This document shows positions 1-64,000 of a stretch of DNA of 64,000 nt, in pieces (within the stretch, counting starts at the first letter, position 1; the number at the start of each line of letters is the position of its first letter). This DNA is from Brevundimonas pondensis (GTDB taxonomy: Bacteria; Pseudomonadota; Alphaproteobacteria; Caulobacterales; Caulobacteraceae): the NCBI RefSeq assembly GCF_017487345.1, contig NZ_CP062006.1, positions 3,462,501 to 3,526,500 on the forward strand. Direction: 5' to 3'. Under the pieces are notes generated by a model, which saw only the letters and a list, made by a program, of their open reading frames with translations, did no database searches and was not told where the DNA came from. The translations under genes were made by a program, and so were the position numbers.

Positions 1-2688
1 CCCCTGTCCCATCCCCCGCAAGCCGATCTGAAGCCCGACGCCGGAACGACGCCGGTCATGGCGCAATTTCTGGCGGCCAAGGCCGATCAGCCGGACGCCA
101 TCCTCTTCTTCCGCATGGGCGATTTCTACGAGCTGTTCTTTGACGACGCGGTGAAGGCGGCGGCGGCGCTCGGCATCACCCTGACCAAGCGCGGCAAGCA
201 TCAGGGCGAGGACATTCCCATGGCCGGGGTGCCGGTCCATGCCCTGGACGGCTACCTGGCGCGGCTGATCCGCATGGGCTTCAAGGTCGCCATCTGCGAG
301 CAGCTGGAAGCCCCCGCCGAGGCCAAGAAGCGCGGTCACAAGGCGGTGGTGCATCGCGGGGTGGTGCGGGTAGTGACGCCGGGCACCCTGACCGAAGACA
401 GCCTGCTGGACGCGCGCGGGGCCAACCGGCTGGCCGCCGTGGCGATCCGCAAGGGCCGCGCCGCCGTGGCCGTGGTCGAGCTGTCGGCGGGCGCGGTGGA
501 CAGCGTGGCCTGCGACCTGAGCGATCTGGGCGCCGCGCTGGCGGCCTTCCGCCCATCGGAAGTTCTGGTGCCCGACCGTCTGTTCTCGGACGAGACGCTG
601 AAGGGGGCGTTGGACGGCTCCGGCGGGGTGGTTCAGGCCATGCCGCAGGCCCTGGCCGAACCGGTCGGCGCCCGCGACCGGGTGCAACGGCTCTACGGCG
701 TTTCGGCCCTGGATGGGTTCGGCGCCTTCGAGGAGGCCGAGGTCTCGGCGCTCGGGCTGATCGCCGCCTATCTGGAGACGACGCAGGCCGGCAAGATCCC
801 GGCTTTGGCCCCGCCGCGCCGCTCGGGCGAGAGCGGCTTTCTGGCCATCGATCCGGCGACGCGTCTCAGCCTTGAGATCGACCGCACCCAGAGGGGCGAG
901 CGTGACGGCTCCCTGCTGCACTGCATCGATCGCAGCGTGACGTCCGGCGGGGCGCGGGCGCTGGCGGAGCGGATTTCGCGGCCCCTGCGCGATCCGGCGG
1001 CGATCAACGCCGGGCTGGACGCGGTCGAATGGCTGCTGGAGCGGCGCGACCTGCGACGCGATCTGCGCGACGGGTTGCGCTCGTCGGCTGATGTGGCGCG
1101 GGCCACCTCGCGGCTGGCCTTGGGACGCGGCGGGCCGCGTGATCTGGCGGCCATCCGTTCGGGCCTGACGACGGCGCAAGGCTTAGCCGGGCTGTTCGCG
1201 GCCTCGACGCGTGATCCGCTGGCGGGACCGCCGAACCGGGTGCTGGCCTGTCTCGACCGGCTGACGCTGGACGGGGAGCTGTCGCATCTGCTGGCCGATC
1301 TGGGCGACGGCCTGATCGAGGAGCCGCCGCATCTGGCGCGCGACGGCGGCTTCGTGAACCCCGGCCACCGGCCCGAGCTGGACGCCGCCCGCACCCTGCG
1401 CGACGACAGCCGCCGCGTGGTCGCCGACCTTGAGGCCCGCGCCGTGGCCGAGAGCGGCGTGGCCTTCAAGGTCCGCCACAACGCCGTCCTGGGCTACTTC
1501 CTCGAGGCCTCGGCCAAGGCGGCGGAGAACCTGCTGCGGGCCGGGCCGGACAGCCCCTTCATCCATCGCCAGACCCTGGCCAATCAGGTCCGCTTCACCA
1601 CGGTCGAGCTGTCGGAGCTGGACGCCAAGATCAGCCAGGCCGGGCATCGGGCGCTGGCCATGGAAGGCGAGACCTTCGAGAACTGGCGGCGCGAGGTTGC
1701 GCGGCTGGCCGGGCCGCTGCAGGGCGTGGCCGAGGCCCTGGCCGAGCTGGACGCCCACGCGGCGCTCGCGGAATGGGCCGAGGAGGTCGGCGCCGTCCGC
1801 CCCCTGGTCGACGACAGCCTCTGCTTCGACGTCGAGGCCGGGCGCCACCCGGTGGTCGAGGCGGCGGTGACGGCGCAGGGCGATCCCTACACCCCGAACA
1901 ACTGCCGACTGGCTGGCGACGGCGCCGGGGCCTCGCGCCTGTCGATCGTGACGGGTCCGAACATGGCCGGTAAGTCGACCTTCCTGCGCCAGAACGCCCT
2001 GCTGGTGGTGCTGGCCCAGGCGGGGGCCTTTGTGCCCGCACGCGCCATGCGGCTAGGCGTGGTGGACCGGCTGTTCAGTCGTGTGGGGGCCGGCGACGAT
2101 CTGGCGCGCGGCCGTTCGACCTTCATGATGGAGATGGTCGAGACCGCCGCCATCCTGACCCAGGCCACGCCGCACAGCTTCGTCGTGTTGGACGAGATCG
2201 GGCGCGGCACCGCCACCTACGACGGTCTGGCTATCGCCTGGGCCACGGCCGAGGCCCTGCACGAGACCAACCGCGCCCGCACCCTGTTCGCCACCCATTA
2301 TCACGAGCTGGCGCGGCTGGAGGAACGGCTGGACCACGTCTGCAACCTGTCGATGAAGGCGCGCGAGTGGAACGGCGACCTGGTCTTCCTGCACGAGGCG
2401 GCGCCGGGGGCGGCGGACCGTTCCTATGGCGTGCAGGTGGCCAGGCTGGCCGGGGTGCCGACGGCCGTGGTCGGACGCGCCCGCGAGGTGCTGGAGCGGC
2501 TGGAGAATGAGAAGGCGGCGAGCGCCCGTCTGGACGACCTGCCCCTGTTCGCCGCCGTGGCCGAGCCCGCAACGGTTCCCATCAGCTCGGCGCTGGACGA
2601 CGCCATGGCCGGCATCGACCCCGATGAACTGACCCCGCGCGAGGCGCTGGAGGCGCTGTATCGGCTGAAGGGCCTGTCGCGCTCGTGA
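1..2688 (+). CDS. mutS: DNA mismatch repair ATPase MutS (5' partial)
   Basis: MutS recognises mismatches and small loops in new DNA and recruits MutL. The mismatch-wedge motif GDFYELF lies near the N terminus. Near the C terminus are Walker A (GPNMAGKS) and the Walker B / signature region (VVLDEIGRGT). The reading frame stays open to base 1. The ATG at 58 falls inside the conserved TPVMAQF segment, so the true start lies upstream of the window and the gene is 5' partial. It ends in a 4-base GTGA overlap with glnD, so the two are probably translationally coupled. Family and function are secure; only the start is unseen. Confidence 0.97.
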   Translation, partial: PLSHPPQADLKPDAGTTPVMAQFLAAKADQPDAILFFRMGDFYELFFDDAVKAAAALGITLTKRGKHQGEDIPMAGVPVHALDGYLARLIRMGFKVAICEQLEAPAEAKKRGHKAVVHRGVVRVVTPGTLTEDSLLDARGANRLAAVAIRKGRAAVAVVELSAGAVDSVACDLSDLGAALAAFRPSEVLVPDRLFSDETLKGALDGSGGVVQAMPQALAEPVGARDRVQRLYGVSALDGFGAFEEAEVSALGLIAAYLETTQAGKIPALAPPRRSGESGFLAIDPATRLSLEIDRTQRGERDGSLLHCIDRSVTSGGARALAERISRPLRDPAAINAGLDAVEWLLERRDLRRDLRDGLRSSADVARATSRLALGRGGPRDLAAIRSGLTTAQGLAGLFAASTRDPLAGPPNRVLACLDRLTLDGELSHLLADLGDGLIEEPPHLARDGGFVNPGHRPELDAARTLRDDSRRVVADLEARAVAESGVAFKVRHNAVLGYFLEASAKAAENLLRAGPDSPFIHRQTLANQVRFTTVELSELDAKISQAGHRALAMEGETFENWRREVARLAGPLQGVAEALAELDAHAALAEWAEEVGAVRPLVDDSLCFDVEAGRHPVVEAAVTAQGDPYTPNNCRLAGDGAGASRLSIVTGPNMAGKSTFLRQNALLVVLAQAGAFVPARAMRLGVVDRLFSRVGAGDDLARGRSTFMMEMVETAAILTQATPHSFVVLDEIGRGTATYDGLAIAWATAEALHETNRARTLFATHYHELARLEERLDHVCNLSMKAREWNGDLVFLHEAAPGAADRSYGVQVARLAGVPTAVVGRAREVLERLENEKAASARLDDLPLFAAVAEPATVPISSALDDAMAGIDPDELTPREALEALYRLKGLSRS

Positions 2689-5375
2689 CCCCTGCGGCGG
2701 CTCTGGATCCGCGTCTGGTTCAGGCCGCCGCTGCGCCCGACGCCCGCGCCGCCGTCACCGAGGTTCTGCGCGAAAGCTTTGCTATCGACCGCGCCCGCGT
2801 CGCCCGGCGACTGGAGGGCGGGATCGACGGGGCGGAGGCGGCGCGCCTCTACGCCGCCGCCGCCGATACCATGCTGACCAGCCTGTGGCGGGTGGCGACC
2901 GAGGTGCTGCATCCCGCGCCGCAGGATCGCCTCAGCCTGCTGGCGGTCGGCGGTTATGGCCGCGGCGTCCTGGCGCCCTTTTCCGATCTCGACCTGCTGT
3001 TTCTGCGGCCCGGCCAGGCGGCCAGCGCCCGCGCCACGACGGTGATCGAGTTCGTCCACTACGTCCTGTGGGATCTGGGCCTGAAGGTCGGCTCGGCCTC
3101 GCGTTCGGTCGGCGAGACCCTGGATCTGGCCCGCAGCGACATGACGGTGCGGACCACCCTGCTGGAGGCGCGGGTGCTGGTAGGCGACGCCGCGCTGGGC
3201 GAGAACCTGCTGCGGCGGTTTCGCGCCGAGGTGGCCAAGGCCGACCCCCGTCCCTTCATCGCCGCCAAGATGGAGGAGCGCGATGTCCGGCTGCAGAAGA
3301 CCGGGGCCGTGCGCTACCGCGTCGAGCCCAATATCAAGGACGGCAAGGGCGGGCTTCGCGACCTGAACACCCTGTTCTGGATCGCCCGCTCGCTGGCGCC
3401 CGACAGCGAGCGGGGGCAGGCGGCGCTGGAGGGCCTGCTGAGCGCGCGGGAATTGCGCAGCTTCCGCGAGGCCATCGGCTTCCTGTGGAGCGTGCGCATC
3501 CAGCTGCACCTGGCGGCGGGTCGGGCCGAGGAAAAGCTGACCTTCGACTTCCAGCCCGAGATCGCCCGGCGCATGGGCTGGCGCGGACGCGGCGACGAGC
3601 TGGCGGTGGAGCGCTTCATGCGCCGCTATTTCCAGGTGGCGCGCGAGGTCGGCGCCCTGACCCGCGCCGTCTCGGCCCAGTTGGAGGCGCGCCAGCAGAA
3701 GAAGGCGCAAGGGCTGGCACGGGGCCTGTCGCGGCTGATCCCGCGTCGGCGGGCCAAGCTGGCCTTCGACGGCCTGGCCAGCGAGGGCGGGCGGCTGACG
3801 GTGTCGGAACCCAAGGTCTTCGCCCATGACCCGGTGCGGCTGCTGCTGCTGTTCGTCGAGGCCGACCGGCTGGATCTGGACCTGCACCCCGACGCCTTCG
3901 CCGCCGTGATCCGCGCCCTGCCCCTGGTGACGCCGGCGTTGCGGCGCGACCCACGCGCGGCCGAGGCCTTCCTGACGGTGCTGGCGCATGGGCAGCGGCC
4001 CTATCGCGTCCTGTCGATCATGAACGAGACGGGCCTGCTGGGGCGGTTCCTGCCCGAATGGGGGCGGATCGTCGGCCAGACCCAGTTCAACATGTACCAC
4101 GCCTATACGGTGGACGAGCACACCCTGCAGGCCGTGGGGATCATCAACGACATCACGCGGGGCAAGCTGGAGGCCGACCACCCGACCTCGACGGCCATTA
4201 TCCACCGCATCGCCGACATCGAGGTGCTGATGCTGGCCATGTTGCTGCACGACGTCGGCAAGGGCGGCGACCGGGGCCAGCTGGAGGACGGCGCCATCGC
4301 CGCGCGCCGGGCCTGCGAGCGGCTGGGCGTCGACCCGCGCCGCATCGAGCTGGTGGTCTGGCTGGTGCGCCATCACCTGCTGATGAGCGACTATGCGCAA
4401 AAGCGCGACGTGTCCGATCCTTCGACGGTGCGGGCGTTTGCCGAGGCCGTGGGCGACCCGGAACGCCTGCGGATGCTGATGGTCCTGACCGTGGCCGACA
4501 TCCGCGCCGTGGGACCGGGGGTGTGGAACGGCTGGAAAGGCCAGCTGATGCGCGCCCTGTTCGAGGCCACCGAGGCCCTGTTCCGCGGCGACGCCGTGAC
4601 GCGCGAGGACCCGCTGGTCGATCATCCGGCCCTGGTGGAGCGGGCGCGGCGCGAAGGCGCGGCGGTCGAGGCTCTGCCCGCCGAGGGACCGCTGGAATCC
4701 ACTGCCCGCGTGGCCGTGGCGGCGCTGGATCGACCCGGTCTGTTCGCCGACCTGGCCGCGACCTTGTCGATGGCCGGGGCTGACGTGGTCGGCGCTCGAC
4801 TGGCCACGGCCGAGGACGGCACGGCGCTGGACGTGTTCGAGCTGCAGGACGGAGCGGGCGAGGCCTATGGCCGACGCGAGCCGCGTCGGCTGTCCATCTT
4901 GGTCAAGGCGCTGGAGCGGGCGGCGCAGAAGGGGGCGCGGGCCTCGGCGGTCGAGATCCCGCGCGTCAGCGCCCGCCGAGCCGTGTTCGAGGTGCGACCG
5001 GTGGTGCGCATCGACATGGAGGCCGGGACCAGCGCTGTGGTGGTTGAGGTCTCGGGGGCGGACCGGCCCGGTCTTCTGGCTGATCTGGCGCGGACCATCT
5101 CCGCCCACGGCTATTCGACCCGATCGGCCCACGTGGCCAGCTTCGGCGAGCGGGCGGTCGATGGCTTCTACATCACCGACGCTGACGGGGCGAAGCCGAC
5201 CGACGCGGAGCGGCTGGAGGGTTTGAAGGCCGGGCTGCTGGAGGTTCTGGACCGGGCGCCCCAGGGGCCGGCGGGACGGCGCATCACGCCGGTCCGGGCC
5301 AGCGTGCGCGACGTTTCCGATCTGGAAGGCGAGATCAAACGCAAGCCCGTATCCAGCGGGGCAAGGGCGCGCTAA
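2685..5375 (+). CDS. glnD: Bifunctional PII uridylyltransferase / uridylyl-removing enzyme GlnD
   Basis: GlnD senses glutamine and adds or removes UMP on PII proteins, controlling nitrogen assimilation. The 896-residue protein has the expected order. A nucleotidyltransferase domain carries GGYGRGVLAPFSDLDLLFL at about residues 88-106. An HD hydrolase domain carries LLHDVGKGGDRGQ at about 520-532. Two C-terminal ACT repeats follow, each with a DRPGLxADLA signature (about residues 683-692 and 789-798). It starts with GTG at 2685, overlapping the mutS stop. The mutS-glnD-murJ-trpS order is common in this family. Confidence 0.96.
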   Translation: MTPAAALDPRLVQAAAAPDARAAVTEVLRESFAIDRARVARRLEGGIDGAEAARLYAAAADTMLTSLWRVATEVLHPAPQDRLSLLAVGGYGRGVLAPFSDLDLLFLRPGQAASARATTVIEFVHYVLWDLGLKVGSASRSVGETLDLARSDMTVRTTLLEARVLVGDAALGENLLRRFRAEVAKADPRPFIAAKMEERDVRLQKTGAVRYRVEPNIKDGKGGLRDLNTLFWIARSLAPDSERGQAALEGLLSARELRSFREAIGFLWSVRIQLHLAAGRAEEKLTFDFQPEIARRMGWRGRGDELAVERFMRRYFQVAREVGALTRAVSAQLEARQQKKAQGLARGLSRLIPRRRAKLAFDGLASEGGRLTVSEPKVFAHDPVRLLLLFVEADRLDLDLHPDAFAAVIRALPLVTPALRRDPRAAEAFLTVLAHGQRPYRVLSIMNETGLLGRFLPEWGRIVGQTQFNMYHAYTVDEHTLQAVGIINDITRGKLEADHPTSTAIIHRIADIEVLMLAMLLHDVGKGGDRGQLEDGAIAARRACERLGVDPRRIELVVWLVRHHLLMSDYAQKRDVSDPSTVRAFAEAVGDPERLRMLMVLTVADIRAVGPGVWNGWKGQLMRALFEATEALFRGDAVTREDPLVDHPALVERARREGAAVEALPAEGPLESTARVAVAALDRPGLFADLAATLSMAGADVVGARLATAEDGTALDVFELQDGAGEAYGRREPRRLSILVKALERAAQKGARASAVEIPRVSARRAVFEVRPVVRIDMEAGTSAVVVEVSGADRPGLLADLARTISAHGYSTRSAHVASFGERAVDGFYITDADGAKPTDAERLEGLKAGLLEVLDRAPQGPAGRRITPVRASVRDVSDLEGEIKRKPVSSGARAR

Positions 5376-5406
5376 GGCGTTTGTCGGGCGAGCATAGAGA
5401 CCAGCC

Positions 5407-7098
5407 GTGAACGACAAGACCGATCCCATCGAACCGGCGGCCCCGGTTCCGGCTGCGAACGCGACGGTGGAGCCTGTGGTTCAGCCGCCGGCCGCCTCGA
5501 CCACGGTGAAGGGCGGGGGCGTCATGCGCTCCTCGGCCATCTTCAGCGCCATGACCCTGCTTAGCCGCCTGGCCGGGTTTGCGCGCGACGTTGTCATCTC
5601 TGCGGCTCTGGGGGCCTCGGCGGGCCCGGCGGCGGACGCCTACAACACCGCCCTGAACTTCCCCAACCTGTTCCGCCGCATCTTCGCCGAAGGGGCCTTC
5701 GCCGCCGCCTTCGTGCCGGCCTACGCCAAGACCTTGAAGACCGAGGGCGAGGCCGTGGCCGATCAGGTTGCGACCGACGCCCTGGCCGCCGTCGCCGCCG
5801 TGACCGTGGTCCTGACCATCGTGGCCCAGCTGACGATGCCGTGGCTGATGACGGTCATCAACATCGGCTTCCTGGACGATCCGGCGCGGTTCAAGCTGGC
5901 GGTGATCCTGACCCAGATCACCATGCCATACCTGCCCTGCATGGCCGTCGCCGCCCTGTTGAACGGGGTGTTGAACGCGCGCGGGCGCTTCATCGTTTCC
6001 GGCGCCTATCCCATCTTGCTGAACCTGATCATGCTGGCGGCGGTCATCCCGGTGAAAGGGGACCAGATCCAGTCCGCCTACGCCGCCTCCTGGGCGGTGC
6101 TGGTGGCCGGCTTCGCCCAGGCGGGCCTGTGCTGGTGGGCGGCGCGGAAGGCCGGGGCCAACATCCGCCTGACCCTGCCCCGGCTGACCCCGGCGGTGAA
6201 GGCCATCGTCATCACCGCCATCCCGGCCGTGATCGGCAACAGCGCGACCCAGATCAACGTCTTCATCTCGCAGAACCTGTCCAGTTTCGTCGCGGGCGGC
6301 CGGACCTGGCTGGCGACAGCGGACCGGCTGTACCAGCTGCCGCTCGGCCTGGTCGGGGTGGCCATCGGCATCGCCCTCTTGCCGCGTCTGTCGGCGGCGG
6401 TGGCGTCTCAGGACCACGCTCAGCAACAGGCCTCGATGGACGAGGCGGCGGTCCTGTCCATGGCCCTGACCCTGCCGGCGGCGGCGGCCCTGATGGCCAT
6501 GCCCTATTTCCTGATCGACGCCCTGTTCACGCGCGGAGCCTTCCTGCAGGTCGACGCCGTCAACACGGCCCAGGCCCTGTTCCAGTTCGGCTGGGGCGTG
6601 CCGGCCTTCGTCCTGATCCGCATCCTGGCCCCGGCCTTCTTCGCGCGCGGCGACACGCGGCGGCCCATGGCCTTCGCCCTGATCTCGGTGGCGGTGAACG
6701 CGGTCCTGGCCATCGCCCTGTTCAACCTCGGCATGGGTATTTCAGGCATCGCGGCGGCGGTCAGCGCCTCGGCCTGGGTCAATGTGCTGTTGCTGGGCGC
6801 GACCCTGTGGCGGCGCGGTCATTACCGGCCGAGCCCTGCGGCGGCCTCGCGGCTGACGCGGATACTGCTGGCCAGCATCGGACTGGGTCTGGTCGTCGGC
6901 CTCGCCTCCTGGACGCGGCCTGTGTTGCAGGCGCCGGTCGAGGCCCTGTTGGGCGCGCTTGGCGCGGATCACGGCGCCAAGGAGCTGACCCTGCTGGTCG
7001 TCGTGGCGGCGGGCGGCCTGACCTATGTGGTTCTGGCCTTCGCCACCCGCGCGGTCACGGTCGCCGAGGTCAAGGGCCTGATCCGCAAGGGGCGGTAA
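5407..7098 (+). CDS. murJ: Lipid II flippase MurJ
   Basis: Polytopic inner-membrane protein of the MurJ/MviN family, which moves lipid II across the membrane for peptidoglycan synthesis. The core begins at about residue 40 (MRSSAIFSAMTLLSRLAGFARD) and shows the family segment NLFRRIFAEGAFAAAFVP, then repeated hydrophobic helices to the C terminus. The GTG start at 5407 gives a Pro/Ala/Val-rich leader of about 39 residues, which is unusual for MurJ. The ATG at 5524 is a serious alternative start. The gap after glnD is 31 bases, so co-transcription is likely. Confidence 0.94.
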   Translation: MNDKTDPIEPAAPVPAANATVEPVVQPPAASTTVKGGGVMRSSAIFSAMTLLSRLAGFARDVVISAALGASAGPAADAYNTALNFPNLFRRIFAEGAFAAAFVPAYAKTLKTEGEAVADQVATDALAAVAAVTVVLTIVAQLTMPWLMTVINIGFLDDPARFKLAVILTQITMPYLPCMAVAALLNGVLNARGRFIVSGAYPILLNLIMLAAVIPVKGDQIQSAYAASWAVLVAGFAQAGLCWWAARKAGANIRLTLPRLTPAVKAIVITAIPAVIGNSATQINVFISQNLSSFVAGGRTWLATADRLYQLPLGLVGVAIGIALLPRLSAAVASQDHAQQQASMDEAAVLSMALTLPAAAALMAMPYFLIDALFTRGAFLQVDAVNTAQALFQFGWGVPAFVLIRILAPAFFARGDTRRPMAFALISVAVNAVLAIALFNLGMGISGIAAAVSASAWVNVLLLGATLWRRGHYRPSPAAASRLTRILLASIGLGLVVGLASWTRPVLQAPVEALLGALGADHGAKELTLLVVVAAGGLTYVVLAFATRAVTVAEVKGLIRKGR

Positions 7099-7254
7099 GC
7101 TTGCCCTTCGCGTCCCGAGGCGATAAGCGCGAAGGCATGGCTCATTCGGGACACATCTTCGTCGCCCGGCGATGGCGCGGCTGACTGTTCACCGCACGAC
7201 CCCGCGCGCCTGCGCACGCCGAATCCAGCCTCTTCGAGTTCCGAGAACATTTCC

Positions 7255-8304
7255 ATGACTGACCAGACCCCGGCTCCTGTCGCCCCGGCTTACGCAGGCC
7301 CGCGCCGCATCCTGTCCGGCATCCAGGCCTCCGGCGCCCTGCACCTGGGCAACTACCTGGGCGCGCTGAAACGCTTCACCGCGCTGCAGGACACGGGCGC
7401 GCCCCTGTTCGTCTTCGTCGCCGACATGCACGCCATCACCGTCTGGCAGGAGCCCGAGAAGCTGGCGGCCCAGACGCGCGAGATCGCGGCGGCCTATCTG
7501 GCGGCGGGTCTGGACCCGGCCAAGGCGGTCATCTTCCCGCAGTCGGCGGTGCCGGCCCACGCCGAACTGGCCTGGATCTTCAACTGCGTCGCCCGCCTCG
7601 GCTGGCTGGACCGGATGACCCAGTTCAAGGAGAAGTCGGGCAAGCACAAGGAGCGCTCCAGCGTCGGCCTCTACACCTATCCGGTGCTGCAGGCGGCGGA
7701 CATCCTGCTCTACAAGGCGACCGAGGTGCCGGTCGGCGAGGACCAGAAACAGCATCTGGAGCTGACCCGCGACATCGCCGCCAAGTTCAACAATGACTTC
7801 GGCGCGCCGGGCTTCTTCCCCCAGCCGGAACCCCTGATCCAGGGACCGGGCACGCGGGTCATGAGCCTGCGCGACGGTTCGGCCAAGATGTCCAAGTCCG
7901 ATCCCTCGGACCTGTCGCGCATCAACCTGACCGACGACGCCGACACCATCGCCGCCAAGATCAAGAAGGCCAAGTCGGACATGGATGTCCTGCCGGACAC
8001 GGTCGAGGGTCTGGATGGACGGCCCGAGGCCAAGAACCTGGTGGCCATCTACGCCGCCCTGTCGGACACGACGCGCGAGGCTGTTCTGGCCGAGTTTGGC
8101 GGTCAGGGCTTCGGCGCCTTCAAGCCGAAGCTGGCCGAGCTGGCCGTCACGTCGATGGCCCCGGTCACCGCCGAGATGCGCCGCCTGATGGCCGACCCGG
8201 CCGAGATCGACCGCGCCCTGGCCGTCGGCGCCGAACGCGCCCGCGAAGTGGCTCAGCCGGTGGTGGACGAGGTCAAGAAGATCGTCGGCTTCTGGCAGGG
8301 CTGA
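7255..8304 (+). CDS. trpS: Tryptophanyl-tRNA synthetase
   Basis: Class I aminoacyl-tRNA synthetase that charges tRNA-Trp. The HIGH-type signature is in [12 protein letters not shown] near residue 26. The KMSKS loop is exact ([10 protein letters not shown]) at about residue 212. At 349 residues it has the usual bacterial length. The ATG at 7255 is the only sensible start before the conserved N terminus. It follows murJ after 156 bases, so it may have its own promoter, though no convincing one was picked out. Confidence 0.97.
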
Positions 8305-8375
8305 CCGGCCGTTTTCGGACGTGACGGCGCCGTGGCGGGTTTCGCCGCGGGGCCTTCGCGCCTAGATCCTCGGTC

Positions 8376-9095
8376 ATGACCCATCCTCTTGATCGCGCTG
8401 TCTTCAACGCCCTGACGACGCGCTTGTCCCGGTTCACGACGCCGGATTCGGGGCCTGATCTCGGGTCCGGCGCCGTGCGTCTTGATCCCGAGGTCGGCGT
8501 CTTCCTGGCGGCGGCCGATGACACGGCGCAGAGCCGCAAGGCCATGGCCGAACTGGCGCGTCGATACCCCGGCGCGGGACTGGTCGAACTCGAGGACGGA
8601 CCCATGGCCGAGGTCCTGCCCGAGGGGGCGCCGGTCGCGGCTCAGGTCGCCCTGGTGCAGATGACGGCGACGGCCCTGACCCCGGCGGGACCGGCCGCGC
8701 AAATGGACGACGTGATCGAAGAGCTGGGCGAGGCTGACGCCCCGGCCATGCTGGCGCTGGCGACTCTGACCCGGCCCGGCCCCTTCCGTTCGCGCACCCG
8801 CGAACTGGGTCCCTTCGTCGGGATCAAGCAGGACGGCGAACTGGTCGCCATGGCGGGACGGCGGCTGCGGGTGGACGGCTTCACCGAGCTGAGCGGGGTC
8901 TGCACCCACCCCGATTATCGCGGCAAGGGCTATGCCGCCGCCCTGTCCCGCGTGGTGGTCAGTGAGATTCTGGCGACGGGGGAGGCGGCCTTTTTGCACG
9001 CCTTCGCGGATCACGAGACGACCATCGCCTTCTATCGGGGACTTGGATTTCAGACGCGGGCGCGCATGATCTATACATCGTTGGGCGAAGCCTAA
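8376..9095 (+). CDS. GNAT family N-acetyltransferase, FR47-like
   Basis: A 239-residue protein whose C-terminal third is a GNAT fold. The acetyl-CoA site is the segment LSGVCTHPDYRGKGYAAALS at about residues 172-191, with the R/Q-x-x-G-x-G/A pattern. The closing motif is TIAFYRGLGFQTRARMI. The N-terminal half has no recognisable motif and resembles the linker region of FR47-like acetyltransferases. The substrate is not evident. It lies 72 bases after trpS and 12 bases before the OsmC gene, so the last two genes are probably co-transcribed. Confidence 0.82.
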   Translation: MTHPLDRAVFNALTTRLSRFTTPDSGPDLGSGAVRLDPEVGVFLAAADDTAQSRKAMAELARRYPGAGLVELEDGPMAEVLPEGAPVAAQVALVQMTATALTPAGPAAQMDDVIEELGEADAPAMLALATLTRPGPFRSRTRELGPFVGIKQDGELVAMAGRRLRVDGFTELSGVCTHPDYRGKGYAAALSRVVVSEILATGEAAFLHAFADHETTIAFYRGLGFQTRARMIYTSLGEA

Positions 9096-9107
9096 AGGAG
9101 ACGCGGC

Positions 9108-9572
9108 ATGAGCGGTCACGGCGCAGTGGTGGAATGGACGCGGGGCGATCAGGCCTTCGTCGACAAGCGATACAGCCGCGCCCATGTCTGGCGCTTCGAC
9201 GGCGGGGCGGTGGTGCCCGGTTCCTCGTCGCCTGCGGGCGTGCCGGTCCCGATGTCGGACCCGGCGGGCGTAGACCCTGAGGAGGCCATGATCGCCTCCC
9301 TGTCCAGCTGCCACATGCTGTGGTTCCTGGCCTTCGCCGCTAACGCCGGTCTGACGGTCGACCGTTATCGGGACGACGCCTCGGGCGAGCTGGACAAGAA
9401 TGAAGCGGGCAAGCGCTATCTGGCCCGCGTGGCCCTCAACCCGGTGACGACCTTTAGCGGCCGTCAGCCCGATCAGGCCGAGCTGGACGTCCTGCACCAC
9501 GCCGCCCACGAGCACTGCGACATGGCTCATTCGGTGCGATCCGAGATCACGGTCACGGCCAGCATTGGCTGA
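9108..9572 (+). CDS. OsmC family protein
   Basis: A 154-residue OsmC/Ohr-type protein; the family reduces organic hydroperoxides with a cysteine pair. Two cysteines sit in the expected contexts, SLSSCHMLWFLAFA (about residue 68) and HEHCDMAHSVRSEITV (about residue 139). The segment DPEEAMIASLSSCHM matches the helix that carries the peroxidatic cysteine. A ribosome-binding sequence (AAAGGAGA) precedes the ATG. It is probably co-transcribed with the GNAT gene, and it converges on the hydrolase, with three bases between the stops. Confidence 0.86.
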   Translation: MSGHGAVVEWTRGDQAFVDKRYSRAHVWRFDGGAVVPGSSSPAGVPVPMSDPAGVDPEEAMIASLSSCHMLWFLAFAANAGLTVDRYRDDASGELDKNEAGKRYLARVALNPVTTFSGRQPDQAELDVLHHAAHEHCDMAHSVRSEITVTASIG

Positions 9573-9575
9573 CCG

Positions 9576-10325
9576 TCAAACGTCGGGCGCCACGTCCTTC
9601 AGGAAGGCGGTGAAGCGGCGCAGGGCTTCCAGCGTCAGCTCCGGGTGATGGCGCATGGGGCCGTTGCTGGTTGGTTCGTCGAAGGCGTGGGTGCCGTCGG
9701 CGACCCAGCTTTCGACTTCTGAGCCGCAGTCGCGGATCATGGCGTTGACCCGCTCGGCGTTCGACACCGTGGTCAGGTGGTCGCGCTTGGCCGTCATGGC
9801 CAGGACACGCGGACAGTGCCGCCACGGCTTCATCTTGTTGAAGGCCCAGGAGCCGACATAGGGGTAGGCCAGCCACACCGCCTTGACGCCCGACAGGTCG
9901 CAATCGCCGGGGTTGGCCACGCCCATGCGACCCGGTTGCGGGTCCTCGCTCATCATCTCCATGATCGACCAGCCGCCGTGGCTCCATCCGGCGAGGGACA
10001 GCATGCTTGGGTCAACGTCGGGGCGGCGCGAAATGCCCTGAATGGCGGCCAGCAGATCGCCCGCCCGCTCATAGCCGCGCAGCACCAGGCCGGTGCAGAC
10101 CGTGGTCAGGGTGAAAGCCCGGTTCCAGCCGCGTGGGCCATAGGAATCGACGATGAAGGCGCGCCATCCCGCCGCCTTGGCCGCCTCGGCGTAGCGCGGC
10201 AGGTGGTCCCGCAGACCGCCGCAGCCATGGAACAGCAGCACCGCCGGACGCGGCCGGTCATCGTCGGGACCGACCACGGTCGTGTGCGGTTCCAGCATGG
10301 CCCAGCGGGCGTCGAGCGTATCCAT
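9576..10325 (-). CDS. Dienelactone hydrolase family / alpha-beta hydrolase
   Basis: A 249-residue alpha/beta hydrolase. The oxyanion-hole segment LLFHGCGGLRDHLPRYAEAA is followed by the nucleophile elbow GWSHGGW (Ser in the middle). The acidic residue is probably in MTAKRDHLT and the catalytic His in ADGTHAFDE. This order matches the dienelactone hydrolase group, but the true ester or lactone substrate cannot be told. No signal peptide is visible, so it should be cytosolic. Its 5' end faces the PadR promoter region, with about 110 bases between the two starts. Confidence 0.82.
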   Translation of the reverse strand: MDTLDARWAMLEPHTTVVGPDDDRPRPAVLLFHGCGGLRDHLPRYAEAAKAAGWRAFIVDSYGPRGWNRAFTLTTVCTGLVLRGYERAGDLLAAIQGISRRPDVDPSMLSLAGWSHGGWSIMEMMSEDPQPGRMGVANPGDCDLSGVKAVWLAYPYVGSWAFNKMKPWRHCPRVLAMTAKRDHLTTVSNAERVNAMIRDCGSEVESWVADGTHAFDEPTSNGPMRHHPELTLEALRRFTAFLKDVAPDV

Positions 10326-10372
10326 CGGTCCAGCTTAGAGGTTCGCGATTTCGAGGGAAGGGGTCTTGCGGT

Positions 10373-10415
10373 TTCGATATATCGATTTATCTGTGTGTCA
10401 GTTCGATATATCTAA
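10373..10415 (+). promoter_or_regulatory. Paired TTCGATATATC operator-like palindromes before the PadR gene
   Basis: Two nearly identical AT-rich palindromic blocks, TTCGATATATCGA (from 10373) and TTCGATATATCTAA (10402-10415), start 29 bases apart. They lie just before the His-rich PadR gene at 10436, in otherwise GC-rich DNA. The spacing of about three helical turns and the position over the likely promoter suggest a cooperative repressor site. That PadR/YqjI autoregulates through it is an inference; the symmetry is seen directly. Confidence 0.72.
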
Positions 10416-10435
10416 GTGAAAGAAGAGAGAACCAT

Positions 10436-11071
10436 ATGAGAGGATCCAAGGGGATCGAAAAATCAGGCTGCGGCTTTGGACGCGGCCGTCATGGCGGCCA
10501 CGGAACGGGTCATGGCCACGGCTTCGGCCGGGGCGGTCACGGCCGTCACATGCGACCCGAGGGACGCGACGGTGAAGGCCGGATGCGCGGCGAGCGCCAC
10601 GGGCGACGCGGCGGCGGCGGACGCATGTTCGAGCACGGCGCCCTGCGCTGGGTGCTGCTGTCAATGATCGCCGACAAGCCCAGCCACGGCTATGAGCTGA
10701 TCAAGGGCATTGAAAGCCGCATGGGCGGGACCTACGCCCCCAGCCCCGGCGTCATCTATCCCAGCCTGGCCCTGCTGGAAGACATGGGCGCGGTCAGCGT
10801 CGCCGCCGAGGGCGGCAAGAAGCGCTATGCGATCACCGACGAGGGCCGTCGCCTGCTGGACGAAAATGCCGGGGCCCTGGCCCACATCGAGATGAAGATG
10901 AAGGCCTTGCGGGGACGGCCCGACCGGCCTGCCCGCATTGCTCAGGCCATAGAGGCTCTGCGGAACGCCACCCATCTGCGCCTGACCCAGGAGCCGCCGC
11001 TGACCGAGGCTGAAGTCGAGGCCATCACCGACCTGCTGGAGGCCGCCGCCGAAAAGGTGCGTCAGGCATGA
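10436..11071 (+). CDS. PadR family regulator with His/Gly-rich N terminus (YqjI-like)
   Basis: A 211-residue transcription regulator. Residues 1-60 are very rich in Gly, His and Arg, with His at 19, 22, 26, 28, 35, 38 and 55 and one Cys at 12: a plausible metal-binding tail. From about residue 62 comes a PadR winged helix (FEHGALRWVLLSMI, PSHGYELIKGIE, YAPSPGVIYPSLALLEDMGA), followed by an alpha-helical C terminus. The arrangement matches Escherichia coli YqjI, a nickel-responsive repressor that controls yqjH. The next gene here is indeed a YqjH-type reductase, overlapped by four bases. The metal specificity in this organism is inferred. Confidence 0.87.
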   Translation: MRGSKGIEKSGCGFGRGRHGGHGTGHGHGFGRGGHGRHMRPEGRDGEGRMRGERHGRRGGGGRMFEHGALRWVLLSMIADKPSHGYELIKGIESRMGGTYAPSPGVIYPSLALLEDMGAVSVAAEGGKKRYAITDEGRRLLDENAGALAHIEMKMKALRGRPDRPARIAQAIEALRNATHLRLTQEPPLTEAEVEAITDLLEAAAEKVRQA

Positions 11072-11883
11072 CCGAGACGCATCTGCGCCAGCCGCGCCGG
11101 GTGCGGCACGAACTGAAGTTCCGCCGCGCCCGCGTCGAGACCGTCGAACAACTGACGCCGGTGCTGAAGCGCATCGTCCTGACCGGCGAGGAACTGGAGG
11201 GCTTCTTCAGCCCCGGCTTCGACGACCATGTGAAGATATTTCCGACCCCGCGCGGTCAGCCGGTGGTCCTGCCGACCGCAGGGCCGGACGGACCGGTGTT
11301 TCCAGAGCCCAAGCCCGTGGCGCGCGACTACACCCCACGCGCCTTCGACGCTGCCAACCGGCGGCTGACCATCGACTTCGCGGTCGGTCACGGGGGGCCG
11401 GCCACGGCCTGGGCCCAGGACGTCCGGGTCGGAGACGAACTGGGACTGGGCGGCCCGCGCGGCTCCTTCCTGATCCCCACCAGTTTTTCGCAGCACCTGC
11501 TGGTCGGCGACGAGGCGGCCATTCCCGCCATCGCCCGGCGACTGGAGGAACTGCCCGCCGGGGCGCGGGTGATCGCCTGCATCGAGGTCAATGACGCGGC
11601 GGGCGAACTGACCCTGTCCAGCGGCGCCGAGGTTGAGATCGTCTGGGTCCACCGCAAGGGCGGGCCGCGCGGCCGGGACGAGGCCCTGACGGCGGCGGCG
11701 GTCGCGGCGGCGAAACGGATCGATCCGGCCGACGCCTATGTCTGGGTGGCCTGCGAATCCGCGGTCGCGCGGTCGATGCGGTCGGCCCTGCTGGCGGCCC
11801 GGCCGTTCAATCCGAAATGGATGAAGGTCGCCGGTTATTGGCGCCTGGGTCGCGCCGGCTCGCACGAGGTGATCGAGGACTGA
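11068..11883 (+). CDS. Siderophore-interacting protein / ferric-chelate reductase (YqjH-like)
   Basis: A 271-residue FAD-dependent reductase of the SIP family, which uses NAD(P)H to release iron from ferric chelates in the cytosol. The N-terminal FAD-binding barrel includes ARDYTPRAFD (RxYTxR motif, about residues 91-100). The C-terminal SIP domain contains LVGDEAAIPAIARRLEELP and YVWVACESAVARSMR, and ends KVAGYWRLGRAGSHEVIED. It starts inside the PadR stop (ATGA). Pairing with a metal-binding PadR regulator suggests it helps keep iron handling working under metal stress. Confidence 0.9.
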   Translation: MTETHLRQPRRVRHELKFRRARVETVEQLTPVLKRIVLTGEELEGFFSPGFDDHVKIFPTPRGQPVVLPTAGPDGPVFPEPKPVARDYTPRAFDAANRRLTIDFAVGHGGPATAWAQDVRVGDELGLGGPRGSFLIPTSFSQHLLVGDEAAIPAIARRLEELPAGARVIACIEVNDAAGELTLSSGAEVEIVWVHRKGGPRGRDEALTAAAVAAAKRIDPADAYVWVACESAVARSMRSALLAARPFNPKWMKVAGYWRLGRAGSHEVIED

Positions 11884-11902
11884 GCCAGTCCGCGCGAAGA
11901 TC

Positions 11903-11944
11903 AAAGAAAAGGGCGCTGCCACGACCGGCAACGCCCTTTTCTTT
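11903..11944. terminator. Bidirectional intrinsic terminator between yqjH-like gene and purH
   Basis: An inverted repeat of about 17 bp with one mismatch and an 8-base loop. It begins AAAGAAAAGGGCG on the left and ends CGCCCTTTTCTTT on the right. The A-run and T-run on the two flanks make it usable from both strands, as expected between convergent genes. Confidence 0.85.
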
Positions 11945-11984
11945 GCGCTCAAGCAGCGGGCGACCGCGTCGCCCGCGATAGCGC
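11945..11984 (+). repeat. 40-bp dispersed palindrome, copy A
   Basis: A 40-bp element with outer arms GCGCT/AGCGC and an inner stem GGGCGA / TCGCCC around a CCGCG loop. It starts directly after the bidirectional terminator and ends 9 bases before the purH stop codon. It matches the copy at 37511 at 36 of 40 positions. See also the copies at 27036, 43673, 44102 and 50677. Confidence 0.8.
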
Positions 11985-11993
11985 TCTTCAGGC

Positions 11994-13598
11994 CTAGTGC
12001 CTGAAGACCCGAACACCTGTGAAGGCCATGGCGATGCCGCGTTCGTCAGCGGCGGCGATGACTTCGTCATCGCGGATCGAGCCGCCCGGCTGGATCACAG
12101 CCGTGGCCCCGGCGGCGACGGCTTCCAGCAGGCCGTCGGCGAAGGGGAAGAAGGCTTCGGACGCACAGGCCGAACCCTCGGCCAGCGAGTGGGCCAGACC
12201 CTTGGCCTCGCCGGCTTCCTTGGCGCGGATGGCGGCGATGCGGGCGCTGTCGCGACGGTTCATCTGACCGGCGCCGATGCCCGCCGTCTGGCCGTCCTTG
12301 GCGTAGACGATGGCGTTGGACTTGACGTGCTTGGCCACGGTGAAGGCGAACAGCATGTCCTGGATCTCGGTCGGCGTCGGCTGGCGACGCGTGACGATCT
12401 TCAGGTCTTCGGGCTTGATCAGGCTGCGGTCGCGCGACTGGACCAGGAAGCCGCCCGCCACCGAACGGAACACCTCGCCAGCGCCGTGCGGGTCGGGCAG
12501 GCCGTCGGTGATCAGCAGGCGCAGGTTCTTCTTGGCGGCGAAGACGGCCTTGGCCTCTTCGTTGGCGCCGGGGGCGATGACGACCTCGGTGAAGATGCCG
12601 GTGATGGCGCGCGCGTCTTCACCGTTCAGCGGGCGGTTGACGGCGATGACGCCGCCAAAGGCCGACACGGCGTCGCATTCCAGCGCGCGGGCGTAGGCTT
12701 CCGACAGATCCTTGCCGACGGCCACGCCGCAGGGGTTGGCGTGCTTGACGATGACGCAGGCCGGGGCCTCGAACTCGGCCACCAGCTCATAGGCGGCGTC
12801 GGCGTCGGCGATGTTGTTGTAGCCCAGCTCCTTGCCTTGGATCTGGGTGGCGTAGGCCACGCCCGGACGCTTCTCGCCGGTGCGATAGAAGGCGCCGGTC
12901 TGGTGCGGGTTCTCGCCATAGCGCAGCGTTTGCGCCAGCGAACCGGCGATCGACTTGCGGGCCGGTGCGGCGTCGTTCAGCTGACCGGCGAACCAGCCCG
13001 AGACGGCGGCGTCATAGGCGGCGGTGCGGGCGAAGGCGCGGGCGGCCAGTTGCTTGCGCAGGTTGAGCGAGGTCGAACCATCGGCCTTCAGGGCCGCGAC
13101 GATCAGGCCGATGCTTTCGGCGTCCACAGCGACGGCGACGTGGCCGTGGTTCTTCGAGCCCGAGCGGATCATGGCCGGGCCGCCGATGTCGATGTTCTCG
13201 ATGGCCGCTTCAAAACCGCCGCCGTCCTCGACCGTCTTCTCGAACGGATAGAGGTCGATCCAGACGATATCGATGGCGCCGATGTTGTGCTCGGTCATGG
13301 CGGCGGCATGGGCCGGGGCGTTGCGCACGCCCAGCAGGCCGCCGTGCACCACGGGGTGCAGGGTCTTGACCCGGCCGTCCATCATTTCCGGGAAGCCGGT
13401 CAGATCGGCCACGTCCTTGACCGGAAGGCCGAAGCCCGCGATCGCCGCCTTGGTGCCGCCGGTCGAGACCAGCTCGACGCCGAGACCGGCGAGCGTGCGC
13501 GCGGCGTCTTCCAGCCCCGCCTTGTCCGACAATGAAATCAGGGCGCGGACAGGTTTGATCGCGTCCGGGGCGGGCGGAAAGTCGGGAGCGGCGGGCAT
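11994..13598 (-). CDS. purH: Bifunctional AICAR transformylase / IMP cyclohydrolase PurH
   Basis: PurH carries out the last two steps of IMP synthesis. The N-terminal MGS-like cyclohydrolase domain shows [10 protein letters not shown] and [15 protein letters not shown]. The C-terminal transformylase domain shows the catalytic Lys-His in [12 protein letters not shown] and the AICAR site in [20 protein letters not shown]. Its 534 residues are the usual length. It is last in a minus-strand run after rpe and the heparinase-like gene, and ends at a shared terminator. Confidence 0.97.
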
Positions 13599-13692
13599 GG
13601 GCGGCGTCCGTTAACAGCTGGGGCGGGGAGATGGCGCGGCCTCTAGCACCATCGGGACGCGGCGTCAGCCCTACCGCCTATTTCCTGGCTGC

Positions 13693-15503
13693 CTAGTGCG
13701 GATCGCCCGCTGCGCCGGCGGGGCTCAGCTTCCAGCGGATCTTGGTGTCGGCGTCGGTGCGGGCGGAGCCGCGGACGACGATCTGCAGGGAGCGTCGGGT
13801 CAGGCCTTCATCGACGTGGACGGCGGGCTCGATGGCCACGTCGGGGCCGTCGCTGCGGAACCACCAGCCGCGCCCCGAATGGCCGCGCAGCAGGATGGAG
13901 CGGCGGTCGCGGGCCAGCGAGGCCTGGACGCCGGGTTCTAGCTGGAAGCGTAGGGCGTAGGGGGCGGCGATGGCGCGGGTCACGTCGGGGCGGCCTTCGG
14001 GCGGATGCAGGCGCTCCTCGGCGCGCAGTTCGTCGAGGCGCTGATCCAGATAGAGGCGGCGCTGATGCATCAGGCCATAGCCCGGCATCCAGCCGTCGTG
14101 CTCGACCTCGAGCCAGACGGCGCCGTCGCCTTCGCGGTGGTCGCGGCTGACATGCAGGGCCGGGCCGATCAGGCGCGGACCCAGAAGGTCGGCCTTCCAG
14201 CCGGACAGGGGCTCGCCCAGCGGCTGTTCGCCCAGCGTCAGCGTCGAGGCGCCCGGCGTCAGGCGCAGGGCCTGACGGTCCAGGGCGCGCGGGGTCCATC
14301 CGGCCGAGGTGAACAGGCGGTCGCGGCCGCAGACGACTTCCAGCGCGGCCGGTTGACCGCAGGCGGCGGCCGACCAGGCGCCGCGCGCCGGGGCCTCGAC
14401 ATCGACCATGACGGTCAGCAGGGGGCTGGAGATGCGCACCAGTCCGCCGACGGCGCCGCTGGCGGGCGGGGCGGGCGTGTCGTCATGGGCGCGAGCGGCG
14501 GCGACGCGCTCGGGCGTCGAGGGGCCGCCGCCCTGGAAGGCTGCCAGACGGCCGTCGGGCAGGGCGAGGACGCGAAGACTGGTGGTCAGGCGCGAGATGG
14601 CGGCGGCCACTGGCTCGGGCGTCGGCTCGGACAGCTGGGCCAGGGCGTCGTCCAGCGTCAGCAGATCGAGCAGCAGCTCCAGACCCATTTCCGGGGCGCG
14701 GGCGGCGTGATGGCCATCGGCGGCGACGGTGGTTTCCAGTGCAGCCATCAGGCGTTTCAGGGCCGTGCGGCGGACGCCGGCCCCGGCCTTGCCGGCCAGG
14801 GCGCAGCCGGCCACGGCGGCGGCGGTCAGACGCTCGGCCCGGCCCATCAGGCCGCCGGGCGGGCGCAGCAGTTGGCGGGCTTGCCTCGCCAGAATGTCGG
14901 TCAGGCGCAGACGCTCGAGCTCGGTCGCGACGCCCGCCAGACGCCGCCCGGCGCAGGCCAGATGATAGGTGCGGCGCGCCAGGATGTCGGGGTCCCACGA
15001 GAAGGGCGACCAGCGGTTGAAGATGTCGTCCCAGGCCAGGGTCAGGGCCAGGGCCTCACGCAGGCCGCGATCGCCATGGGCCATCATCTCGGGCATCCAG
15101 GCGAAGGCGTGCAGTTCGACGGCGAAGGCGCGGCTGGGGGTGGGGCGGTTCCACAGGTCGGCGGGACCCTCGGCGTCGAGGCTGAGCCCGGCCAGGGTGA
15201 AGCGGCCCGACAGCAGTGGACGCGGGGCCTCTTCGCGCAGGGGGCGGAAGTCGCGCGGGCTGACGGCGAAACCCTCGGCGCGGACGCCCTTCAGCGTCAC
15301 GGTATAGCCGGGCAGACCGTAGAGCTCGATCCACAGCTGGCGCGCGGCCAGCTGTCCGGCGACGGCGGCCCACAGCGCCGGGTCCGCCTTGGGCCCGCCG
15401 GCGGCGCGCACCGGGGTGCGGACCGGCGCGCCCTTGAGGCCGGGGATATGGCCCTCGGTCAGGCCGCCTTCCGTTTCGCGCGGGGCGAAGGGGCCGAGGG
15501 GGC

Positions 15504-15507
<4 letters not shown>
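13693..15507 (-). CDS. Heparinase II/III family protein
   Basis: A 604-residue protein with an alpha-helical N-terminal half and a beta-rich C-terminal heparinase II/III-like domain. Visible features include the segment FNRWSPFSWDPDILARRTYH and the tract ALHVSRDHREGDGAVWLEVEHDGWMPGYGLMHQRRLYLD. The frame is open far upstream, but that part is Arg/Pro-rich antisense of rpe. The GTG at 15507, overlapping the rpe stop as GTGA, is chosen instead. No signal peptide is seen. The gene commonly sits between rpe and purH in Caulobacteraceae. Polysaccharide lyase activity is only a family expectation. Confidence 0.85.
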
Positions 15508-16187
<680 letters not shown>

Positions 16188-16408
16188 GGTTCTGCGACTT
16201 ACGGCCATGCGGCGCGGGGGGCAAGCCGGGCTGCTGACGCAGGGGCGCGACCAGGCTCCGCGACAGGTGGTCATTGGCGCTTCGCGAACGGTCGGCGGTG
16301 GTCGTTGGCGAAGGCGTGGCGGTCACGGACGCAAGGCCGCTGGCGAGGTTCGGCGGCGCGTCGGAGGAAGGGGGCGACCTCTTCACCACACCCTCAAGGA
16401 CACCCGCC

Positions 16409-16825
16409 ATGATCCGCTCTCTCGCTCTCGTCGCCGCTCTGGCCTTCGCCGCTCCCGCCCTGGCGCAGAACGCCGACAACCGCCTGACCCTGACCTTCGA
16501 GACGGGCGCCGAGACCGGGGCGGTCCTGGTCGCTCTCTACGACAGCGAGGCCGCCTATGAAGGCGGGGCGCCGGCGCGGGTGGCCCAGGTCAATGTGGCG
16601 GCGGGCCAGCGTGAGGCGGTCTTCGACCTGCCCGCCGGGACCTATGGCATGAAGGCCGTTCACGACATCAACGGCAACGGCAAGATGGACGTCAATCCGT
16701 TCGGCATGCCGACCGAGCCCTACGCCTTCTCCAACAATGCGGTGGGCAACATGGGGCCGGCGAAGTGGGACCGCGCCCGCTTCGAGGTGTCGGCCGCGAC
16801 GGCCCAGACCATCCGCATCCGCTAA
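16409..16825 (+). CDS. Secreted DUF2141 domain protein
   Basis: A 138-residue protein with a clear Sec signal peptide (MIRSLALVAALAFAAPALAQ, cleavage after AQ). One small beta-sandwich follows, of the DUF2141 type: LTLTFETGAETGAVLVALYD, LPAGTYGMKAVHDINGNGKMD and MPTEPYAFSNNA. The DINGNGKMD stretch looks like a calcium-binding loop. An ATG inside the longer frame is taken because the signal peptide begins there. It is followed after 35 bases by an exported carotenoid oxygenase, so the two probably share a transcript. Function is unknown. Confidence 0.85.
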   Translation: MIRSLALVAALAFAAPALAQNADNRLTLTFETGAETGAVLVALYDSEAAYEGGAPARVAQVNVAAGQREAVFDLPAGTYGMKAVHDINGNGKMDVNPFGMPTEPYAFSNNAVGNMGPAKWDRARFEVSAATAQTIRIR

Positions 16826-16860
16826 GCCCAGACCCAACTTCAGAGTTCGACGAGACCACC

Positions 16861-18324
16861 ATGACCCCGACCCGCCGCACCCTGTTCATGGGCGCCGCCG
16901 CGCTCGCTGCCGCCCGCGTTCTGACCCCGGACCGCGTCTGGGCCGCGCAAGCCATGGCGGCGACCGCCGACTGGTCGCTGGCCACCGCCGACGTCGAGGG
17001 CGACGTGGCGCCGCGCGCCCTGCGCCTGGTTCATGGCCGGGCGCCCGGGGGGCTGTCGGGCAGCCTTTATCGCAACGGTCCGGCCAAGTTCCGTCGGCCC
17101 GGCGGCTCGTCCCAGCACTGGTTCGACGGCGACGGTCTGATCCGCCGCTGGCGGGTGCAGGATGGTCAGGCGACGCTGGCCGCCCGCTTCGCCGACACCC
17201 CCAAGCGGCGACAGGAGGCCGAGGTCGGCGCCATGCTGATGCCGGGCTTCGGCACGGTCGCCGACCCGCGCGCTCGCATCGGCTCGGCTGACGACGCCAG
17301 CCCGGCCAACACCTCGGTCCACAAGGTCGGCGGCAAGCTGTGGGCGCTATGGGAGGCGGGCTCGCCACTGGCCATGGACCCGGAGACGCTTGAGACCGAG
17401 GATTTCGTCGCGCTTCGCCCCGACTTGAAGAACATGCCCTTCCTGGCCCATCCGCGTATCGAGCCGGACGGCCGGATCTGGAACCTGGGTCTGAGCGGAC
17501 GTCAGGCCATGGTCTGGCGACTGGCGGCCAACGGCGCGCTTGAGGCGGCCGAGCTCATCCCCTTGCCGCGCGCCAGCTATATCCATGACTTCAGCGCCAC
17601 GGCCCGGCATCTGGTCATCGTCCTGCAGCCCTGGGTCCATGCGCGGAACGCCATGCCGGTGTCGGCGGCCTTCGAGTGGACGCCGCAAGCCGGGACCCAG
17701 GTGCTGGTGGTCGATAAGGCGGATCTGTCCCAGCGCCGCATCTACGAGCTGCCGTCCTTCGGCTTCTTCCACGTCGGCGACGCCTGGGAGGGGGCGGACG
17801 GGGTGATCCGTTTCGACCTGTGCGTCCACAAGGACATGGATTTCGCCGCGCGCGGCGCCCATGAGGTGCTGAACGGCGTGCCCCTGGGCCATGACCCGGC
17901 CGAGCTGGCCATGGTGGTGCTGGAGCCTGGCGGGCGCGGACGGCTGGAACGCACCGGGGTGGTAGGCGAATTCCCGCGCAGCGATCCGCGCCGCGCCGGC
18001 CTGGCCCGCCGCTTCAGCCTGCACACGACGGGCGAACGCGCCGACCGGCCCCTGGCCTCGGCGGTGGGGGTGACGGACTGGACGTCAGGCCGCACGCGCT
18101 CCTTCGACTTCGGCCCCGGCCATGTGACCGACGAGATGGTCTATGTGCCCAAGCCGGGCGGCACGCACGAGGCCGACGCCTGGCTGGTCGGCCCGACGAT
18201 CAACCTGAAGGCCGGGGTCAGCGAACTGCATGTCCTGGACCTGCTGCACGTCGAGGACGGCCCTATCGCCACCTGGCGCGCCGACGTAGCCCTGCCGGCG
18301 GCGTTTCACGGGAACTGGGTGTGA
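16861..18324 (+). CDS. Carotenoid oxygenase (RPE65 family) with Tat-like leader
   Basis: A 487-residue non-haem iron dioxygenase of the carotenoid / lignostilbene cleavage family. The four iron-ligand histidines can be placed at residues 197 (LAHPRI), 242 (YIHDFSAT), 304 (FFHVGDAWE) and 483 (FHGNWV), with spacing close to that of characterised members. The N terminus TRRTLFMGAAALAAARVL has the twin Arg and hydrophobic stretch of a Tat leader, so export of the folded enzyme is likely. That is unusual, since most members are cytosolic. The substrate (carotenoid, apocarotenal or stilbenoid) is open. Confidence 0.9.
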   Translation: MTPTRRTLFMGAAALAAARVLTPDRVWAAQAMAATADWSLATADVEGDVAPRALRLVHGRAPGGLSGSLYRNGPAKFRRPGGSSQHWFDGDGLIRRWRVQDGQATLAARFADTPKRRQEAEVGAMLMPGFGTVADPRARIGSADDASPANTSVHKVGGKLWALWEAGSPLAMDPETLETEDFVALRPDLKNMPFLAHPRIEPDGRIWNLGLSGRQAMVWRLAANGALEAAELIPLPRASYIHDFSATARHLVIVLQPWVHARNAMPVSAAFEWTPQAGTQVLVVDKADLSQRRIYELPSFGFFHVGDAWEGADGVIRFDLCVHKDMDFAARGAHEVLNGVPLGHDPAELAMVVLEPGGRGRLERTGVVGEFPRSDPRRAGLARRFSLHTTGERADRPLASAVGVTDWTSGRTRSFDFGPGHVTDEMVYVPKPGGTHEADAWLVGPTINLKAGVSELHVLDLLHVEDGPIATWRADVALPAAFHGNWV

Positions 18325-18333
18325 GGGACGAGG

Positions 18334-19215
18334 TTAGTGAGTGGAGGTAGGGATCAATCGGATACCTGAGCCCTCTGCTTCATTCTCGTCCGTGACCCTC
18401 ATATCGAGCGTCAGTCCCGTTTGGCTCGAGAGCTTGAACGCCTGAGCGAGCAAGGCGCTGACGTCGTCACCTGGCATTGCGGTTCTCACGTCCAGATACC
18501 AAGACCACCTGTCCTCTTCTGGCCAGTGCGCGAGCGCAAGCCAGGCCTCACGAATGCGGTTCTCGGCGGAAAGGGAGCGGGTCAGAGCGTCCAGAAGCTC
18601 TTCAGGCCGCTCCTTGGGCGCCCCGAGCATGACTTGCGTGTCCTTCTGGATGGTGATCCTGGCAGGCTTGCCTAGGACGGCGCTGAGCTGGTCAGCGGTC
18701 CAGTGGACGCCATAGGCGGAGCCAGGGTTCAGGAAGGCGCCGCGTTCGGCGACCAGTTCGAGAAGGGTGGCGCCGTTCATCTGGATGAAGCCCGTCCCGG
18801 CGCCAAAGGCGTCGACAATCCTCTGTTCGGAGGTGAAGACGGCAGCCACTGGCGCGCCGTCAGGAGCGGGGACGTTCAGCAGAGATACGAGCTCTGACGC
18901 TTGCAGAGTTCGCCATCCGCTGTCGTCATGTGCTTCGGGTGTCGCCGCCAGAAGGTCCGACGCCAGCATGGCGTCCTGGAATTGGCGGCGTTTCGCGGGG
19001 TTCGTGCTGGCGGCGATCAAGAGAGCTTCAAGCTCGTTCAGGGCGACGAAGGGCGGCGTGCTGGCGACGGGCGTTTTGTGGATTTCCGCGTCCAGCGTCC
19101 GATCCGGCGCCACGACAGGGCTCTTGGCACTATCAATCGTGGTCTTGCCGAACAGCTTTCTGAGCCACTTGTTCACAGTCCTGGTCGCCCTGCACAGTTT
19201 TGACGGAACAAGCAT
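18334..19215 (-). CDS. SseB family protein
   Basis: A protein of about 293 residues with the SseB N-terminal domain (VPAPDGAPVAAVFTSEQRI, FLNPGSAYGVHWTADQLS) and the C-terminal SseB domain (APKERPEELLDALTRSL, REAWLALAHWPEEDRWSWYLDV). The family name comes from serine sensitivity in E. coli; the biochemical role is unknown. The frame opens with a TTG at 19239, but the ATG at 19215 is preferred. A GTG at 19176 with AGGG upstream is a good alternative. Base composition is visibly less GC-rich than its neighbours, hinting at a different history. Confidence 0.78.
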   Translation of the reverse strand: MLVPSKLCRATRTVNKWLRKLFGKTTIDSAKSPVVAPDRTLDAEIHKTPVASTPPFVALNELEALLIAASTNPAKRRQFQDAMLASDLLAATPEAHDDSGWRTLQASELVSLLNVPAPDGAPVAAVFTSEQRIVDAFGAGTGFIQMNGATLLELVAERGAFLNPGSAYGVHWTADQLSAVLGKPARITIQKDTQVMLGAPKERPEELLDALTRSLSAENRIREAWLALAHWPEEDRWSWYLDVRTAMPGDDVSALLAQAFKLSSQTGLTLDMRVTDENEAEGSGIRLIPTSTH

Positions 19216-19272
19216 CGGCGAAGCTTGGCGGGAGGGCAATGTCTGAAGCGCGAGGCAGGGGCTCGCTGCCGT

Positions 19273-20049
19273 TCACCACCACCCCGCCTCGCGCAGCGCC
19301 CGGGCGTAGCGGCGGCTGACGGGGGCGGTCAGGGGGCTGTCCGAGCCGCTGTCCAGCGTCAGGGCGGCGCGGCCGTCGCCGCGGGCGACGGAGGCGACGG
19401 CGTCACGGGCCACCCACCAGCTGCGATGGGTCTGGGCGCCTTCCAGACCTTCCAGTTCGGCCAAGGCATCGGACAGGCGCATCAGGATCAGGTCCGAGCC
19501 CCGGTCGGTGTGCAGACGCAGATAGTGGTCTTCGGCCTCGACGGCGATCAGTCGGGCGCCGCGCAGTTTGGGCGGCAGGCGCTCCAGGAAACGGGCCGGC
19601 GCCGCGCCGGGGGCGCTTGCGTGGGTCTCGACCGGGCGTTCGCGGCCGAGAAAGATGTTGAGCACGCTGAGGACGGCGGTGATCAGCAGCACCGCGGGGA
19701 GGAAGTTGACCAGCACGCCGATCGACAGCAGGCGCTGATAGAAGAACAGACCGGTCGCGGCCCAGACGCCGAGGGTCAAGGGGCCGGTGATGATCATCGT
19801 CAGGATCGCTGCTGTCGTCCACGGGCGGGCGTCAGCGTCGATGAAGCGGGTGACCAGGGCGCCGCAGACATGACCCCAGAGACCGCCCAGCACCAGCATG
19901 GCGATCCAGTAGACCAGGCGCTGCCCCAGCGGCGTTCCGCCCGAGCCGAAGGCCCCGCTGAAAGCCAGAAACGCCCCAGCGACCAGGGCGACGATCAGGC
20001 CGCGCGCGATGTCGCGCGCCTTGCCTTGAAGCAAGCGTGCAAAAGGCAT
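19273..20049 (-). CDS. Membrane-anchored LytTR DNA-binding protein
   Basis: A 258-residue protein with about four transmembrane segments in residues 13-145 (for example GLIVALVAGAFLAFSGAFG, LVYWIAMLVLGGLWGHVCGA, LPAVLLITAVLSVLNIFL). A cytosolic LytTR domain follows (LIAVEAEDHYLRLHT, LMRLSDALAELEG, THRSWWVARDAV, SRRYARALREAGW). There is no receiver domain, so signal input must come through the membrane part or a partner. The ATG at 20049 shares one base with the tetR stop (TGATG), so translation is coupled. Targets are unknown. Confidence 0.85.
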   Translation of the reverse strand: MPFARLLQGKARDIARGLIVALVAGAFLAFSGAFGSGGTPLGQRLVYWIAMLVLGGLWGHVCGALVTRFIDADARPWTTAAILTMIITGPLTLGVWAATGLFFYQRLLSIGVLVNFLPAVLLITAVLSVLNIFLGRERPVETHASAPGAAPARFLERLPPKLRGARLIAVEAEDHYLRLHTDRGSDLILMRLSDALAELEGLEGAQTHRSWWVARDAVASVARGDGRAALTLDSGSDSPLTAPVSRRYARALREAGWW

Positions 20050-20780
20050 CAGGCGCTGGGCTTCGAACCGCAGACGGCGCGGAAGCCGGCGGCGGCGAAA
20101 CGAACCATGTAGTCGCAGGCGCTGTCCAGATCGCCGGACTTGCACAGGCCGCCGGACAGGCGGTCCAGACGGCCGGTCTCGCCGAGCGTCAGGGTCAGGG
20201 CGCCCGACAGGTTGTGATAGGCCCAGTAGAGATCCGTCTCTTCGGCTTCGGGCAGGAGGCGTTTGACCAGCTCCAGCAGTCGCCGGATCGCCGGGTCGAA
20301 ATAGCGGGCCATGGTCTCGCCGCCGAAGGCCGGGTTGGCGTTGGTTTGGGCCACCAGGGCGGCGTAGTGTTTCCATCCCGGCCCGCCTTTCAGCGACCAC
20401 TGGAACGGCGGACGTAGGAAGGCCTCGAACAGGCCTTCCAGGGTCATGGCGTCCCCGGCGGCCTCGGCGTAGCGGTCGACGGCGGCGACGCGTTCACTGT
20501 TCCAGACCTCGGCGCGACGGGTGAAGACGGCGTCGAACAGCTCCTTCTTGGCCCCGAAATAATAGTGGACCAGGGCCGTATCGACACCGGCTTCACGCGC
20601 CACCTCGCGGATGGTGACGCCATAGAAGCCGTGCTTGGAGAACAGGTCCTCGGCGGCGTTGAGGATGGCCTCGCGGGTCTCTCCGGCGCCGGCGGTCTTG
20701 GTCTTCTTGGGCCGGCCGCGCCGAGCCGGCGCAGAGGCGACAGGCGGCAGGGTCGGGGCGATGTCGTCGTCGGCTTTCAT
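20049..20780 (-). CDS. TetR family transcriptional regulator
   Basis: A 243-residue TetR-type regulator. After a 30-residue Ala/Pro/Lys-rich tail, the helix-turn-helix domain is typical: ETREAILNAAEDLFSKHGFYGVTIREVAREAGVDTALVHYYFGAKKELFDAVF. The C-terminal ligand domain resembles the group with LYWAYHNLSGALTLTLGETGRLDRLSGG. It is transcribed away from the TonB-dependent receptor and coupled to the membrane LytTR gene. Control of the divergent receptor is a reasonable inference, not shown. Confidence 0.9.
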   Translation of the reverse strand: MKADDDIAPTLPPVASAPARRGRPKKTKTAGAGETREAILNAAEDLFSKHGFYGVTIREVAREAGVDTALVHYYFGAKKELFDAVFTRRAEVWNSERVAAVDRYAEAAGDAMTLEGLFEAFLRPPFQWSLKGGPGWKHYAALVAQTNANPAFGGETMARYFDPAIRRLLELVKRLLPEAEETDLYWAYHNLSGALTLTLGETGRLDRLSGGLCKSGDLDSACDYMVRFAAAGFRAVCGSKPSA

Positions 20781-20864
20781 GCGCGCAAGCTAGTCGCGCT
20801 TCGACCCTCAGTGCAACGGCGCCACAGGGGGCGGCTCATTTGCGGAGGCTTCCAGCGTGGCCGT

Positions 20865-20926
20865 TTGACAGACGGGCGAAAGAACGGCACGTTCCCTGAA
20901 AATCATTGAACGCTGAATAAAAGCGT
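20865..20926 (+). promoter_or_regulatory. Possible promoter and inverted repeat upstream of the TonB-dependent receptor
   Basis: A perfect TTGACA hexamer (20865-20870) has a poor -10 candidate about 17 bases on. Further down, ACGCT (20910-20914) and AGCGT (20922-20926) form an inverted repeat with a 7-base spacer, 34 bases before the receptor ATG. This could be an operator for the divergent TetR. Weak evidence. Confidence 0.3.
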
Positions 20927-20959
20927 CGATTGGGCTGGAACACAGGGATTGGGATACAA

Positions 20960-23227
20960 ATGAACAGACTCGTGAAGACCGTCTTGCTGGCGGGCGCCGC
21001 TTGGGGCGCGCTGTCGGCCAGCGCCGTGGCCCAGGAGGCCGCAGCTGAACCGCAGGCCTCGACCGTCGACGATATCGTCGTCACCGCGCGCCGCCGCGAG
21101 GAATCGCTCAAGGACGTGCCCGTCGCCGTCTCGGCCTTCTCGTCGGCCCAACTGGAACAGAAGGGCGCGGCCGACATCACCGAGCTGACCCGGACGGCGC
21201 CCAGCCTGACCTTGCAGGCCGCGCGGGGCTCCAACTCGACCCTGATCTCCTTCATCCGCGGCGTCGGCCAGCAGGACCCGCTCTGGGGCTTCGATCCCGG
21301 TGTCGGGCTGTATATGGACGACGTCTACGTGGCCCGTCCGCAGGCGGCGGTTCTGGACATCTTCGACATCCAGCGCATCGAGATCCTGCGCGGGCCGCAG
21401 GGCACCCTCTATGGCCGCAACACCATCGGCGGCGCGATCAAGTACGTCACCAAGCGTATCGACGCCGATGAACCCGAGGGCCAGATCCGCGCCTCCTACG
21501 GCAGCTTCAATCAGCGCGACATCGTTGCTTCGGCCGAGCTTCCCTTCAATGAGAAGTTCGGGATTTCGGCCGCAGTAGCGCGCTATCTGCGTGACGGATA
21601 CGGCACGAACCTCAACACTGGAAACGAGCACTACAACAAGGACGTGACCGCGGCGCGGATGAGCGCCGAATGGACGCCGACGGATAATCTGTTCTTCCGT
21701 CTGGCCGGCGATATCGTGAAGGACGACTCCAACGCCCGTCACGGCCATCGTGAACTGGCCCCCAGCCCGGCCAGCGTCTATGACACGAACGCTGGCGCAG
21801 GCGACCGGAACAGCGTGACGGCCAAGGGCCTGTCCCTGACCGGTGAATGGAACGTCAACGACTGGCTGACGCTGAAGTCGGTCAGCGCCTATCGGGACGG
21901 CCAGACGCGCGGCAATATCGACTTCGACAACCTGCCCCAGCCGATCCTGGACATTCCCGCGCGCTACGACGACGATCAGTTCAGCCAGGAATTCCAGGCC
22001 GTCCTGAACGGCGACCGCTGGTCGGGCGTGGCGGGGGTCTACTATCTGGACGCCACGGCTTCGGGTGCGTTCGACACCGTGCTGGGCCTGTACAACGCCA
22101 ATACGGCTCTCAGCCTGCCGCCCGGCACCTTCCCGGTCGGTCTGACGACGCTGACCGCCGGTTCGGTGGACACCAAGAGCTACGCCGTTTTCGGGGACTT
22201 CAGCTATGATGTGACCGACGCCCTGTCGGTTTCGGTCGGCGCTCGCTGGACGCATGACGAAAAGACGGGGACCGTCTTCCGTCAACAATACGCCGGCATT
22301 CGCAGCCCCAGCTTCGGCAATGCCGGTGCGGTTCTGTTCGGCGCGCCGCGCACCAATTACACTCGCACACGCGAGTTCGAGAAGTTCACTCCGCGTGTCA
22401 GCGTCTCGTACAAGCTGAACCCGGACCTGACGACCTATGTGTCCTGGGGGCAGGGCTTCAAGTCGGGCGGCTTCGACATGCGCGGCGACGCCGTCGCCTA
22501 TCCCGACACCGTCAAGGGCTATGATCCCGAAACGGTGGAGACCTGGGAGATCGGGCTGAAGGGTTCGCTGTTCGACAACCGCCTAAACTTCGCGACGGCC
22601 ATCTACGACTCTTCGTACGAGGACCAGCAGATCACGACCCAGTACCCGTCGGGCTCGACCGTGGCCTCGGTGGTCGACAACGTCGGTTCGTCCAGCATCC
22701 GCGGCTGGGAGTTCGAGGGCCGTCTGCGTGTCAGCGACAATCTGACCGTCAACGGCATGCTCAGCTATACGGACGCCAAGTTCGACCAGTTCCTGGCCTA
22801 CATCCCGACCGGTCCGCTGAACGCCAGCTGCCCGACCCAGCCGGGTTGCTTCGTCGATGTTTCGAACCAGCGCGATTTCCAGAACACGCCGGAATGGACG
22901 GGTTCGATTGGCGCGACCTACACCCACTGGATGGCGAACGGATCGAATCTGGCCTTCATTCCGTCGGCCTCCTATCGCGGGGACTACCAGCTGTTCGAGA
23001 CGGCCAGTCCGGTGCTGGATCAGGGTGCTTTCTGGATGTTTGACGCCAGCCTGGTGTGGACATCTTCGGACGATCGCCTGACGGTCGGGGTCCACGGCAA
23101 GAACCTGTCGGACGAGGAATATCGCGTCGGCGGTTACGTCTTCCCCGGCGCCCTCTTCGGCGACTCCCTGATCGGCTACTACGGCGCCCCGCGCACCGTG
23201 ACGGCCACGGTCGGGCTGAAGTTCTGA
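20960..23227 (+). CDS. TonB-dependent outer-membrane receptor
   Basis: A 755-residue outer-membrane transporter. The signal peptide MNRLVKTVLLAGAAWGALSASAVAQ is followed by a TonB-box-like DDIVVTARRREESLKDVPV. The plug domain contains SFIRGVGQ and RIEILRGPQGTLYGRNTIGGAIKY. The beta-barrel ends in TVTATVGLKF with the usual terminal Phe. The ATG at 20960 starts the signal peptide; an in-frame ATG 30 bases upstream is less likely. The substrate cannot be read from sequence. A terminator separates it from the MFS gene that follows. Confidence 0.93.
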   Translation: MNRLVKTVLLAGAAWGALSASAVAQEAAAEPQASTVDDIVVTARRREESLKDVPVAVSAFSSAQLEQKGAADITELTRTAPSLTLQAARGSNSTLISFIRGVGQQDPLWGFDPGVGLYMDDVYVARPQAAVLDIFDIQRIEILRGPQGTLYGRNTIGGAIKYVTKRIDADEPEGQIRASYGSFNQRDIVASAELPFNEKFGISAAVARYLRDGYGTNLNTGNEHYNKDVTAARMSAEWTPTDNLFFRLAGDIVKDDSNARHGHRELAPSPASVYDTNAGAGDRNSVTAKGLSLTGEWNVNDWLTLKSVSAYRDGQTRGNIDFDNLPQPILDIPARYDDDQFSQEFQAVLNGDRWSGVAGVYYLDATASGAFDTVLGLYNANTALSLPPGTFPVGLTTLTAGSVDTKSYAVFGDFSYDVTDALSVSVGARWTHDEKTGTVFRQQYAGIRSPSFGNAGAVLFGAPRTNYTRTREFEKFTPRVSVSYKLNPDLTTYVSWGQGFKSGGFDMRGDAVAYPDTVKGYDPETVETWEIGLKGSLFDNRLNFATAIYDSSYEDQQITTQYPSGSTVASVVDNVGSSSIRGWEFEGRLRVSDNLTVNGMLSYTDAKFDQFLAYIPTGPLNASCPTQPGCFVDVSNQRDFQNTPEWTGSIGATYTHWMANGSNLAFIPSASYRGDYQLFETASPVLDQGAFWMFDASLVWTSSDDRLTVGVHGKNLSDEEYRVGGYVFPGALFGDSLIGYYGAPRTVTATVGLKF

Positions 23228-23264
23228 TCGGGGTCTCCTCCTGAACGCCTGATCATGTGATCGC

Positions 23265-23304
23265 GGGCGGCGGTTCCGATGTGAGCCGCCGCCCTTTTTC
23301 TTTT
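23265..23304 (+). terminator. Intrinsic terminator after the TonB-dependent receptor
   Basis: A perfect 9-bp stem, GGGCGGCGG (23265-23273) with CCGCCGCCC (23286-23294) and a 12-base loop, is followed by TTTTTCTTTT. It lies 38 bases after the receptor stop. Confidence 0.9.
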
Positions 23305-23367
23305 GGCGTCGTCGCACGGCGCCGCTACCGTCCGCTCAAACAGATAAAAGCCCGAGGGGGGCACGCC

Positions 23368-24735
23368 ATGACCACGTCCGAGGCCGCAGCGCCCAAGGAG
23401 GCCGTCGAGAAGGCCGTCTCTCCCGGTTATCGCTATTACGTGTTGGGGATTCTGATCCTCATCTACATGCTGAACTTCCTGGACCGTCAGATCATCGGCA
23501 TCCTGGCGGCGCCGCTGAAGGCCGAATTCGGCCTGTCGGACAGCCAGTTCGGCCTGCTGGGCGGGCTGGCCTTCGCCCTGCTCTATTCGACCCTCGCCAT
23601 TCCGATCGCCTGGCTGGCCGACCGGTTCAGCCGGGTGTGGATCATGACCGCGGCCCTGACCGTCTGGTCCGGCTTCACCGCCCTGTGCGGCGTGGCGGGC
23701 AGCTTCGGCCAGTTGTTCCTGTGCCGCATGGGCGTGGGCATCGGCGAGGCGGGCGGCGTGGCGCCGGCCTATTCCCTGATCGCCGACTACTTCCCCAAGT
23801 CGCAACGCGCGCGGGCCCTGGCGGCCTATGCCTTCGGCATTCCGCTGGGCATGGCGGCGGGCACCCTGGTCGGCGGCCTGCTGGCGGCGACCTACGGCTG
23901 GCGCACGGCCTTCATCGTCGTGGGTGTTCTGGGTGTCCTGGTCGCGCCGATCCTGCGTCTGACGGTCAAGGACCCCAAGCGCGGCGGTCTGGACGCTCCG
24001 GTCGCCGCCGCGCCCGCCGCCGCGCCGGTCGTGCAGAAGGCCCCGCCCTTCGGCGAAGTGCTCAAGACCCTGGCGCCCAAGCCGAGCTTCTGGCTGCTGG
24101 CCTTCGGCGCCGCCTCGTCCTCGGTGTGCGGCTACGGCGTCGCTGCCTGGCTGCCCAGCTTCTTCATGCGCAGCTTCGGCCTGAGCCTGTCGCAGACGGC
24201 CTGGTATTATTCGGCCATCGTCATGGTCGGCGGTGTGGCCGGCATCTGGCTGGGCGGGGTCATGGCCGACCGCCTGGGCAAGAAGTCCAAGGGGGCCTAT
24301 CCGCTGACGCCCGCCATCGCCTTCCTGATCTCGGTGCCCTGCTTCCTGCTGGCGATGAACTCGGGCGCTCTGGTCGGGGCGGTCATGCCGGGCGCTAATC
24401 CGAACGGGGCGGCGGCGCTGACCCTGGCCTTCCTGATCTTCCTGATCCCGACGGGCCTGAACCTGACCTGGCTGGGGCCGATCACGGCGGCGGTGCAGCA
24501 TCTGGGAACCCCGGCTATGCGCACCACAGCCTCGGCCCTCTTCCTGCTGATCAACAACCTGCTGGGGATCGCCGTCGGCATCTACTACTTCGGCTGGATG
24601 TCGGATCTGCTGCGCCCGACCTTCGGTGAGGAGAGCCTGCGCTGGGCCATCTATACGGGCATGGGCTTCTACCTGCTATCCTCGGCCCTGCTGTTCGGCG
24701 CCTCGCGCACGCTCAATAAGGACTGGGTCGACTGA
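23368..24735 (+). CDS. MFS transporter, Spinster-like
   Basis: A 455-residue major facilitator protein with twelve predicted membrane segments. The first loop signature is LNFLDRQIIGILAAPLKAEFGLSDSQFGLL, and the loop 2-3 motif is AWLADRFSRVWIMT. RMGVGIGEAGGVAPAYSLIADYF is typical of the Spinster-like group, common in proteobacteria beside TonB receptors. The start is the ATG at 23368 behind GAGGGGGG. The substrate is unknown. A shared role with the preceding receptor in taking up one nutrient is plausible. Confidence 0.88.
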   Translation: MTTSEAAAPKEAVEKAVSPGYRYYVLGILILIYMLNFLDRQIIGILAAPLKAEFGLSDSQFGLLGGLAFALLYSTLAIPIAWLADRFSRVWIMTAALTVWSGFTALCGVAGSFGQLFLCRMGVGIGEAGGVAPAYSLIADYFPKSQRARALAAYAFGIPLGMAAGTLVGGLLAATYGWRTAFIVVGVLGVLVAPILRLTVKDPKRGGLDAPVAAAPAAAPVVQKAPPFGEVLKTLAPKPSFWLLAFGAASSSVCGYGVAAWLPSFFMRSFGLSLSQTAWYYSAIVMVGGVAGIWLGGVMADRLGKKSKGAYPLTPAIAFLISVPCFLLAMNSGALVGAVMPGANPNGAAALTLAFLIFLIPTGLNLTWLGPITAAVQHLGTPAMRTTASALFLLINNLLGIAVGIYYFGWMSDLLRPTFGEESLRWAIYTGMGFYLLSSALLFGASRTLNKDWVD

Positions 24736-24791
24736 TCCAGTCCAGCTTGGGCCATAAGAAAAGGCTCTGACGGCCATAAGGAGGGGGGCGG

Positions 24792-24821
24792 TTGCGCAGG
24801 CGAAGGCGCGACGCCTATAAG
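24792..24821 (+). promoter_or_regulatory. Candidate promoter for sucC-sucD
   Basis: TTGCGC (24792-24797) and TATAAG (24816-24821) are 18 bases apart, 48 bases before the sucC start and after the MFS stop. Hexamer match only; no other support. Confidence 0.35.
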
Positions 24822-24868
24822 CGCGACCAAAGTTTCCACAACCCTCCTCCCAACGGCGCGGATCAGAC

Positions 24869-26059
<1,191 letters not shown>

Positions 26060-26116
26060 GGCGTCAGCCTTACTCGCCACCGCCCAGCTGACACCCAGAA
26101 TTCAGAGCACAGACAC

Positions 26117-27019
26117 ATGTCCATTCTCGTCAACAAAGACACCAAGATCATCGTGCAAGGCCTGACCGGCAAGACCGGCGGCTTCCACACCGAACAGGCC
26201 CTGGCCTATCACGGCACCCAGATGGTCGCCGGCGTGCACCCCACCAAGGGCGGCACCAACTGGACCGGCTCGCACGGCGAAACCCTGCCGATCTACGGCT
26301 CGGTCGCCGAAGCCAAGGAACGCACGGGCGCCGACGCCACGGTCATCTACGTCCCGCCGGCAGGCGCCGCCGACGCCATCATCGAGGCCATTGAGGCCGA
26401 GATCCCCTTCATCACCTGCATCACCGAAGGCATCCCGGTGCTGGACATGGTGCGCGTCAAGGCTCGCCTGGACCGTTCCAACTCGCGCCTGCTGGGCCCG
26501 AACTGCCCCGGCATCCTGACCCCGAACGAGTGCAAGATCGGCATCATGCCGGGCAACATCTTCTCCAAGGGTTCGGTTGGCGTCGTCTCGCGCTCGGGCA
26601 CCCTGACCTATGAAGCCGTGTTCCAGACCACCAACGCCGGCCTGGGTCAGACCACGGCCGTCGGCATCGGCGGCGACCCGGTCAAGGGCACCGAGTTCAT
26701 CGACGTTCTGGAAATGTTCCTGGCCGACCCGGAAACCACCTCGATCATCATGATCGGTGAAATCGGCGGCGGCGCCGAAGAAGACGCCGCTCAATTCCTG
26801 ATCGACGAAGCCAAGAAGGGCCGCTCCAAGCCCATGGCCGGCTTCATCGCCGGTCGTACGGCTCCGGCCGGCCGCACCATGGGCCACGCCGGCGCCATCG
26901 TTTCGGGCGGCAAGGGCGACGCGGAATCCAAGATCGCCGCCATGGAGGCCGCGGGCATCCGCGTCTCGCCGTCGCCGGCGCGCCTGGGCCACACGCTGCT
27001 GGAAGTGCTGAAGGGCTAA
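26117..27019 (+). CDS. sucD: Succinyl-CoA ligase (ADP-forming) alpha subunit
   Basis: A 300-residue partner of SucC. The N-terminal CoA-binding Rossmann domain begins [24 protein letters not shown]. The middle has [19 protein letters not shown]. The active-site histidine that is phosphorylated is in the segment [15 protein letters not shown]. The gene runs from an ATG at 26117 and is followed by a 40-bp palindrome and an intrinsic terminator, which close the sucCD transcript before sucA. Confidence 0.98.
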
Positions 27020-27035
27020 GAGGCCTTTCAGCAGG

Positions 27036-27075
27036 GTCGCTACGCTCGCGACGCGGTCGCTCGCCGCTTGGGCGA
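27036..27075 (-). repeat. 40-bp dispersed palindrome, copy E
   Basis: Lies 16 bases after the sucD stop. Read on the minus strand, it shares the central GGCGAGCGACCGCGTCGCGA block with the copy at 37511 almost exactly. It diverges in the outer arms, which are less well paired here. Confidence 0.7.
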
Positions 27076-27176
27076 GTTCACCGCCTCACCTTCGACGCGG
27101 CCTCTTCGTTTCGCCGGTGGTGAGTGCGACCGAACCATGTTCCGGGGCGAAATTTCGCGCCCTGTGACCATTTGAA

Positions 27177-27209
27177 ACGCCCCCGGAATCGTCCGGGGGC
27201 GTTTTTTCT
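27177..27209 (+). terminator. Intrinsic terminator of the sucCD transcript
   Basis: A perfect 11-bp stem, ACGCCCCCGGA (27177-27187) with TCCGGGGGCGT (27192-27202), a 4-base loop and a run of six T. It sits in the 324-base spacer between sucD and sucA. That spacer also holds repeat copy E and the presumed sucA promoter; nothing else is seen in it. Confidence 0.92.
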
Positions 27210-27252
27210 TGCGGATTCGACCAATTTCCACCCTGTCCGCCCCGCTTCGGTC

Positions 27253-27281
27253 ATGACCAGTAAGGAAACACGGCCTATATG
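27253..27281 (+). promoter_or_regulatory. Candidate promoter for sucA-sucB
   Basis: ATGACC (27253-27258) and TATATG (27276-27281) have a 17-base spacer, 62 bases before the sucA ATG and downstream of the sucD terminator. Position supports it; hexamer match is moderate. Confidence 0.35.
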
Positions 27282-27343
27282 AGCGGCGCCGCTCACCGCG
27301 CAGGCGTGCGCGCGCGGCCGGAATGTAGGACGACGAGAGAAAC

Positions 27344-30300
27344 ATGGCGGACGATGCAGGTCAGCTGAACCAGGTCTTTGCCGAGACCAGCTTCCTCTAT
27401 GGCGCGAACGCCGCCTTCATTGAGGACCTGCACGAAAAATGGGCCGCGGACCCCGGCTCGGTGCCGGGGGAATGGCGCACCTTCTTCGACCAGCTGAAGG
27501 ACAACGCCGACCTGGTGAAGCAGTCGGCCGCCGCCGGTTCCTGGGGCCGTTCGGGCCCCGCCGAGCCGACCGAGGACACCGCCGTCTTCGACGGCCGCTG
27601 GCCCGCGCCCAAGGTCGATCCCAAGGCCGCCGCCGGCAAGCCCGGCCCGCGCCCGGCCGCCCCCACTTCTGGGAATTTGGCCGCTGACGCCTCGGGCGCG
27701 CTGACCGCCGCCGACGTGCGCGCCGCCGCCCATGACTCGATCCGCGCCCTGATGCTGATCCGCAGCTACCGCGTGCGCGGCCACCTGCAGGCGACGCTGG
27801 ACCCGCTGGGCATCGAGCAGCCGATCGAAAACCCCGAGCTGACCCCCGAATTCTACGGCTTCAGCGCCGCCGACATGGACCGTCCGATCTTCCTGGACGG
27901 CGTCCTGGGCCTGCAGACCGGCTCGATCCGTCAGGTGCTGGAGATCCTCAAGCGCACCTACTGCGGCAACATCGGCGTGCAGTACATGCACATCGCCGAG
28001 CCGGACGAGAAGTCCTGGCTGCAGCAGCGCTTCGAAGGCCCGGACAAGTTCGAGCAGAACGCCTTCACCAAGGAAGGCAAGCTGGCCATCCTGCACAAGC
28101 TGATCGAGGCCGAGGGCTTCGAGCGCTTCCTGCACAAGCGCTTCCCCGGCACCAAGCGTTTCGGTCTGGACGGCGGCGAGGCCATGGTCCCGGCCCTGGA
28201 GCAGGTGATCAAGCGCGGCGGCGCCCTGGGCGTTGATGAAATCGTCTTCGGCATGGCCCACCGCGGCCGCCTGAACACGCTCGCCGCCGTCATGGGCAAG
28301 CCCTACAAGGCCATCTTCCACGAGTTCCAGGGCGGTTCGACTGTCCCCTCGGACATCGAAGGCTCGGGCGACGTCAAGTATCACATGGGCGCCTCGTCGG
28401 ACCGCGAGTTCGACGGCAAGAAGGTCCACCTGTCGCTGACGGCCAACCCGTCGCACCTGGAAATCGTCAACCCGGTCGTCCTGGGCAAGGCGCGCGCCAA
28501 GCAGGCCTTCGACATCCGCGAGGCCGAGGTCAATATCGGCAAGCCGGACAATGAGTGGGTGCTGGACCGTTCCAAGGTCGTGCCCCTGTTGATCCACGGC
28601 GACGCCGCCTTCGCTGGGCAGGGCGTGGTGGCCGAATGCTTCGCCCTGATGGGGCTGAAGGGCTACCGCACCGGCGGCACCCTGCACTTCGTCATCAACA
28701 ACCAGATCGGTTTCACCACCAGCCCGCGCAACTCGCGCTCGTCGCCCTATCCGTCGGATGTGGCGCTGATGGTCCAGGCTCCGATCTTCCACGTCAACGG
28801 CGACGACCCCGAAGCGGTCGTCTTCGCCGCCAAGGTGGCGACCGAATACCGTCAGAAGTTCCACAAGGACGCGGTGGTGGACATGTTCTGCTACCGCCGC
28901 TTCGGCCACAACGAAGGCGACGACCCCACCTTCACCCAGCCGCTGATGTATTCGAAGATCCGCGCCCAGCCGTCGACGCGCGAGATCTACGCCAAACGTC
29001 TGGTCGCCGAGGGCGTCCTGACCCAGGCCGATGTCGACGCCGAGGTCGCCCGTTTCGAGGCCTTCCTCGACGCCGAGTTCGAGGCCGGCAAGATCTTCAA
29101 GGCCGACAAGGCCGACTGGCTGGACGGCCAGTGGCAGGGCCTGGGCGCCGAAAAGACCGATGATGCGGCCCAGCGCGGCGACACCGCCGTCCCGGCTGAA
29201 AAGCTGCGGGACTATGGCCACCGCCTGACCCAGATCCCCAACGACGTCGACATCCACAAGACGCTGAAGCGCGTCGTCGAGGGCCGCCGCGAAGCCATCG
29301 ACAGCGGCCAGAACATCGACTGGGCCACGGCCGAAAGCCTGGCCTTCGCCTCGCTGCTGGAGGAGGGCTACAATGTCCGCCTGTCGGGTCAGGACTCGGT
29401 GCGCGGCACCTTCTCGCAGCGTCACTCGGGCATCACCGACCAGACGACCGAGCAGCGCTACATCCCGCTGAACCACCTCAGCGAGGGCCAGGCCCACTTC
29501 GAGGTCATCGACTCGGCCCTGTCCGAAGAGGCGGTGCTGGGCTTCGAGTACGGCTATTCCCTGGCCGACCCGAACACCCTGGTCCTGTGGGAAGGCCAGT
29601 TCGGCGACTTCGTCAACGGCGCCCAGGTGGTCATCGACCAGTTCATCAGCTCCGGCGAACGCAAGTGGCTGCGCATGAGCGGCCTGACCATGCTGCTGCC
29701 GCACGGCTATGAAGGTCAGGGCCCGGAACACTCCTCGGCCCGCCTCGAGCGCTTCCTGCAGCAGTGCGCCGAGAACAACATGCAGGTCGCCAACTGCACC
29801 ACCCCGGCCAACTACTTCCACATCCTGCGTCGCCAGATGCACCGGGACTTCCGCAAGCCGCTGATCCTGATGACGCCCAAGTCGCTGCTGCGTCACAAGA
29901 AGGCCGTCTCGACCATCGCCGACATGGCCGAGGGTTCGTCCTTCCACCGCGTCCTGCGCGACGACGCCCAGCTGCGTCCCGAAGTGGCTGGCGTTTCGCT
30001 GGTCGCCGACAAGGCGATCCGCAAGGTCATCGTCTGCTCGGGCAAGGTCTATTACGATCTGCTGGACGCGCGCGAGAAGGCCGGGATCAACGACATCTAC
30101 ATCCTGCGTCTGGAACAGTTCTATCCGTGGCCGATCAAGTCGATCTCGGCCGAGCTGGCCCGCTTCCCCAACGCCGACCTGGTCTGGTGTCAGGAAGAGC
30201 CCAAGAACATGGGCGGCTGGACCTTCGTCGATCCCTGGATCGAACTGACCCTCGAGAAGATGGATATCAAGGCCAAGCGCGCGCGTTACGTCGGGCGTCC

Positions 30301-30382
30301 GGCCTCCGCCTCCACGGCGGCCGGCCTGATGAGCCGCCACCTGAAGGAACTCGAGACCTTCCTCGCCGAGGCCATGGCCTGA
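27344..30382 (+). CDS. sucA: 2-oxoglutarate dehydrogenase E1 component
   Basis: Thiamine-diphosphate-dependent decarboxylase of the 2-oxoglutarate dehydrogenase complex. The 1012-residue protein starts with the short E2-binding N terminus (NQVFAETSFLYGANAAFIEDLHEKW). It has IRSYRVRGHLQATLDPLG, the ThDP motif GDAAFAGQGVV with NNQIGFTT, the GHNEGDDPTFTQP loop, and the transketolase-like C-terminal half ending in HLKELETFLAEAMA. A GAGAG ribosome site precedes the ATG. It is 56 bases ahead of sucB. Confidence 0.98.
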   Translation: MADDAGQLNQVFAETSFLYGANAAFIEDLHEKWAADPGSVPGEWRTFFDQLKDNADLVKQSAAAGSWGRSGPAEPTEDTAVFDGRWPAPKVDPKAAAGKPGPRPAAPTSGNLAADASGALTAADVRAAAHDSIRALMLIRSYRVRGHLQATLDPLGIEQPIENPELTPEFYGFSAADMDRPIFLDGVLGLQTGSIRQVLEILKRTYCGNIGVQYMHIAEPDEKSWLQQRFEGPDKFEQNAFTKEGKLAILHKLIEAEGFERFLHKRFPGTKRFGLDGGEAMVPALEQVIKRGGALGVDEIVFGMAHRGRLNTLAAVMGKPYKAIFHEFQGGSTVPSDIEGSGDVKYHMGASSDREFDGKKVHLSLTANPSHLEIVNPVVLGKARAKQAFDIREAEVNIGKPDNEWVLDRSKVVPLLIHGDAAFAGQGVVAECFALMGLKGYRTGGTLHFVINNQIGFTTSPRNSRSSPYPSDVALMVQAPIFHVNGDDPEAVVFAAKVATEYRQKFHKDAVVDMFCYRRFGHNEGDDPTFTQPLMYSKIRAQPSTREIYAKRLVAEGVLTQADVDAEVARFEAFLDAEFEAGKIFKADKADWLDGQWQGLGAEKTDDAAQRGDTAVPAEKLRDYGHRLTQIPNDVDIHKTLKRVVEGRREAIDSGQNIDWATAESLAFASLLEEGYNVRLSGQDSVRGTFSQRHSGITDQTTEQRYIPLNHLSEGQAHFEVIDSALSEEAVLGFEYGYSLADPNTLVLWEGQFGDFVNGAQVVIDQFISSGERKWLRMSGLTMLLPHGYEGQGPEHSSARLERFLQQCAENNMQVANCTTPANYFHILRRQMHRDFRKPLILMTPKSLLRHKKAVSTIADMAEGSSFHRVLRDDAQLRPEVAGVSLVADKAIRKVIVCSGKVYYDLLDAREKAGINDIYILRLEQFYPWPIKSISAELARFPNADLVWCQEEPKNMGGWTFVDPWIELTLEKMDIKAKRARYVGRPASASTAAGLMSRHLKELETFLAEAMA

Positions 30383-30438
30383 CCGGCCCCGCCTGACCTA
30401 TAGATACGCCAAGACACAAAAAGACACTGGACCGAACC

Positions 30439-31932
30439 ATGGCCGATATCCTCACCCCCGCCCTCGGTGAATCCGTCAGCGAAGCCTCCATCGCCAAGTG
30501 GACCAAGAAGGTCGGCGACGCCGTCCGTAAGGACGAAGTCCTGGTCGAGCTGGAAACCGACAAGGTTTCGCTGGAAGTCGTGGCCCCGGCCGACGGCGTC
30601 CTGGCGGCGATCAACGCCGCCGAGGGCGATACGGTCGTTCCCGGCACGGTCCTGGGTTCGGTGAGCGAAGGCGCTTCGGCTCCGGCCGCCGCGCCCGCCG
30701 CTGCTGCGGCTCCCGCCGCCGCTCCGGCCGCTTCGGGCGGCGTCTCGGTCGAGATCGCCGTCCCGACCATGGGCGAGAGCGTCGCCGAGGGCTCGATCGG
30801 AACCTGGCTGAAGAAGTCGGGCGACGCCGTCGCCAAGGATGAACTGCTGGTCGAGATCGAGACCGACAAGGTGGCCGTGGAAGTCTCGGCCCCGGCCGCC
30901 GGCGTCCTGACCATCGCCGCCGACAACGGCTCGACCGTGACCCCCGGTCAGGTCATCGGCTCCATTTCGGCCTCGGGCGCTGTGGCGGCTCCGGCCGCCG
31001 CACCGGTCGCCGCGGCTCCGGCCAACACCGGTTCGGCCCAGGTTCCGGCCTCGGCCCACCTGTCGCCCGCCGTCCAGCGCGTGGTTTCGGAAAACAACAT
31101 CAACCCGGCCTCGCTGTCGGCCACGGGTCCGAAGGGCAACATCACCAAGGCGGACGCCATCGCCGCCATCGGCGCCGCCGCTCCGGTTGCTGCCCCGGCC
31201 GCTGCTGCGCCTGCCGCACCTCGCGCCGACCAGCCGCGCGAAGAGCGGGTGAAGATGACGCGCCTGCGTCAGACCATCGCCCGTCGCCTGAAGGAATCCC
31301 AGAACACGGCCGCCCAGCTGACCACCTTCAACGAGGTGGACATGACCAACGTCATGGCCCTGCGCGCCCAGTACAAGGAAGTGTTCGAGAAGCGCCACGG
31401 CGTGAAGCTGGGCTTCATGTCCTTCTTCACCAAGGCCGTGGTTCAGGCCCTGCACGAAATCCCGGCCGTCAACGCCGAGATCGACGGCACGGACATCATC
31501 TACAAGAACCACTACGACATCGGCGTGGCCGTCGGCACCGACAAGGGTCTGGTGGTCCCGGTCCTGCGCGACGCTGACACCCTGTCGCTGGCGGGCATCG
31601 AGAAGGGCATCGGCGCCCTGGGCAAGGCCGCCCGTGACGGCGCCCTGACCATGGACCAGATGCAGGGCGGCACCTTCACCATCACCAACGGCGGCACCTA
31701 TGGCTCGCTGATGTCGACGCCGATCCTGAACGCGCCGCAGTCGGGCATCCTGGGCATGCACAACATCGTGCAGCGCCCGATGGCCATCAACGGCGAGGTC
31801 AAGATCCGTCCGATGATGTACCTGGCCCTCAGCTACGATCACCGCATCGTCGACGGCAAGGAAGCCGTGACCTTCCTGGTCCGCATCAAGGAACTGCTGG
31901 AAGACCCGGCGCGCGCCCTGCTGGACCTGTAA
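30439..31932 (+). CDS. sucB: Dihydrolipoyl succinyltransferase E2 with two lipoyl domains
   Basis: Core of the 2-oxoglutarate dehydrogenase complex, transferring the succinyl group to CoA. Two lipoyl domains are visible, at residues 2-77 and about 102-177, with lipoylation lysines K42 ([11 protein letters not shown]) and K144 ([11 protein letters not shown]), separated by Ala/Pro linkers. Next come the peripheral-subunit-binding domain ([34 protein letters not shown]) and the acyltransferase domain with [13 protein letters not shown]. At 497 residues it is longer than the roughly 400 usual for SucB because of the extra lipoyl domain. No lpd follows in this window. Confidence 0.97.
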
Positions 31933-31956
31933 GGTCAGGGCGAATACAGACTGACG

Positions 31957-31987
31957 ACGGCGGGGCTCGAAAGGGTCCCGCCGTTTT
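31957..31987 (+). terminator. Intrinsic terminator after sucB
   Basis: ACGGCGGG (31957-31964) pairs with CCCGCCGT (31977-31984), followed by TTTT; 24 bases after the sucB stop. Confidence 0.82.
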
Positions 31988-32017
31988 CAATTGGGCCGGG
32001 CGTGCTAGCCTCGGCGC

Positions 32018-32455
32018 ATGAGTCTGGTCGAGATCGCCCGCTTTCAGGATGTCTATGAGGCTGACCTCGCGGCGGCTTTTCTGGCGTCGCATGGGGTCGA
32101 GGTCGATGTGACCGAGCGGTTCCAGACCACGGTCGATCCTCTGATGCAGCGGGCGCTGGGCTTGCGGCTGATGGGGCGGGCCGATCAGGCGGAGCAGGCC
32201 CGCGACCTGCTGGCGCGGGTTCGGGCCGGCGAGTTCGCGACTGATGACGCGGGCGACCTGCCGCCAGGCAAGCCGACGACGCGCGCGGTCGGTCGGGGGC
32301 TGGCCCTGTTCATGGCGGCCACGGGCGGTTTCGCCAGCACTAGCCTGCCGCGACGGCTCCGGCCCGTGCACTGGATCGGCGTGGCTTTGATCGGTGTGGT
32401 CGCCGCAGTCAGCCTGATGCTGGCTCTGACGGGCGTTCTCAGTCCGTCCTATTGA
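32018..32455 (+). CDS. DUF2007 domain protein with C-terminal membrane segment
   Basis: A 145-residue protein. Residues 1-70 form a DUF2007-type putative signal-transducing domain (LVEIARFQDVYEADLAAAFLASHGVEV, MGRADQAEQARDLLARVRAGE). After a linker there is one membrane helix near the C terminus (WIGVALIGVVAAVSLMLALTGV). The 3' end overlaps the convergent CoA-transferase gene by 17 bases. The family has no firm function. Confidence 0.78.
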   Translation: MSLVEIARFQDVYEADLAAAFLASHGVEVDVTERFQTTVDPLMQRALGLRLMGRADQAEQARDLLARVRAGEFATDDAGDLPPGKPTTRAVGRGLALFMAATGGFASTSLPRRLRPVHWIGVALIGVVAAVSLMLALTGVLSPSY

Positions 32456-33632
32456 GCATCGCCAGCACCGTCTCCGTGTCCTGCCCCAGCTTCGGCGGCG
32501 GGGCGTCGTAGCGGACGGGGGTCTTCGACAGCCGGATGGGCGAGGCGACGGTGCGGATCGGCGCGGCCAGATCGGGGCGCGACTGCTCGACGGTCAGGCC
32601 GCGGTGGATCGCTTGCGGCTCCTCGAACACCTGATCGATGGTGTTGACCGGCCCGCAGGGCACCCCCGCCGCCTCCAGCGCCGCCATCAGCTCCTTCATG
32701 GTGAAACCGGCCGTCAGGGCCGACAAGGCGGGGGACAGTTCGGCCCGGTGCTGGACCCTGAGGGCGTTGGTCGCAAAGCGCGGGTCGGCGCCCATGGGCT
32801 CGACGCCCAGCGCCTTGGCCAGGGCGCGGAACTGGCCATCGTTGCCGACCGCGATCACCACCATGCCATCCGAGCAGGGGAAGGGCTGATAGGGGGCCAG
32901 GTTGGGGTGGGCGTTGCCCATCCGTGTCGGAGCCTTGCCGGAAACGAAGTAGTTGGTCGCCTGATTGGCCAGCATGGCCGCCTGGACGTCGAACAGGGCG
33001 ATGTCGATCCGCTGGCCCTCGCCGGTCGCCTGCGCGTGCCACAGGGCGGCCAGGATGGCGTTGGAGGCGTAGAGGCCGGTGAATAGGTCCACGACCGCCA
33101 CCCCGACCTTCATCGGCTCCGCGCCTGGTGCGCCGTCCGGCTGGCCGGTGATCGACATCAGCCCGCCCATGGCCTGGATCATGTAGTCATAGCCGGCGCG
33201 GTGCGCGTCCGGCCCGTCCTGACCGAAGCCGGTGATGGAGCAGTAGACGAGGCGCGGATTGACCGCCGACAGGCCCGCGTAGTCGAGGCCGTATTTCGCC
33301 AGTCCGCCGGTCTTGAAGTTCTCGACCACCACGTCGCAGGTCGCCGCCAGTCGGCGCACGGCCTCGGCGCCCTCAGGGCTGGCGATGTCCAGTTCGACCG
33401 ACTTCTTGCCCCGGTTGGCGCACAGGAAGTAGGCGGCGTCGCCCTTGGACCCGTCGGTGGTGGTGGTGAAGGGCGGGCCCCAGTGGCGAGTGTCGTCACC
33501 CGCGCCCGGCCGCTCGATCTTGATGACCTCGGCGCCCAGGTCGGCCAGGGTCTGTGTGGCCCAGGGGCCGGCCAGGACGCGGCTGAGGTCGAGGACGCGA
33601 ACGCCGGAGAGGGGGCCTTGAAGCTGGGTCAT
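32439..33632 (-). CDS. CaiB/BaiF class III CoA-transferase, probably glutarate-specific
   Basis: A 397-residue class III CoA-transferase that moves CoA between carboxylic acids. The N terminus is typical: PLSGVRVLDLSRVLAGPWATQTLADLGAEVIKIERPGAGDDTRHWGPP. The catalytic Asp region is AGYDYMIQAMGGLMSITGQPDGAPGAEP. It resembles the succinyl-CoA:glutarate transferases, and the nearby glutaryl-CoA dehydrogenase supports that substrate. The ATG at 33632 is used; the TTG two codons earlier is unlikely. Substrate assignment is inference from context. Confidence 0.85.
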   Translation of the reverse strand: MTQLQGPLSGVRVLDLSRVLAGPWATQTLADLGAEVIKIERPGAGDDTRHWGPPFTTTTDGSKGDAAYFLCANRGKKSVELDIASPEGAEAVRRLAATCDVVVENFKTGGLAKYGLDYAGLSAVNPRLVYCSITGFGQDGPDAHRAGYDYMIQAMGGLMSITGQPDGAPGAEPMKVGVAVVDLFTGLYASNAILAALWHAQATGEGQRIDIALFDVQAAMLANQATNYFVSGKAPTRMGNAHPNLAPYQPFPCSDGMVVIAVGNDGQFRALAKALGVEPMGADPRFATNALRVQHRAELSPALSALTAGFTMKELMAALEAAGVPCGPVNTIDQVFEEPQAIHRGLTVEQSRPDLAAPIRTVASPIRLSKTPVRYDAPPPKLGQDTETVLAMLNRTD

Positions 33633-33705
33633 GGCCAAGGCTTAGCGCTTGACGCCGACGCGGAGAAGCTGAACCGTCGCGCGGTCAGGTTTTCGCGAGT
33701 TTTCC

Positions 33706-34173
33706 ATGCGTTTCATTTCGACTGTCGTCGCCGCTTCTCTGGGGCTCGCCGCTGCCGGACCGTCTCTGGCGGACGGCGCGTCCCCGAAGGCGATGAAGGC
33801 GAAAGCGCCCGACGCCGTGTTCGAGCGCGACGAGCCGGCCAGGGCAAGCCTGGCCCTGACCAGGGAAGGGGCGGTCTGGCGTGTCGCCTTCCGCGCCGGG
33901 GGTGTTCCGAACGGCGCTGCGACCGCCGCCGACTGCGAGCTTCAGGCGTTCGGCCCGCAGGACGCGGACGGCGTCATCGCCGCGCGTCTGGTTCCGTCCG
34001 AGGGCGAGCTGAACGTGATCACCGCCGCCGACATCGGGGCGACCGCGCCGGTCATCCAGGTGCGGGTGGGGCCAGAAGGCGTGTTCGTCGAGGACAGCGG
34101 CGCGGCCGGTCGATTCTGCGGGTTGGGGTCGGACATCGACGGCTTCTACCGCCGGATCGGCGATTCAGACTGA
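33706..34173 (+). CDS. Secreted hypothetical protein
   Basis: A 155-residue protein with a Sec signal peptide (MRFISTVVAASLGLAAAGPSLADG). The mature part has two cysteines (TAADCELQAF and GRFCGLGSDIDGFYRR) that could form a disulfide in the periplasm. No family recognised. It starts 74 bases from the CoA-transferase start in the opposite direction and ends just before a convergent small gene. Confidence 0.65.
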   Translation: MRFISTVVAASLGLAAAGPSLADGASPKAMKAKAPDAVFERDEPARASLALTREGAVWRVAFRAGGVPNGAATAADCELQAFGPQDADGVIAARLVPSEGELNVITAADIGATAPVIQVRVGPEGVFVEDSGAAGRFCGLGSDIDGFYRRIGDSD

Positions 34174-34180
34174 TGCAGGG

Positions 34181-34447
34181 CTAGAGGCCGACGTCCCAGA
34201 CCCCCGCGTCGCGCATGCGGCATTCGCGGGCTTCCTCGGCGCGGCCGCCCATGTCGCGGGCCATGCCGCGAATGGCGTCGGACACCGTGCTCTTGTGCAC
34301 GCCCGGTACGACGGCGTGAGTAAAGGCGCAGGCCGCCAGGCGGATCAGCTTGAAGCCGAACCGCGACGAGGCGGCCATGTGCTCCATATAGGTCTCGCTG
34401 ACCTCACGCGGGTGGTCGCGGAACAGACGTGAAAACGTGCTCGACAT
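34181..34447 (-). CDS. Small DUF6356-like protein
   Basis: An 88-residue protein. The core, RLFRDHPREVSETYMEHMAASSRFGFKLIRLAACAFTHAVVPGVHKSTVSD, matches the small alphaproteobacterial family I recall as DUF6356: HPxxVxExYxEH, then a hydrophobic helix, then HxxxP. The helix is amphipathic to weakly transmembrane. The role is unknown. It lies between a secreted protein and the gcdH promoter. Confidence 0.65.
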   Translation of the reverse strand: MSSTFSRLFRDHPREVSETYMEHMAASSRFGFKLIRLAACAFTHAVVPGVHKSTVSDAIRGMARDMGGRAEEARECRMRDAGVWDVGL

Positions 34448-34599
34448 GGCCTCAGCCTAACGCGGTTCCGCGCCTCCCTCTACCCGTACTGTGCATTTTG
34501 GCCTAAACCCGCCGCCGGAACAGGGGTCGCATCGTCACGCCCCGTAGATTGTGCGTGACGACCACAGAACTCCGCACACGACTGCTCAGGAAACACGCC

Positions 34600-35790
34600 A
34601 TGGCCGACGGCTCGCACGCTTCGCAACAGACCTTCCGTTGGGACGACCCGTTCGATCTGCGGGGTCGCCTGACGGACGACGAGCGGATGATCCAGGACGC
34701 GGCGCGGTCCTATGCCCGCGAAGCCCTGCTGCCGCGCGTGGTCGAGGCCTTCCGTGATGAGACGTTTGACCGCTCGATCATGACCGAAATGGGCGAGATG
34801 GGCTTCCTCGGCGCCATGCTGCCGGAACAGTACGGCGGTTCGGAAGCCAGCCACGTCGCCTATGGCCTGATCGCGCGCGAGGTCGAGGCCGTCGACAGCG
34901 GTTATCGCTCGGCCATGTCGGTCCAGTCTTCGCTGGCCATGTACCCGATTTACGCCTTCGGCTCGGAAGAGCAGAAGATGAAGTTCCTGCCGAAGATGGC
35001 CGCGGGCGAACTGGTCGGCTGCTTCGGTCTGACCGAGGCCGACGGCGGGTCGGACCCGGCCTCGATGAAGACCCGGGCTGTCAAGGTCGAGGGCGGCTAT
35101 CGCCTGAACGGCGCCAAGTACTGGATCACCAATAGCCCGATCAGCGACCTGGCCATCGTCTGGGCCAAGCTGGATGACAAGATCCGCGGCTTCATCGTCG
35201 AGCGCGACTTCGACGGCTTCACCACGGACAAGATTGGCGACAAGCTGAGCCTGCGCGCCTCGATCACCGGCGACATCGGCCTGAACGACGTCTTCGTGCC
35301 GGAGGCCAACATCCTGCCCGGCGTCCAGGGTTTGCGCGGGCCGTTCAGCTGCCTGAACAAGGCGCGCTTCGGCATCGCCTGGGGGGCTATGGGCGCAGCC
35401 GAGTTCTGCTTCCACGCCAGCCGCGACTATGTCGGCGAGCGGATGCTGTTCGGCCGTCCCCTGTCGTCGCGCCAGCTGGTGCAGAAGAAGCTGGCCGACA
35501 TGCAGACCGAGATCTTCCTCGGCTTCGAGGGCGCCTACGCCCTGGGCCGTCTGCTCGACACCGGCGCCTGGGTGCCGGAGGCCATCAGCCTGATGAAGCG
35601 CAACAACTGCGGCAAGGCCCTGGCGGTCGCGCGCGAGGCCCGCGACATGCACGGCGGCGCCGGCATCACCGGCGAACTGCACGTCATGCGCCACGCCATG
35701 AACCTGGAAACCGTCAACACCTATGAAGGCGCCCACGACGTCCACGCCCTCATCCTGGGCCGCGCCATCACCGGTGAGAGCGCCTTCTAG
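34600..35790 (+). CDS. gcdH: Glutaryl-CoA dehydrogenase
   Basis: A 396-residue acyl-CoA dehydrogenase that oxidises and decarboxylates glutaryl-CoA to crotonyl-CoA in lysine/glutarate breakdown. FAD-site sequences are [18 protein letters not shown] and [17 protein letters not shown]. The catalytic Glu lies in [20 protein letters not shown], closely matching glutaryl-CoA dehydrogenases rather than straight-chain enzymes. An in-frame ATG 51 bases upstream is ignored in favour of the ATG at 34600, which has a CAGGAA ribosome site. Confidence 0.93.
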
Positions 35791-35872
35791 GGCTCACGTC
35801 TATTGTGACGGTCGAGGCTGTCGTCACGGAGGGTTTCTCGCGCTAGGCTGCGCGTCTGCGAAGGGACCCTCT

Positions 35873-37093
35873 ATGACGCGACACACCCTGCTGGCCTCGA
35901 CCGGCGCCGCTCTTGTTCTGACCCTGGCCTTCGCCGCGCCTGTCGCTGCGGCCACCGCAGCCGCCGTCTCGGCGCAGACCCCGGGCGTGCAGGGCCTGCC
36001 CTATGATGCGCGACGCGGGGTCTTCACCTTCGCCTCGGGTCTCGACGCTTCCTTGCCGGCCGTGGTCCAGGTCACGACCCTGGGCCAGTCGCGTGGACCC
36101 AGTTCAGACGGCGATCCCAAACCCGCCCAGGGCGGGTCGGGCGTCATCATCGACGCCGCCAACGGCATCATCGTCACCAATCATCACGTCATCGAAAACG
36201 GCCAGAAGTTCACGGTCGACCTGATCGACGGCCGCCTGTTCGACGCCACCCTGATCGGCGCTGACAAGGCGACCGACATCGCCGTGCTGAAGATCGAAGG
36301 GGCGGGCCTGTCCCAGGTCCAGACGGTCGATTCCGACACTCTGCGTACAGGCGACCTGGCCTTCGCGGTCGGCTATCCCCTGGGTCTGGACCAGACCCTG
36401 ACCATGGGCGTGATTTCGGGCCTGAATCGCTCGGGCATGGGCGACGCCATCGAGGACTATATCCAGACCGACGCGGCGGTGAACTCCGGCAATTCGGGCG
36501 GGCCGTTGCTGGACAGCCGGGGGCGCCTGATCGGCATCAACACCGCCATCCTGTCCGGCGGCATGGGCGGGGGCAACGACGGCATCGCCTTCGCCGTGCC
36601 GACGCGGATCATGATGTTCGTGGTCGATCAGCTGCGCGCCACCGGCGAGGTCAAACGTGGTCAGATCGGCGTCGCGGTCGGGTCTCTGACGGCCGAGCGG
36701 GCGCGCGAGATGGGGCTCAGCATCGTGCGCGGGGCCGTGGTCTATGACGCTGCGCCTGGCTCCTCGGCGGAGCGGGCGGGTCTGCGGCCTGGCGATGTCA
36801 TCACGCGCCTCCAGAACCGTCCCGTGGCCAATGCCGGGTCCATCCAGGCCACGGTCGGCATCGCCCGGCCCGGCGCGACCCTGCCGGTGGTCTATCTGCG
36901 CGACGGTCGCGAGGCGACCGCCAGCCTGACGGTCCAACCCGCCGAGGTCGAGGCGGTGCGTGTCGGCCGCATCGCCGCCATGGCCCGGGGCCTGACCTTC
37001 CGCAGCAGCGGCGAAGGCGCAGGCGCGCAGATCACCGTGGTCGAAGGCGGATCGACGGCCGCGGCCGCGGGGCTTCAGGCGGGGATGTTGTGA
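35873..37093 (+). CDS. Periplasmic trypsin-like serine protease with PDZ, 3' end frameshifted
   Basis: A DegP/HtrA-like protease. It has a signal peptide (MTRHTLLASTGAALVLTLAFAAPVAA) and a trypsin-like domain with catalytic His (IIVTNHHVIENG), Asp (DKATDIAVLKIEG) and Ser (NSGNSGGPLLD). PDZ1 is at about residues 260-350, then the start of PDZ2. Translation stops at 37091-37093 inside PDZ2, after AAGLQAGML. The remaining PDZ sequence continues in another frame from 37090, so one base appears to be missing. The protease domain and PDZ1 are intact, so the truncated product could still work. It may be a real mutation or a sequence error. Confidence 0.85.
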   Translation: MTRHTLLASTGAALVLTLAFAAPVAAATAAAVSAQTPGVQGLPYDARRGVFTFASGLDASLPAVVQVTTLGQSRGPSSDGDPKPAQGGSGVIIDAANGIIVTNHHVIENGQKFTVDLIDGRLFDATLIGADKATDIAVLKIEGAGLSQVQTVDSDTLRTGDLAFAVGYPLGLDQTLTMGVISGLNRSGMGDAIEDYIQTDAAVNSGNSGGPLLDSRGRLIGINTAILSGGMGGGNDGIAFAVPTRIMMFVVDQLRATGEVKRGQIGVAVGSLTAERAREMGLSIVRGAVVYDAAPGSSAERAGLRPGDVITRLQNRPVANAGSIQATVGIARPGATLPVVYLRDGREATASLTVQPAEVEAVRVGRIAAMARGLTFRSSGEGAGAQITVVEGGSTAAAAGLQAGML

Positions 37094-37221
37094 TCGAGGC
37101 GGGCGGCGCGGGCGTGACCGATATGGCGGCCCTGGCCACGATTCTTCGCGCGAGTCGGAACGCCATTGATCTGACGGTGGTGCGCGACGGCGAACGCACG
37201 ACGATCAGCCTGCCGGGCTGA
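37090..37221 (+). pseudogene. Detached 3' end of the serine protease (second PDZ tail)
   Basis: This frame reads IEAGGAGVTDMAALATILRA and ends TVVRDGERTTISLPG before TGA at 37219. It is the expected second half of a PDZ domain for the protease just upstream. It overlaps the protease stop as GTGA. Restoring one G in the TTGTGATC context joins the two frames. It has no ribosome site of its own, so it is a fragment rather than a gene. Confidence 0.75.
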
Positions 37222-37248
37222 TCGAACCGCCGGGCGCCGGACAGCAAA

Positions 37249-37290
37249 ACGCCCGCGTCGCCAGGAGGGGGGGGGGGCGGCCGCGGGCGT
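37249..37290. other. Hairpin with an 11-G tract in the loop
   Basis: ACGCCCGCG (37249-37257) and CGCGGGCGT (37282-37290) form a 9-bp stem whose loop contains an uninterrupted run of 11 G (37267-37277). The minus strand continues into TTTT, so it could end transcripts from the convergent DUF1134 gene. The G-run is exceptional here and is prone to slippage or base-calling error. Confidence 0.55.
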
Positions 37291-37304
37291 CTCGCTTGGA
37301 GGAA

Positions 37305-37419
37305 GCATCGGCCCGTCGAAGCCCTTTAGCGGAAAAATCCTGGGGGCTGGGGGGGCTGTTCAGGATCCGGGACTTTTCCGAACTCCAACGGGCCGATGAT
37401 GCCTTTCTGAAGGGGCTTC
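37305..37419. other. Nested inverted repeats in the convergent spacer, possible structured RNA
   Basis: The 339-base gap between the protease tail and the DUF1134 gene holds layered complementarity. ATCGGCCCGT (37307-37316) pairs with ACGGGCCGAT (37388-37397). CGGAAAA (37330-37336) pairs with TTTTCCG (37374-37380), and ATCCTG (37337-37342) with CAGGAT (37361-37366). A competing pair is GAAGCCC (37318-37324) with GGGCTTC (37413-37419). The apical loop is G-rich. An open frame through the region lacks a ribosome site. It could be a small RNA, a processing site or a decayed mobile sequence. Confidence 0.45.
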
Positions 37420-37510
37420 CGGGCGAGCGAAGGGCCGAATGGCGTTCTTTTCGTGTCCGAAACGAACGGTTTTTTGTTCAGGGCGCCGCCGTGCCCAACA
37501 ACGCGGTGCT

Positions 37511-37550
37511 GCGCTCAAGCAGCGAGCGACCGCGTCGCGAGCGTTAGCGC
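37511..37550 (+). repeat. 40-bp dispersed palindrome, copy B
   Basis: Starts GCGCTCAAGCAGCGAG and ends GAGCGTTAGCGC. It is identical to copy A at 36 of 40 positions. It ends 10 bases from the stop codon of the minus-strand DUF1134 gene, the same arrangement as copy A with purH. Confidence 0.8.
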
Positions 37551-37560
37551 TTCTTCCTTC

Positions 37561-38183
37561 TTAGAAAGGAAGAATATTCCGCTGGCGGCTGTAGCTCATG
37601 GTGCCGACATTGGCGCCCAGGCGCAGGCCGACGCCGGTGCGAATGGGAGCCAGGACGATGCCGTCGGCGCGCTGATAGTTCACGCCCAGGCCGGCGACCA
37701 GATAGGCCGAGCCCTCGACCCCGGATAGCGGCGATAGAGCATGTCCGGGTGGTAGAGGCCGTAGACCAGGGTGAAGACCCGGCTGGCGTTGCCGCCGACA
37801 TCCCAGCCGATCGAGATGCCCTGCCAGAAGACTTCCTGGGAGGCGGACAGGTCCTTCATGTGCAGGGCGCCGCGGCCGTAGCGCACGCCGATGGCGGCGG
37901 CGCCGGCGGCTTCCTCGCCGGCGATATAGGCGGTCGGACGGTCGCCCTGTTCGGCGAAGATGCGCTCGATGGCCGCGCCCATGGCTTCGGCGGCGATGCC
38001 CATTTCGCGCGAGCCGGCGGCGACCAGTTCCTCGAAGGTATAGGCCTGAGCGTTCTGATCCGATGCGATGGGGTAGTTGGGATCGGTCGGCTGGCGCGTC
38101 GAGGCGCAGGCGCCGAGGCCCGCAGGAAGGGCGCCGGCGGCGGCGAGGCCAAGGCTGGTGCGGATCAGTTGGCGGCGATGCAT
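37561..38183 (-). pseudogene. DUF1134 lipoprotein-like gene, frameshifted
   Basis: The ATG at 38183, behind AGGAG, starts a Tat/lipoprotein-like leader (MHRRQLIRTSLGLAAAGALP, then LGAC). The DUF1134 domain follows (SREMGIAAEAMGAAIERIF, LHMKDLSASQEVFWQG, WDVGGNASRVFTLVYGLYH). After YRRYPG the frame runs to a premature TGA at 37680. Adding one G in the run at 37719-37722 restores the family C terminus (GSAYLVAGLGVNYQRADGIV, then GTMSYSRQRNILPF and TAA at 37561). So it carries a one-base deletion, real or artefactual. The function of DUF1134 proteins is unknown. Confidence 0.8.
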
Positions 38184-38361
38184 GGTCAGGCTCCTGACAG
38201 GGGACGGTGCGCCCATCATCGCGGGCTTGGCCTACCGTCCGTGTCTTTTGCGGCAGCCTTGGGGCTTTAAGGTTAACCGAACCTTGCTTGGCCGTATTCG
38301 AGGTCGCCCCGCGCGATCAAGCCTTGGTCAGCAACCTTCTTACGGGCGGCGTCCTACACCA

Positions 38362-38396
38362 CGGGCCTCAAGTAGCGCGTAAGCGCGGTAGGCCCG
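38362..38396. other. Intergenic hairpin downstream of the YqhA-type gene
   Basis: CGGGCCT (38362-38368) pairs with AGGCCCG (38390-38396), and an inner GCGC / GCGC pair closes a GTAA loop. It lies past the YqhA terminator on the minus strand and may act as a back-up stop. The inner CTCAAGTAGCG recalls the 40-bp repeat family, but it is only 35 bases. Confidence 0.4.
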
Positions 38397-38397
38397 A

Positions 38398-38427
38398 AAA
38401 AGAAAACACTAGGGCGAAGCCCTAGTG
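38398..38427 (-). terminator. Intrinsic terminator overlapping the YqhA stop codon
   Basis: CACTAGGGC (38407-38415) pairs with GCCCTAGTG (38419-38427) around a 3-base loop. On the minus strand it is followed by TTTTCTTTTT. The TAG stop of the gene lies inside the stem. Confidence 0.88.
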
Positions 38428-38973
38428 CTTGTCCGTCTTGGCCGCGACCCAGTCCATGACCGCCAGCAGCACCCCGGAGGCCACGAAGGTCAGGTGGATG
38501 ATGACCGCCCACATCAGGCCGGCCTCGTCCAGGGGATGGCCGGGCTTGCCGATGTTCATGAAGCTCTTGAGCAGATAGATGGCCGATATCGCCACGATGG
38601 AGGCGATCAGCTTCATCTTCAGGCCCGAGAAGTCGACCGAGCCCATCCACGGCGGCCGGTCCACATGATTCTCATCCAGATCCAGCTTGGAGACGAAGTT
38701 CTCGTAGCCGGAATAGAGGACGATCAGCAGCAGGTTGCCCGCCAGCGACAGGTCCACCAGGCTGAGGATGGCCAGGATGGCGCCATCGGACCCCATATGG
38801 CCTTCGCCGATGATGAAGGCCTGGGGCACGTAGTAGATCAGCTCGCGCACGAAGACGACGAGCAGCATGACCAGGGCCGCCACCAGGCCCAGGTAGAAGG
38901 GGGCCATCAGCCAGCGGGCGCGGAACAGGTTGCGCTCGAAGGTCGTCTCGGCCCAGGGCTTCTTCTCAGCCAT
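38422..38973 (-). CDS. YqhA family (UPF0114) membrane protein
   Basis: A 183-residue inner-membrane protein with four predicted helices. Family sequence includes FERNLFRARWLMAPFYLGLVAAL, GDGAILAILSLVDLSLAGNLLLIV-like text, SGYENFVSKLD and KLIASIVAISAIYLLKSFMN. Function is unknown. It follows pheT by two bases on the same strand, so it is the last gene of the pheST transcript, which ends at the terminator overlapping its stop. Confidence 0.9.
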   Translation of the reverse strand: MAEKKPWAETTFERNLFRARWLMAPFYLGLVAALVMLLVVFVRELIYYVPQAFIIGEGHMGSDGAILAILSLVDLSLAGNLLLIVLYSGYENFVSKLDLDENHVDRPPWMGSVDFSGLKMKLIASIVAISAIYLLKSFMNIGKPGHPLDEAGLMWAVIIHLTFVASGVLLAVMDWVAAKTDKH

Positions 38974-38975
38974 GA

Positions 38976-41384
38976 TCAGCTCCGCAGGACCGCGCCGGCC
39001 TTGGCGGCGGCGGCGACGACCTTGGCGGTCAGGGCCTCGATCTCGGCCTCGGTCAGGGTGGCGGCGCGCGGCTGGATCTCGACTTCCAGGGCGACCGACT
39101 TCTGCCCTTCCGGCACGCCTTGGCCGCGATAGACGTCAAAGACGCGGACCTCGGCGATCAGGGCCTTGTCGGCCCCGACGACCGCGCGGGTCAGATCGCC
39201 CACGGCCTTGGCCTCGTCCAGCAGGAAGGCGAAGTCGCGCGACAGCGGCATCAGGTTCGGCAGGTCCGCCGCGCCACGCGCCTTGCCGCCTTTTCCACGC
39301 GGTTCCGGCACGGAATCGAGAATGATCTCGAAGGCCAGCATGGGACCGTCGGCGTCCAGGGCCTTGAGCACGCGCGGGTGCAGGGCCCCGAACTCGACGA
39401 TGACGTTCTTGGGCCCCAGTTGCAGGCGGGCCGAACGGCCGGGGTGCCACCAGCCTTGATTGGAGCCCTGCGCCAGTTGCAGCGAGGCGACGGGCGCGCC
39501 GATCTCTTCCAGCAGGGCGAACAGGTCGCCCTTGAGACCGAACAGGGCGTCCTCGCCAGCGCCGCCCCAGTGGCGGTCGGGGTGGGGTGCGATCAGACCG
39601 GCGATGACGGTGCGCTGGCCGTCCGGCTGATCATTCAGATAGACGGGGCCGACCTCGAACAGGGCGGCGTCGGCATGGCCGCGCGCGGCGTTGCGCGCCG
39701 CCGCCTGGATCAGGTTGGGCAGGATCGACGGCCGCATGCAGTCGAGGTCCGCCGCGATGGGGTTCTCCAGCACCAGACGCTCGTCGCCGCCGCCGAACAG
39801 GGCGGCGGTGGACTGCTTGGTGAAGGACCAGGTCACGGCCTCGGCGTAGCCCAGGGCGGCCAGGGCGCGACGGGCCGTGCGGACGCGGGCCTGACGCGGG
39901 TTCAGCACGCCGCCGGGAGCGCGGGCGACTTCGGGCAGGGGGGTGTGCGGCAGGGCGTCGAAGCCCTCGATGCGCGCCACTTCCTCGACCAGATCGGCCG
40001 GCCCTTCGACGTCGCGGCGCCACGACGGCGGCACCACGGTCCAGGGTGAACCGCGCATGACGGTGAAGCCCAGGGCGGTCAGGATCTCAAAGATGCGGTC
40101 TTCGGTCAGGCTGAGGCCCGACAGGCGTTTCACATAGGCGGGATCAAAGGCGAAGCCCTCCGGCGCGGCCGGGGCCTGACCAGTCACCACGACTTCCGAC
40201 GGCTCGCCGCCGCACAGGTCGAGGATCAACCGGGTCGCCAGTTCCAGGCCCGGCACGACCGAGGCCGTGTCCACGCCGCGCGCGAAACGGTACTGGGCGT
40301 CTGAGCTGATGCCAAGGCTCCGGCCCGTCTGGGCGATGACCAGGGGGGCGAACCAGGCGCTCTCGACGAAGACGTCGACCGTCTCGTCCGAACAGCCGGT
40401 CGACTCGCCGCCCATGACGCCGCCCAGGCCGATGGGGCGCTCGCCCTCGGCGTCGGCGATGACGCAGTCGGAGGGCGAGGCGGCGTAGGTCTTGCCGTCC
40501 AGAGCGATCAGGTGCTCGTGCTCGCCGGTATCAGCCGCGACCAGACCGGCGCGCACGACGATCGTCTGTCCCGACAGCTTGGCCAGGTCATAGACGTGCA
40601 GCGGGCGGGCGCGATCGTAGGAGATCAGGTTGGTGATATCGACCAACCTGTTGATCGAACGCAGGCCGACAGCCGTCAGGCGGTGCTGCAGCCAGGCCGG
40701 CGACGGGCCGTTCTGCACGCCCCGAATGACGCGCCCGGCGAAGATCGGGCACAGGTCCGGCGTGTCGATCCGCACCGTGATCGGCGAGGTGAAGCCGCCC
40801 GCGACCGGCTTGATTTCCGGTGTCGTCAGCTGGCCCAGGCCCGTGGCGGCCAGGTCGCGGGCGATGCCCGCCACGCCCAGCCAGTCGGGCCGGTTGGGCG
40901 TCACCTCGAAGTCGATCACCGGCTCGGCGCCGAAGACCCCGGCGGCGGGGGCGCCGATCTGCAGGTCGTCGCTCAGCTCCAGAATGCCGTCGCTGTCATC
41001 CGCCAGTTCCAGTTCCGCGCCCGAGCACAGCATGCCGTGAGACACGACGCCGCGCACCGGCTTCTCGACCAGGGTCACGCCAAGGCCCGGCACATAGGCG
41101 CCGATCGGGGCGTAGATGGTGGTCAGGCCCGGCCGTGCGTTCGGGGCGCCGCAGACGATCTCCTTGCGTCCGTCCACGGTGTCCACCTGGCAGACCTGTA
41201 GCCGGTCGGCGTTGGGGTGACGTTCGGCCGATACGATCCTGGCGACCGTGAAGGGGGCCAGGGCGGCGATGGGGTCGTGAACCTCCTCGACCTCCAGCCC
41301 GGCCATGGTCATGGCGGCGGCGACCTGTTCGACCTCGGCCGTGGTGTCGAGGTGTTCCTTCAGCCAGGAAAGCGTGAACTTCAT
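38976..41384 (-). CDS. pheT: Phenylalanyl-tRNA synthetase beta subunit
   Basis: An 802-residue large subunit of the tetrameric PheRS. It starts [20 protein letters not shown]. It has the N-terminal tRNA-binding (EMAP-like) domain ([23 protein letters not shown]), the B5 and B3/B4 editing regions ([20 protein letters not shown]), and a C-terminal anticodon-binding domain. The longer open frame upstream is antisense-like; the ATG at 41384 overlaps the preceding small gene as ATGA. Two extra genes separate it from pheS. Confidence 0.97.
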
Positions 41385-41785
41385 TGGCCCGCCTCGGTTT
41401 GCGGCGACGTCAGGGCCTGGGTCATGCTGGCGAGGAATTCGGGGCTGCCGGTGAAACCGACGCCGAGGAACTGACAGCCGATGAAGCGGCAGTTCCGGAA
41501 GGGAATGGGACCGACGACCTGGCGCGGCGCCTGGGGGGCCAGCATGAGCGTCCGCGGGTCGCCGTCGGCGTCCCCCAGATTGCAGTCGTCGAAGTGGCAG
41601 CCTTCCACCGCCAGGAGCACGGCGGGACCTTCGATCAGGCAGTCGACGAAGGTGCGGCCCTCGATGGTGCGCGACCCGGCTCTCACGGTCTCCATGAAAA
41701 GCTGGGGCAGCCAAACGGCGAGGCTCTTGTACTCAGGGCCGGGGCCGAGCGCGGGCAGGGTGATGGGGGCGAGGGCGTCTGTCAT
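41381..41785 (-). CDS. Pentapeptide-like small protein, paralog 1, inside pheS-pheT
   Basis: A 134-residue protein of unknown function. From about residue 42 it has phased short repeats with aromatic and Cys positions ([43 protein letters not shown]), resembling a short pentapeptide-repeat beta-helix. The N-terminal 40 residues are not alike in the two paralogs. It is clearly homologous to the next gene at 41797. It ends in a 4-base overlap with pheT, so the two are translated together. Confidence 0.72.
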
Positions 41786-41796
41786 GGAACTTGATC

Positions 41797-42186
41797 TCAG
41801 AGGGAGTTCGGCAGGGCGATGACCTGGGCGATGAACTCATCCGTCCCGGTGAAGCCGACGCCGTAGAATTCGCAGCCGATGAAGATGCAGTCGCGCAAGG
41901 GGACTGTGCCGACCGCCTTGTCGCCAACCGGCCTGAGGACGAGATTGCGGATGTCGCCGCGGCTGTCCCCGAAATTGGTGTCGTCGAAGGTCACGCCGCT
42001 GGACACCAGGGCGATCGCCGGGCCCTGGATGCGACAGCCTCGGAAAGTGCGGCCATGGATCATCGGCGTGCCGTTGCGCGCCGCATGGGAAAAGACGTCA
42101 TGGAGCGACAGGTCGAGATTTTCGAACACGGTCGCGCCGAAATCCGTGGCCAGGGCGACAGGGCGATTGATCGGAAGCAGGCTCAT
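41797..42186 (-). CDS. Pentapeptide-like small protein, paralog 2, inside pheS-pheT
   Basis: A 129-residue paralog of the protein at 41381. It shares GRTFxxCxIxGPA, FDDxNxGDxxGDxRxLxLxP, VGxxPxRxCxFIGCxFxGVGFTG and EFxA. Its start is one base after the pheS stop, and its own stop is 11 bases before the paralog, giving a tight pheS / paralog 2 / paralog 1 / pheT string. No enzymatic motif is visible. Tandem duplication is the simplest origin. Confidence 0.72.
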   Translation of the reverse strand: MSLLPINRPVALATDFGATVFENLDLSLHDVFSHAARNGTPMIHGRTFRGCRIQGPAIALVSSGVTFDDTNFGDSRGDIRNLVLRPVGDKAVGTVPLRDCIFIGCEFYGVGFTGTDEFIAQVIALPNSL

Positions 42187-42187
42187 G

Positions 42188-43264
42188 TCAGGACAGTCCC
42201 GAGGCCGGGTTCGGCGCGGCGAAGGCGGAGAAGCCGTAGTGCGCCAGCCAGCGCGTATCGGCCTCGAACATGGGGCGTAGATCGGAGACGCCGTATTTCA
42301 GCATGGCCAGGCGATCGACGCCCATGCCGAAGGCGAAGCCCTGATATTCGTCCGGGTCGATGCCTGCGTTGCGCAGCACGTTCGGGTGGACCATGCCGCA
42401 GCCCAGAATTTCCAGCCAGTCCTCCCCCTCGTTCAAGGTCAGCTTGCCGCCCGAGCGGTCACAGCGGATGTCCATCTCGGCCGAGGGTTCGGTGAAGGGG
42501 AAGTGGTGCGGACGGAAGCGGGCGTTGACGTCGTCCAGCTCGAAGAAGCGGGCGATGAAGGTTTCCAGCGTCGTCTTCAGATGACCCATGTGGATGTCGC
42601 GGTCGATCACCAGACCCTCGATCTGGTGGAACATCGGCGTGTGGGTGGCGTCCGAATCCTTACGGAAGGTGCGGCCGGGCGCGATGATGCGGATCGGCGG
42701 CTTCTGCGACATCATGGTGCGGACCTGCACCGGGCTGGTGTGGGTGCGCAGCACCTTGCGCTCGCCCGTTGCCGGGTCGGGCTTCAGGAAGAAGGTGTCG
42801 TGCATTTCCCGCGCCGGGTGTTTGGGCGGGAAGTTCAGGGCCGTGAAGTTGTGGAAATCGTCCTCGATGTCCGGACCCTCGGCCACGGCGAAGCCCATCT
42901 CGGCGAAGATGGCGATCATCTCGTCCATGACCTGCATGGTCGGGTGCACCCCGCCCTTGCGGCGCGGGCGCCCGGGCAGGGTCAGATCGACCCGCTCGGC
43001 CAGCAGGCGGGCGTCCAGCTCGGCGGCCTCCAGTTCGGCCTTCTTGGCGGTGATCGCGGCGGTCACGCGATCGCGCAGGCCGTTGATGACCGGCCCCTGT
43101 TCGCGGCGTTCGTCGGGGCTGAGCGCGCCCATCCCCTTGAGAAGGGCCGAGACGGTCCCCGTCTTGCCGAGGGCGGCGACGCGCACCTCCTCGATCGCAG
43201 CGACGCTGGAGGCCGCTCCGATGGCGTTGATCAGGTCGAGTTCTAGCTGGGCGAGATCGGTCAT
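42188..43264 (-). CDS. pheS: Phenylalanyl-tRNA synthetase alpha subunit
   Basis: A 358-residue catalytic subunit of PheRS. The N-terminal coiled coil (residues 1-90) is followed by a class II core: [43 protein letters not shown]-type motif 2 region ([14 protein letters not shown]), [22 protein letters not shown], and motif 3 near [22 protein letters not shown]. First gene of the string with the two small paralogs, pheT and yqhA. Confidence 0.97.
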
Positions 43265-43333
43265 GGTCCGCAGCGTCTAGCCCGACACGGCCGTCACGCA
43301 AAGCCTTCAGCGTCGATCAGGCTCTGTCGGCCC

Positions 43334-43537
43334 CTAATCCGCCAGGACGAAACTGATCTTCATGTTGACCCGATACTCGGCGACCTTGCCGTCGCGGACC
43401 ACGACCTTCTGTTCCTGGATCCAGGCGCCTTCGACGTGACGCAGGGTCTTGTCGGCGCGGGCGATGCCCTGGGCGATGGCGTCGTCGAAGCTGACGGTGG
43501 ATGAAGCAGTGATTTCGGTGACGCGGGCGATGGACAT
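43334..43537 (-). CDS. Dodecin family flavin-binding protein
   Basis: A 67-residue protein of the dodecin family, small proteins that assemble as dodecamers and store flavin. The sequence SIARVTEITASSTVSFDDAI, the Trp that stacks on flavin (VEGAWIQEQKVVV) and the final beta strand YRVNMKISFVLAD are typical. The ATG at 43537 has a GGAGG ribosome site; a TTG two codons earlier is less likely. It has short spacers on both sides and probably its own promoter. Confidence 0.9.
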   Translation of the reverse strand: MSIARVTEITASSTVSFDDAIAQGIARADKTLRHVEGAWIQEQKVVVRDGKVAEYRVNMKISFVLAD

Positions 43538-43627
43538 CGGCAAAGCCTCCTCAGCCGCCGGGTCGCCATTCGAACCGGCTGTCGAACCCCAACGCTTGAC
43601 CGGACGAAAAGGTCAGGCCCGGCCATG

Positions 43628-43661
43628 AAAAACGCCCGCCCCGGCGATCGGGGCGGGCGTT
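43628..43661 (-). terminator. Intrinsic terminator of the rpmI-rplT transcript
   Basis: A perfect 12-bp stem, AACGCCCGCCCC (43631-43642) with GGGGCGGGCGTT (43650-43661), a 7-base loop and a T-run on the minus strand. It lies 62 bases after the rplT stop, beyond repeat copy C. Confidence 0.9.
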
Positions 43662-43672
43662 GTTTCTCTTTT

Positions 43673-43712
43673 GCGCTCGCGCTCGGCTCTCGGAGCCTCG
43701 CTGCTTGAGCGT
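43673..43712 (-). repeat. 40-bp dispersed palindrome, copy C
   Basis: On the minus strand it starts ACGCTCAAGCAGCGAGG and ends GAGCGCGAGCGC. It sits 11 bases after the rplT stop and before the terminator, so it would be present in the mRNA 3' end. Confidence 0.72.
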
Positions 43713-43723
43713 GATCGCGAGAC

Positions 43724-44080
43724 TTAGGCGGCCAGGGCGGCGCGCACCTTGTCGGCGATGGCCTTGAAGCCGGCTTCGTCAGCGGCGATGGCGGCTAGGA
43801 CCTTGCGGTCCAGTTCGATGCCGGCCTTGTCGAGGCCATGGATGAACTGCGAGTAGGTGAAGCCTTCGACGCGAGCAGCAGCGTTGATGCGCTGGATCCA
43901 CAGGGCGCGGAACGAACGCTTCTTGTTGCGACGGTCGCGGTAGGCGTACTGGCCGGCGCGGTCGACGGCGGCCTTGGCCGTGCGGATCGTATTCTTGCGG
44001 CGGCCGTAGAAGCCCTTGGCCTGCTTCAGAACCTTCTTGTGCTTGGCGTGGGACGTAACGCCCCGAGTAACGCGAGCCAT
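43724..44080 (-). CDS. rplT: 50S ribosomal protein L20
   Basis: A 118-residue primary rRNA-binding protein of the large subunit. [68 protein letters not shown] is textbook L20. It follows rpmI as usual. In many bacteria L20 represses its own operon through mRNA structure; the rpmI-rplT gap here instead contains one of the 40-bp palindromes. Confidence 0.98.
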
Positions 44081-44101
44081 GTTTTTATTTCCTTCGGGAA
44101 G

Positions 44102-44141
44102 TCCCTAGCGCTCGACCCGCGGGGTCTCGCTGCTCGAGGGA
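44102..44141 (-). repeat. 40-bp dispersed palindrome, copy F
   Basis: Between rpmI and rplT. On the minus strand it reads TCCCTCGAGCAGCGAG at the start and GAGCGCTAGGGA at the end. The outer arms have changed together (TCCCT with AGGGA, instead of GCGCT with AGCGC), so the stem is kept although the sequence differs. Confidence 0.68.
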
Positions 44142-44191
44142 CTGTCGTTCAAATTCAGTGTGACAGGATGATCAGTGATGCAGCGCGCCGA

Positions 44192-44389
44192 TCAGGCGTA
44201 CGGCATGTAGGACTTGATCTTCTTGGCGTCGGCGTCAGCCATGACCGAAGTGCCGCGGTTCTGGCGGATGTACTTCGAGTTGTGGCTGATCAGGCGGTGG
44301 CGCTTGCCGGCGACGCCAGCCTTGACCTTGCCCGTGGCCGTGAATTTGAAGCGCTTCTTGGCGCCCGACTTCGTCTTCAGCTTCGGCAT
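44192..44389 (-). CDS. rpmI: 50S ribosomal protein L35
   Basis: A 65-residue basic ribosomal protein. [31 protein letters not shown] is diagnostic. It has an AAGAGAG ribosome site. It comes 174 bases after the MFS stop, so its promoter should lie in that gap (44390-44562), where no clear signal was picked out. It is co-transcribed with rplT. Confidence 0.97.
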
Positions 44390-44562
44390 TTTTCTCTCTC
44401 TTAATTGAGGGACGGGCGTCCTTCGGGCTGCGAGAGCCCCAGGTTCGATCGTCCGTTGACGAACCGCCCAGGCATGCCTGTTCGCCCGGCGGTCCGGTAC
44501 GCGAAGGCGCGGCTTCTACGCCAATCGGGGGCTGGAGGCAAGAAGAGTCCGTGCAAATGGAC

Positions 44563-45840
44563 TCAGGCCTCGGTGGCCCGGCGACGGGCCGCGCGCCCGG
44601 CGTTGATCGCCATGACCGCCGCCGGAACCGTCAGCGCCGCGCCGACCAGAAAGGGCCAGTCCGCCCCTGCGGCAGAATAGAGGACGCCAGCGACCATGGG
44701 ACCGAAGATGCGCGCCATGGACCCTGCCGCCATGTTCAGTCCCAGCATGGCGCCCTGCCGGTCCGGCGGCGACGCCCGACTGATCAGAGCCGAGATATTG
44801 GGCATGGCCAGGGACATTCCGCAGGCGCCGATGCCCATGACGACAGGAATGATCCAGCCGGATGACACCGGAACCACGAACAGACCCAGATCGATCCGCC
44901 CGGCCGGGAACCAGGCCGGGGGCGCTATGACCTGCAGGACCAGGGAGGCGCCGAACAACAGCATGCCGGCCGCTAGAACTCGGGCCTCGCCGAAACGTCT
45001 CGCCAGTCGCCCAGCCAGCAAGCCCTGATTCACGGCCGAGACCAGCCCGACGATCATGAAACTCAACCCGACTTCGCGCGCCGTCCAGGCGTAGCGGTTC
45101 TCGGCCCACAGGCCAAAGGCGCTTTCCATGGCCGAGAAGCCGGCCAGATAGATCAGACTGACTATCAGAACCCGAGACACCACGGCATCGGCGCGCGCGA
45201 AATGCAGACCCGACAGAAAGGCGGGGCGTGGCGCCGCCGGATCGGCCCTGGCCCGGCTTTCCCGCAGGAAAAAGATAACGCCCAGGGCCGCCAGCACAGC
45301 TGCGCCGGAGGCCGCGAAGATCGGCAGCTGGTAACCCACATGGCCCATCTGCGGCTGCGCCAAGAGGCCGCCCATGCCCGGTCCGACGATGAAGCCCAGG
45401 CCGAAGGCGGCGCCGATCAGGCCCATGCGTCCGGCGCGACGTTCCGGCGGAGTGACGTCAGCGATATAGCCCTGCACCGTCGAGATATTGCCCGCCCCCA
45501 GGCCGGTGAACAGCCGCACCAGCACCGCCGCCCAGATATTGGGCGCGAAGGCCAGCAGCAGGTAACCGGCCGCATTGGCCGCCAGGGTGGCCAGCAGAAC
45601 CGGCTTGCGTCCGATCCGGTCGGACAGGCGCCCCCAGAAGGGCTCGGCGAAGAACTGACCAAGGGAATAGGCCGAGAACAACAGGGTGATCTGCCACGGC
45701 TCGGCCTGGAGGCTTCGAGCGAAGAAGGGCAGCAGGGGCACCACCAGGCCGAACCCGACCAGGTTGATGAAGACCACGGCGAACAAGACCGCCAGGGTCG
45801 GCGTGCCGGCGGCGCGAGCAGGGATGATCGGAGACCTCAT
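44563..45840 (-). CDS. MFS transporter of the TCR/Tet-like group
   Basis: A 425-residue, 12-helix major facilitator protein. The loop 2-3 motif is FWGRLSDRIGRKPVLLATLAANAAGYLLLAFAP. The drug/H+ antiporter-like helix 5 motif appears as RAGRMGLIGAAFGLGFIVGPGMGGLLA. These place it with TetA-like exporters, but the substrate is unknown. It sits between infC and rpmI, genes that are contiguous in many bacteria, and an infC terminator cuts it off from the upstream gene. Confidence 0.88.
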   Translation of the reverse strand: MRSPIIPARAAGTPTLAVLFAVVFINLVGFGLVVPLLPFFARSLQAEPWQITLLFSAYSLGQFFAEPFWGRLSDRIGRKPVLLATLAANAAGYLLLAFAPNIWAAVLVRLFTGLGAGNISTVQGYIADVTPPERRAGRMGLIGAAFGLGFIVGPGMGGLLAQPQMGHVGYQLPIFAASGAAVLAALGVIFFLRESRARADPAAPRPAFLSGLHFARADAVVSRVLIVSLIYLAGFSAMESAFGLWAENRYAWTAREVGLSFMIVGLVSAVNQGLLAGRLARRFGEARVLAAGMLLFGASLVLQVIAPPAWFPAGRIDLGLFVVPVSSGWIIPVVMGIGACGMSLAMPNISALISRASPPDRQGAMLGLNMAAGSMARIFGPMVAGVLYSAAGADWPFLVGAALTVPAAVMAINAGRAARRRATEA

Positions 45841-45870
45841 GGTGCTTCGCCTACCGGGTCAGGGCGCAAA

Positions 45871-45902
45871 AGCAAACGCCCCGGCCATGCGGCCGGGGCG
45901 TT
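45871..45902 (-). terminator. Intrinsic terminator of infC
   Basis: A perfect 12-bp stem, AACGCCCCGGCC (45875-45886) with GGCCGGGGCGTT (45891-45902), and a 4-base loop. It is followed on the minus strand by TTTGCTTTT. It lies 24 bases after the infC stop. Confidence 0.88.
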
Positions 45903-45926
45903 CCTGATCTGTCGATCGAGGTGCGA

Positions 45927-46460
45927 TCAGCGCGGCGCCAGGATCATGATCATCTGGCGGCCTTCCATACGCGGCGCGTATTCGACCTTGGCGACTTCGT
46001 CGAAATCGGCCTGCACCTTGTTGAGCAGCTTCATGCCCAGTTCCGGGTGCGCCATTTCACGACCACGGAAGCGCAGCGTCACCTTGACCTTGTCCCCTTC
46101 GTCGAAGAAGCGGTGCATGGCCTTGGCCTTCACCTCATAGTCATGGGTGTCGATGTTCGGGCGGAGTTTGATTTCCTTGAGCTCGACGACCTTCTGGCGT
46201 TTGCGCGCCTCGGCTTTCTTCTTCTGCTCCTGGAAACGATGCTTGCCGTAGTCCAGGATCTTGCAGACAGGCGTCTCGGCGTTGCCGACGATCTGGACCA
46301 GATCCAGGCCGGCCTCTTCGGCGGCTTCCAGGGCGGCGGACAGGGGCATGACGCCCTGCTTTTCGCCGTTCTGATCGATCAGCAGAACGCGGGTGGCGCG
46401 GATTTCCTGGTTGATGGGCGGCCCGTCCTTGACGGGCGGCGCTTGCATGGGACGGCGAAT
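45927..46460 (-). CDS. infC: Translation initiation factor IF-3, ATT start
   Basis: IF-3 checks start-codon pairing on the 30S subunit. The core sequence [52 protein letters not shown] and the C-terminal [18 protein letters not shown] are clear. An ATG exists at 46448, but the codon ATT at 46460-46458 is in frame four codons upstream. It gives (M)[14 protein letters not shown], like other alphaproteobacterial IF-3 proteins, and has AAGGA at the right distance. Rare starts on infC are a known autoregulation device, so ATT is chosen (177 residues). Confidence 0.93.
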
Positions 46461-46574
46461 GGGCGTCGTTTCCTTATGTGGTCAGATAAGAGGTCGATAA
46501 ATCTCGCAGGGATCAGCGCGCGACAGAGCGGCGCGTTCCCGGCGGGCGGAATATGACGATAGAGCCCCTGAAAT

Positions 46575-47528
46575 TCAAGGCTGGTCGGGGTTTGCGCCGC
46601 TGATGAAAGCGTCGTGCAGCGCCAGGACCGCCGCGACCGTCTGGTCGACGGTCAATTCCGTAATCGGTCTGAACTCGCCGCGTGCCGGGCTAGAGGCCAG
46701 AACCCGGCCCTTCGGCCCCCAGGGCGCCTTGTGCCACCACTCGCTGGGACCGAAGAGGCCAAGCGTCGGCGTTCCGGTTGCAGCGGCCACGTGCATCAGG
46801 CCGGAATCATTGCCGACGAACAGGCGCGCGCGGGCGATGGCCGCTGCCGAGGCCAGGATGTCGCCGCGACCCACGCAGTCGATCCCGCGAAGGCCCGCCG
46901 CCATCAGGGCGGGGGCGGCCGCCGGGTGATCGCCCGGGCCGCCGACCAGCATGAAGCGCCAGCCGTCGAAACGGGGCTCGGCCTTCAGTCGTTCGACCAG
47001 GGCGGCCCAGCGGTCGGAGGGCCAGCTGCGGTCCGCCGCCGTCGAGATGGGCGCCAGGGCCAGGATGGGCGCCGGATCCTCGCCGATGATCGCCGCCGCC
47101 TGGGAACGGGCCTGATCGTCGAGGAAGATCTCGGGTTCCATGACCGCTTGGGCCTTCATCATGCGCGAGAAGGTCTCGACCTTGGCCAGACCGGTCTCCC
47201 AGGAGCGGTTGTAGATGCGGCGCTCGCCCGCGCGCAGCAGATAGGCCAGGCCCGAACCGCGCACATCGACCGCCATGGCCCAGCGCGTGCCGACCGTCGC
47301 CCGCCACAGGGCGCGCCAGTGACCGGCCGCCTTCTGCTTGGGCCAGGGGATGACCTTGACCACGCCGGGCGCGGCGCGGAACAGGGCCGCCGCCGTCGGG
47401 CCACAGGCCACGGTGATTTCGGCTCCCGGAACCTGGCGTCCGATTTCACGGATCGCGCCGGAGGACATGACGCAGTCGCCGATCCGGTCGGAGGTGACGA
47501 ACAGGACCTGCGGCGCTGATCCGCTCAT
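46575..47528 (-). CDS. Glycosyltransferase family 9 (heptosyltransferase-like), copy 1
   Basis: A 317-residue GT-B enzyme of family 9, which adds heptose or a related sugar to the lipopolysaccharide core. VLFVTSDRIGDCVMSSGAIREI is the N-terminal motif. LFVGNDSGLMHVAAATGTPTLGLFGPSEWW is the nucleotide-sugar binding motif. The ATG at 47528 overlaps the stop of the second GT9 gene as ATGA. It is paralogous to that gene. The exact sugar is not known. Confidence 0.88.
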   Translation of the reverse strand: MSGSAPQVLFVTSDRIGDCVMSSGAIREIGRQVPGAEITVACGPTAAALFRAAPGVVKVIPWPKQKAAGHWRALWRATVGTRWAMAVDVRGSGLAYLLRAGERRIYNRSWETGLAKVETFSRMMKAQAVMEPEIFLDDQARSQAAAIIGEDPAPILALAPISTAADRSWPSDRWAALVERLKAEPRFDGWRFMLVGGPGDHPAAAPALMAAGLRGIDCVGRGDILASAAAIARARLFVGNDSGLMHVAAATGTPTLGLFGPSEWWHKAPWGPKGRVLASSPARGEFRPITELTVDQTVAAVLALHDAFISGANPDQP

Positions 47529-48514
47529 GCCGAGGCGTCCGACGGCTGAGCGACATAGGCGTCGTAGAGATCCAGCGTCGCCGCAAAGACCGCCTCCACC
47601 GTCAGGTCCTCGATGGGTGCGAACTGGCCGCGCGTGTTGTTGGAGGCGACGGTGCGGGTTTTCGGGCCGCGCGGTCCGTACAGCCACCATTCCGTCGGCC
47701 CGAACAGGCCCAGTGTCGGCGTTCCCGCAGCGGCGGCCACATGCATCAGACCGGAGTCGTTGCCGACGAACAGGGCGGAACGGCTGATGGCGGCGGCCGA
47801 GGCCAGGATGTCGCCCTTGCCGACAAAATCGATACCCCGGTCGCCAGCGGCCGACAGGGCCGGGGCTGCGGGCGGGTGGTCGCCAGGGCCGCCGACCAGC
47901 ATGAAGCGCCAGCCGTCGAAGCGGGACTCGGCCTTCAGCTTCTCGACCAGGGCGCCCCAGCGGTCGGCAGGCCAGCTCTTGCCCTTCTGGTGGGCGATGG
48001 GCGCCAGGGCGATGATCGGCCCGGGGCCGGCGCCGTCGGCCAGTTGCGGGTCGATGACGGCGGCCGCCTCGGCGCGGGCGCGACCGTCGATGTAGTGCTC
48101 GGGCTCCAGCGAATGCGGGGCCTGCATCAGGCGCGACACCACCTCGACCTTGGGGACGCCGGTTTCCCAGCCGCGATTATAGATGCGGCGCGTCCCGGCC
48201 CGGATCAGCCAGCCCAGGGCCGAACCGCGCGTGTCGATGACCACGTCCCACGGCTGCTTCACCACCTCAGCCCACAGACGGAACCAGTGCGAGGCCCACT
48301 TGCCCTTGTTGACGACGATGATCCGCTCGACGCCGGGGGCGGCGCGGAAGAAGGGCGCGGGAGGGCCGCCGGCGGCGACGGTGATCCGGGCGCCGGGCCA
48401 CTGGCGGTTGATCTCGCGCACCACGCCCGAGGCGATGACGCTGTCGCCGATACGGTTGGGGCTGATGAACAGCACCCGGGCGCCGGACGCGGATGCTTGC
48501 TGGTTGTCGGACAC
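47525..48514 (-). CDS. Glycosyltransferase family 9 (heptosyltransferase-like), copy 2
   Basis: A 329-residue paralog of the gene at 46575 and first of the pair. N-terminal motif VLFISPNRIGDSVIASGVVREINR; C-terminal LFVGNDSGLMHVAAAAGTPTLGLFGPTEWW. It starts with GTG at 48514. The two proteins are about 85-90 percent identical by eye across roughly 80 residues of the C-terminal domain, but much less in the N-terminal acceptor domain. This fits duplicated enzymes that now add sugar to different acceptors. Confidence 0.88.
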   Translation of the reverse strand: MSDNQQASASGARVLFISPNRIGDSVIASGVVREINRQWPGARITVAAGGPPAPFFRAAPGVERIIVVNKGKWASHWFRLWAEVVKQPWDVVIDTRGSALGWLIRAGTRRIYNRGWETGVPKVEVVSRLMQAPHSLEPEHYIDGRARAEAAAVIDPQLADGAGPGPIIALAPIAHQKGKSWPADRWGALVEKLKAESRFDGWRFMLVGGPGDHPPAAPALSAAGDRGIDFVGKGDILASAAAISRSALFVGNDSGLMHVAAAAGTPTLGLFGPTEWWLYGPRGPKTRTVASNNTRGQFAPIEDLTVEAVFAATLDLYDAYVAQPSDASA

Positions 48515-48585
48515 GCGGATCAGCCTTCACTTCCCTGAGGTTTTTTCGTTACCAGTCCAGGGAGCGTTGCGCGAGAGAGGAAGCC

Positions 48586-49326
48586 ATGTCCGACATCCAG
48601 ACCCTGAGCCGCCCCGACGGCGAGACCCTGGCCTTCAAGACGGTCAAGGGCGCCGGCCCGACCGTGATCTGGATCGGAGGCTTCCGTTCGGACATGGAGG
48701 GGACCAAGGCTCTGGCGCTGGACGTCGCTGCGCGCGAACGCGGGTGGAACTACGTCCGCTACGACCACTTCGCCCACGGCCAGTCCTCGGGCGACTGGAG
48801 GCAGGCCACCATCGGTCGCTGGCGCGAGGACGCCGTCGCCCTGATCGACAGCCTTCAGGGGCCGGTGATCCCGGTCGGCTCATCCATGGGCGGCTGGGTC
48901 GCCCTGCTGGCGACCTTGGCGCGGCCCGAAAGGGTCAAGGGCCTGGTCCTGGTCAATCCGGCCCAGGACTTCACCGAAAAGCTGATGTGGCCCGGTCTGG
49001 CCGACCACGAACGCCAGGTCATCCTGCGCGAGGGCGAGACGGTCATTACCGAGGAGGGGCTGGGGTCCTACGTCCTGACGCGGCGGATGTTCGAGGAGGC
49101 GCGCGACTGGCTGCTGCTGGACGGGGTGATCGAGATCACGGCGCCGATCCATGTGCTGCAAGGCCGCGCCGACGACGTGGTGCCGTGGCGCCATCAGGTC
49201 GAGCTGGCCGAACGCCTGACCGGCGGCGACCTGCGTCTGGACCTGATCGAGGGCGGCGACCACCGGCTGTCGACGCCGCGCGATCTGACGCGTCTGATCG
49301 AGGCGGTGGAGGCGATGCGGGGCTGA
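48586..49326 (+). CDS. Alpha/beta hydrolase
   Basis: A 246-residue alpha/beta hydrolase with a nucleophile elbow GSSMGGW, an acidic residue in HVLQGRADDVVPW and a catalytic His in EGGDHRLS. VIWIGGFRSDMEGTKAL at the N terminus resembles palmitoyl-thioesterase / ABHD10-like esterases. The ATG at 48586 has a GAGAGAGGA ribosome site; the frame also extends upstream, but that part is not hydrolase-like. Its promoter is shared with the divergent GT9 pair. The substrate is unknown. Confidence 0.85.
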   Translation: MSDIQTLSRPDGETLAFKTVKGAGPTVIWIGGFRSDMEGTKALALDVAARERGWNYVRYDHFAHGQSSGDWRQATIGRWREDAVALIDSLQGPVIPVGSSMGGWVALLATLARPERVKGLVLVNPAQDFTEKLMWPGLADHERQVILREGETVITEEGLGSYVLTRRMFEEARDWLLLDGVIEITAPIHVLQGRADDVVPWRHQVELAERLTGGDLRLDLIEGGDHRLSTPRDLTRLIEAVEAMRG

Positions 49327-49344
49327 CCTCGCACCGCCGTCCGA

Positions 49345-50649
49345 TCACAGGATGAACCGGCTCAGGTCGATGTTCCTGGCCAGCTCGCCGACCTTTTCGC
49401 GCACCATGTCGCCGTCGAAGGTCAGGGTCTGGCCCGACAGGTCCGAGGCCTTGAAGCTGGTCTCTTCCAGCACCCGCTCCAGCACGGTCTGCAGCCGGCG
49501 CGCGCCGATGTTCTCGACGGTGGAGTTGGCGGCCACGGCGGCGTCGGCCATGGCCTCGACCGCGTCGTCGGTGAAGACCAGCGCGACCCCTTCGGTCTCC
49601 AGCAGGGCCTGGTTCTGACGGATCAGGTTGGCCTCGGGCTCGGTCAGGATGCGCTTGAAGTCGTCGCGGGTCAGGGCCTTCAACTCGACCCGGATCGGCA
49701 GGCGGCCCTGCAGTTCGGGCAGCAGGTCCGACGGCTTGGCCACGTGGAAGGCGCCCGAGGCGATGAACAGGACATGGTCGGTCTTCACCGGCCCGTACTT
49801 GGTCGATACCGTCGTGCCCTCGATCAGGGGCAGCAGGTCGCGCTGCACGCCTTCACGCGACACATCGGCCCCGGACGCGCCCTGACGCGCGGCCACCTTG
49901 TCGATCTCGTCAAGGAAGACGATGCCTTCGTTCTCGGCCAGCAGCAGGGCTTCCTTGGTCAGGCTCTCCTGATCCAGCAGCTTGTCGCTTTCCTCGGTGG
50001 TCAGGGGCGCCATGGCCTCGGCCACCGTCAGCTTGACCGTCTTGGTGCGCCCGCCGCCCATCTTGCCCAGCAGGTCGGACAGGTTCAGCAGACCGACGTT
50101 GCCGCCGCCGCCCGGCATATCCAGCCCTTGCAGGGGCGACGCCGTATCGGCCAAGGCGATCTCGATCTCCTTGTCGTCCAGTTCTCCGGCGCGCAGCTTC
50201 TTGCGGAAGGCGTCGCGGGTGGCGGGCTGCGAACCTGCGCCCACCAGGGCGTCCAGAATGCGCTCCTCGGCCTGACCTTCGGCGCGCGCCTTGACGCCCG
50301 AGCGGCGCTTGTCACGCACCATGACCAGAGCGCTCTCGACCAGATCGCGCATGATCTGATCGACGTCGCGACCGACATAGCCGACCTCGGTGAACTTGGT
50401 CGCCTCGACCTTGAGGAAGGGCGAGCCCGCCAGCCTGGCCAGACGCCGGGCGATCTCGGTCTTGCCGACGCCCGTCGGGCCGATCATCAGGATGTTCTTG
50501 GGCGTGACCTCGTCGCGCAGATCCTCGGGCACGCGCTTGCGGCGCCAGCGGTTGCGCAGGGCCACCGCCACGGCGCGCTTGGCGTCGTCCTGGCCGACGA
50601 TATAGCGGTCCAGTTCGGAAACGATTTCGCGGGGAGAAAGGTCGGTCAT
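49345..50649 (-). CDS. hslU: HslUV protease ATPase subunit HslU
   Basis: AAA+ unfoldase of the heat-shock protease HslUV. The 434-residue protein has [33 protein letters not shown], Walker [16 protein letters not shown], the pore motif in VGYVGRDV, the intermediate domain (about residues 110-210), Walker [13 protein letters not shown] and the C-terminal sensor region ending LSRFIL, which inserts into HslV. It is 69 bases downstream of hslV, with one 40-bp palindrome in the gap. Confidence 0.97.
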
Positions 50650-50676
50650 ACTTTTTTCCAGAAGGGCTTGTGTGCG

Positions 50677-50716
50677 GCGCTATCGTTCGCCGCGCGGCGG
50701 CTCACTGCTTGAGCGC
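50677..50716 (-). repeat. 40-bp dispersed palindrome, copy D
   Basis: Only two bases after the hslV stop and 27 before the hslU start. On the minus strand it begins GCGCTCAAGCAGTGAG and ends ACGATAGCGC, keeping perfect GCGCT/AGCGC outer arms. Being inside an operon, it must be read through. Confidence 0.75.
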
Positions 50717-50718
50717 CT

Positions 50719-51273
50719 TCACAAGCTTTCGATGGTCAGGTTTCCGTTGGTGTAGACGCAGATGTCGGCGGCGATCTTCATGGCTTTGCGGGCGATCTGT
50801 TCGGCGTCCAGTTCGGTGTGCTCGTCGATCAGGGCGCGGGCGGCGGCCAGGGCGTAGTTGCCGCCAGAGCCGACGGCGGCCACGCCGTATTCCGGCTCCA
50901 GCACGTCGCCGACGCCGGTGACGGTCAGAATGGTGTCCTTGTCGGCGACCAGCAGCATGGCCTCCAGCCGACGCAGATAGCGGTCGGTGCGCCAATCCTT
51001 GGCCAGTTCGACGCAGGCCCGCGCAAGTTGGTCGGGATACTGCTCCAGCTTGGCTTCCAGCCGCTCGATCAGGGTCAGGGCGTCGGCCGTGGCCCCAGCG
51101 AAGCCCGCCAGAACCTTGCCGCCCGCCAGGGTGCGCACCTTGCGCGCCGCGCCCTTGACAATGGTGGGGCCCATCGAGACCTGGCCGTCGCCGGCGATGA
51201 CGGTGCGGCCGTTCTTGCGCACCGCCAGGATGGTGGTGCCGTGCCAGTCGGGAAAGCTTGAGGTCTGGGTCAT
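50719..51273 (-). CDS. hslV: HslUV protease peptidase subunit HslV
   Basis: Proteasome-like threonine peptidase of Hsl[32 protein letters not shown] shows the catalytic Thr exposed after removal of the leader (mature TTILAV). Later features are [35 protein letters not shown] and [12 protein letters not shown]. It has 184 residues. No ribosome site is visible before the ATG, and a sigma-32-like promoter ends just 8 bases upstream, so a leaderless message is likely. Confidence 0.97.
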
Positions 51274-51281
51274 GGGCGATC

Positions 51282-51310
51282 AGATGGCGAGGAACAGACG
51301 TCCTCGCAAG
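51282..51310 (-). promoter_or_regulatory. Sigma-32-like heat-shock promoter of hslV
   Basis: On the minus strand, CTTGCGA (51310-51304), a 14-base spacer and CGCCATCT (51289-51282) closely fit the heat-shock pattern CTTGAAA / CCCCATNT. Position directly before a classic heat-shock gene supports it. Confidence 0.55.
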
Positions 51311-51415
51311 ACGCCGCCACGCCGCAGGGATGCACGGCGCAGCTTGCTTGCGGGTCTCGTCCGTGACACGGACCCTCGCAGTTGCGTAGCTTTCGCGTCC
51401 TGTTCGAGTACCGCC

Positions 51416-51826
51416 TTGCCTCTGCACCGCGCCATCTATGTCAGCGACGCCGTCGGCGGCGCGGCGACCAGCCTTCTCGTTCTGGCCGAAATCCTCGGCG
51501 CCTCGGACCGCAACAACCGTCGCGATGGCCTGACGGGGGTCCTGATGCGCCACGGCGGACGCTTCATGCAGGCCATCGAGGGGCGCCGCGCCGACGTGGA
51601 CCGGCTGATGGATCGGCTGCGCGCCGACCCCCGCCACGAAAACCTGCGACTGTTGTCCGACCAGGACGTGTCAGAGCGCCTGTTTCGGGAATGGCCGATG
51701 ACCCTGGTCGAGATGACGCCGGACGCCACGCGGGTCCTGAGCGGTGCGACGTTGGACCAGTTGAGTCCGGATCGGGCCGAGGCGCTTTTGAGCGCCGCCG
51801 CGGGCGCCTTGCCGCTTCCGGCCTGA
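51416..51826 (+). CDS. BLUF domain blue-light sensor
   Basis: A protein of about 136 residues that is almost only a BLUF domain, which binds FAD and senses blue light. The key Tyr is in LHRAIYVSDA, the Asn in DRNNRRDGLTGVL, the Gln in GRFMQAIEG and the Met/Trp region in FREWPMTLVEM, with DPRHENLRLL between. No output domain follows, so it must act through a partner. No ATG is available at the domain start; TTG at 51416 is chosen without a good ribosome site. The open frame upstream is antisense to hslV. Confidence 0.85.
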   Translation: MPLHRAIYVSDAVGGAATSLLVLAEILGASDRNNRRDGLTGVLMRHGGRFMQAIEGRRADVDRLMDRLRADPRHENLRLLSDQDVSERLFREWPMTLVEMTPDATRVLSGATLDQLSPDRAEALLSAAAGALPLPA

Positions 51827-51884
51827 CGTCGCCTGTGACGGCCTCCACCTGACGGCGGAGACCGTCTGCGCTAGACAGGGTCGC

Positions 51885-52658
51885 GTGACCCAGTCCCTTG
51901 CCCCCACCCCTGCCCGTTTCTCCGATGAGGAGGTCGAGCGCTATGCGCGTCAGCTGGTCCTGTCCGAGATCGGCGGCCCCGGCCAGCAGGCGCTGAAGCG
52001 CGCACGGGTGCTGATCATTGGTCTGGGCGGGGTGGGCGCCCCCGCCGCCCTCTATCTGGCCGCCGCCGGTGTCGGGACCCTGGGCCTGATCGATCATGAC
52101 GCGGTGGCCCTGTCCAACCTGCAGCGGCAGATCATCTTCACCACCGCCGACGCCGAGCGGCCCAAGGTCGAGGCGGGGGCCGGACATCTGGCCGCCCTCA
52201 ATCCTCACGTCGTTGTCGAAGCCTTGCCCGAGCGGCTGACGCCCGACAACGCCCGCGCTCTGATCGCGCAGTTCGACGTGGTCCTGGATGGAACCGACGA
52301 CTTCGACACGCGGTTCGCCGTCAACGCCGCCTGCGTGGCGACGGGCAGGCCCCTGGTGTCCGGCGCCCTGGGTCGCTGGAACGGTCAGGTCGGGGTCTTC
52401 ACCGGCCAGCCCTGCTATCAATGTCTGGTGTCGGAAGCCCCGCCCGACGCCGAGACCTGCGCTCGCGTTGGGGTGGTCGGCGCCCTGGCGGGGGTGATCG
52501 GCGCCATGGCGGCGCTGGAGGCGATCAAGCTGATCACCGGGGCGGGCGCGCCGCTGAGCGGCCGCCTGATGCTCTATGACGGTCTGGCGGGCGGCAGCCG
52601 CGTGGTGAAGGTCGCCGCCGACCCCGCCTGCCCGATCTGCGGATCAGCTCACGCCTAG
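51885..52658 (+). CDS. moeB: MoeB/ThiF family adenylyltransferase, probably molybdopterin-synthase activating
   Basis: A 257-residue E1-like enzyme that adenylates the C-terminal glycine of a small sulfur carrier (MoaD or ThiS). Features are RYARQLVLSEIGGPGQQALK, ATP-binding IIGLGGVGAPAALYLA, the LSNLQRQIIF Arg finger region, the catalytic Cys in AETCARVGVVG, and zinc ligands CYQC and CPIC. No rhodanese domain, so MoeB rather than the longer fused type. It starts with GTG, 58 bases after the BLUF gene. Confidence 0.88.
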   Translation: MTQSLAPTPARFSDEEVERYARQLVLSEIGGPGQQALKRARVLIIGLGGVGAPAALYLAAAGVGTLGLIDHDAVALSNLQRQIIFTTADAERPKVEAGAGHLAALNPHVVVEALPERLTPDNARALIAQFDVVLDGTDDFDTRFAVNAACVATGRPLVSGALGRWNGQVGVFTGQPCYQCLVSEAPPDAETCARVGVVGALAGVIGAMAALEAIKLITGAGAPLSGRLMLYDGLAGGSRVVKVAADPACPICGSAHA

Positions 52659-53641
52659 AGCATGGCCGGGATGACCCGGTCCGGCGGGCGGTGGCCGTTC
52701 TGGTAGGTCATGATGTTGGCGATGACGCGATCACCCATGTCCTGACGCGCCTCGATCGTGGCCGAGCCGAGGTGGGGCAGCAGGACGACGTTCGCGCGCC
52801 CCATCAGGCCGGGGTGCACCGCCGGTTCGTGCTCGAACACATCCAGACCCACGCCGAACAGGGCGCGGCGGTCCAGGGCTTCGACCAGGGCCGCCTCGTC
52901 GATCAGCTCGCCGCGCGCCGTGTTGACCAGGATGGCGTGGGGCTGCAGCCGGGCGATGCGTTCCGCCGACAGGATGTGATGGGTGTCCTTGGTGGCCGGG
53001 CAGTTCAGCGAGATGACGTCCATTCGCGCCAGCATCTGATCCAGATCATCCCACCAGGTCGCGCCCAGCTCCTCGGCGATCATGTCCGAGACAGGTTTCC
53101 TATTATGGTAGTGGACCTGCATGCCGAAGGCCTTGGCCCGGCGGGCCAGGGCCTGGCCGATGCGGCCCATGCCGACGATGCCCAGGCGCTTGCCCCACAG
53201 TTTGCGGCCGCACATCCAGGTCGGGCTCCAGCCCTCGAACTGTCCCGCCGCGACGACATTGGCGCCTTCGACGATGCGGCGGCTGACGGCCATGATCAGG
53301 CTCATGGTCAGGTCGGCGGTGTCCTCGGTCAGGACGCCGGGGGTGTTGGTGACGATGATCCCGCGCCCCACGGCGGCGTCGATGTCGATGTGATCCACCC
53401 CCGCGCCGAAGTTGGCGATCATCTTCAACTGCTCGCCCGCGCCTGCGATCAGGTCTGCGTCCAGGTGGTCGGTGATGGTCGGGACCAAGACTTCGGCCCG
53501 TTGCAGGGCGACGGCCAAGTCGTCGCGCGACATCGGCCGGTCGGTCAGGTTCAGCTCGGCGTCGAACAGTTCGCGCAGGCGTGTTTCCACCGCGTCGGGC
53601 AGGCGTCTGGTTAATACGACCTTAAGCTTGCGAGCGGACAT
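52655..53641 (-). CDS. D-2-hydroxyacid dehydrogenase (glyoxylate/hydroxypyruvate reductase type)
   Basis: A 328-residue NAD(P)-dependent D-isomer-specific dehydrogenase. The Rossmann motif is GIVGMGRIGQALARRAKAFG. The catalytic set is Arg (LVNTARGELIDE), Glu (DVFEHEP) and His (VLLPHLGSAT). HNRK after the second beta strand suggests NADP preference. Glyoxylate or hydroxypyruvate is the likely substrate group, but this cannot be settled here. It converges on moeB with a 4-base overlap. Confidence 0.9.
   Translation of the reverse strand: MSARKLKVVLTRRLPDAVETRLRELFDAELNLTDRPMSRDDLAVALQRAEVLVPTITDHLDADLIAGAGEQLKMIANFGAGVDHIDIDAAVGRGIIVTNTPGVLTEDTADLTMSLIMAVSRRIVEGANVVAAGQFEGWSPTWMCGRKLWGKRLGIVGMGRIGQALARRAKAFGMQVHYHNRKPVSDMIAEELGATWWDDLDQMLARMDVISLNCPATKDTHHILSAERIARLQPHAILVNTARGELIDEAALVEALDRRALFGVGLDVFEHEPAVHPGLMGRANVVLLPHLGSATIEARQDMGDRVIANIMTYQNGHRPPDRVIPAML
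53611..53625 (-). promoter_or_regulatory. Perfect CtrA-type motif (TTAA-N7-TTAACC)
   Basis: On the minus strand the motif is TTAAGGTCGTATTAACC. It lies in the first codons of the dehydrogenase gene, about 70-85 bases upstream of the divergent SH3-protein start. CtrA is the cell-cycle response regulator of Caulobacterales. Such AT-only half sites are rare in this DNA, but the bases are also coding. Confidence 0.5.
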
Positions 53642-53694
53642 AGGGAGCCTGGGTTTCGACGGGCGGAAGCGTTCGTGCGGGACGTGTCGATCCG

Positions 53695-54264
53695 GTGTCT
53701 AGCAAAGCTGTGGTCAGGTTCAAAAGTTTCCGGCGTATCGCCGTCATCGCCTTCGTCCTCGGAGCGGGCGTCCTCGCGGGCGCCGGGGCGACCATGCCTG
53801 ATGGTCGACCCACCCCGACCGGACTGGAAGTGCCGCGCTGGGTCACGCTGAAATCCTCCCAGGTTCGGGCGCGTCAGGGACCGGGCCTCGACTACCAGAT
53901 CCTGTGGGAGTACCGCGCCGCCGGCCTGCCCGTGCAGGTGATCGCCGAGACCCGGGAATGGCGCAAGATCTGCGACCCCGACGGCTCCGTCGCCTGGATC
54001 CATCGCACCGTGGCGTCTGGCCGCCGCAGCGTCTTCAACCGCTCGGCCGAAGAAATCCTGATCCATTCCGGCCGGTCCGCGACCTCGTCGGTGCGGGCTC
54101 GACTGTCGCCGCGTTCTATTGTCTCGCTGGACGAGTGCGAAGAGGGTTGGTGCCGGGTGCGGGCGCGCAAAATTCGCGGCTGGCTGCCCGAGCGCGCCGT
54201 GTTCGGAACCCAGGAGCGCGCCCTGTGCAACGCCGCCCGCCCCGCCGGCGCCGGACGTCGGTAG
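53695..54264 (+). CDS. Exported SH3 domain protein
   Basis: A 189-residue protein with an N-terminal signal anchor (FRRIAVIAFVLGAGVLAGAGA) and two bacterial SH3-like (SH3_4) repeats. The first is VTLKSSQVRARQGPGLDYQILWEYRAAGLPVQVI with WRKICDPDGSVAWIHRT. The second is around SATSSVRARLSPRSIVSLDECEEGWCRVRARKIRGWLPE. Such proteins act in the periplasm, often near peptidoglycan. The start is GTG at 53695; a GTG five codons later is possible. It precedes fabA-fabB and may be cell-cycle controlled if the CtrA motif is real. Confidence 0.85.
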   Translation: MSSKAVVRFKSFRRIAVIAFVLGAGVLAGAGATMPDGRPTPTGLEVPRWVTLKSSQVRARQGPGLDYQILWEYRAAGLPVQVIAETREWRKICDPDGSVAWIHRTVASGRRSVFNRSAEEILIHSGRSATSSVRARLSPRSIVSLDECEEGWCRVRARKIRGWLPERAVFGTQERALCNAARPAGAGRR

Positions 54265-54332
54265 GCTTCACAACAGTTGAGCGGGCGCGCCGGGTCGTGT
54301 AACCCGCCCGCAACACTTCCGGAGCGTCAGCC

Positions 54333-54872
54333 TTGAGCCAGTCCCAATATCCGTCGTCGTTCGATCATGAAGGCTTGCTGGCCTCGGGCCGCGGCGAGCT
54401 GTTCGGTCCCGGCAACGCCCAACTGCCGGCCCCGCCGATGCTGATGTTCGATCGCATCAAGACCATCACCGCTGACGGCGGCGACTACGGCAAGGGCTAT
54501 GTCGAGGCGGAACTCGACATCAACCCGGACCTCTGGTTCTTCCAGTGTCACTTCATCGGCGATCCGGTCATGCCGGGCTGCCTGGGCCTGGACGCCATGT
54601 GGCAGCTGGTCGGCTTCTACCTCGGCTGGATCGGCGGCCCCGGCAAGGGCCGGGCGCTGGGCGTCGGCGAGGTCAAGTTCACCGGCCAGGTGACCCCGGA
54701 CGTCAAGAAGGTGGTCTACAAGGTCCACCTGAAGCGCGTCATCAACCGTAAGCTGGTCATGGGCATCGCCGACGGCGTGCTAGAGGCCGACGGCGAGGTC
54801 ATCTACACCTGCGCCGACATGCGCGTCGGCCTGTTCGGCGGCGCGGCCACGGTGGCGTCCACGGACGCTTGA
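54333..54872 (+). CDS. fabA: 3-hydroxydecanoyl-ACP dehydratase/isomerase FabA
   Basis: Introduces the cis double bond in unsaturated fatty acid synthesis. The 179-residue hot-dog-fold protein has [11 protein letters not shown], the catalytic His73 in [17 protein letters not shown] and Asp87 in [16 protein letters not shown]. It starts with TTG at 54333 behind GGAG. It is followed by fabB after 60 bases, the usual anaerobic-type pair. Confidence 0.96.
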
Positions 54873-54932
54873 CCCCATTTAACGCAGACCGCGGCCAACG
54901 CGGCGCCTGAAGACTGAATGTTAGGAAACACC

Positions 54933-56168
54933 ATGCGGCGTGTCGTCGTCACCGGATTGGGCATCGTCTCCTCCATCGGCACCGGCCAGGACGAGGTCAC
55001 GACCTCCCTGCGCGAAGCCAGGTCGGGCGTCCAGCACGCCGCCGACCACGCCAAGTACGGCTTCCGCTCCCAGGTCTGGGCGCCGCCGGCGCTCGGCGTC
55101 ACCGCCGAGGACTGGGCGCCGCTGGTGGATCGCCGCGCCGCCCGCTTCCTGGCCAACGGCACGGCCTGGGCGCACATCGCCTTTGAAGAAGCGCTCAAGG
55201 ACAGCGGCCTGACCGCCGAGGAGATCCAGGACGAGCGCATCGGCCTGATCGTTGGCGAGGGCGGTCCCTCGACCCAGGTCATCCTGCAGGCGGCCCAGAC
55301 CACCGTCGAAAAGGGCTCCCCCAAGCGCGTCGGCCCCTTCGCCGTGCCCAAGGCCATGGCCAGCGGTCCCTCGGCGGTCCTGGCCACCTGGTTCCAGCTG
55401 AAGGGCATCAACTATTCGATCAGCTCGGCCTGCGCGACCTCGGCTCACTGCATCGGCGCGGCCGCCGAGCAGATCGCCTGGGGCAAGCAGGATGTGGTCT
55501 TCGCCGGGGGCTGCGAGGACATCGACTGGTCCATGTCGAACATGTTCGACGCCATGGGCGCCATGTCCTCCAACTTCAACGAGACGCCTTCGGTCGCCTC
55601 GCGCGCCTATGACAAGGACCGCGACGGCTTCGTTATCGCCGGCGGCGCCGGCATCGTGGTGCTGGAAGAATACGAACGCGCCGTGGCGCGCGGCGCGACC
55701 ATCTACGCCGAAGTCACCGGCTACGCCGCCAACTCGGACGGCTATGACATGGTGGCTCCCTCGGGCGAGGGCGCCGAGCGCTGCATGAAGCTGGCGCTCA
55801 AGATGGCGGGCGACCCCAAGATCGACTACCTGAACCCGCACGGCACCTCGACCCCGGTCGGCGACGCCAAGGAGATGGGCGCTGTACGCAACGTCTTCGG
55901 CGACGACCTGCCCATGATCTCCTCGACCAAGTCGCTGACGGGCCACTCGCTCGGCGCGGCCGGCGCCCAGGAAGCCATCTACTGCCTGCTGATGATGAAG
56001 CACGGCTTCGCCGCCGAGAGCGCCCACATCGAGAACCTGGACCCCGAGTTCGAGGGCATGCCGATCCTGCGTCAGCGCCACGACGGCGAACTGAAGCACG
56101 TCATGTCCAACAGCTTCGGCTTCGGCGGCACCAACGGCACCCTGATCCTGTCCAAGGTTCCAGCCTAG
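54933..56168 (+). CDS. fabB: 3-oxoacyl-ACP synthase I FabB
   Basis: A 411-residue condensing enzyme that elongates unsaturated acyl chains after FabA. The active-site Cys is in [14 protein letters not shown]. The histidines are in [14 protein letters not shown] and [15 protein letters not shown]. The end [12 protein letters not shown] is typical. The ATG at 54933 has TAGGAA before it; an ATG five codons earlier is less likely. The stop overlaps the convergent SDR gene by four bases. Confidence 0.96.
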
Positions 56169-57040
56169 GCGATCAGGGCCTCCAGCCCCTCGCGCCAGGT
56201 CGGGTATCTGGGCCGCCAGCCCAGTTCGGCCTTGGCGCGTGCGTTCGAGAGGCGCTTGGAGTCATTGTAGAAGCGCCGCATGGCGTCCGACACCGACGGA
56301 TCGTCCAGCGACACCTCGGGCGGCAGGGGCAGGCCGAGGCGCGTCGCCGCCCCCCTGATCACCACGTCCGCCGCCGCTGGCTCGTCGTCGGCCAGTGTGT
56401 AGGCGCGGCCGGGATGCGGGCGGGCCATGGAGGCGAAGAAGCCGGCCACGGCGTCCTCGACATGGATGCGGTTGAACACCTGGCCGGGCTTCTTCACCAG
56501 CCGGGCGCTGCCGTCGCGCAAGCGGTCGATCGGCGAACGGCCGGAACCGTAGATGGCGGGCAGACGGAAGATCTGCACCGTCAGACCCATGCCGCGCCCC
56601 GCGTCCAGCCAATCCTGTTCGGCGCGTACCCGGCGCGCGCCCTCGACGCTGGCGGCGTTCAGTTCGTCGTCCTCGAAGGCCCAGCCGCCAGCCCGGTCGC
56701 CGTAGACGGCGGTCGAGGAGACGTAACCGATCCAGTCGGGATAGGCCTGGGCGGCGCTGATCGCCGGGATCAGGGCTTTTAGGCCGGGGCAGCCGGCGCT
56801 GTCGGGGGCGGCGGTGATCAGGATGGCCGAGGCGCTGGCCACAGCGGCCTGCAAGGCGGCGGCGTCGGCCGGATCGACGGCGATGACGCCCGCCGCCGTC
56901 AGTTCCGCCCGCCGCGCCGGATCGCGGGAGGTGGCGAAGGCGCGACCGCCGCGTCGGATGGCTTCGCGCGCCGCCGCTAACCCCAGATAGCCGCCGCCGA
57001 AGACGAGCAAGGACAGGGCGGCGGGGGCAGGCTGGGTCAT
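56165..57040 (-). CDS. NAD(P)-binding SDR-like protein (YeeZ-type)
   Basis: A 291-residue Rossmann-fold protein. [22 protein letters not shown] is the dinucleotide site and [18 protein letters not shown] has the Ser and Tyr of an extended [23 protein letters not shown] follows. This pattern is typical of YeeZ-like putative epimerases or reductases of unknown substrate. It lies 10 bases after sqdB on the same strand, so it is probably in that transcript. Confidence 0.82.
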
Positions 57041-57050
57041 GGCGGTCCGG

Positions 57051-58274
57051 TCAGGCGGTCTTGGCGACGACGGGGGCGGCGTCCGTCCCCTGGAACTGCA
57101 GCGCCTGGGCGCGCTTGCCGTTCCAACTGGAGACGCAGGGGATCCTGGCGTGGTCGGCGCGGTCGGCGTAGCGGCGGGCGATGTCGGTGACGTCGGCCAT
57201 CAGACCCTCGGCCAGGGTGATCGGCTTCAGGCCCAGGTCGCGGAACTGGTCATTGGCGACGACCAGTTCGTTCTCGTCGGCTTCCTGACGCGGGTTGGGC
57301 ACGTTGTGGACCTTGGCCCCGGTCATCTCGGCCACCATGGCGGCCAGATCGCGGACGCGGCGGCTCTCGGTCATCTGATTGAGGATCTTGACGCGGTCGC
57401 CCGATTTCGGCGGGTTCTTCAGCGCCAGTTCGACGCAGCGCACCGTGTCCTGAATGTGGATGAAGGCGCGGGTCTGACCGCCCGAGCCGTGCACCGTCAG
57501 CGGATAGCCGACCGCCGCCTGCATCAGGAAGCGGTTCAGCACCGTGCCGTAGTCGCCGTCATAGTCGAAACGGTTGATCAGGCGCTCGTCCTGCTTTGTC
57601 TCCTCGGTCTGGGCGCCCCAGACGATGCCCTGGTGCAGGTCGGTGATACGCAGGCCGTCGTTGCGGGCATAGAACTGGAACAGCAGGGCGTCCTGCGTCT
57701 TGGTCATGTGATAGATGCTGCCCGGATTGGGCGGGAACAGGATTTCCTGCTCGGTGGGGCCGTGGTCGGTGTCCACCGTGACCTTCAGATAGCCCTCGGG
57801 GATGCGCAGGCCCGCCGTGGTGTAGCCATAGACCCCCATGGTCCCCAGGTGGGCCAGGTGAACGTCGCGCCCGCTCTCGACGATGGCCGCCAGCAGGTGG
57901 TGGGTGGCGTTGATATTGTTGTCGACGGTGTAGAGCTTGTGCCGCGCCGACTTCATCGAATAGGGGGCGGCCCGCTGCTCGGCGAAGTGGACGACGCTGT
58001 CGGGGGCCCAGTCCTTGATGAGGGCGACCAGACGGTCGAATTCCTTGCCGACCGTCAGGTTGACGAAGTCGATGGAGCGTCCGCTGACCTCCTTCCACGC
58101 GGCGATACGCTCGCCCATGGTGCGGATCGGGGTCAGGGACTGGACCTCCAGCTCATTGTCGATGTTGCGGCGGCTGAGGTTGTCGACGATCAGCACCTCC
58201 CAGCCGCGCGCCGACAGGTGCAGGGCCGTGGGCCAGCCGCAGAAGCCGTCGCCGCCCAGGATCATCACGCGCAT
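57051..58274 (-). CDS. sqdB: UDP-sulfoquinovose synthase (SqdB/SQD1-like)
   Basis: A 407-residue extended SDR that makes UDP-sulfoquinovose from UDP-glucose and sulfite, the head-group donor for sulfolipid. Diagnostic text is MILGGDGFCGWPTALHLSARGWEV, VVHFAEQRAAPYSM, HLGTMGVYGY, the YxxxK pair in SIYHMTKTQDA, then DLHQGIVWGAQTEETKQDE and NRFDYDGDYGTVLNRFLMQAAVGYPLTVHGSGGQTRAF. The 293-base upstream region (58275-58567) holds no gene and presumably its promoter. The sulfolipid glycosyltransferase is not in the window. Confidence 0.9.
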   Translation of the reverse strand: MRVMILGGDGFCGWPTALHLSARGWEVLIVDNLSRRNIDNELEVQSLTPIRTMGERIAAWKEVSGRSIDFVNLTVGKEFDRLVALIKDWAPDSVVHFAEQRAAPYSMKSARHKLYTVDNNINATHHLLAAIVESGRDVHLAHLGTMGVYGYTTAGLRIPEGYLKVTVDTDHGPTEQEILFPPNPGSIYHMTKTQDALLFQFYARNDGLRITDLHQGIVWGAQTEETKQDERLINRFDYDGDYGTVLNRFLMQAAVGYPLTVHGSGGQTRAFIHIQDTVRCVELALKNPPKSGDRVKILNQMTESRRVRDLAAMVAEMTGAKVHNVPNPRQEADENELVVANDQFRDLGLKPITLAEGLMADVTDIARRYADRADHARIPCVSSWNGKRAQALQFQGTDAAPVVAKTA

Positions 58275-58567
58275 CAGTCGAACCCTCGTATCAACGTCCT
58301 GTAATGCCTAGCCGAACGCGCGCGGGGGTGAAAGCGCGGCGCTTGGGCGCGGACCGGCGGCGGGCGGAAAAACAGAGTCCAAAGAGTCCAATCGGTCTGA
58401 AATTCAGTGATGGGGATCAGGGAGATGGCCATGCTCAAGGGAGCTTGGAGCGAGGCGAAGGGGCGGCGCGTTTGGAGGGGGGCGGCGTGGCGCAAGGCCG
58501 CTGATTTTCAGGGATTGGCGGGCCTTGATGTGAAGGCGGCCGCGCTTCTTCGTTCCGGTTCGTCGTT

Positions 58568-58999
58568 CTATCGGCTCAGGGCCATCAGGATCAGCGGATA
58601 GGGGCGGCCCGCGTCGTCGGTCTCGGCGCGGCCCACGGCTCGGAAGCCCAGGCGTTCGTAGAAGGCGCGGGCGCCGGGGTTATCCTCATTGACGCTGAGA
58701 CGCCGGGCGCCCCGCGACAGGGCGTGATCGACCAACCGCCGGCCGATGCCGGAACGGTGCAGGCGCGGGTCCACGAACAGGGCCGCCAGCTCGTCGCCGG
58801 ACAGGCCGAGAAAGGCGACCGGCGCCCCGTCCTGGTCGCAGGCCCAGAGGTTAGGGTCGCCGCTGTTCAGCCAGGCGGCGACGTCGATCTCGATGGCGTC
58901 CACCGCATCGGGCGTCAGGAAAGGGTGCGTCGCCTCGACCGCGCGCCGCCAGACGGCGGTCAGGGACGTGGCGTCAGCCGGCGTCGCCGGTCGGATCAC
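58568..58999 (-). CDS. GNAT family N-acetyltransferase
   Basis: A 143-residue acetyltransferase. VIRPATPADATSLTAVWRRAVEATHPFL opens the fold. The acetyl-CoA loop is LFVDPRLHRSGIGRRLVDHAL, and NEDNPGARAFYERLGFRAVGR closes it. The GTG at 58999 overlaps the galU stop as GTGA; the longer frame upstream is galU read out of phase. It is probably co-transcribed with galU. The acceptor is unknown; the family resembles the YjaB/PhnO-like small enzymes. Confidence 0.85.
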   Translation of the reverse strand: MIRPATPADATSLTAVWRRAVEATHPFLTPDAVDAIEIDVAAWLNSGDPNLWACDQDGAPVAFLGLSGDELAALFVDPRLHRSGIGRRLVDHALSRGARRLSVNEDNPGARAFYERLGFRAVGRAETDDAGRPYPLILMALSR

Positions 59000-59874
59000 A
59001 ACAGGCTTTCGAGCGCCGCGCGGGCGGCGTCCTTCAGATCGGGGCGTTTCAGGGCCAGGGCGAGGTTGGCGCGCAGCAGGCCGATCTTGTCGCCGCAGTC
59101 GTGGGTCACGCCTTCGTATTCGTAGGCGGTGAAGGTCTGGGTCTTCATCAGCCGGTCCATGGCGTCGGTCAGCTGGATCTCGCCGCCCGCGCCGCTTTCC
59201 TGGGTCTCCAGCAGGTCGAAGATTTCCGGCTGCAGGATGTAGCGGCCCGAGATCGACATGTTGGACGGGGCCGTGCCCTGTTTCGGCTTCTCGACCATGC
59301 CCTTCATGGCGAAGCGGCGGCCGTCGCGGCTGGACGGATCGACGATGCCGTACTTGTGGGTTTCGGATTCCGGCACGGCCTCGACGCCGATGACGTTGCC
59401 GCCGACCTGGGCGTAGAGGTCCGCCAGCTGCTTCAGGGCGCCCGGCTGCGAATCCACGATGACGTCGGGCAGGATGACGGCGAAGGGTTCGTGACCGATG
59501 ATGTCGCGGGCGCACCAGACGGCGTGACCCAGACCCTTGGGCTGCATCTGGCGGGTGAAGCTCATCTCGCCGGCGGTGGCCAGTTCGGCGTTCATGGCCG
59601 CCAGGATCTCGGTCTTGCCCTTGGCCGCCAGTTGGGCCTCCAGCTCGATCTGGTGGTCGAAATAGTCCTCAATGGCCTGCTTGGCGCGGCCGGTGACGAA
59701 GACGATGTGTTCGATCCCCGCCTCACGCGCCTCTTCGACGATGTAGGACAGGATCGGCCGGTCGACGACGTTCAGCAGCTCCTTCGGCGTGGTCTTGGTG
59801 CCGGGCAGGACGCGGGTGCCCAGGCCGGCCACGGGGAGAACCGCCTTGCGAAGGCGCGCGGGGGAAGTCGTCAT
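58996..59874 (-). CDS. galU: UTP-glucose-1-phosphate uridylyltransferase
   Basis: Makes UDP-glucose for envelope glycans, and here also for SqdB. The 292-residue protein has KAVLPVAGLGTRVLPGTKTTPKELLNVVDRP, FVTGRAKQAIEDYFD, VILPDVIVDS and GMVEKPKQGTAPSNMSISGRYIL. The ATG at 59874 has AGGA upstream; the longer frame is not conserved. It follows glmS (84-base gap) on the same strand and overlaps the GNAT gene. Confidence 0.96.
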   Translation of the reverse strand: MTTSPARLRKAVLPVAGLGTRVLPGTKTTPKELLNVVDRPILSYIVEEAREAGIEHIVFVTGRAKQAIEDYFDHQIELEAQLAAKGKTEILAAMNAELATAGEMSFTRQMQPKGLGHAVWCARDIIGHEPFAVILPDVIVDSQPGALKQLADLYAQVGGNVIGVEAVPESETHKYGIVDPSSRDGRRFAMKGMVEKPKQGTAPSNMSISGRYILQPEIFDLLETQESGAGGEIQLTDAMDRLMKTQTFTAYEYEGVTHDCGDKIGLLRANLALALKRPDLKDAARAALESLL

Positions 59875-59957
59875 CAGTCGTCCTGAAACAGCCGTTAGCC
59901 GGCCTTCATAGGCGGAAATCGTGACGGTTCCAAACGGATGCCCCCGCGCGGGACGGG

Positions 59958-61772
<1,815 letters not shown>

Positions 61773-61963
61773 AGGATCTGCTCCGGTGAAGGGGCCGGGC
61801 GGTCGCGCTTTGCGCGAGGCCGCCGTAAGAGGTAAGCGAGAGGGTTCCGCCCATCCCGCCCTTTGAGTTTCGTCTAGGGGAAGCTTGGACCGGCGACATC
61901 AAAAAATGGGTTTCGGAAGGTTTCTTTGCAAACCCGACGAGCCGCCAGCGAAGGACGACGCCC

Positions 61964-63316
61964 TTGGGCGAGAGAAAATACTTCGGCACCGACGGCATTC
62001 GCGGCCGGGCCAACACCCATCCGATGACGGCCGAGGTCGCGCTGCGCGTGGGTCTGGCGGCGGGCAAGCTGTTCCGCACCGACGATGATCGTCGCCATCT
62101 GGTGGTGATCGGCAAGGACACGCGGCTGTCCGGCTACATGATCGAGCCGGCCCTGGTGGCGGGCCTGGCCAGCGTGGGCATGGACGTGCGCACCTTTGGT
62201 CCCCTGCCGACGCCGGGCGTGGCCATGATGACGCGCTCCATGCGCGCCGATCTGGGCATCATGATCTCGGCTTCGCATAACGACTATGCGGATAACGGCA
62301 TCAAGCTGTTCGGCCCGGACGGCTACAAGCTGTCGGACGAGATCGAGTTGAAGATCGAAGCCATGATGGACGAGGGCCTGGATCAGGACCTGGCCCCCGC
62401 CAACAAGCTGGGCCGGGTCAAGCGCATCGACGACGCCCCGCCGCGCTATATCGAGATCGCCAAATCGGCCTTCCCCAAGCGGCTCAGTCTCAAGGGTCTG
62501 CGGATCGCCATCGATTGCGCCAACGGCGCCGGCTACCGCGTGGCGCCGACCACCCTTTATGAACTGGGGGCCGAGGTCTTCCCTGTCGGCGTCGAGCCGA
62601 ACGGCCTGAACATCAACGCCGAGTGCGGCTCGACCCACCCCGAGGCCGTGTCCGAGGCGGTCAAACGCTATCGCTGCGACATCGGCATCGCCCTGGACGG
62701 CGACGCTGACCGGGTCATCATCTGCGACGAGAAGGGCCATGTGGTCGACGGCGATCAGATCATGGCCCTGATCGGCCTGGACTGGGCCAAACGCGGCCGC
62801 CTGAACGGCAAGGGGGTGGTGGCCACCGTCATGTCCAACCTGGGTCTGGAGCGGAAGCTGCAAGCCGAGGGTCTGACGCTGGAGCGGACCAAGGTCGGCG
62901 ACCGCTATGTCATGGAGCGGATGCGCGCCGGCGGCTTCAACATCGGCGGCGAGCAGTCGGGCCACATCATCCTGAAGGACCACGCCACGACCGGCGACGG
63001 CCTGATGGCGGCGCTGCAGGTGCTGGCGGTTCTGGTTGAGCAGGGCGTGCCGATGAGCGAACTGGCGCGCCAGTTCGAGCCGGTGCCGCAGCTGCTGCAG
63101 AACGTCCGCTACACCGCCGGCAAGCCGCTGGAAGACGCCAAGGTCAAGGCCGCCATGGCCGAGGCGGAAGCCGCGCTGAACGGTTCGGGCCGCCTGCTGG
63201 TGCGTCCGTCCGGCACCGAGAAACTGATCCGCGTCATGGCCGAGGGCGACGACGAGGCCCTGGTCAAGCGCGTGGTCTCCGACGTCTCGGCGGCGGTGAA
63301 GGCGGCGGGCCAGTAG
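61964..63316 (+). CDS. glmM: Phosphoglucosamine mutase
   Basis: Converts glucosamine-6-phosphate to glucosamine-1-phosphate. The 450-residue protein starts [21 protein letters not shown]. It has the phosphoserine loop [23 protein letters not shown], the metal loop [13 protein letters not shown], the sugar-specificity loop [13 protein letters not shown] and the phosphate-binding [15 protein letters not shown]. It starts with TTG at 61964 behind GAAGGA. Confidence 0.97.
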
Positions 63317-63320
63317 GGGT

Positions 63321-63350
63321 TCGGCGGGCGCCGCGTAGGGCGCCCGCCGA
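63321..63350. other. Perfect inverted repeat between convergent genes
   Basis: TCGGCGGGCGCC (63321-63332) and GGCGCCCGCCGA (63339-63350) form a 12-bp stem with a 6-base loop, directly after the glmM stop and before the convergent PLP-enzyme stop. No T-run follows on either strand, so any terminator role is uncertain. Confidence 0.5.
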
Positions 63351-63355
63351 CTGCC

Positions 63356-64000
63356 TCAGATCGCGGCCAGGGCCTGTTGCAGGTCGGCCCACAGGTCCTC
63401 GACGTTCTCGATTCCGACCGACAGCCGCACCAGGTTGTCGCCGATGCCGCTGCGCGCCTTGGCCTCGGGCGTATAGTCCGAGTGGGTCATGCTGGACGGG
63501 TGGGAGGCCAGGCTCTCGGCCCCGCCCAGGCTGACCGCCAGCTTGAACAGCCGCAGGGCGTTCAGCATGCGGAAGGCCTCGGCCTCGCCGCCGGGCAGCT
63601 CCAGCGAGAAGGTCGAGCCCGAACCCTTGCACTGGGCCGTGAAGATGGCCTGTTGCTCGGGCGAGGCGTCCGGGCCGCCGGCGGTCAGGACGGCGCTGAC
63701 GCGCGGATCGGCGCGCAGGCGTTCGGCCAGGATCAGGGCGTTTTCCTGGGCCCGCTCCATGCGGATGTGCAGGGTCTCCAGGCTGCGTAGCAGCAGCCAG
63801 GCCGTGTGCGGATCGGTGTTGGTGCCGCAGATGGTTCGCATCTCGCCGACCCGCGCCATCAGCTCGGCGGCGCCCATGCAGCCGCCCGCGATCAGGTCGG
63901 AGTGGCCGCCGACATACTTGGTCAGGGAATAGAGGACCAGGTCCGCCCCAAGCTCCAGCGGGCTCTGCCACAGGGGGCCGAGGAAGGTGTTGTCCACGGC
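63356..64000 (-). CDS. Cys/Met metabolism PLP-dependent enzyme (5' partial)
   Basis: The C-terminal 214 residues of a cystathionine gamma-synthase / methionine gamma-lyase family enzyme; the rest lies beyond the window. Visible are VDNTFLGPLWQSPLELGADLVLYSLTKYVGGHSDLIAGG with the PLP-binding Lys in SLTKY, and the C-terminal SLGGAESLASHPSSMTHSDY and GIGDNLVRLSVGIENVEDLWADL. Sulfhydrylase, synthase and lyase members cannot be told apart from this part. Confidence 0.9.
   Translation of the reverse strand, partial: AVDNTFLGPLWQSPLELGADLVLYSLTKYVGGHSDLIAGGCMGAAELMARVGEMRTICGTNTDPHTAWLLLRSLETLHIRMERAQENALILAERLRADPRVSAVLTAGGPDASPEQQAIFTAQCKGSGSTFSLELPGGEAEAFRMLNALRLFKLAVSLGGAESLASHPSSMTHSDYTPEAKARSGIGDNLVRLSVGIENVEDLWADLQQALAAI

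Follow-up and report, generated by a model that had tools for sequence, protein, structure and literature searches.

The window analysed here, a 64,000-nt stretch of the Brevundimonas pondensis genome (NZ_CP062006.1, positions 3,462,501 to 3,526,500), carries short palindromic repeats at the ends of purH, sucD, eipA (the DUF1134 gene), rplT, rpmI and hslV. An earlier note on this DNA had described six such elements of exactly 40 bp. All six positions hold the sequences when read directly from the window, and five copies are indeed 40 nt long; for the sucD copy, 39 nt (27037-27075) is the best reading. The distances from the stop codons given there are right (9 nt for purH, 16-17 nt for sucD, 11 nt for rplT, 50 nt for rpmI and 2 nt for hslV), as are, by sequence, the 10 nt for DUF1134/EipA, where the gene finder ends before the stop because the gene is split over two frames here. 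None of the six copies lies inside a called gene, as had also been claimed. A seventh copy, missed in the first reading, belongs to a shorter subfamily.

11945..11984, + strand: full 40-nt copy, antisense to purH and 9 nt beyond its stop
27037..27075, - strand: 39-nt copy, antisense to sucD and 17 nt beyond its stop
37511..37550, + strand: full copy lying 10 nt beyond the stop of the eipA (DUF1134) frame
38364..38394, + strand: seventh copy, 31 nt, short subfamily, with an ortholog in genome G001
43673..43712, - strand: full copy, sense to rplT and 11 nt beyond its stop
44102..44141, - strand: full copy in the rpmI-rplT gap, sense, 50 nt behind rpmI and 21 nt ahead of rplT
50677..50716, - strand: full copy, 2 nt past hslV and before hslU, sense

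With filters off, a model of the six copies (R1) gave 55.7-66 bits to these same six, from which it had been built; nothing else in the window exceeded 16.7 bits. Model scores, whole-genome matches and covariation place the six copies beyond chance. The copy at 38364-38394 shares the outer stem and internal loop of the full copies, has a shorter apical hairpin, and scores 15.9 bits with R1 and 24.3 bits with the second model (R2) described below. Terminator-like hairpins lie beside some copies, for example at 38404-38430.

Architecture and covariation of the repeat unit

In one orientation, the six-copy consensus reads GCGCT CAAGCA GC GA GCGAC CGC GTCGC GA GC GNT AGCGC and folds into a 5-bp outer stem, an internal loop of 6 versus 3 nt, 2 bp, a tandem G-A step, and a 5-bp apical stem with a CGC triloop. 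The internal loop of the full unit is fixed and asymmetric, with CAAGCA opposite GNT; it is followed by the tandem G-A step or by Watson-Crick pairs, then by a variable apical hairpin that usually closes on CGC. The unit ends in a tail of about 8 nt, CC and then A-rich, and measures 40-48 nt overall. Among the six copies, pairing is retained in 97.2% of cells, and 12 cells carry double changes, compared with 3.6 in shuffles and 0-2 in slid controls; among 35 copies of this genome (G000), double changes rise to 83 cells versus 25.4 in shuffles. The G-A step is GA/GA in 25 of these 35 copies and fully Watson-Crick in 7, and six of them, 39 nt long, are missing a base at position 34 and carry C or G at position 11. 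Complementary stem changes divide the copies into subfamilies. The short subfamily, GGCCTCAAGTAG-CGCGAAGCGCG-ATAGGCC, keeps the outer stem length and the loop of the full unit. Thermodynamic folding of one copy was unremarkable (z of -0.6 as RNA and 0.3 as DNA), and minimum-energy folding is uninformative at this GC content. The predicted minimum-energy folds differ from the structure supported by covariation.

Copy number and spread

Run over the whole 3.55-Mb genome, R1 gave at least 37 matches at E<=0.0032, the next candidate standing at E=0.4; this count is a floor, the best 150 of 2825 candidates having been scored. R1 also gave only 16.8 bits to the copy at 3350537 and did not list the one at 3378413; these obtain 57.7 and 52.7 bits with R2. 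The latter model, built from 35 of the R1 copies together with the 8-nt tail (the two left out are 30-nt forms), gave 44 matches at E<=0.01, 40 of them among the matches listed, so that the genome holds at least 40 copies.

The repeat spans the genus, with a match in 117 of the 121 Brevundimonas genomes searched (at most 50 candidates scored per genome, which caps the counts) and none in the other four, each at least 99% complete. In most of the 117 genomes, copies are abundant and close to the consensus. At the family level, matches occur in 66 of 199 genomes and 4 of 22 genera; at the order level, with E<=1e-4, in 20 of 200 genomes and 3 of 41 genera, two of these being genera of other families, known from matches alone. 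Three further genera of the family have a unit that is smaller or has another tip (27 of 28 chosen loci): one of them has mostly GCGCTCAAGCAGC-GAA-GCGGTAGCGC and near variants with an A-rich tail, and the remaining two have different apical hairpins within the same frame. From these forms, the apical hairpin looks like a variable insert in an older core made up of outer stem, loop and tail.

Placement relative to genes and to the origin

The earlier note had expected many intergenic, stop-proximal copies with covarying stems, and would have been contradicted by a lack of further copies or by copies equally common in coding sequence. The expected pattern was found, and neither contradicting outcome was. 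In 906 kb from three genomes, with genes called by our own gene finder trained on the window, 92 of 94 matches were judged (71 full and 21 short among those judged), and none of the 92 overlaps a called gene, although 88.9% of the sequence is coding. Fifty-seven lie between co-directional genes, 31 between convergent and 4 between divergent ones (binomial p 2e-9). The R1 set of 37 gave 25 co-directional, 10 convergent and 1 divergent, with one copy flagged as overlapping an ORF. The two ends of the unit are not equivalent: the tail side faces a stop in 67 cases, within 20 nt in 43 of them, and the head side faces a stop in 52, within 20 nt in only 7 (Fisher 2e-8). The A content of the tail at +4..+9 is 0.47, versus about 0.2 around it. 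The units lie between genes with this A-rich tail directed at a gene boundary, mostly closely behind stop codons or ahead of the next gene of an operon, and both orientations relative to the transcript occur. The ideas that the tail supplies a ready-made stop codon (CTA/TTA/TCA at +1..+6 in 0.47 of the 92 copies versus 0.34 further out) or start codon (ATG in 0.18 versus 0.13 further out, same 92 copies) were rejected, both signals being too weak. Copies also occur in pairs: among the 150 matches listed for three genomes, 18 tandem head-to-tail pairs have a period of 45-52 nt, adjoining units being in some instances of different types, and the inverted pairs within 250 bp have their tails outward in 8 of 8 cases.

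At three of the window sites, a second hairpin engages the stop codon itself.

11985..12007: hairpin of 9 perfect bp directly abutting the element, its loop containing the purH stop codon
27006..27033: hairpin whose loop contains the sucD stop codon and whose right arm is the reverse complement of the sucD end with one mismatch
37551..37574: 9-bp hairpin across the eipA stop codon, directly abutting the element, read from the sequence

For purH and eipA, the bases that lead up to the element repeat the final codons as an exact reverse complement, leaving the stop in the loop; at sucD, the stop hairpin has its one mismatch and leaves 3 nt before the element. A stem score of >=7 at the stop region was obtained for 16 of 47 stops with a copy at >=7 nt versus 10 of 373 control stops (Fisher 1e-10, a value that is too small because orthologous sites were counted more than once). 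A few of the 16 are terminator-like hairpins beside short copies.

Copies are also unevenly spread along the chromosome. GC skew in this genome changes sign, negative before and positive after, at about 3.34-3.44 Mb; a group of six parS-like sites occupies 3.346-3.374 Mb, and a further one is at 3.280 Mb. Within 320 kb around parS (3.222-3.542 Mb, 9% of the genome, a stretch picked after the cluster was noticed) lie 21 of the 40 listed copies, about tenfold the density of the rest. These 320 kb contain 21 full and 11 short matches; in 400 kb taken from other parts of the genome there are 1 full and 2 short. The Rayleigh test, which is independent of the choice of stretch, gave p 7e-8 with a mean at 3.43 Mb for the copies listed in this genome. 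For the matches listed in genomes G110 and G089, in neither of which the origin was located, it gave p 7e-5 and p 4e-6, a weaker clustering.

Orthologous sites and pairing

Thirty loci each were compared for sucD and rplT, drawn from 40 or 41 genomes with a match. A copy lies behind sucD in 10 of 30 loci, antisense in all 10, and in the rpmI-rplT gap in 13 of 30, sense in all 13; in 12 of 30 rplT loci an extra, weaker short match is located upstream of rpmI, judging by distance. Many orthologous sucD and rpmI-rplT sites have no copy. These empty sites differ by more than the unit, and no bounded recent insertion was seen at the sites examined. A copy that persists at one place, as at sucD and rpmI-rplT, fits a useful and an inert element alike.

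Twelve of the 13 rpmI-rplT loci were aligned (L135, at 37 bits, was left out). They hold 28 double-change cells versus 7.7 in shuffles; two of five covariation measures were not outstanding, being reached by 45 and 174 of 500 shuffles. When the outer stem was extended outward, the three added pairs were formed in 12, 9 and 6 of the 12 genomes. Across these genomes the outer stem stays within a narrow set, and the apical stem is GCGAC, GGCCC, GCCGC or GACCC. Between G000 and G001, whose aligned blocks are 80-95% identical, 16 of 32 G000 matches could be mapped, 12 with a copy and 4 without; by our reading, the apical type differs at 6 of the 12 shared sites, and the orthologous hslV copy of G001 has the opposite orientation. 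Between G026 and G001 (92.5% identity), 21 of 32 were mapped, 20 with a copy, several of which differ in apical type or tandem number.

Stem composition was analysed in 90 copies among the matches listed, from 79 contig loci. So that copies would not be selected for their pairing, the search pattern constrained only one outer pair besides the loops and left six pairs free to vary. The commonest apical types are CGA/TCG (30 copies), CCG/CGG (23) and GCT/AGC (14), where independence expects 10.8, 12.5 and 1.8. The apical pairs are mutually linked (MI 0.27-0.64, above all 2000 shuffles). Two outer pairs are unlinked to the apical stem (MI 0.720, shuffled mean 0.722), in a test weakened by the fact that 48 of the 90 outer stems are of one type.

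The stems are almost exclusively Watson-Crick. The 540 cells (six pairs in 90 copies) comprise 524 Watson-Crick, 5 G-U, 5 A-C and 6 other combinations, an A-C cell being a G-U on the opposite strand. As a control, 25 tRNAs of the same material show 20 G-U of 300 in their acceptor and T stems (Fisher 6e-6 for G-U, 7e-4 with A-C included). Old copies are under-sampled in these counts because the pattern fixes the loops, as are old or broken copies overall because models and patterns favour intact loops. The near-absence of G-U speaks against maintenance by RNA selection alone.

Search for a transposase

The earlier note had proposed looking for a REP-associated tyrosine transposase, and here the outcome was negative: no REP transposase was found in this genome, Y1_Tnp giving 0 matches in it. 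In the genus, Y1_Tnp occurs in 4 of 121 genomes, and no copy of the repeat lies within about 1.5 kb on each side of these four genes. The RAYT model NF047646 gave 2 of 61, one above cut-off. An element mobilised by a RAYT in the present genus is unsupported, no REP transposase having been found in the genome and no copy within about 1.5 kb of the four Y1 genes. A transposase unlike Y1_Tnp could exist.

Origin and possible role of the repeat

We favour, with a probability of about one half, the view that the repeat is a REP-like family of Brevundimonas without a resident REP transposase, whose hairpins would cap or separate mRNAs at gene ends; from sequence comparison, we infer both this function and the copying route. 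New apical hairpins would arrive at existing sites through conversion or template switching among copies, with the exchange anchored on the conserved loop strands and the outer stem staying with the site, and hairpin-templated correction would keep the stems perfect. Copies would survive only at gene boundaries, where a hairpin in the transcript would do no harm or bring a mild benefit, by capping the mRNA 3' end or separating cistrons. More tentatively, and with the odds against it, the repeat may be a transposase-free element evolving by cassette exchange as such, in which apical hairpins are traded in place, anchored on the two conserved loop strands, each site keeps its outer stem and usually its orientation, and perfect complementarity would come from hairpin-templated DNA copying and not from RNA selection. 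The apical differences could also be compensatory drift instead of conversion.

Rival accounts were also considered. The copies might be fossil REPs, whole units having been spread in an ancestor through single-strand transposition by a RAYT or IS200-type Y1 transposase that was then lost, so that they now only decay and recombine. Their form, subfamilies, dimers and gene-end placement match those of the GTAG and CGTC REPs as described in PMC3733652; a smaller relative of the hairpin, with its A-rich tail, exists in other genera of the family, and 4 of 121 genus genomes have a Y1 transposase. Yet no copy lies within about 1.5 kb of any of the four Y1 genes, the GTAG tag is missing, abundant and near-consensus copies in most of the 117 genomes would be odd for fossils, and copying of whole units does not predict unlinked outer and apical stems, which makes this origin rather unlikely. 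Selection could instead act on the message, a protein or ribonuclease recognising the internal loop and G-A step at 3' ends and in intercistronic gaps, with the element stabilising the upstream message or uncoupling neighbours. The constancy of site and orientation across species (sucD in 10 of 30, rpmI-rplT in 13 of 30) together with compensatory changes would suit such a cis-acting element, as would the avoidance of divergent regions and the stop-codon hairpins (16 of 47 versus 10 of 373 control stops, with an overstated p). We nonetheless hold it to be distinctly unlikely: an RNA stem tolerates G-U pairs and these are nearly absent, both transcript orientations are used, the hslV copy being inverted in G001, and many orthologous sites have no copy.

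Binding of a nucleoid or segregation protein to the palindrome, the copies marking the origin domain as chromosomal DNA sites, would agree with Watson-Crick-only pairing, which suits DNA, and with the 21 of 40 listed G000 copies in the 9% of the genome around parS (Rayleigh p 7e-8). This seems improbable to us, given that the 320 kb were chosen after the cluster had been seen, that clustering is weaker in G110 and G089, and that gene-end placement is left unexplained; moreover, the four genus genomes at least 99% complete and without a match indicate that such an origin mark is not essential. Intrinsic, possibly bidirectional, transcription terminators would look alike in being GC-rich hairpins just past stops, 31 of 92 of them in convergent position. 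However, there is no U-tract on either side (90 and 92 copies), on which ground intrinsic termination is disfavoured; the stem of none of the six window copies was predicted as a terminator (a prediction at 37539-37552 overlaps a copy end through another stem), and predictions are no more frequent than in shuffles. We give this last possibility almost no weight.

The family provides a clean system, comprising a whole genus with tens of copies per genome, occupied and empty orthologous sites, unlinked outer and apical stems, and a pairing pattern able to separate DNA-level from RNA-level upkeep. For annotation, Brevundimonas gains a class of gene-end features, some of which lie inside operons (rpmI-rplT, hslV-hslU).

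Comparison with known repeat families

The REP/BIME-type nature suggested by the earlier note is upheld: the repeat is a short, dispersed, intergenic and stop-proximal palindrome present at 40 copies or more in this genome, with tandem or inverted BIME-like dimers and complementary-change subfamilies. The alternative raised there, a 3' mRNA signal common to these genes, may or may not apply. That the earlier note recognised no named family agrees with these results: the window contains no Rfam match above gathering score, and no published description of the repeat was found in openly licensed literature, judged mostly by title and the start of the abstract. PMC6006769 does not mention Brevundimonas, and two genome papers on Brevundimonas, searched by word, matched only on CRISPR.

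The closest likenesses are to the two REP classes, one of them the GTAG REPs and REPINs with their RAYTs (PMC2817692, PMC3116915). With the GTAG class the repeat shares an irregular hairpin, complementary-change subfamilies, BIME-like pairs or arrays, and intercistronic and 3' placement. It differs in that the flanks of 90 and 92 copies show no GTAG tetranucleotide at the hairpin base, that the search for a RAYT in the genome was negative, that the four Y1 genes have no copy within about 1.5 kb, and that G-U pairs are few; G-T pairing is often seen in GTAG repeats, according to PMC3733652. That source also describes the CGTC REP superfamily, found mostly in alphaproteobacteria, which resembles our repeat in its short palindromes, mostly intergenic and by stop codons, and may also resemble it in lacking a dedicated transposase and in a short unpaired tail, CCA there and CC-rich here. 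Unlike the CGTC REPs as described there, the Brevundimonas repeat has no CGTC at the base of its hairpin, a stem starting with G-C and not A-T, an asymmetric loop, a variable apical hairpin and very few G-T pairs. The alignment and flanks confirmed the absence of CGTC at one end and of A-T in the first two stem pairs. In the comparison with a CGTC-type tail, no transposase was found, and CC is followed by T or C more often than by A. How REP-like sequences spread and stay perfect without their transposase is a question that the CGTC class raises too (PMC3733652).

We conclude that the repeat, for which no transposase was found, lies outside the GTAG and CGTC classes as defined and is REP-like in both form and placement. 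Caulobacter CcrM-associated intergenic repeats (CIRs) are over 100 bp long and carry a methylation site (GANTC). The Brevundimonas unit, with 40-48 nt and no GANTC in its consensus, would be set apart from them by size and motif. What it shares with the CIRs (PMC10969869) is a strictly intergenic location within the same bacterial family.

A repeat copy at an inversion breakpoint

In both G000, the genome holding the window, and G001, the second genome compared with it, a rearranged block starts exactly on the first base of a copy of the repeat (G000 3500011, window 37511; G001 C1:574374), so that one inversion breakpoint coincides with a repeat copy. The eipA (DUF1134) gene, whose stop lies near this copy, is broken across two reading frames (window 37561-38183, minus strand): one frame encodes positions 2-109 of the Pfam EipA domain, the other positions 107-160.

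Short forms and genus distribution

Adjoining the short copy of the window is a hairpin with an arm that overlaps the neighbouring gene's stop codon:

38404-38430, minus strand, terminator-like hairpin

A short-form relative of the repeat, placed upstream of rpmI by distance, was detected in 12 of the 30 rplT loci, at 18-31 bits. Examples are:

L136:1197-1234, short-form relative
L146:2114-2151, short-form relative

Among the 121 Brevundimonas genomes searched, four (G042, G047, G057 and G083) gave no repeat match; these measure 2.5-2.7 Mb and are 99-100% complete.

Copies beside parS-like sites

Two G000 copies are found next to parS-like sites:

3350537, repeat copy; parS-like site at 3350513, 8 bp apart
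3374055, repeat copy; parS-like site nearby at 3374158

G001 carries an orthologue of the 3350537 copy, which is likewise next to a parS-like site.
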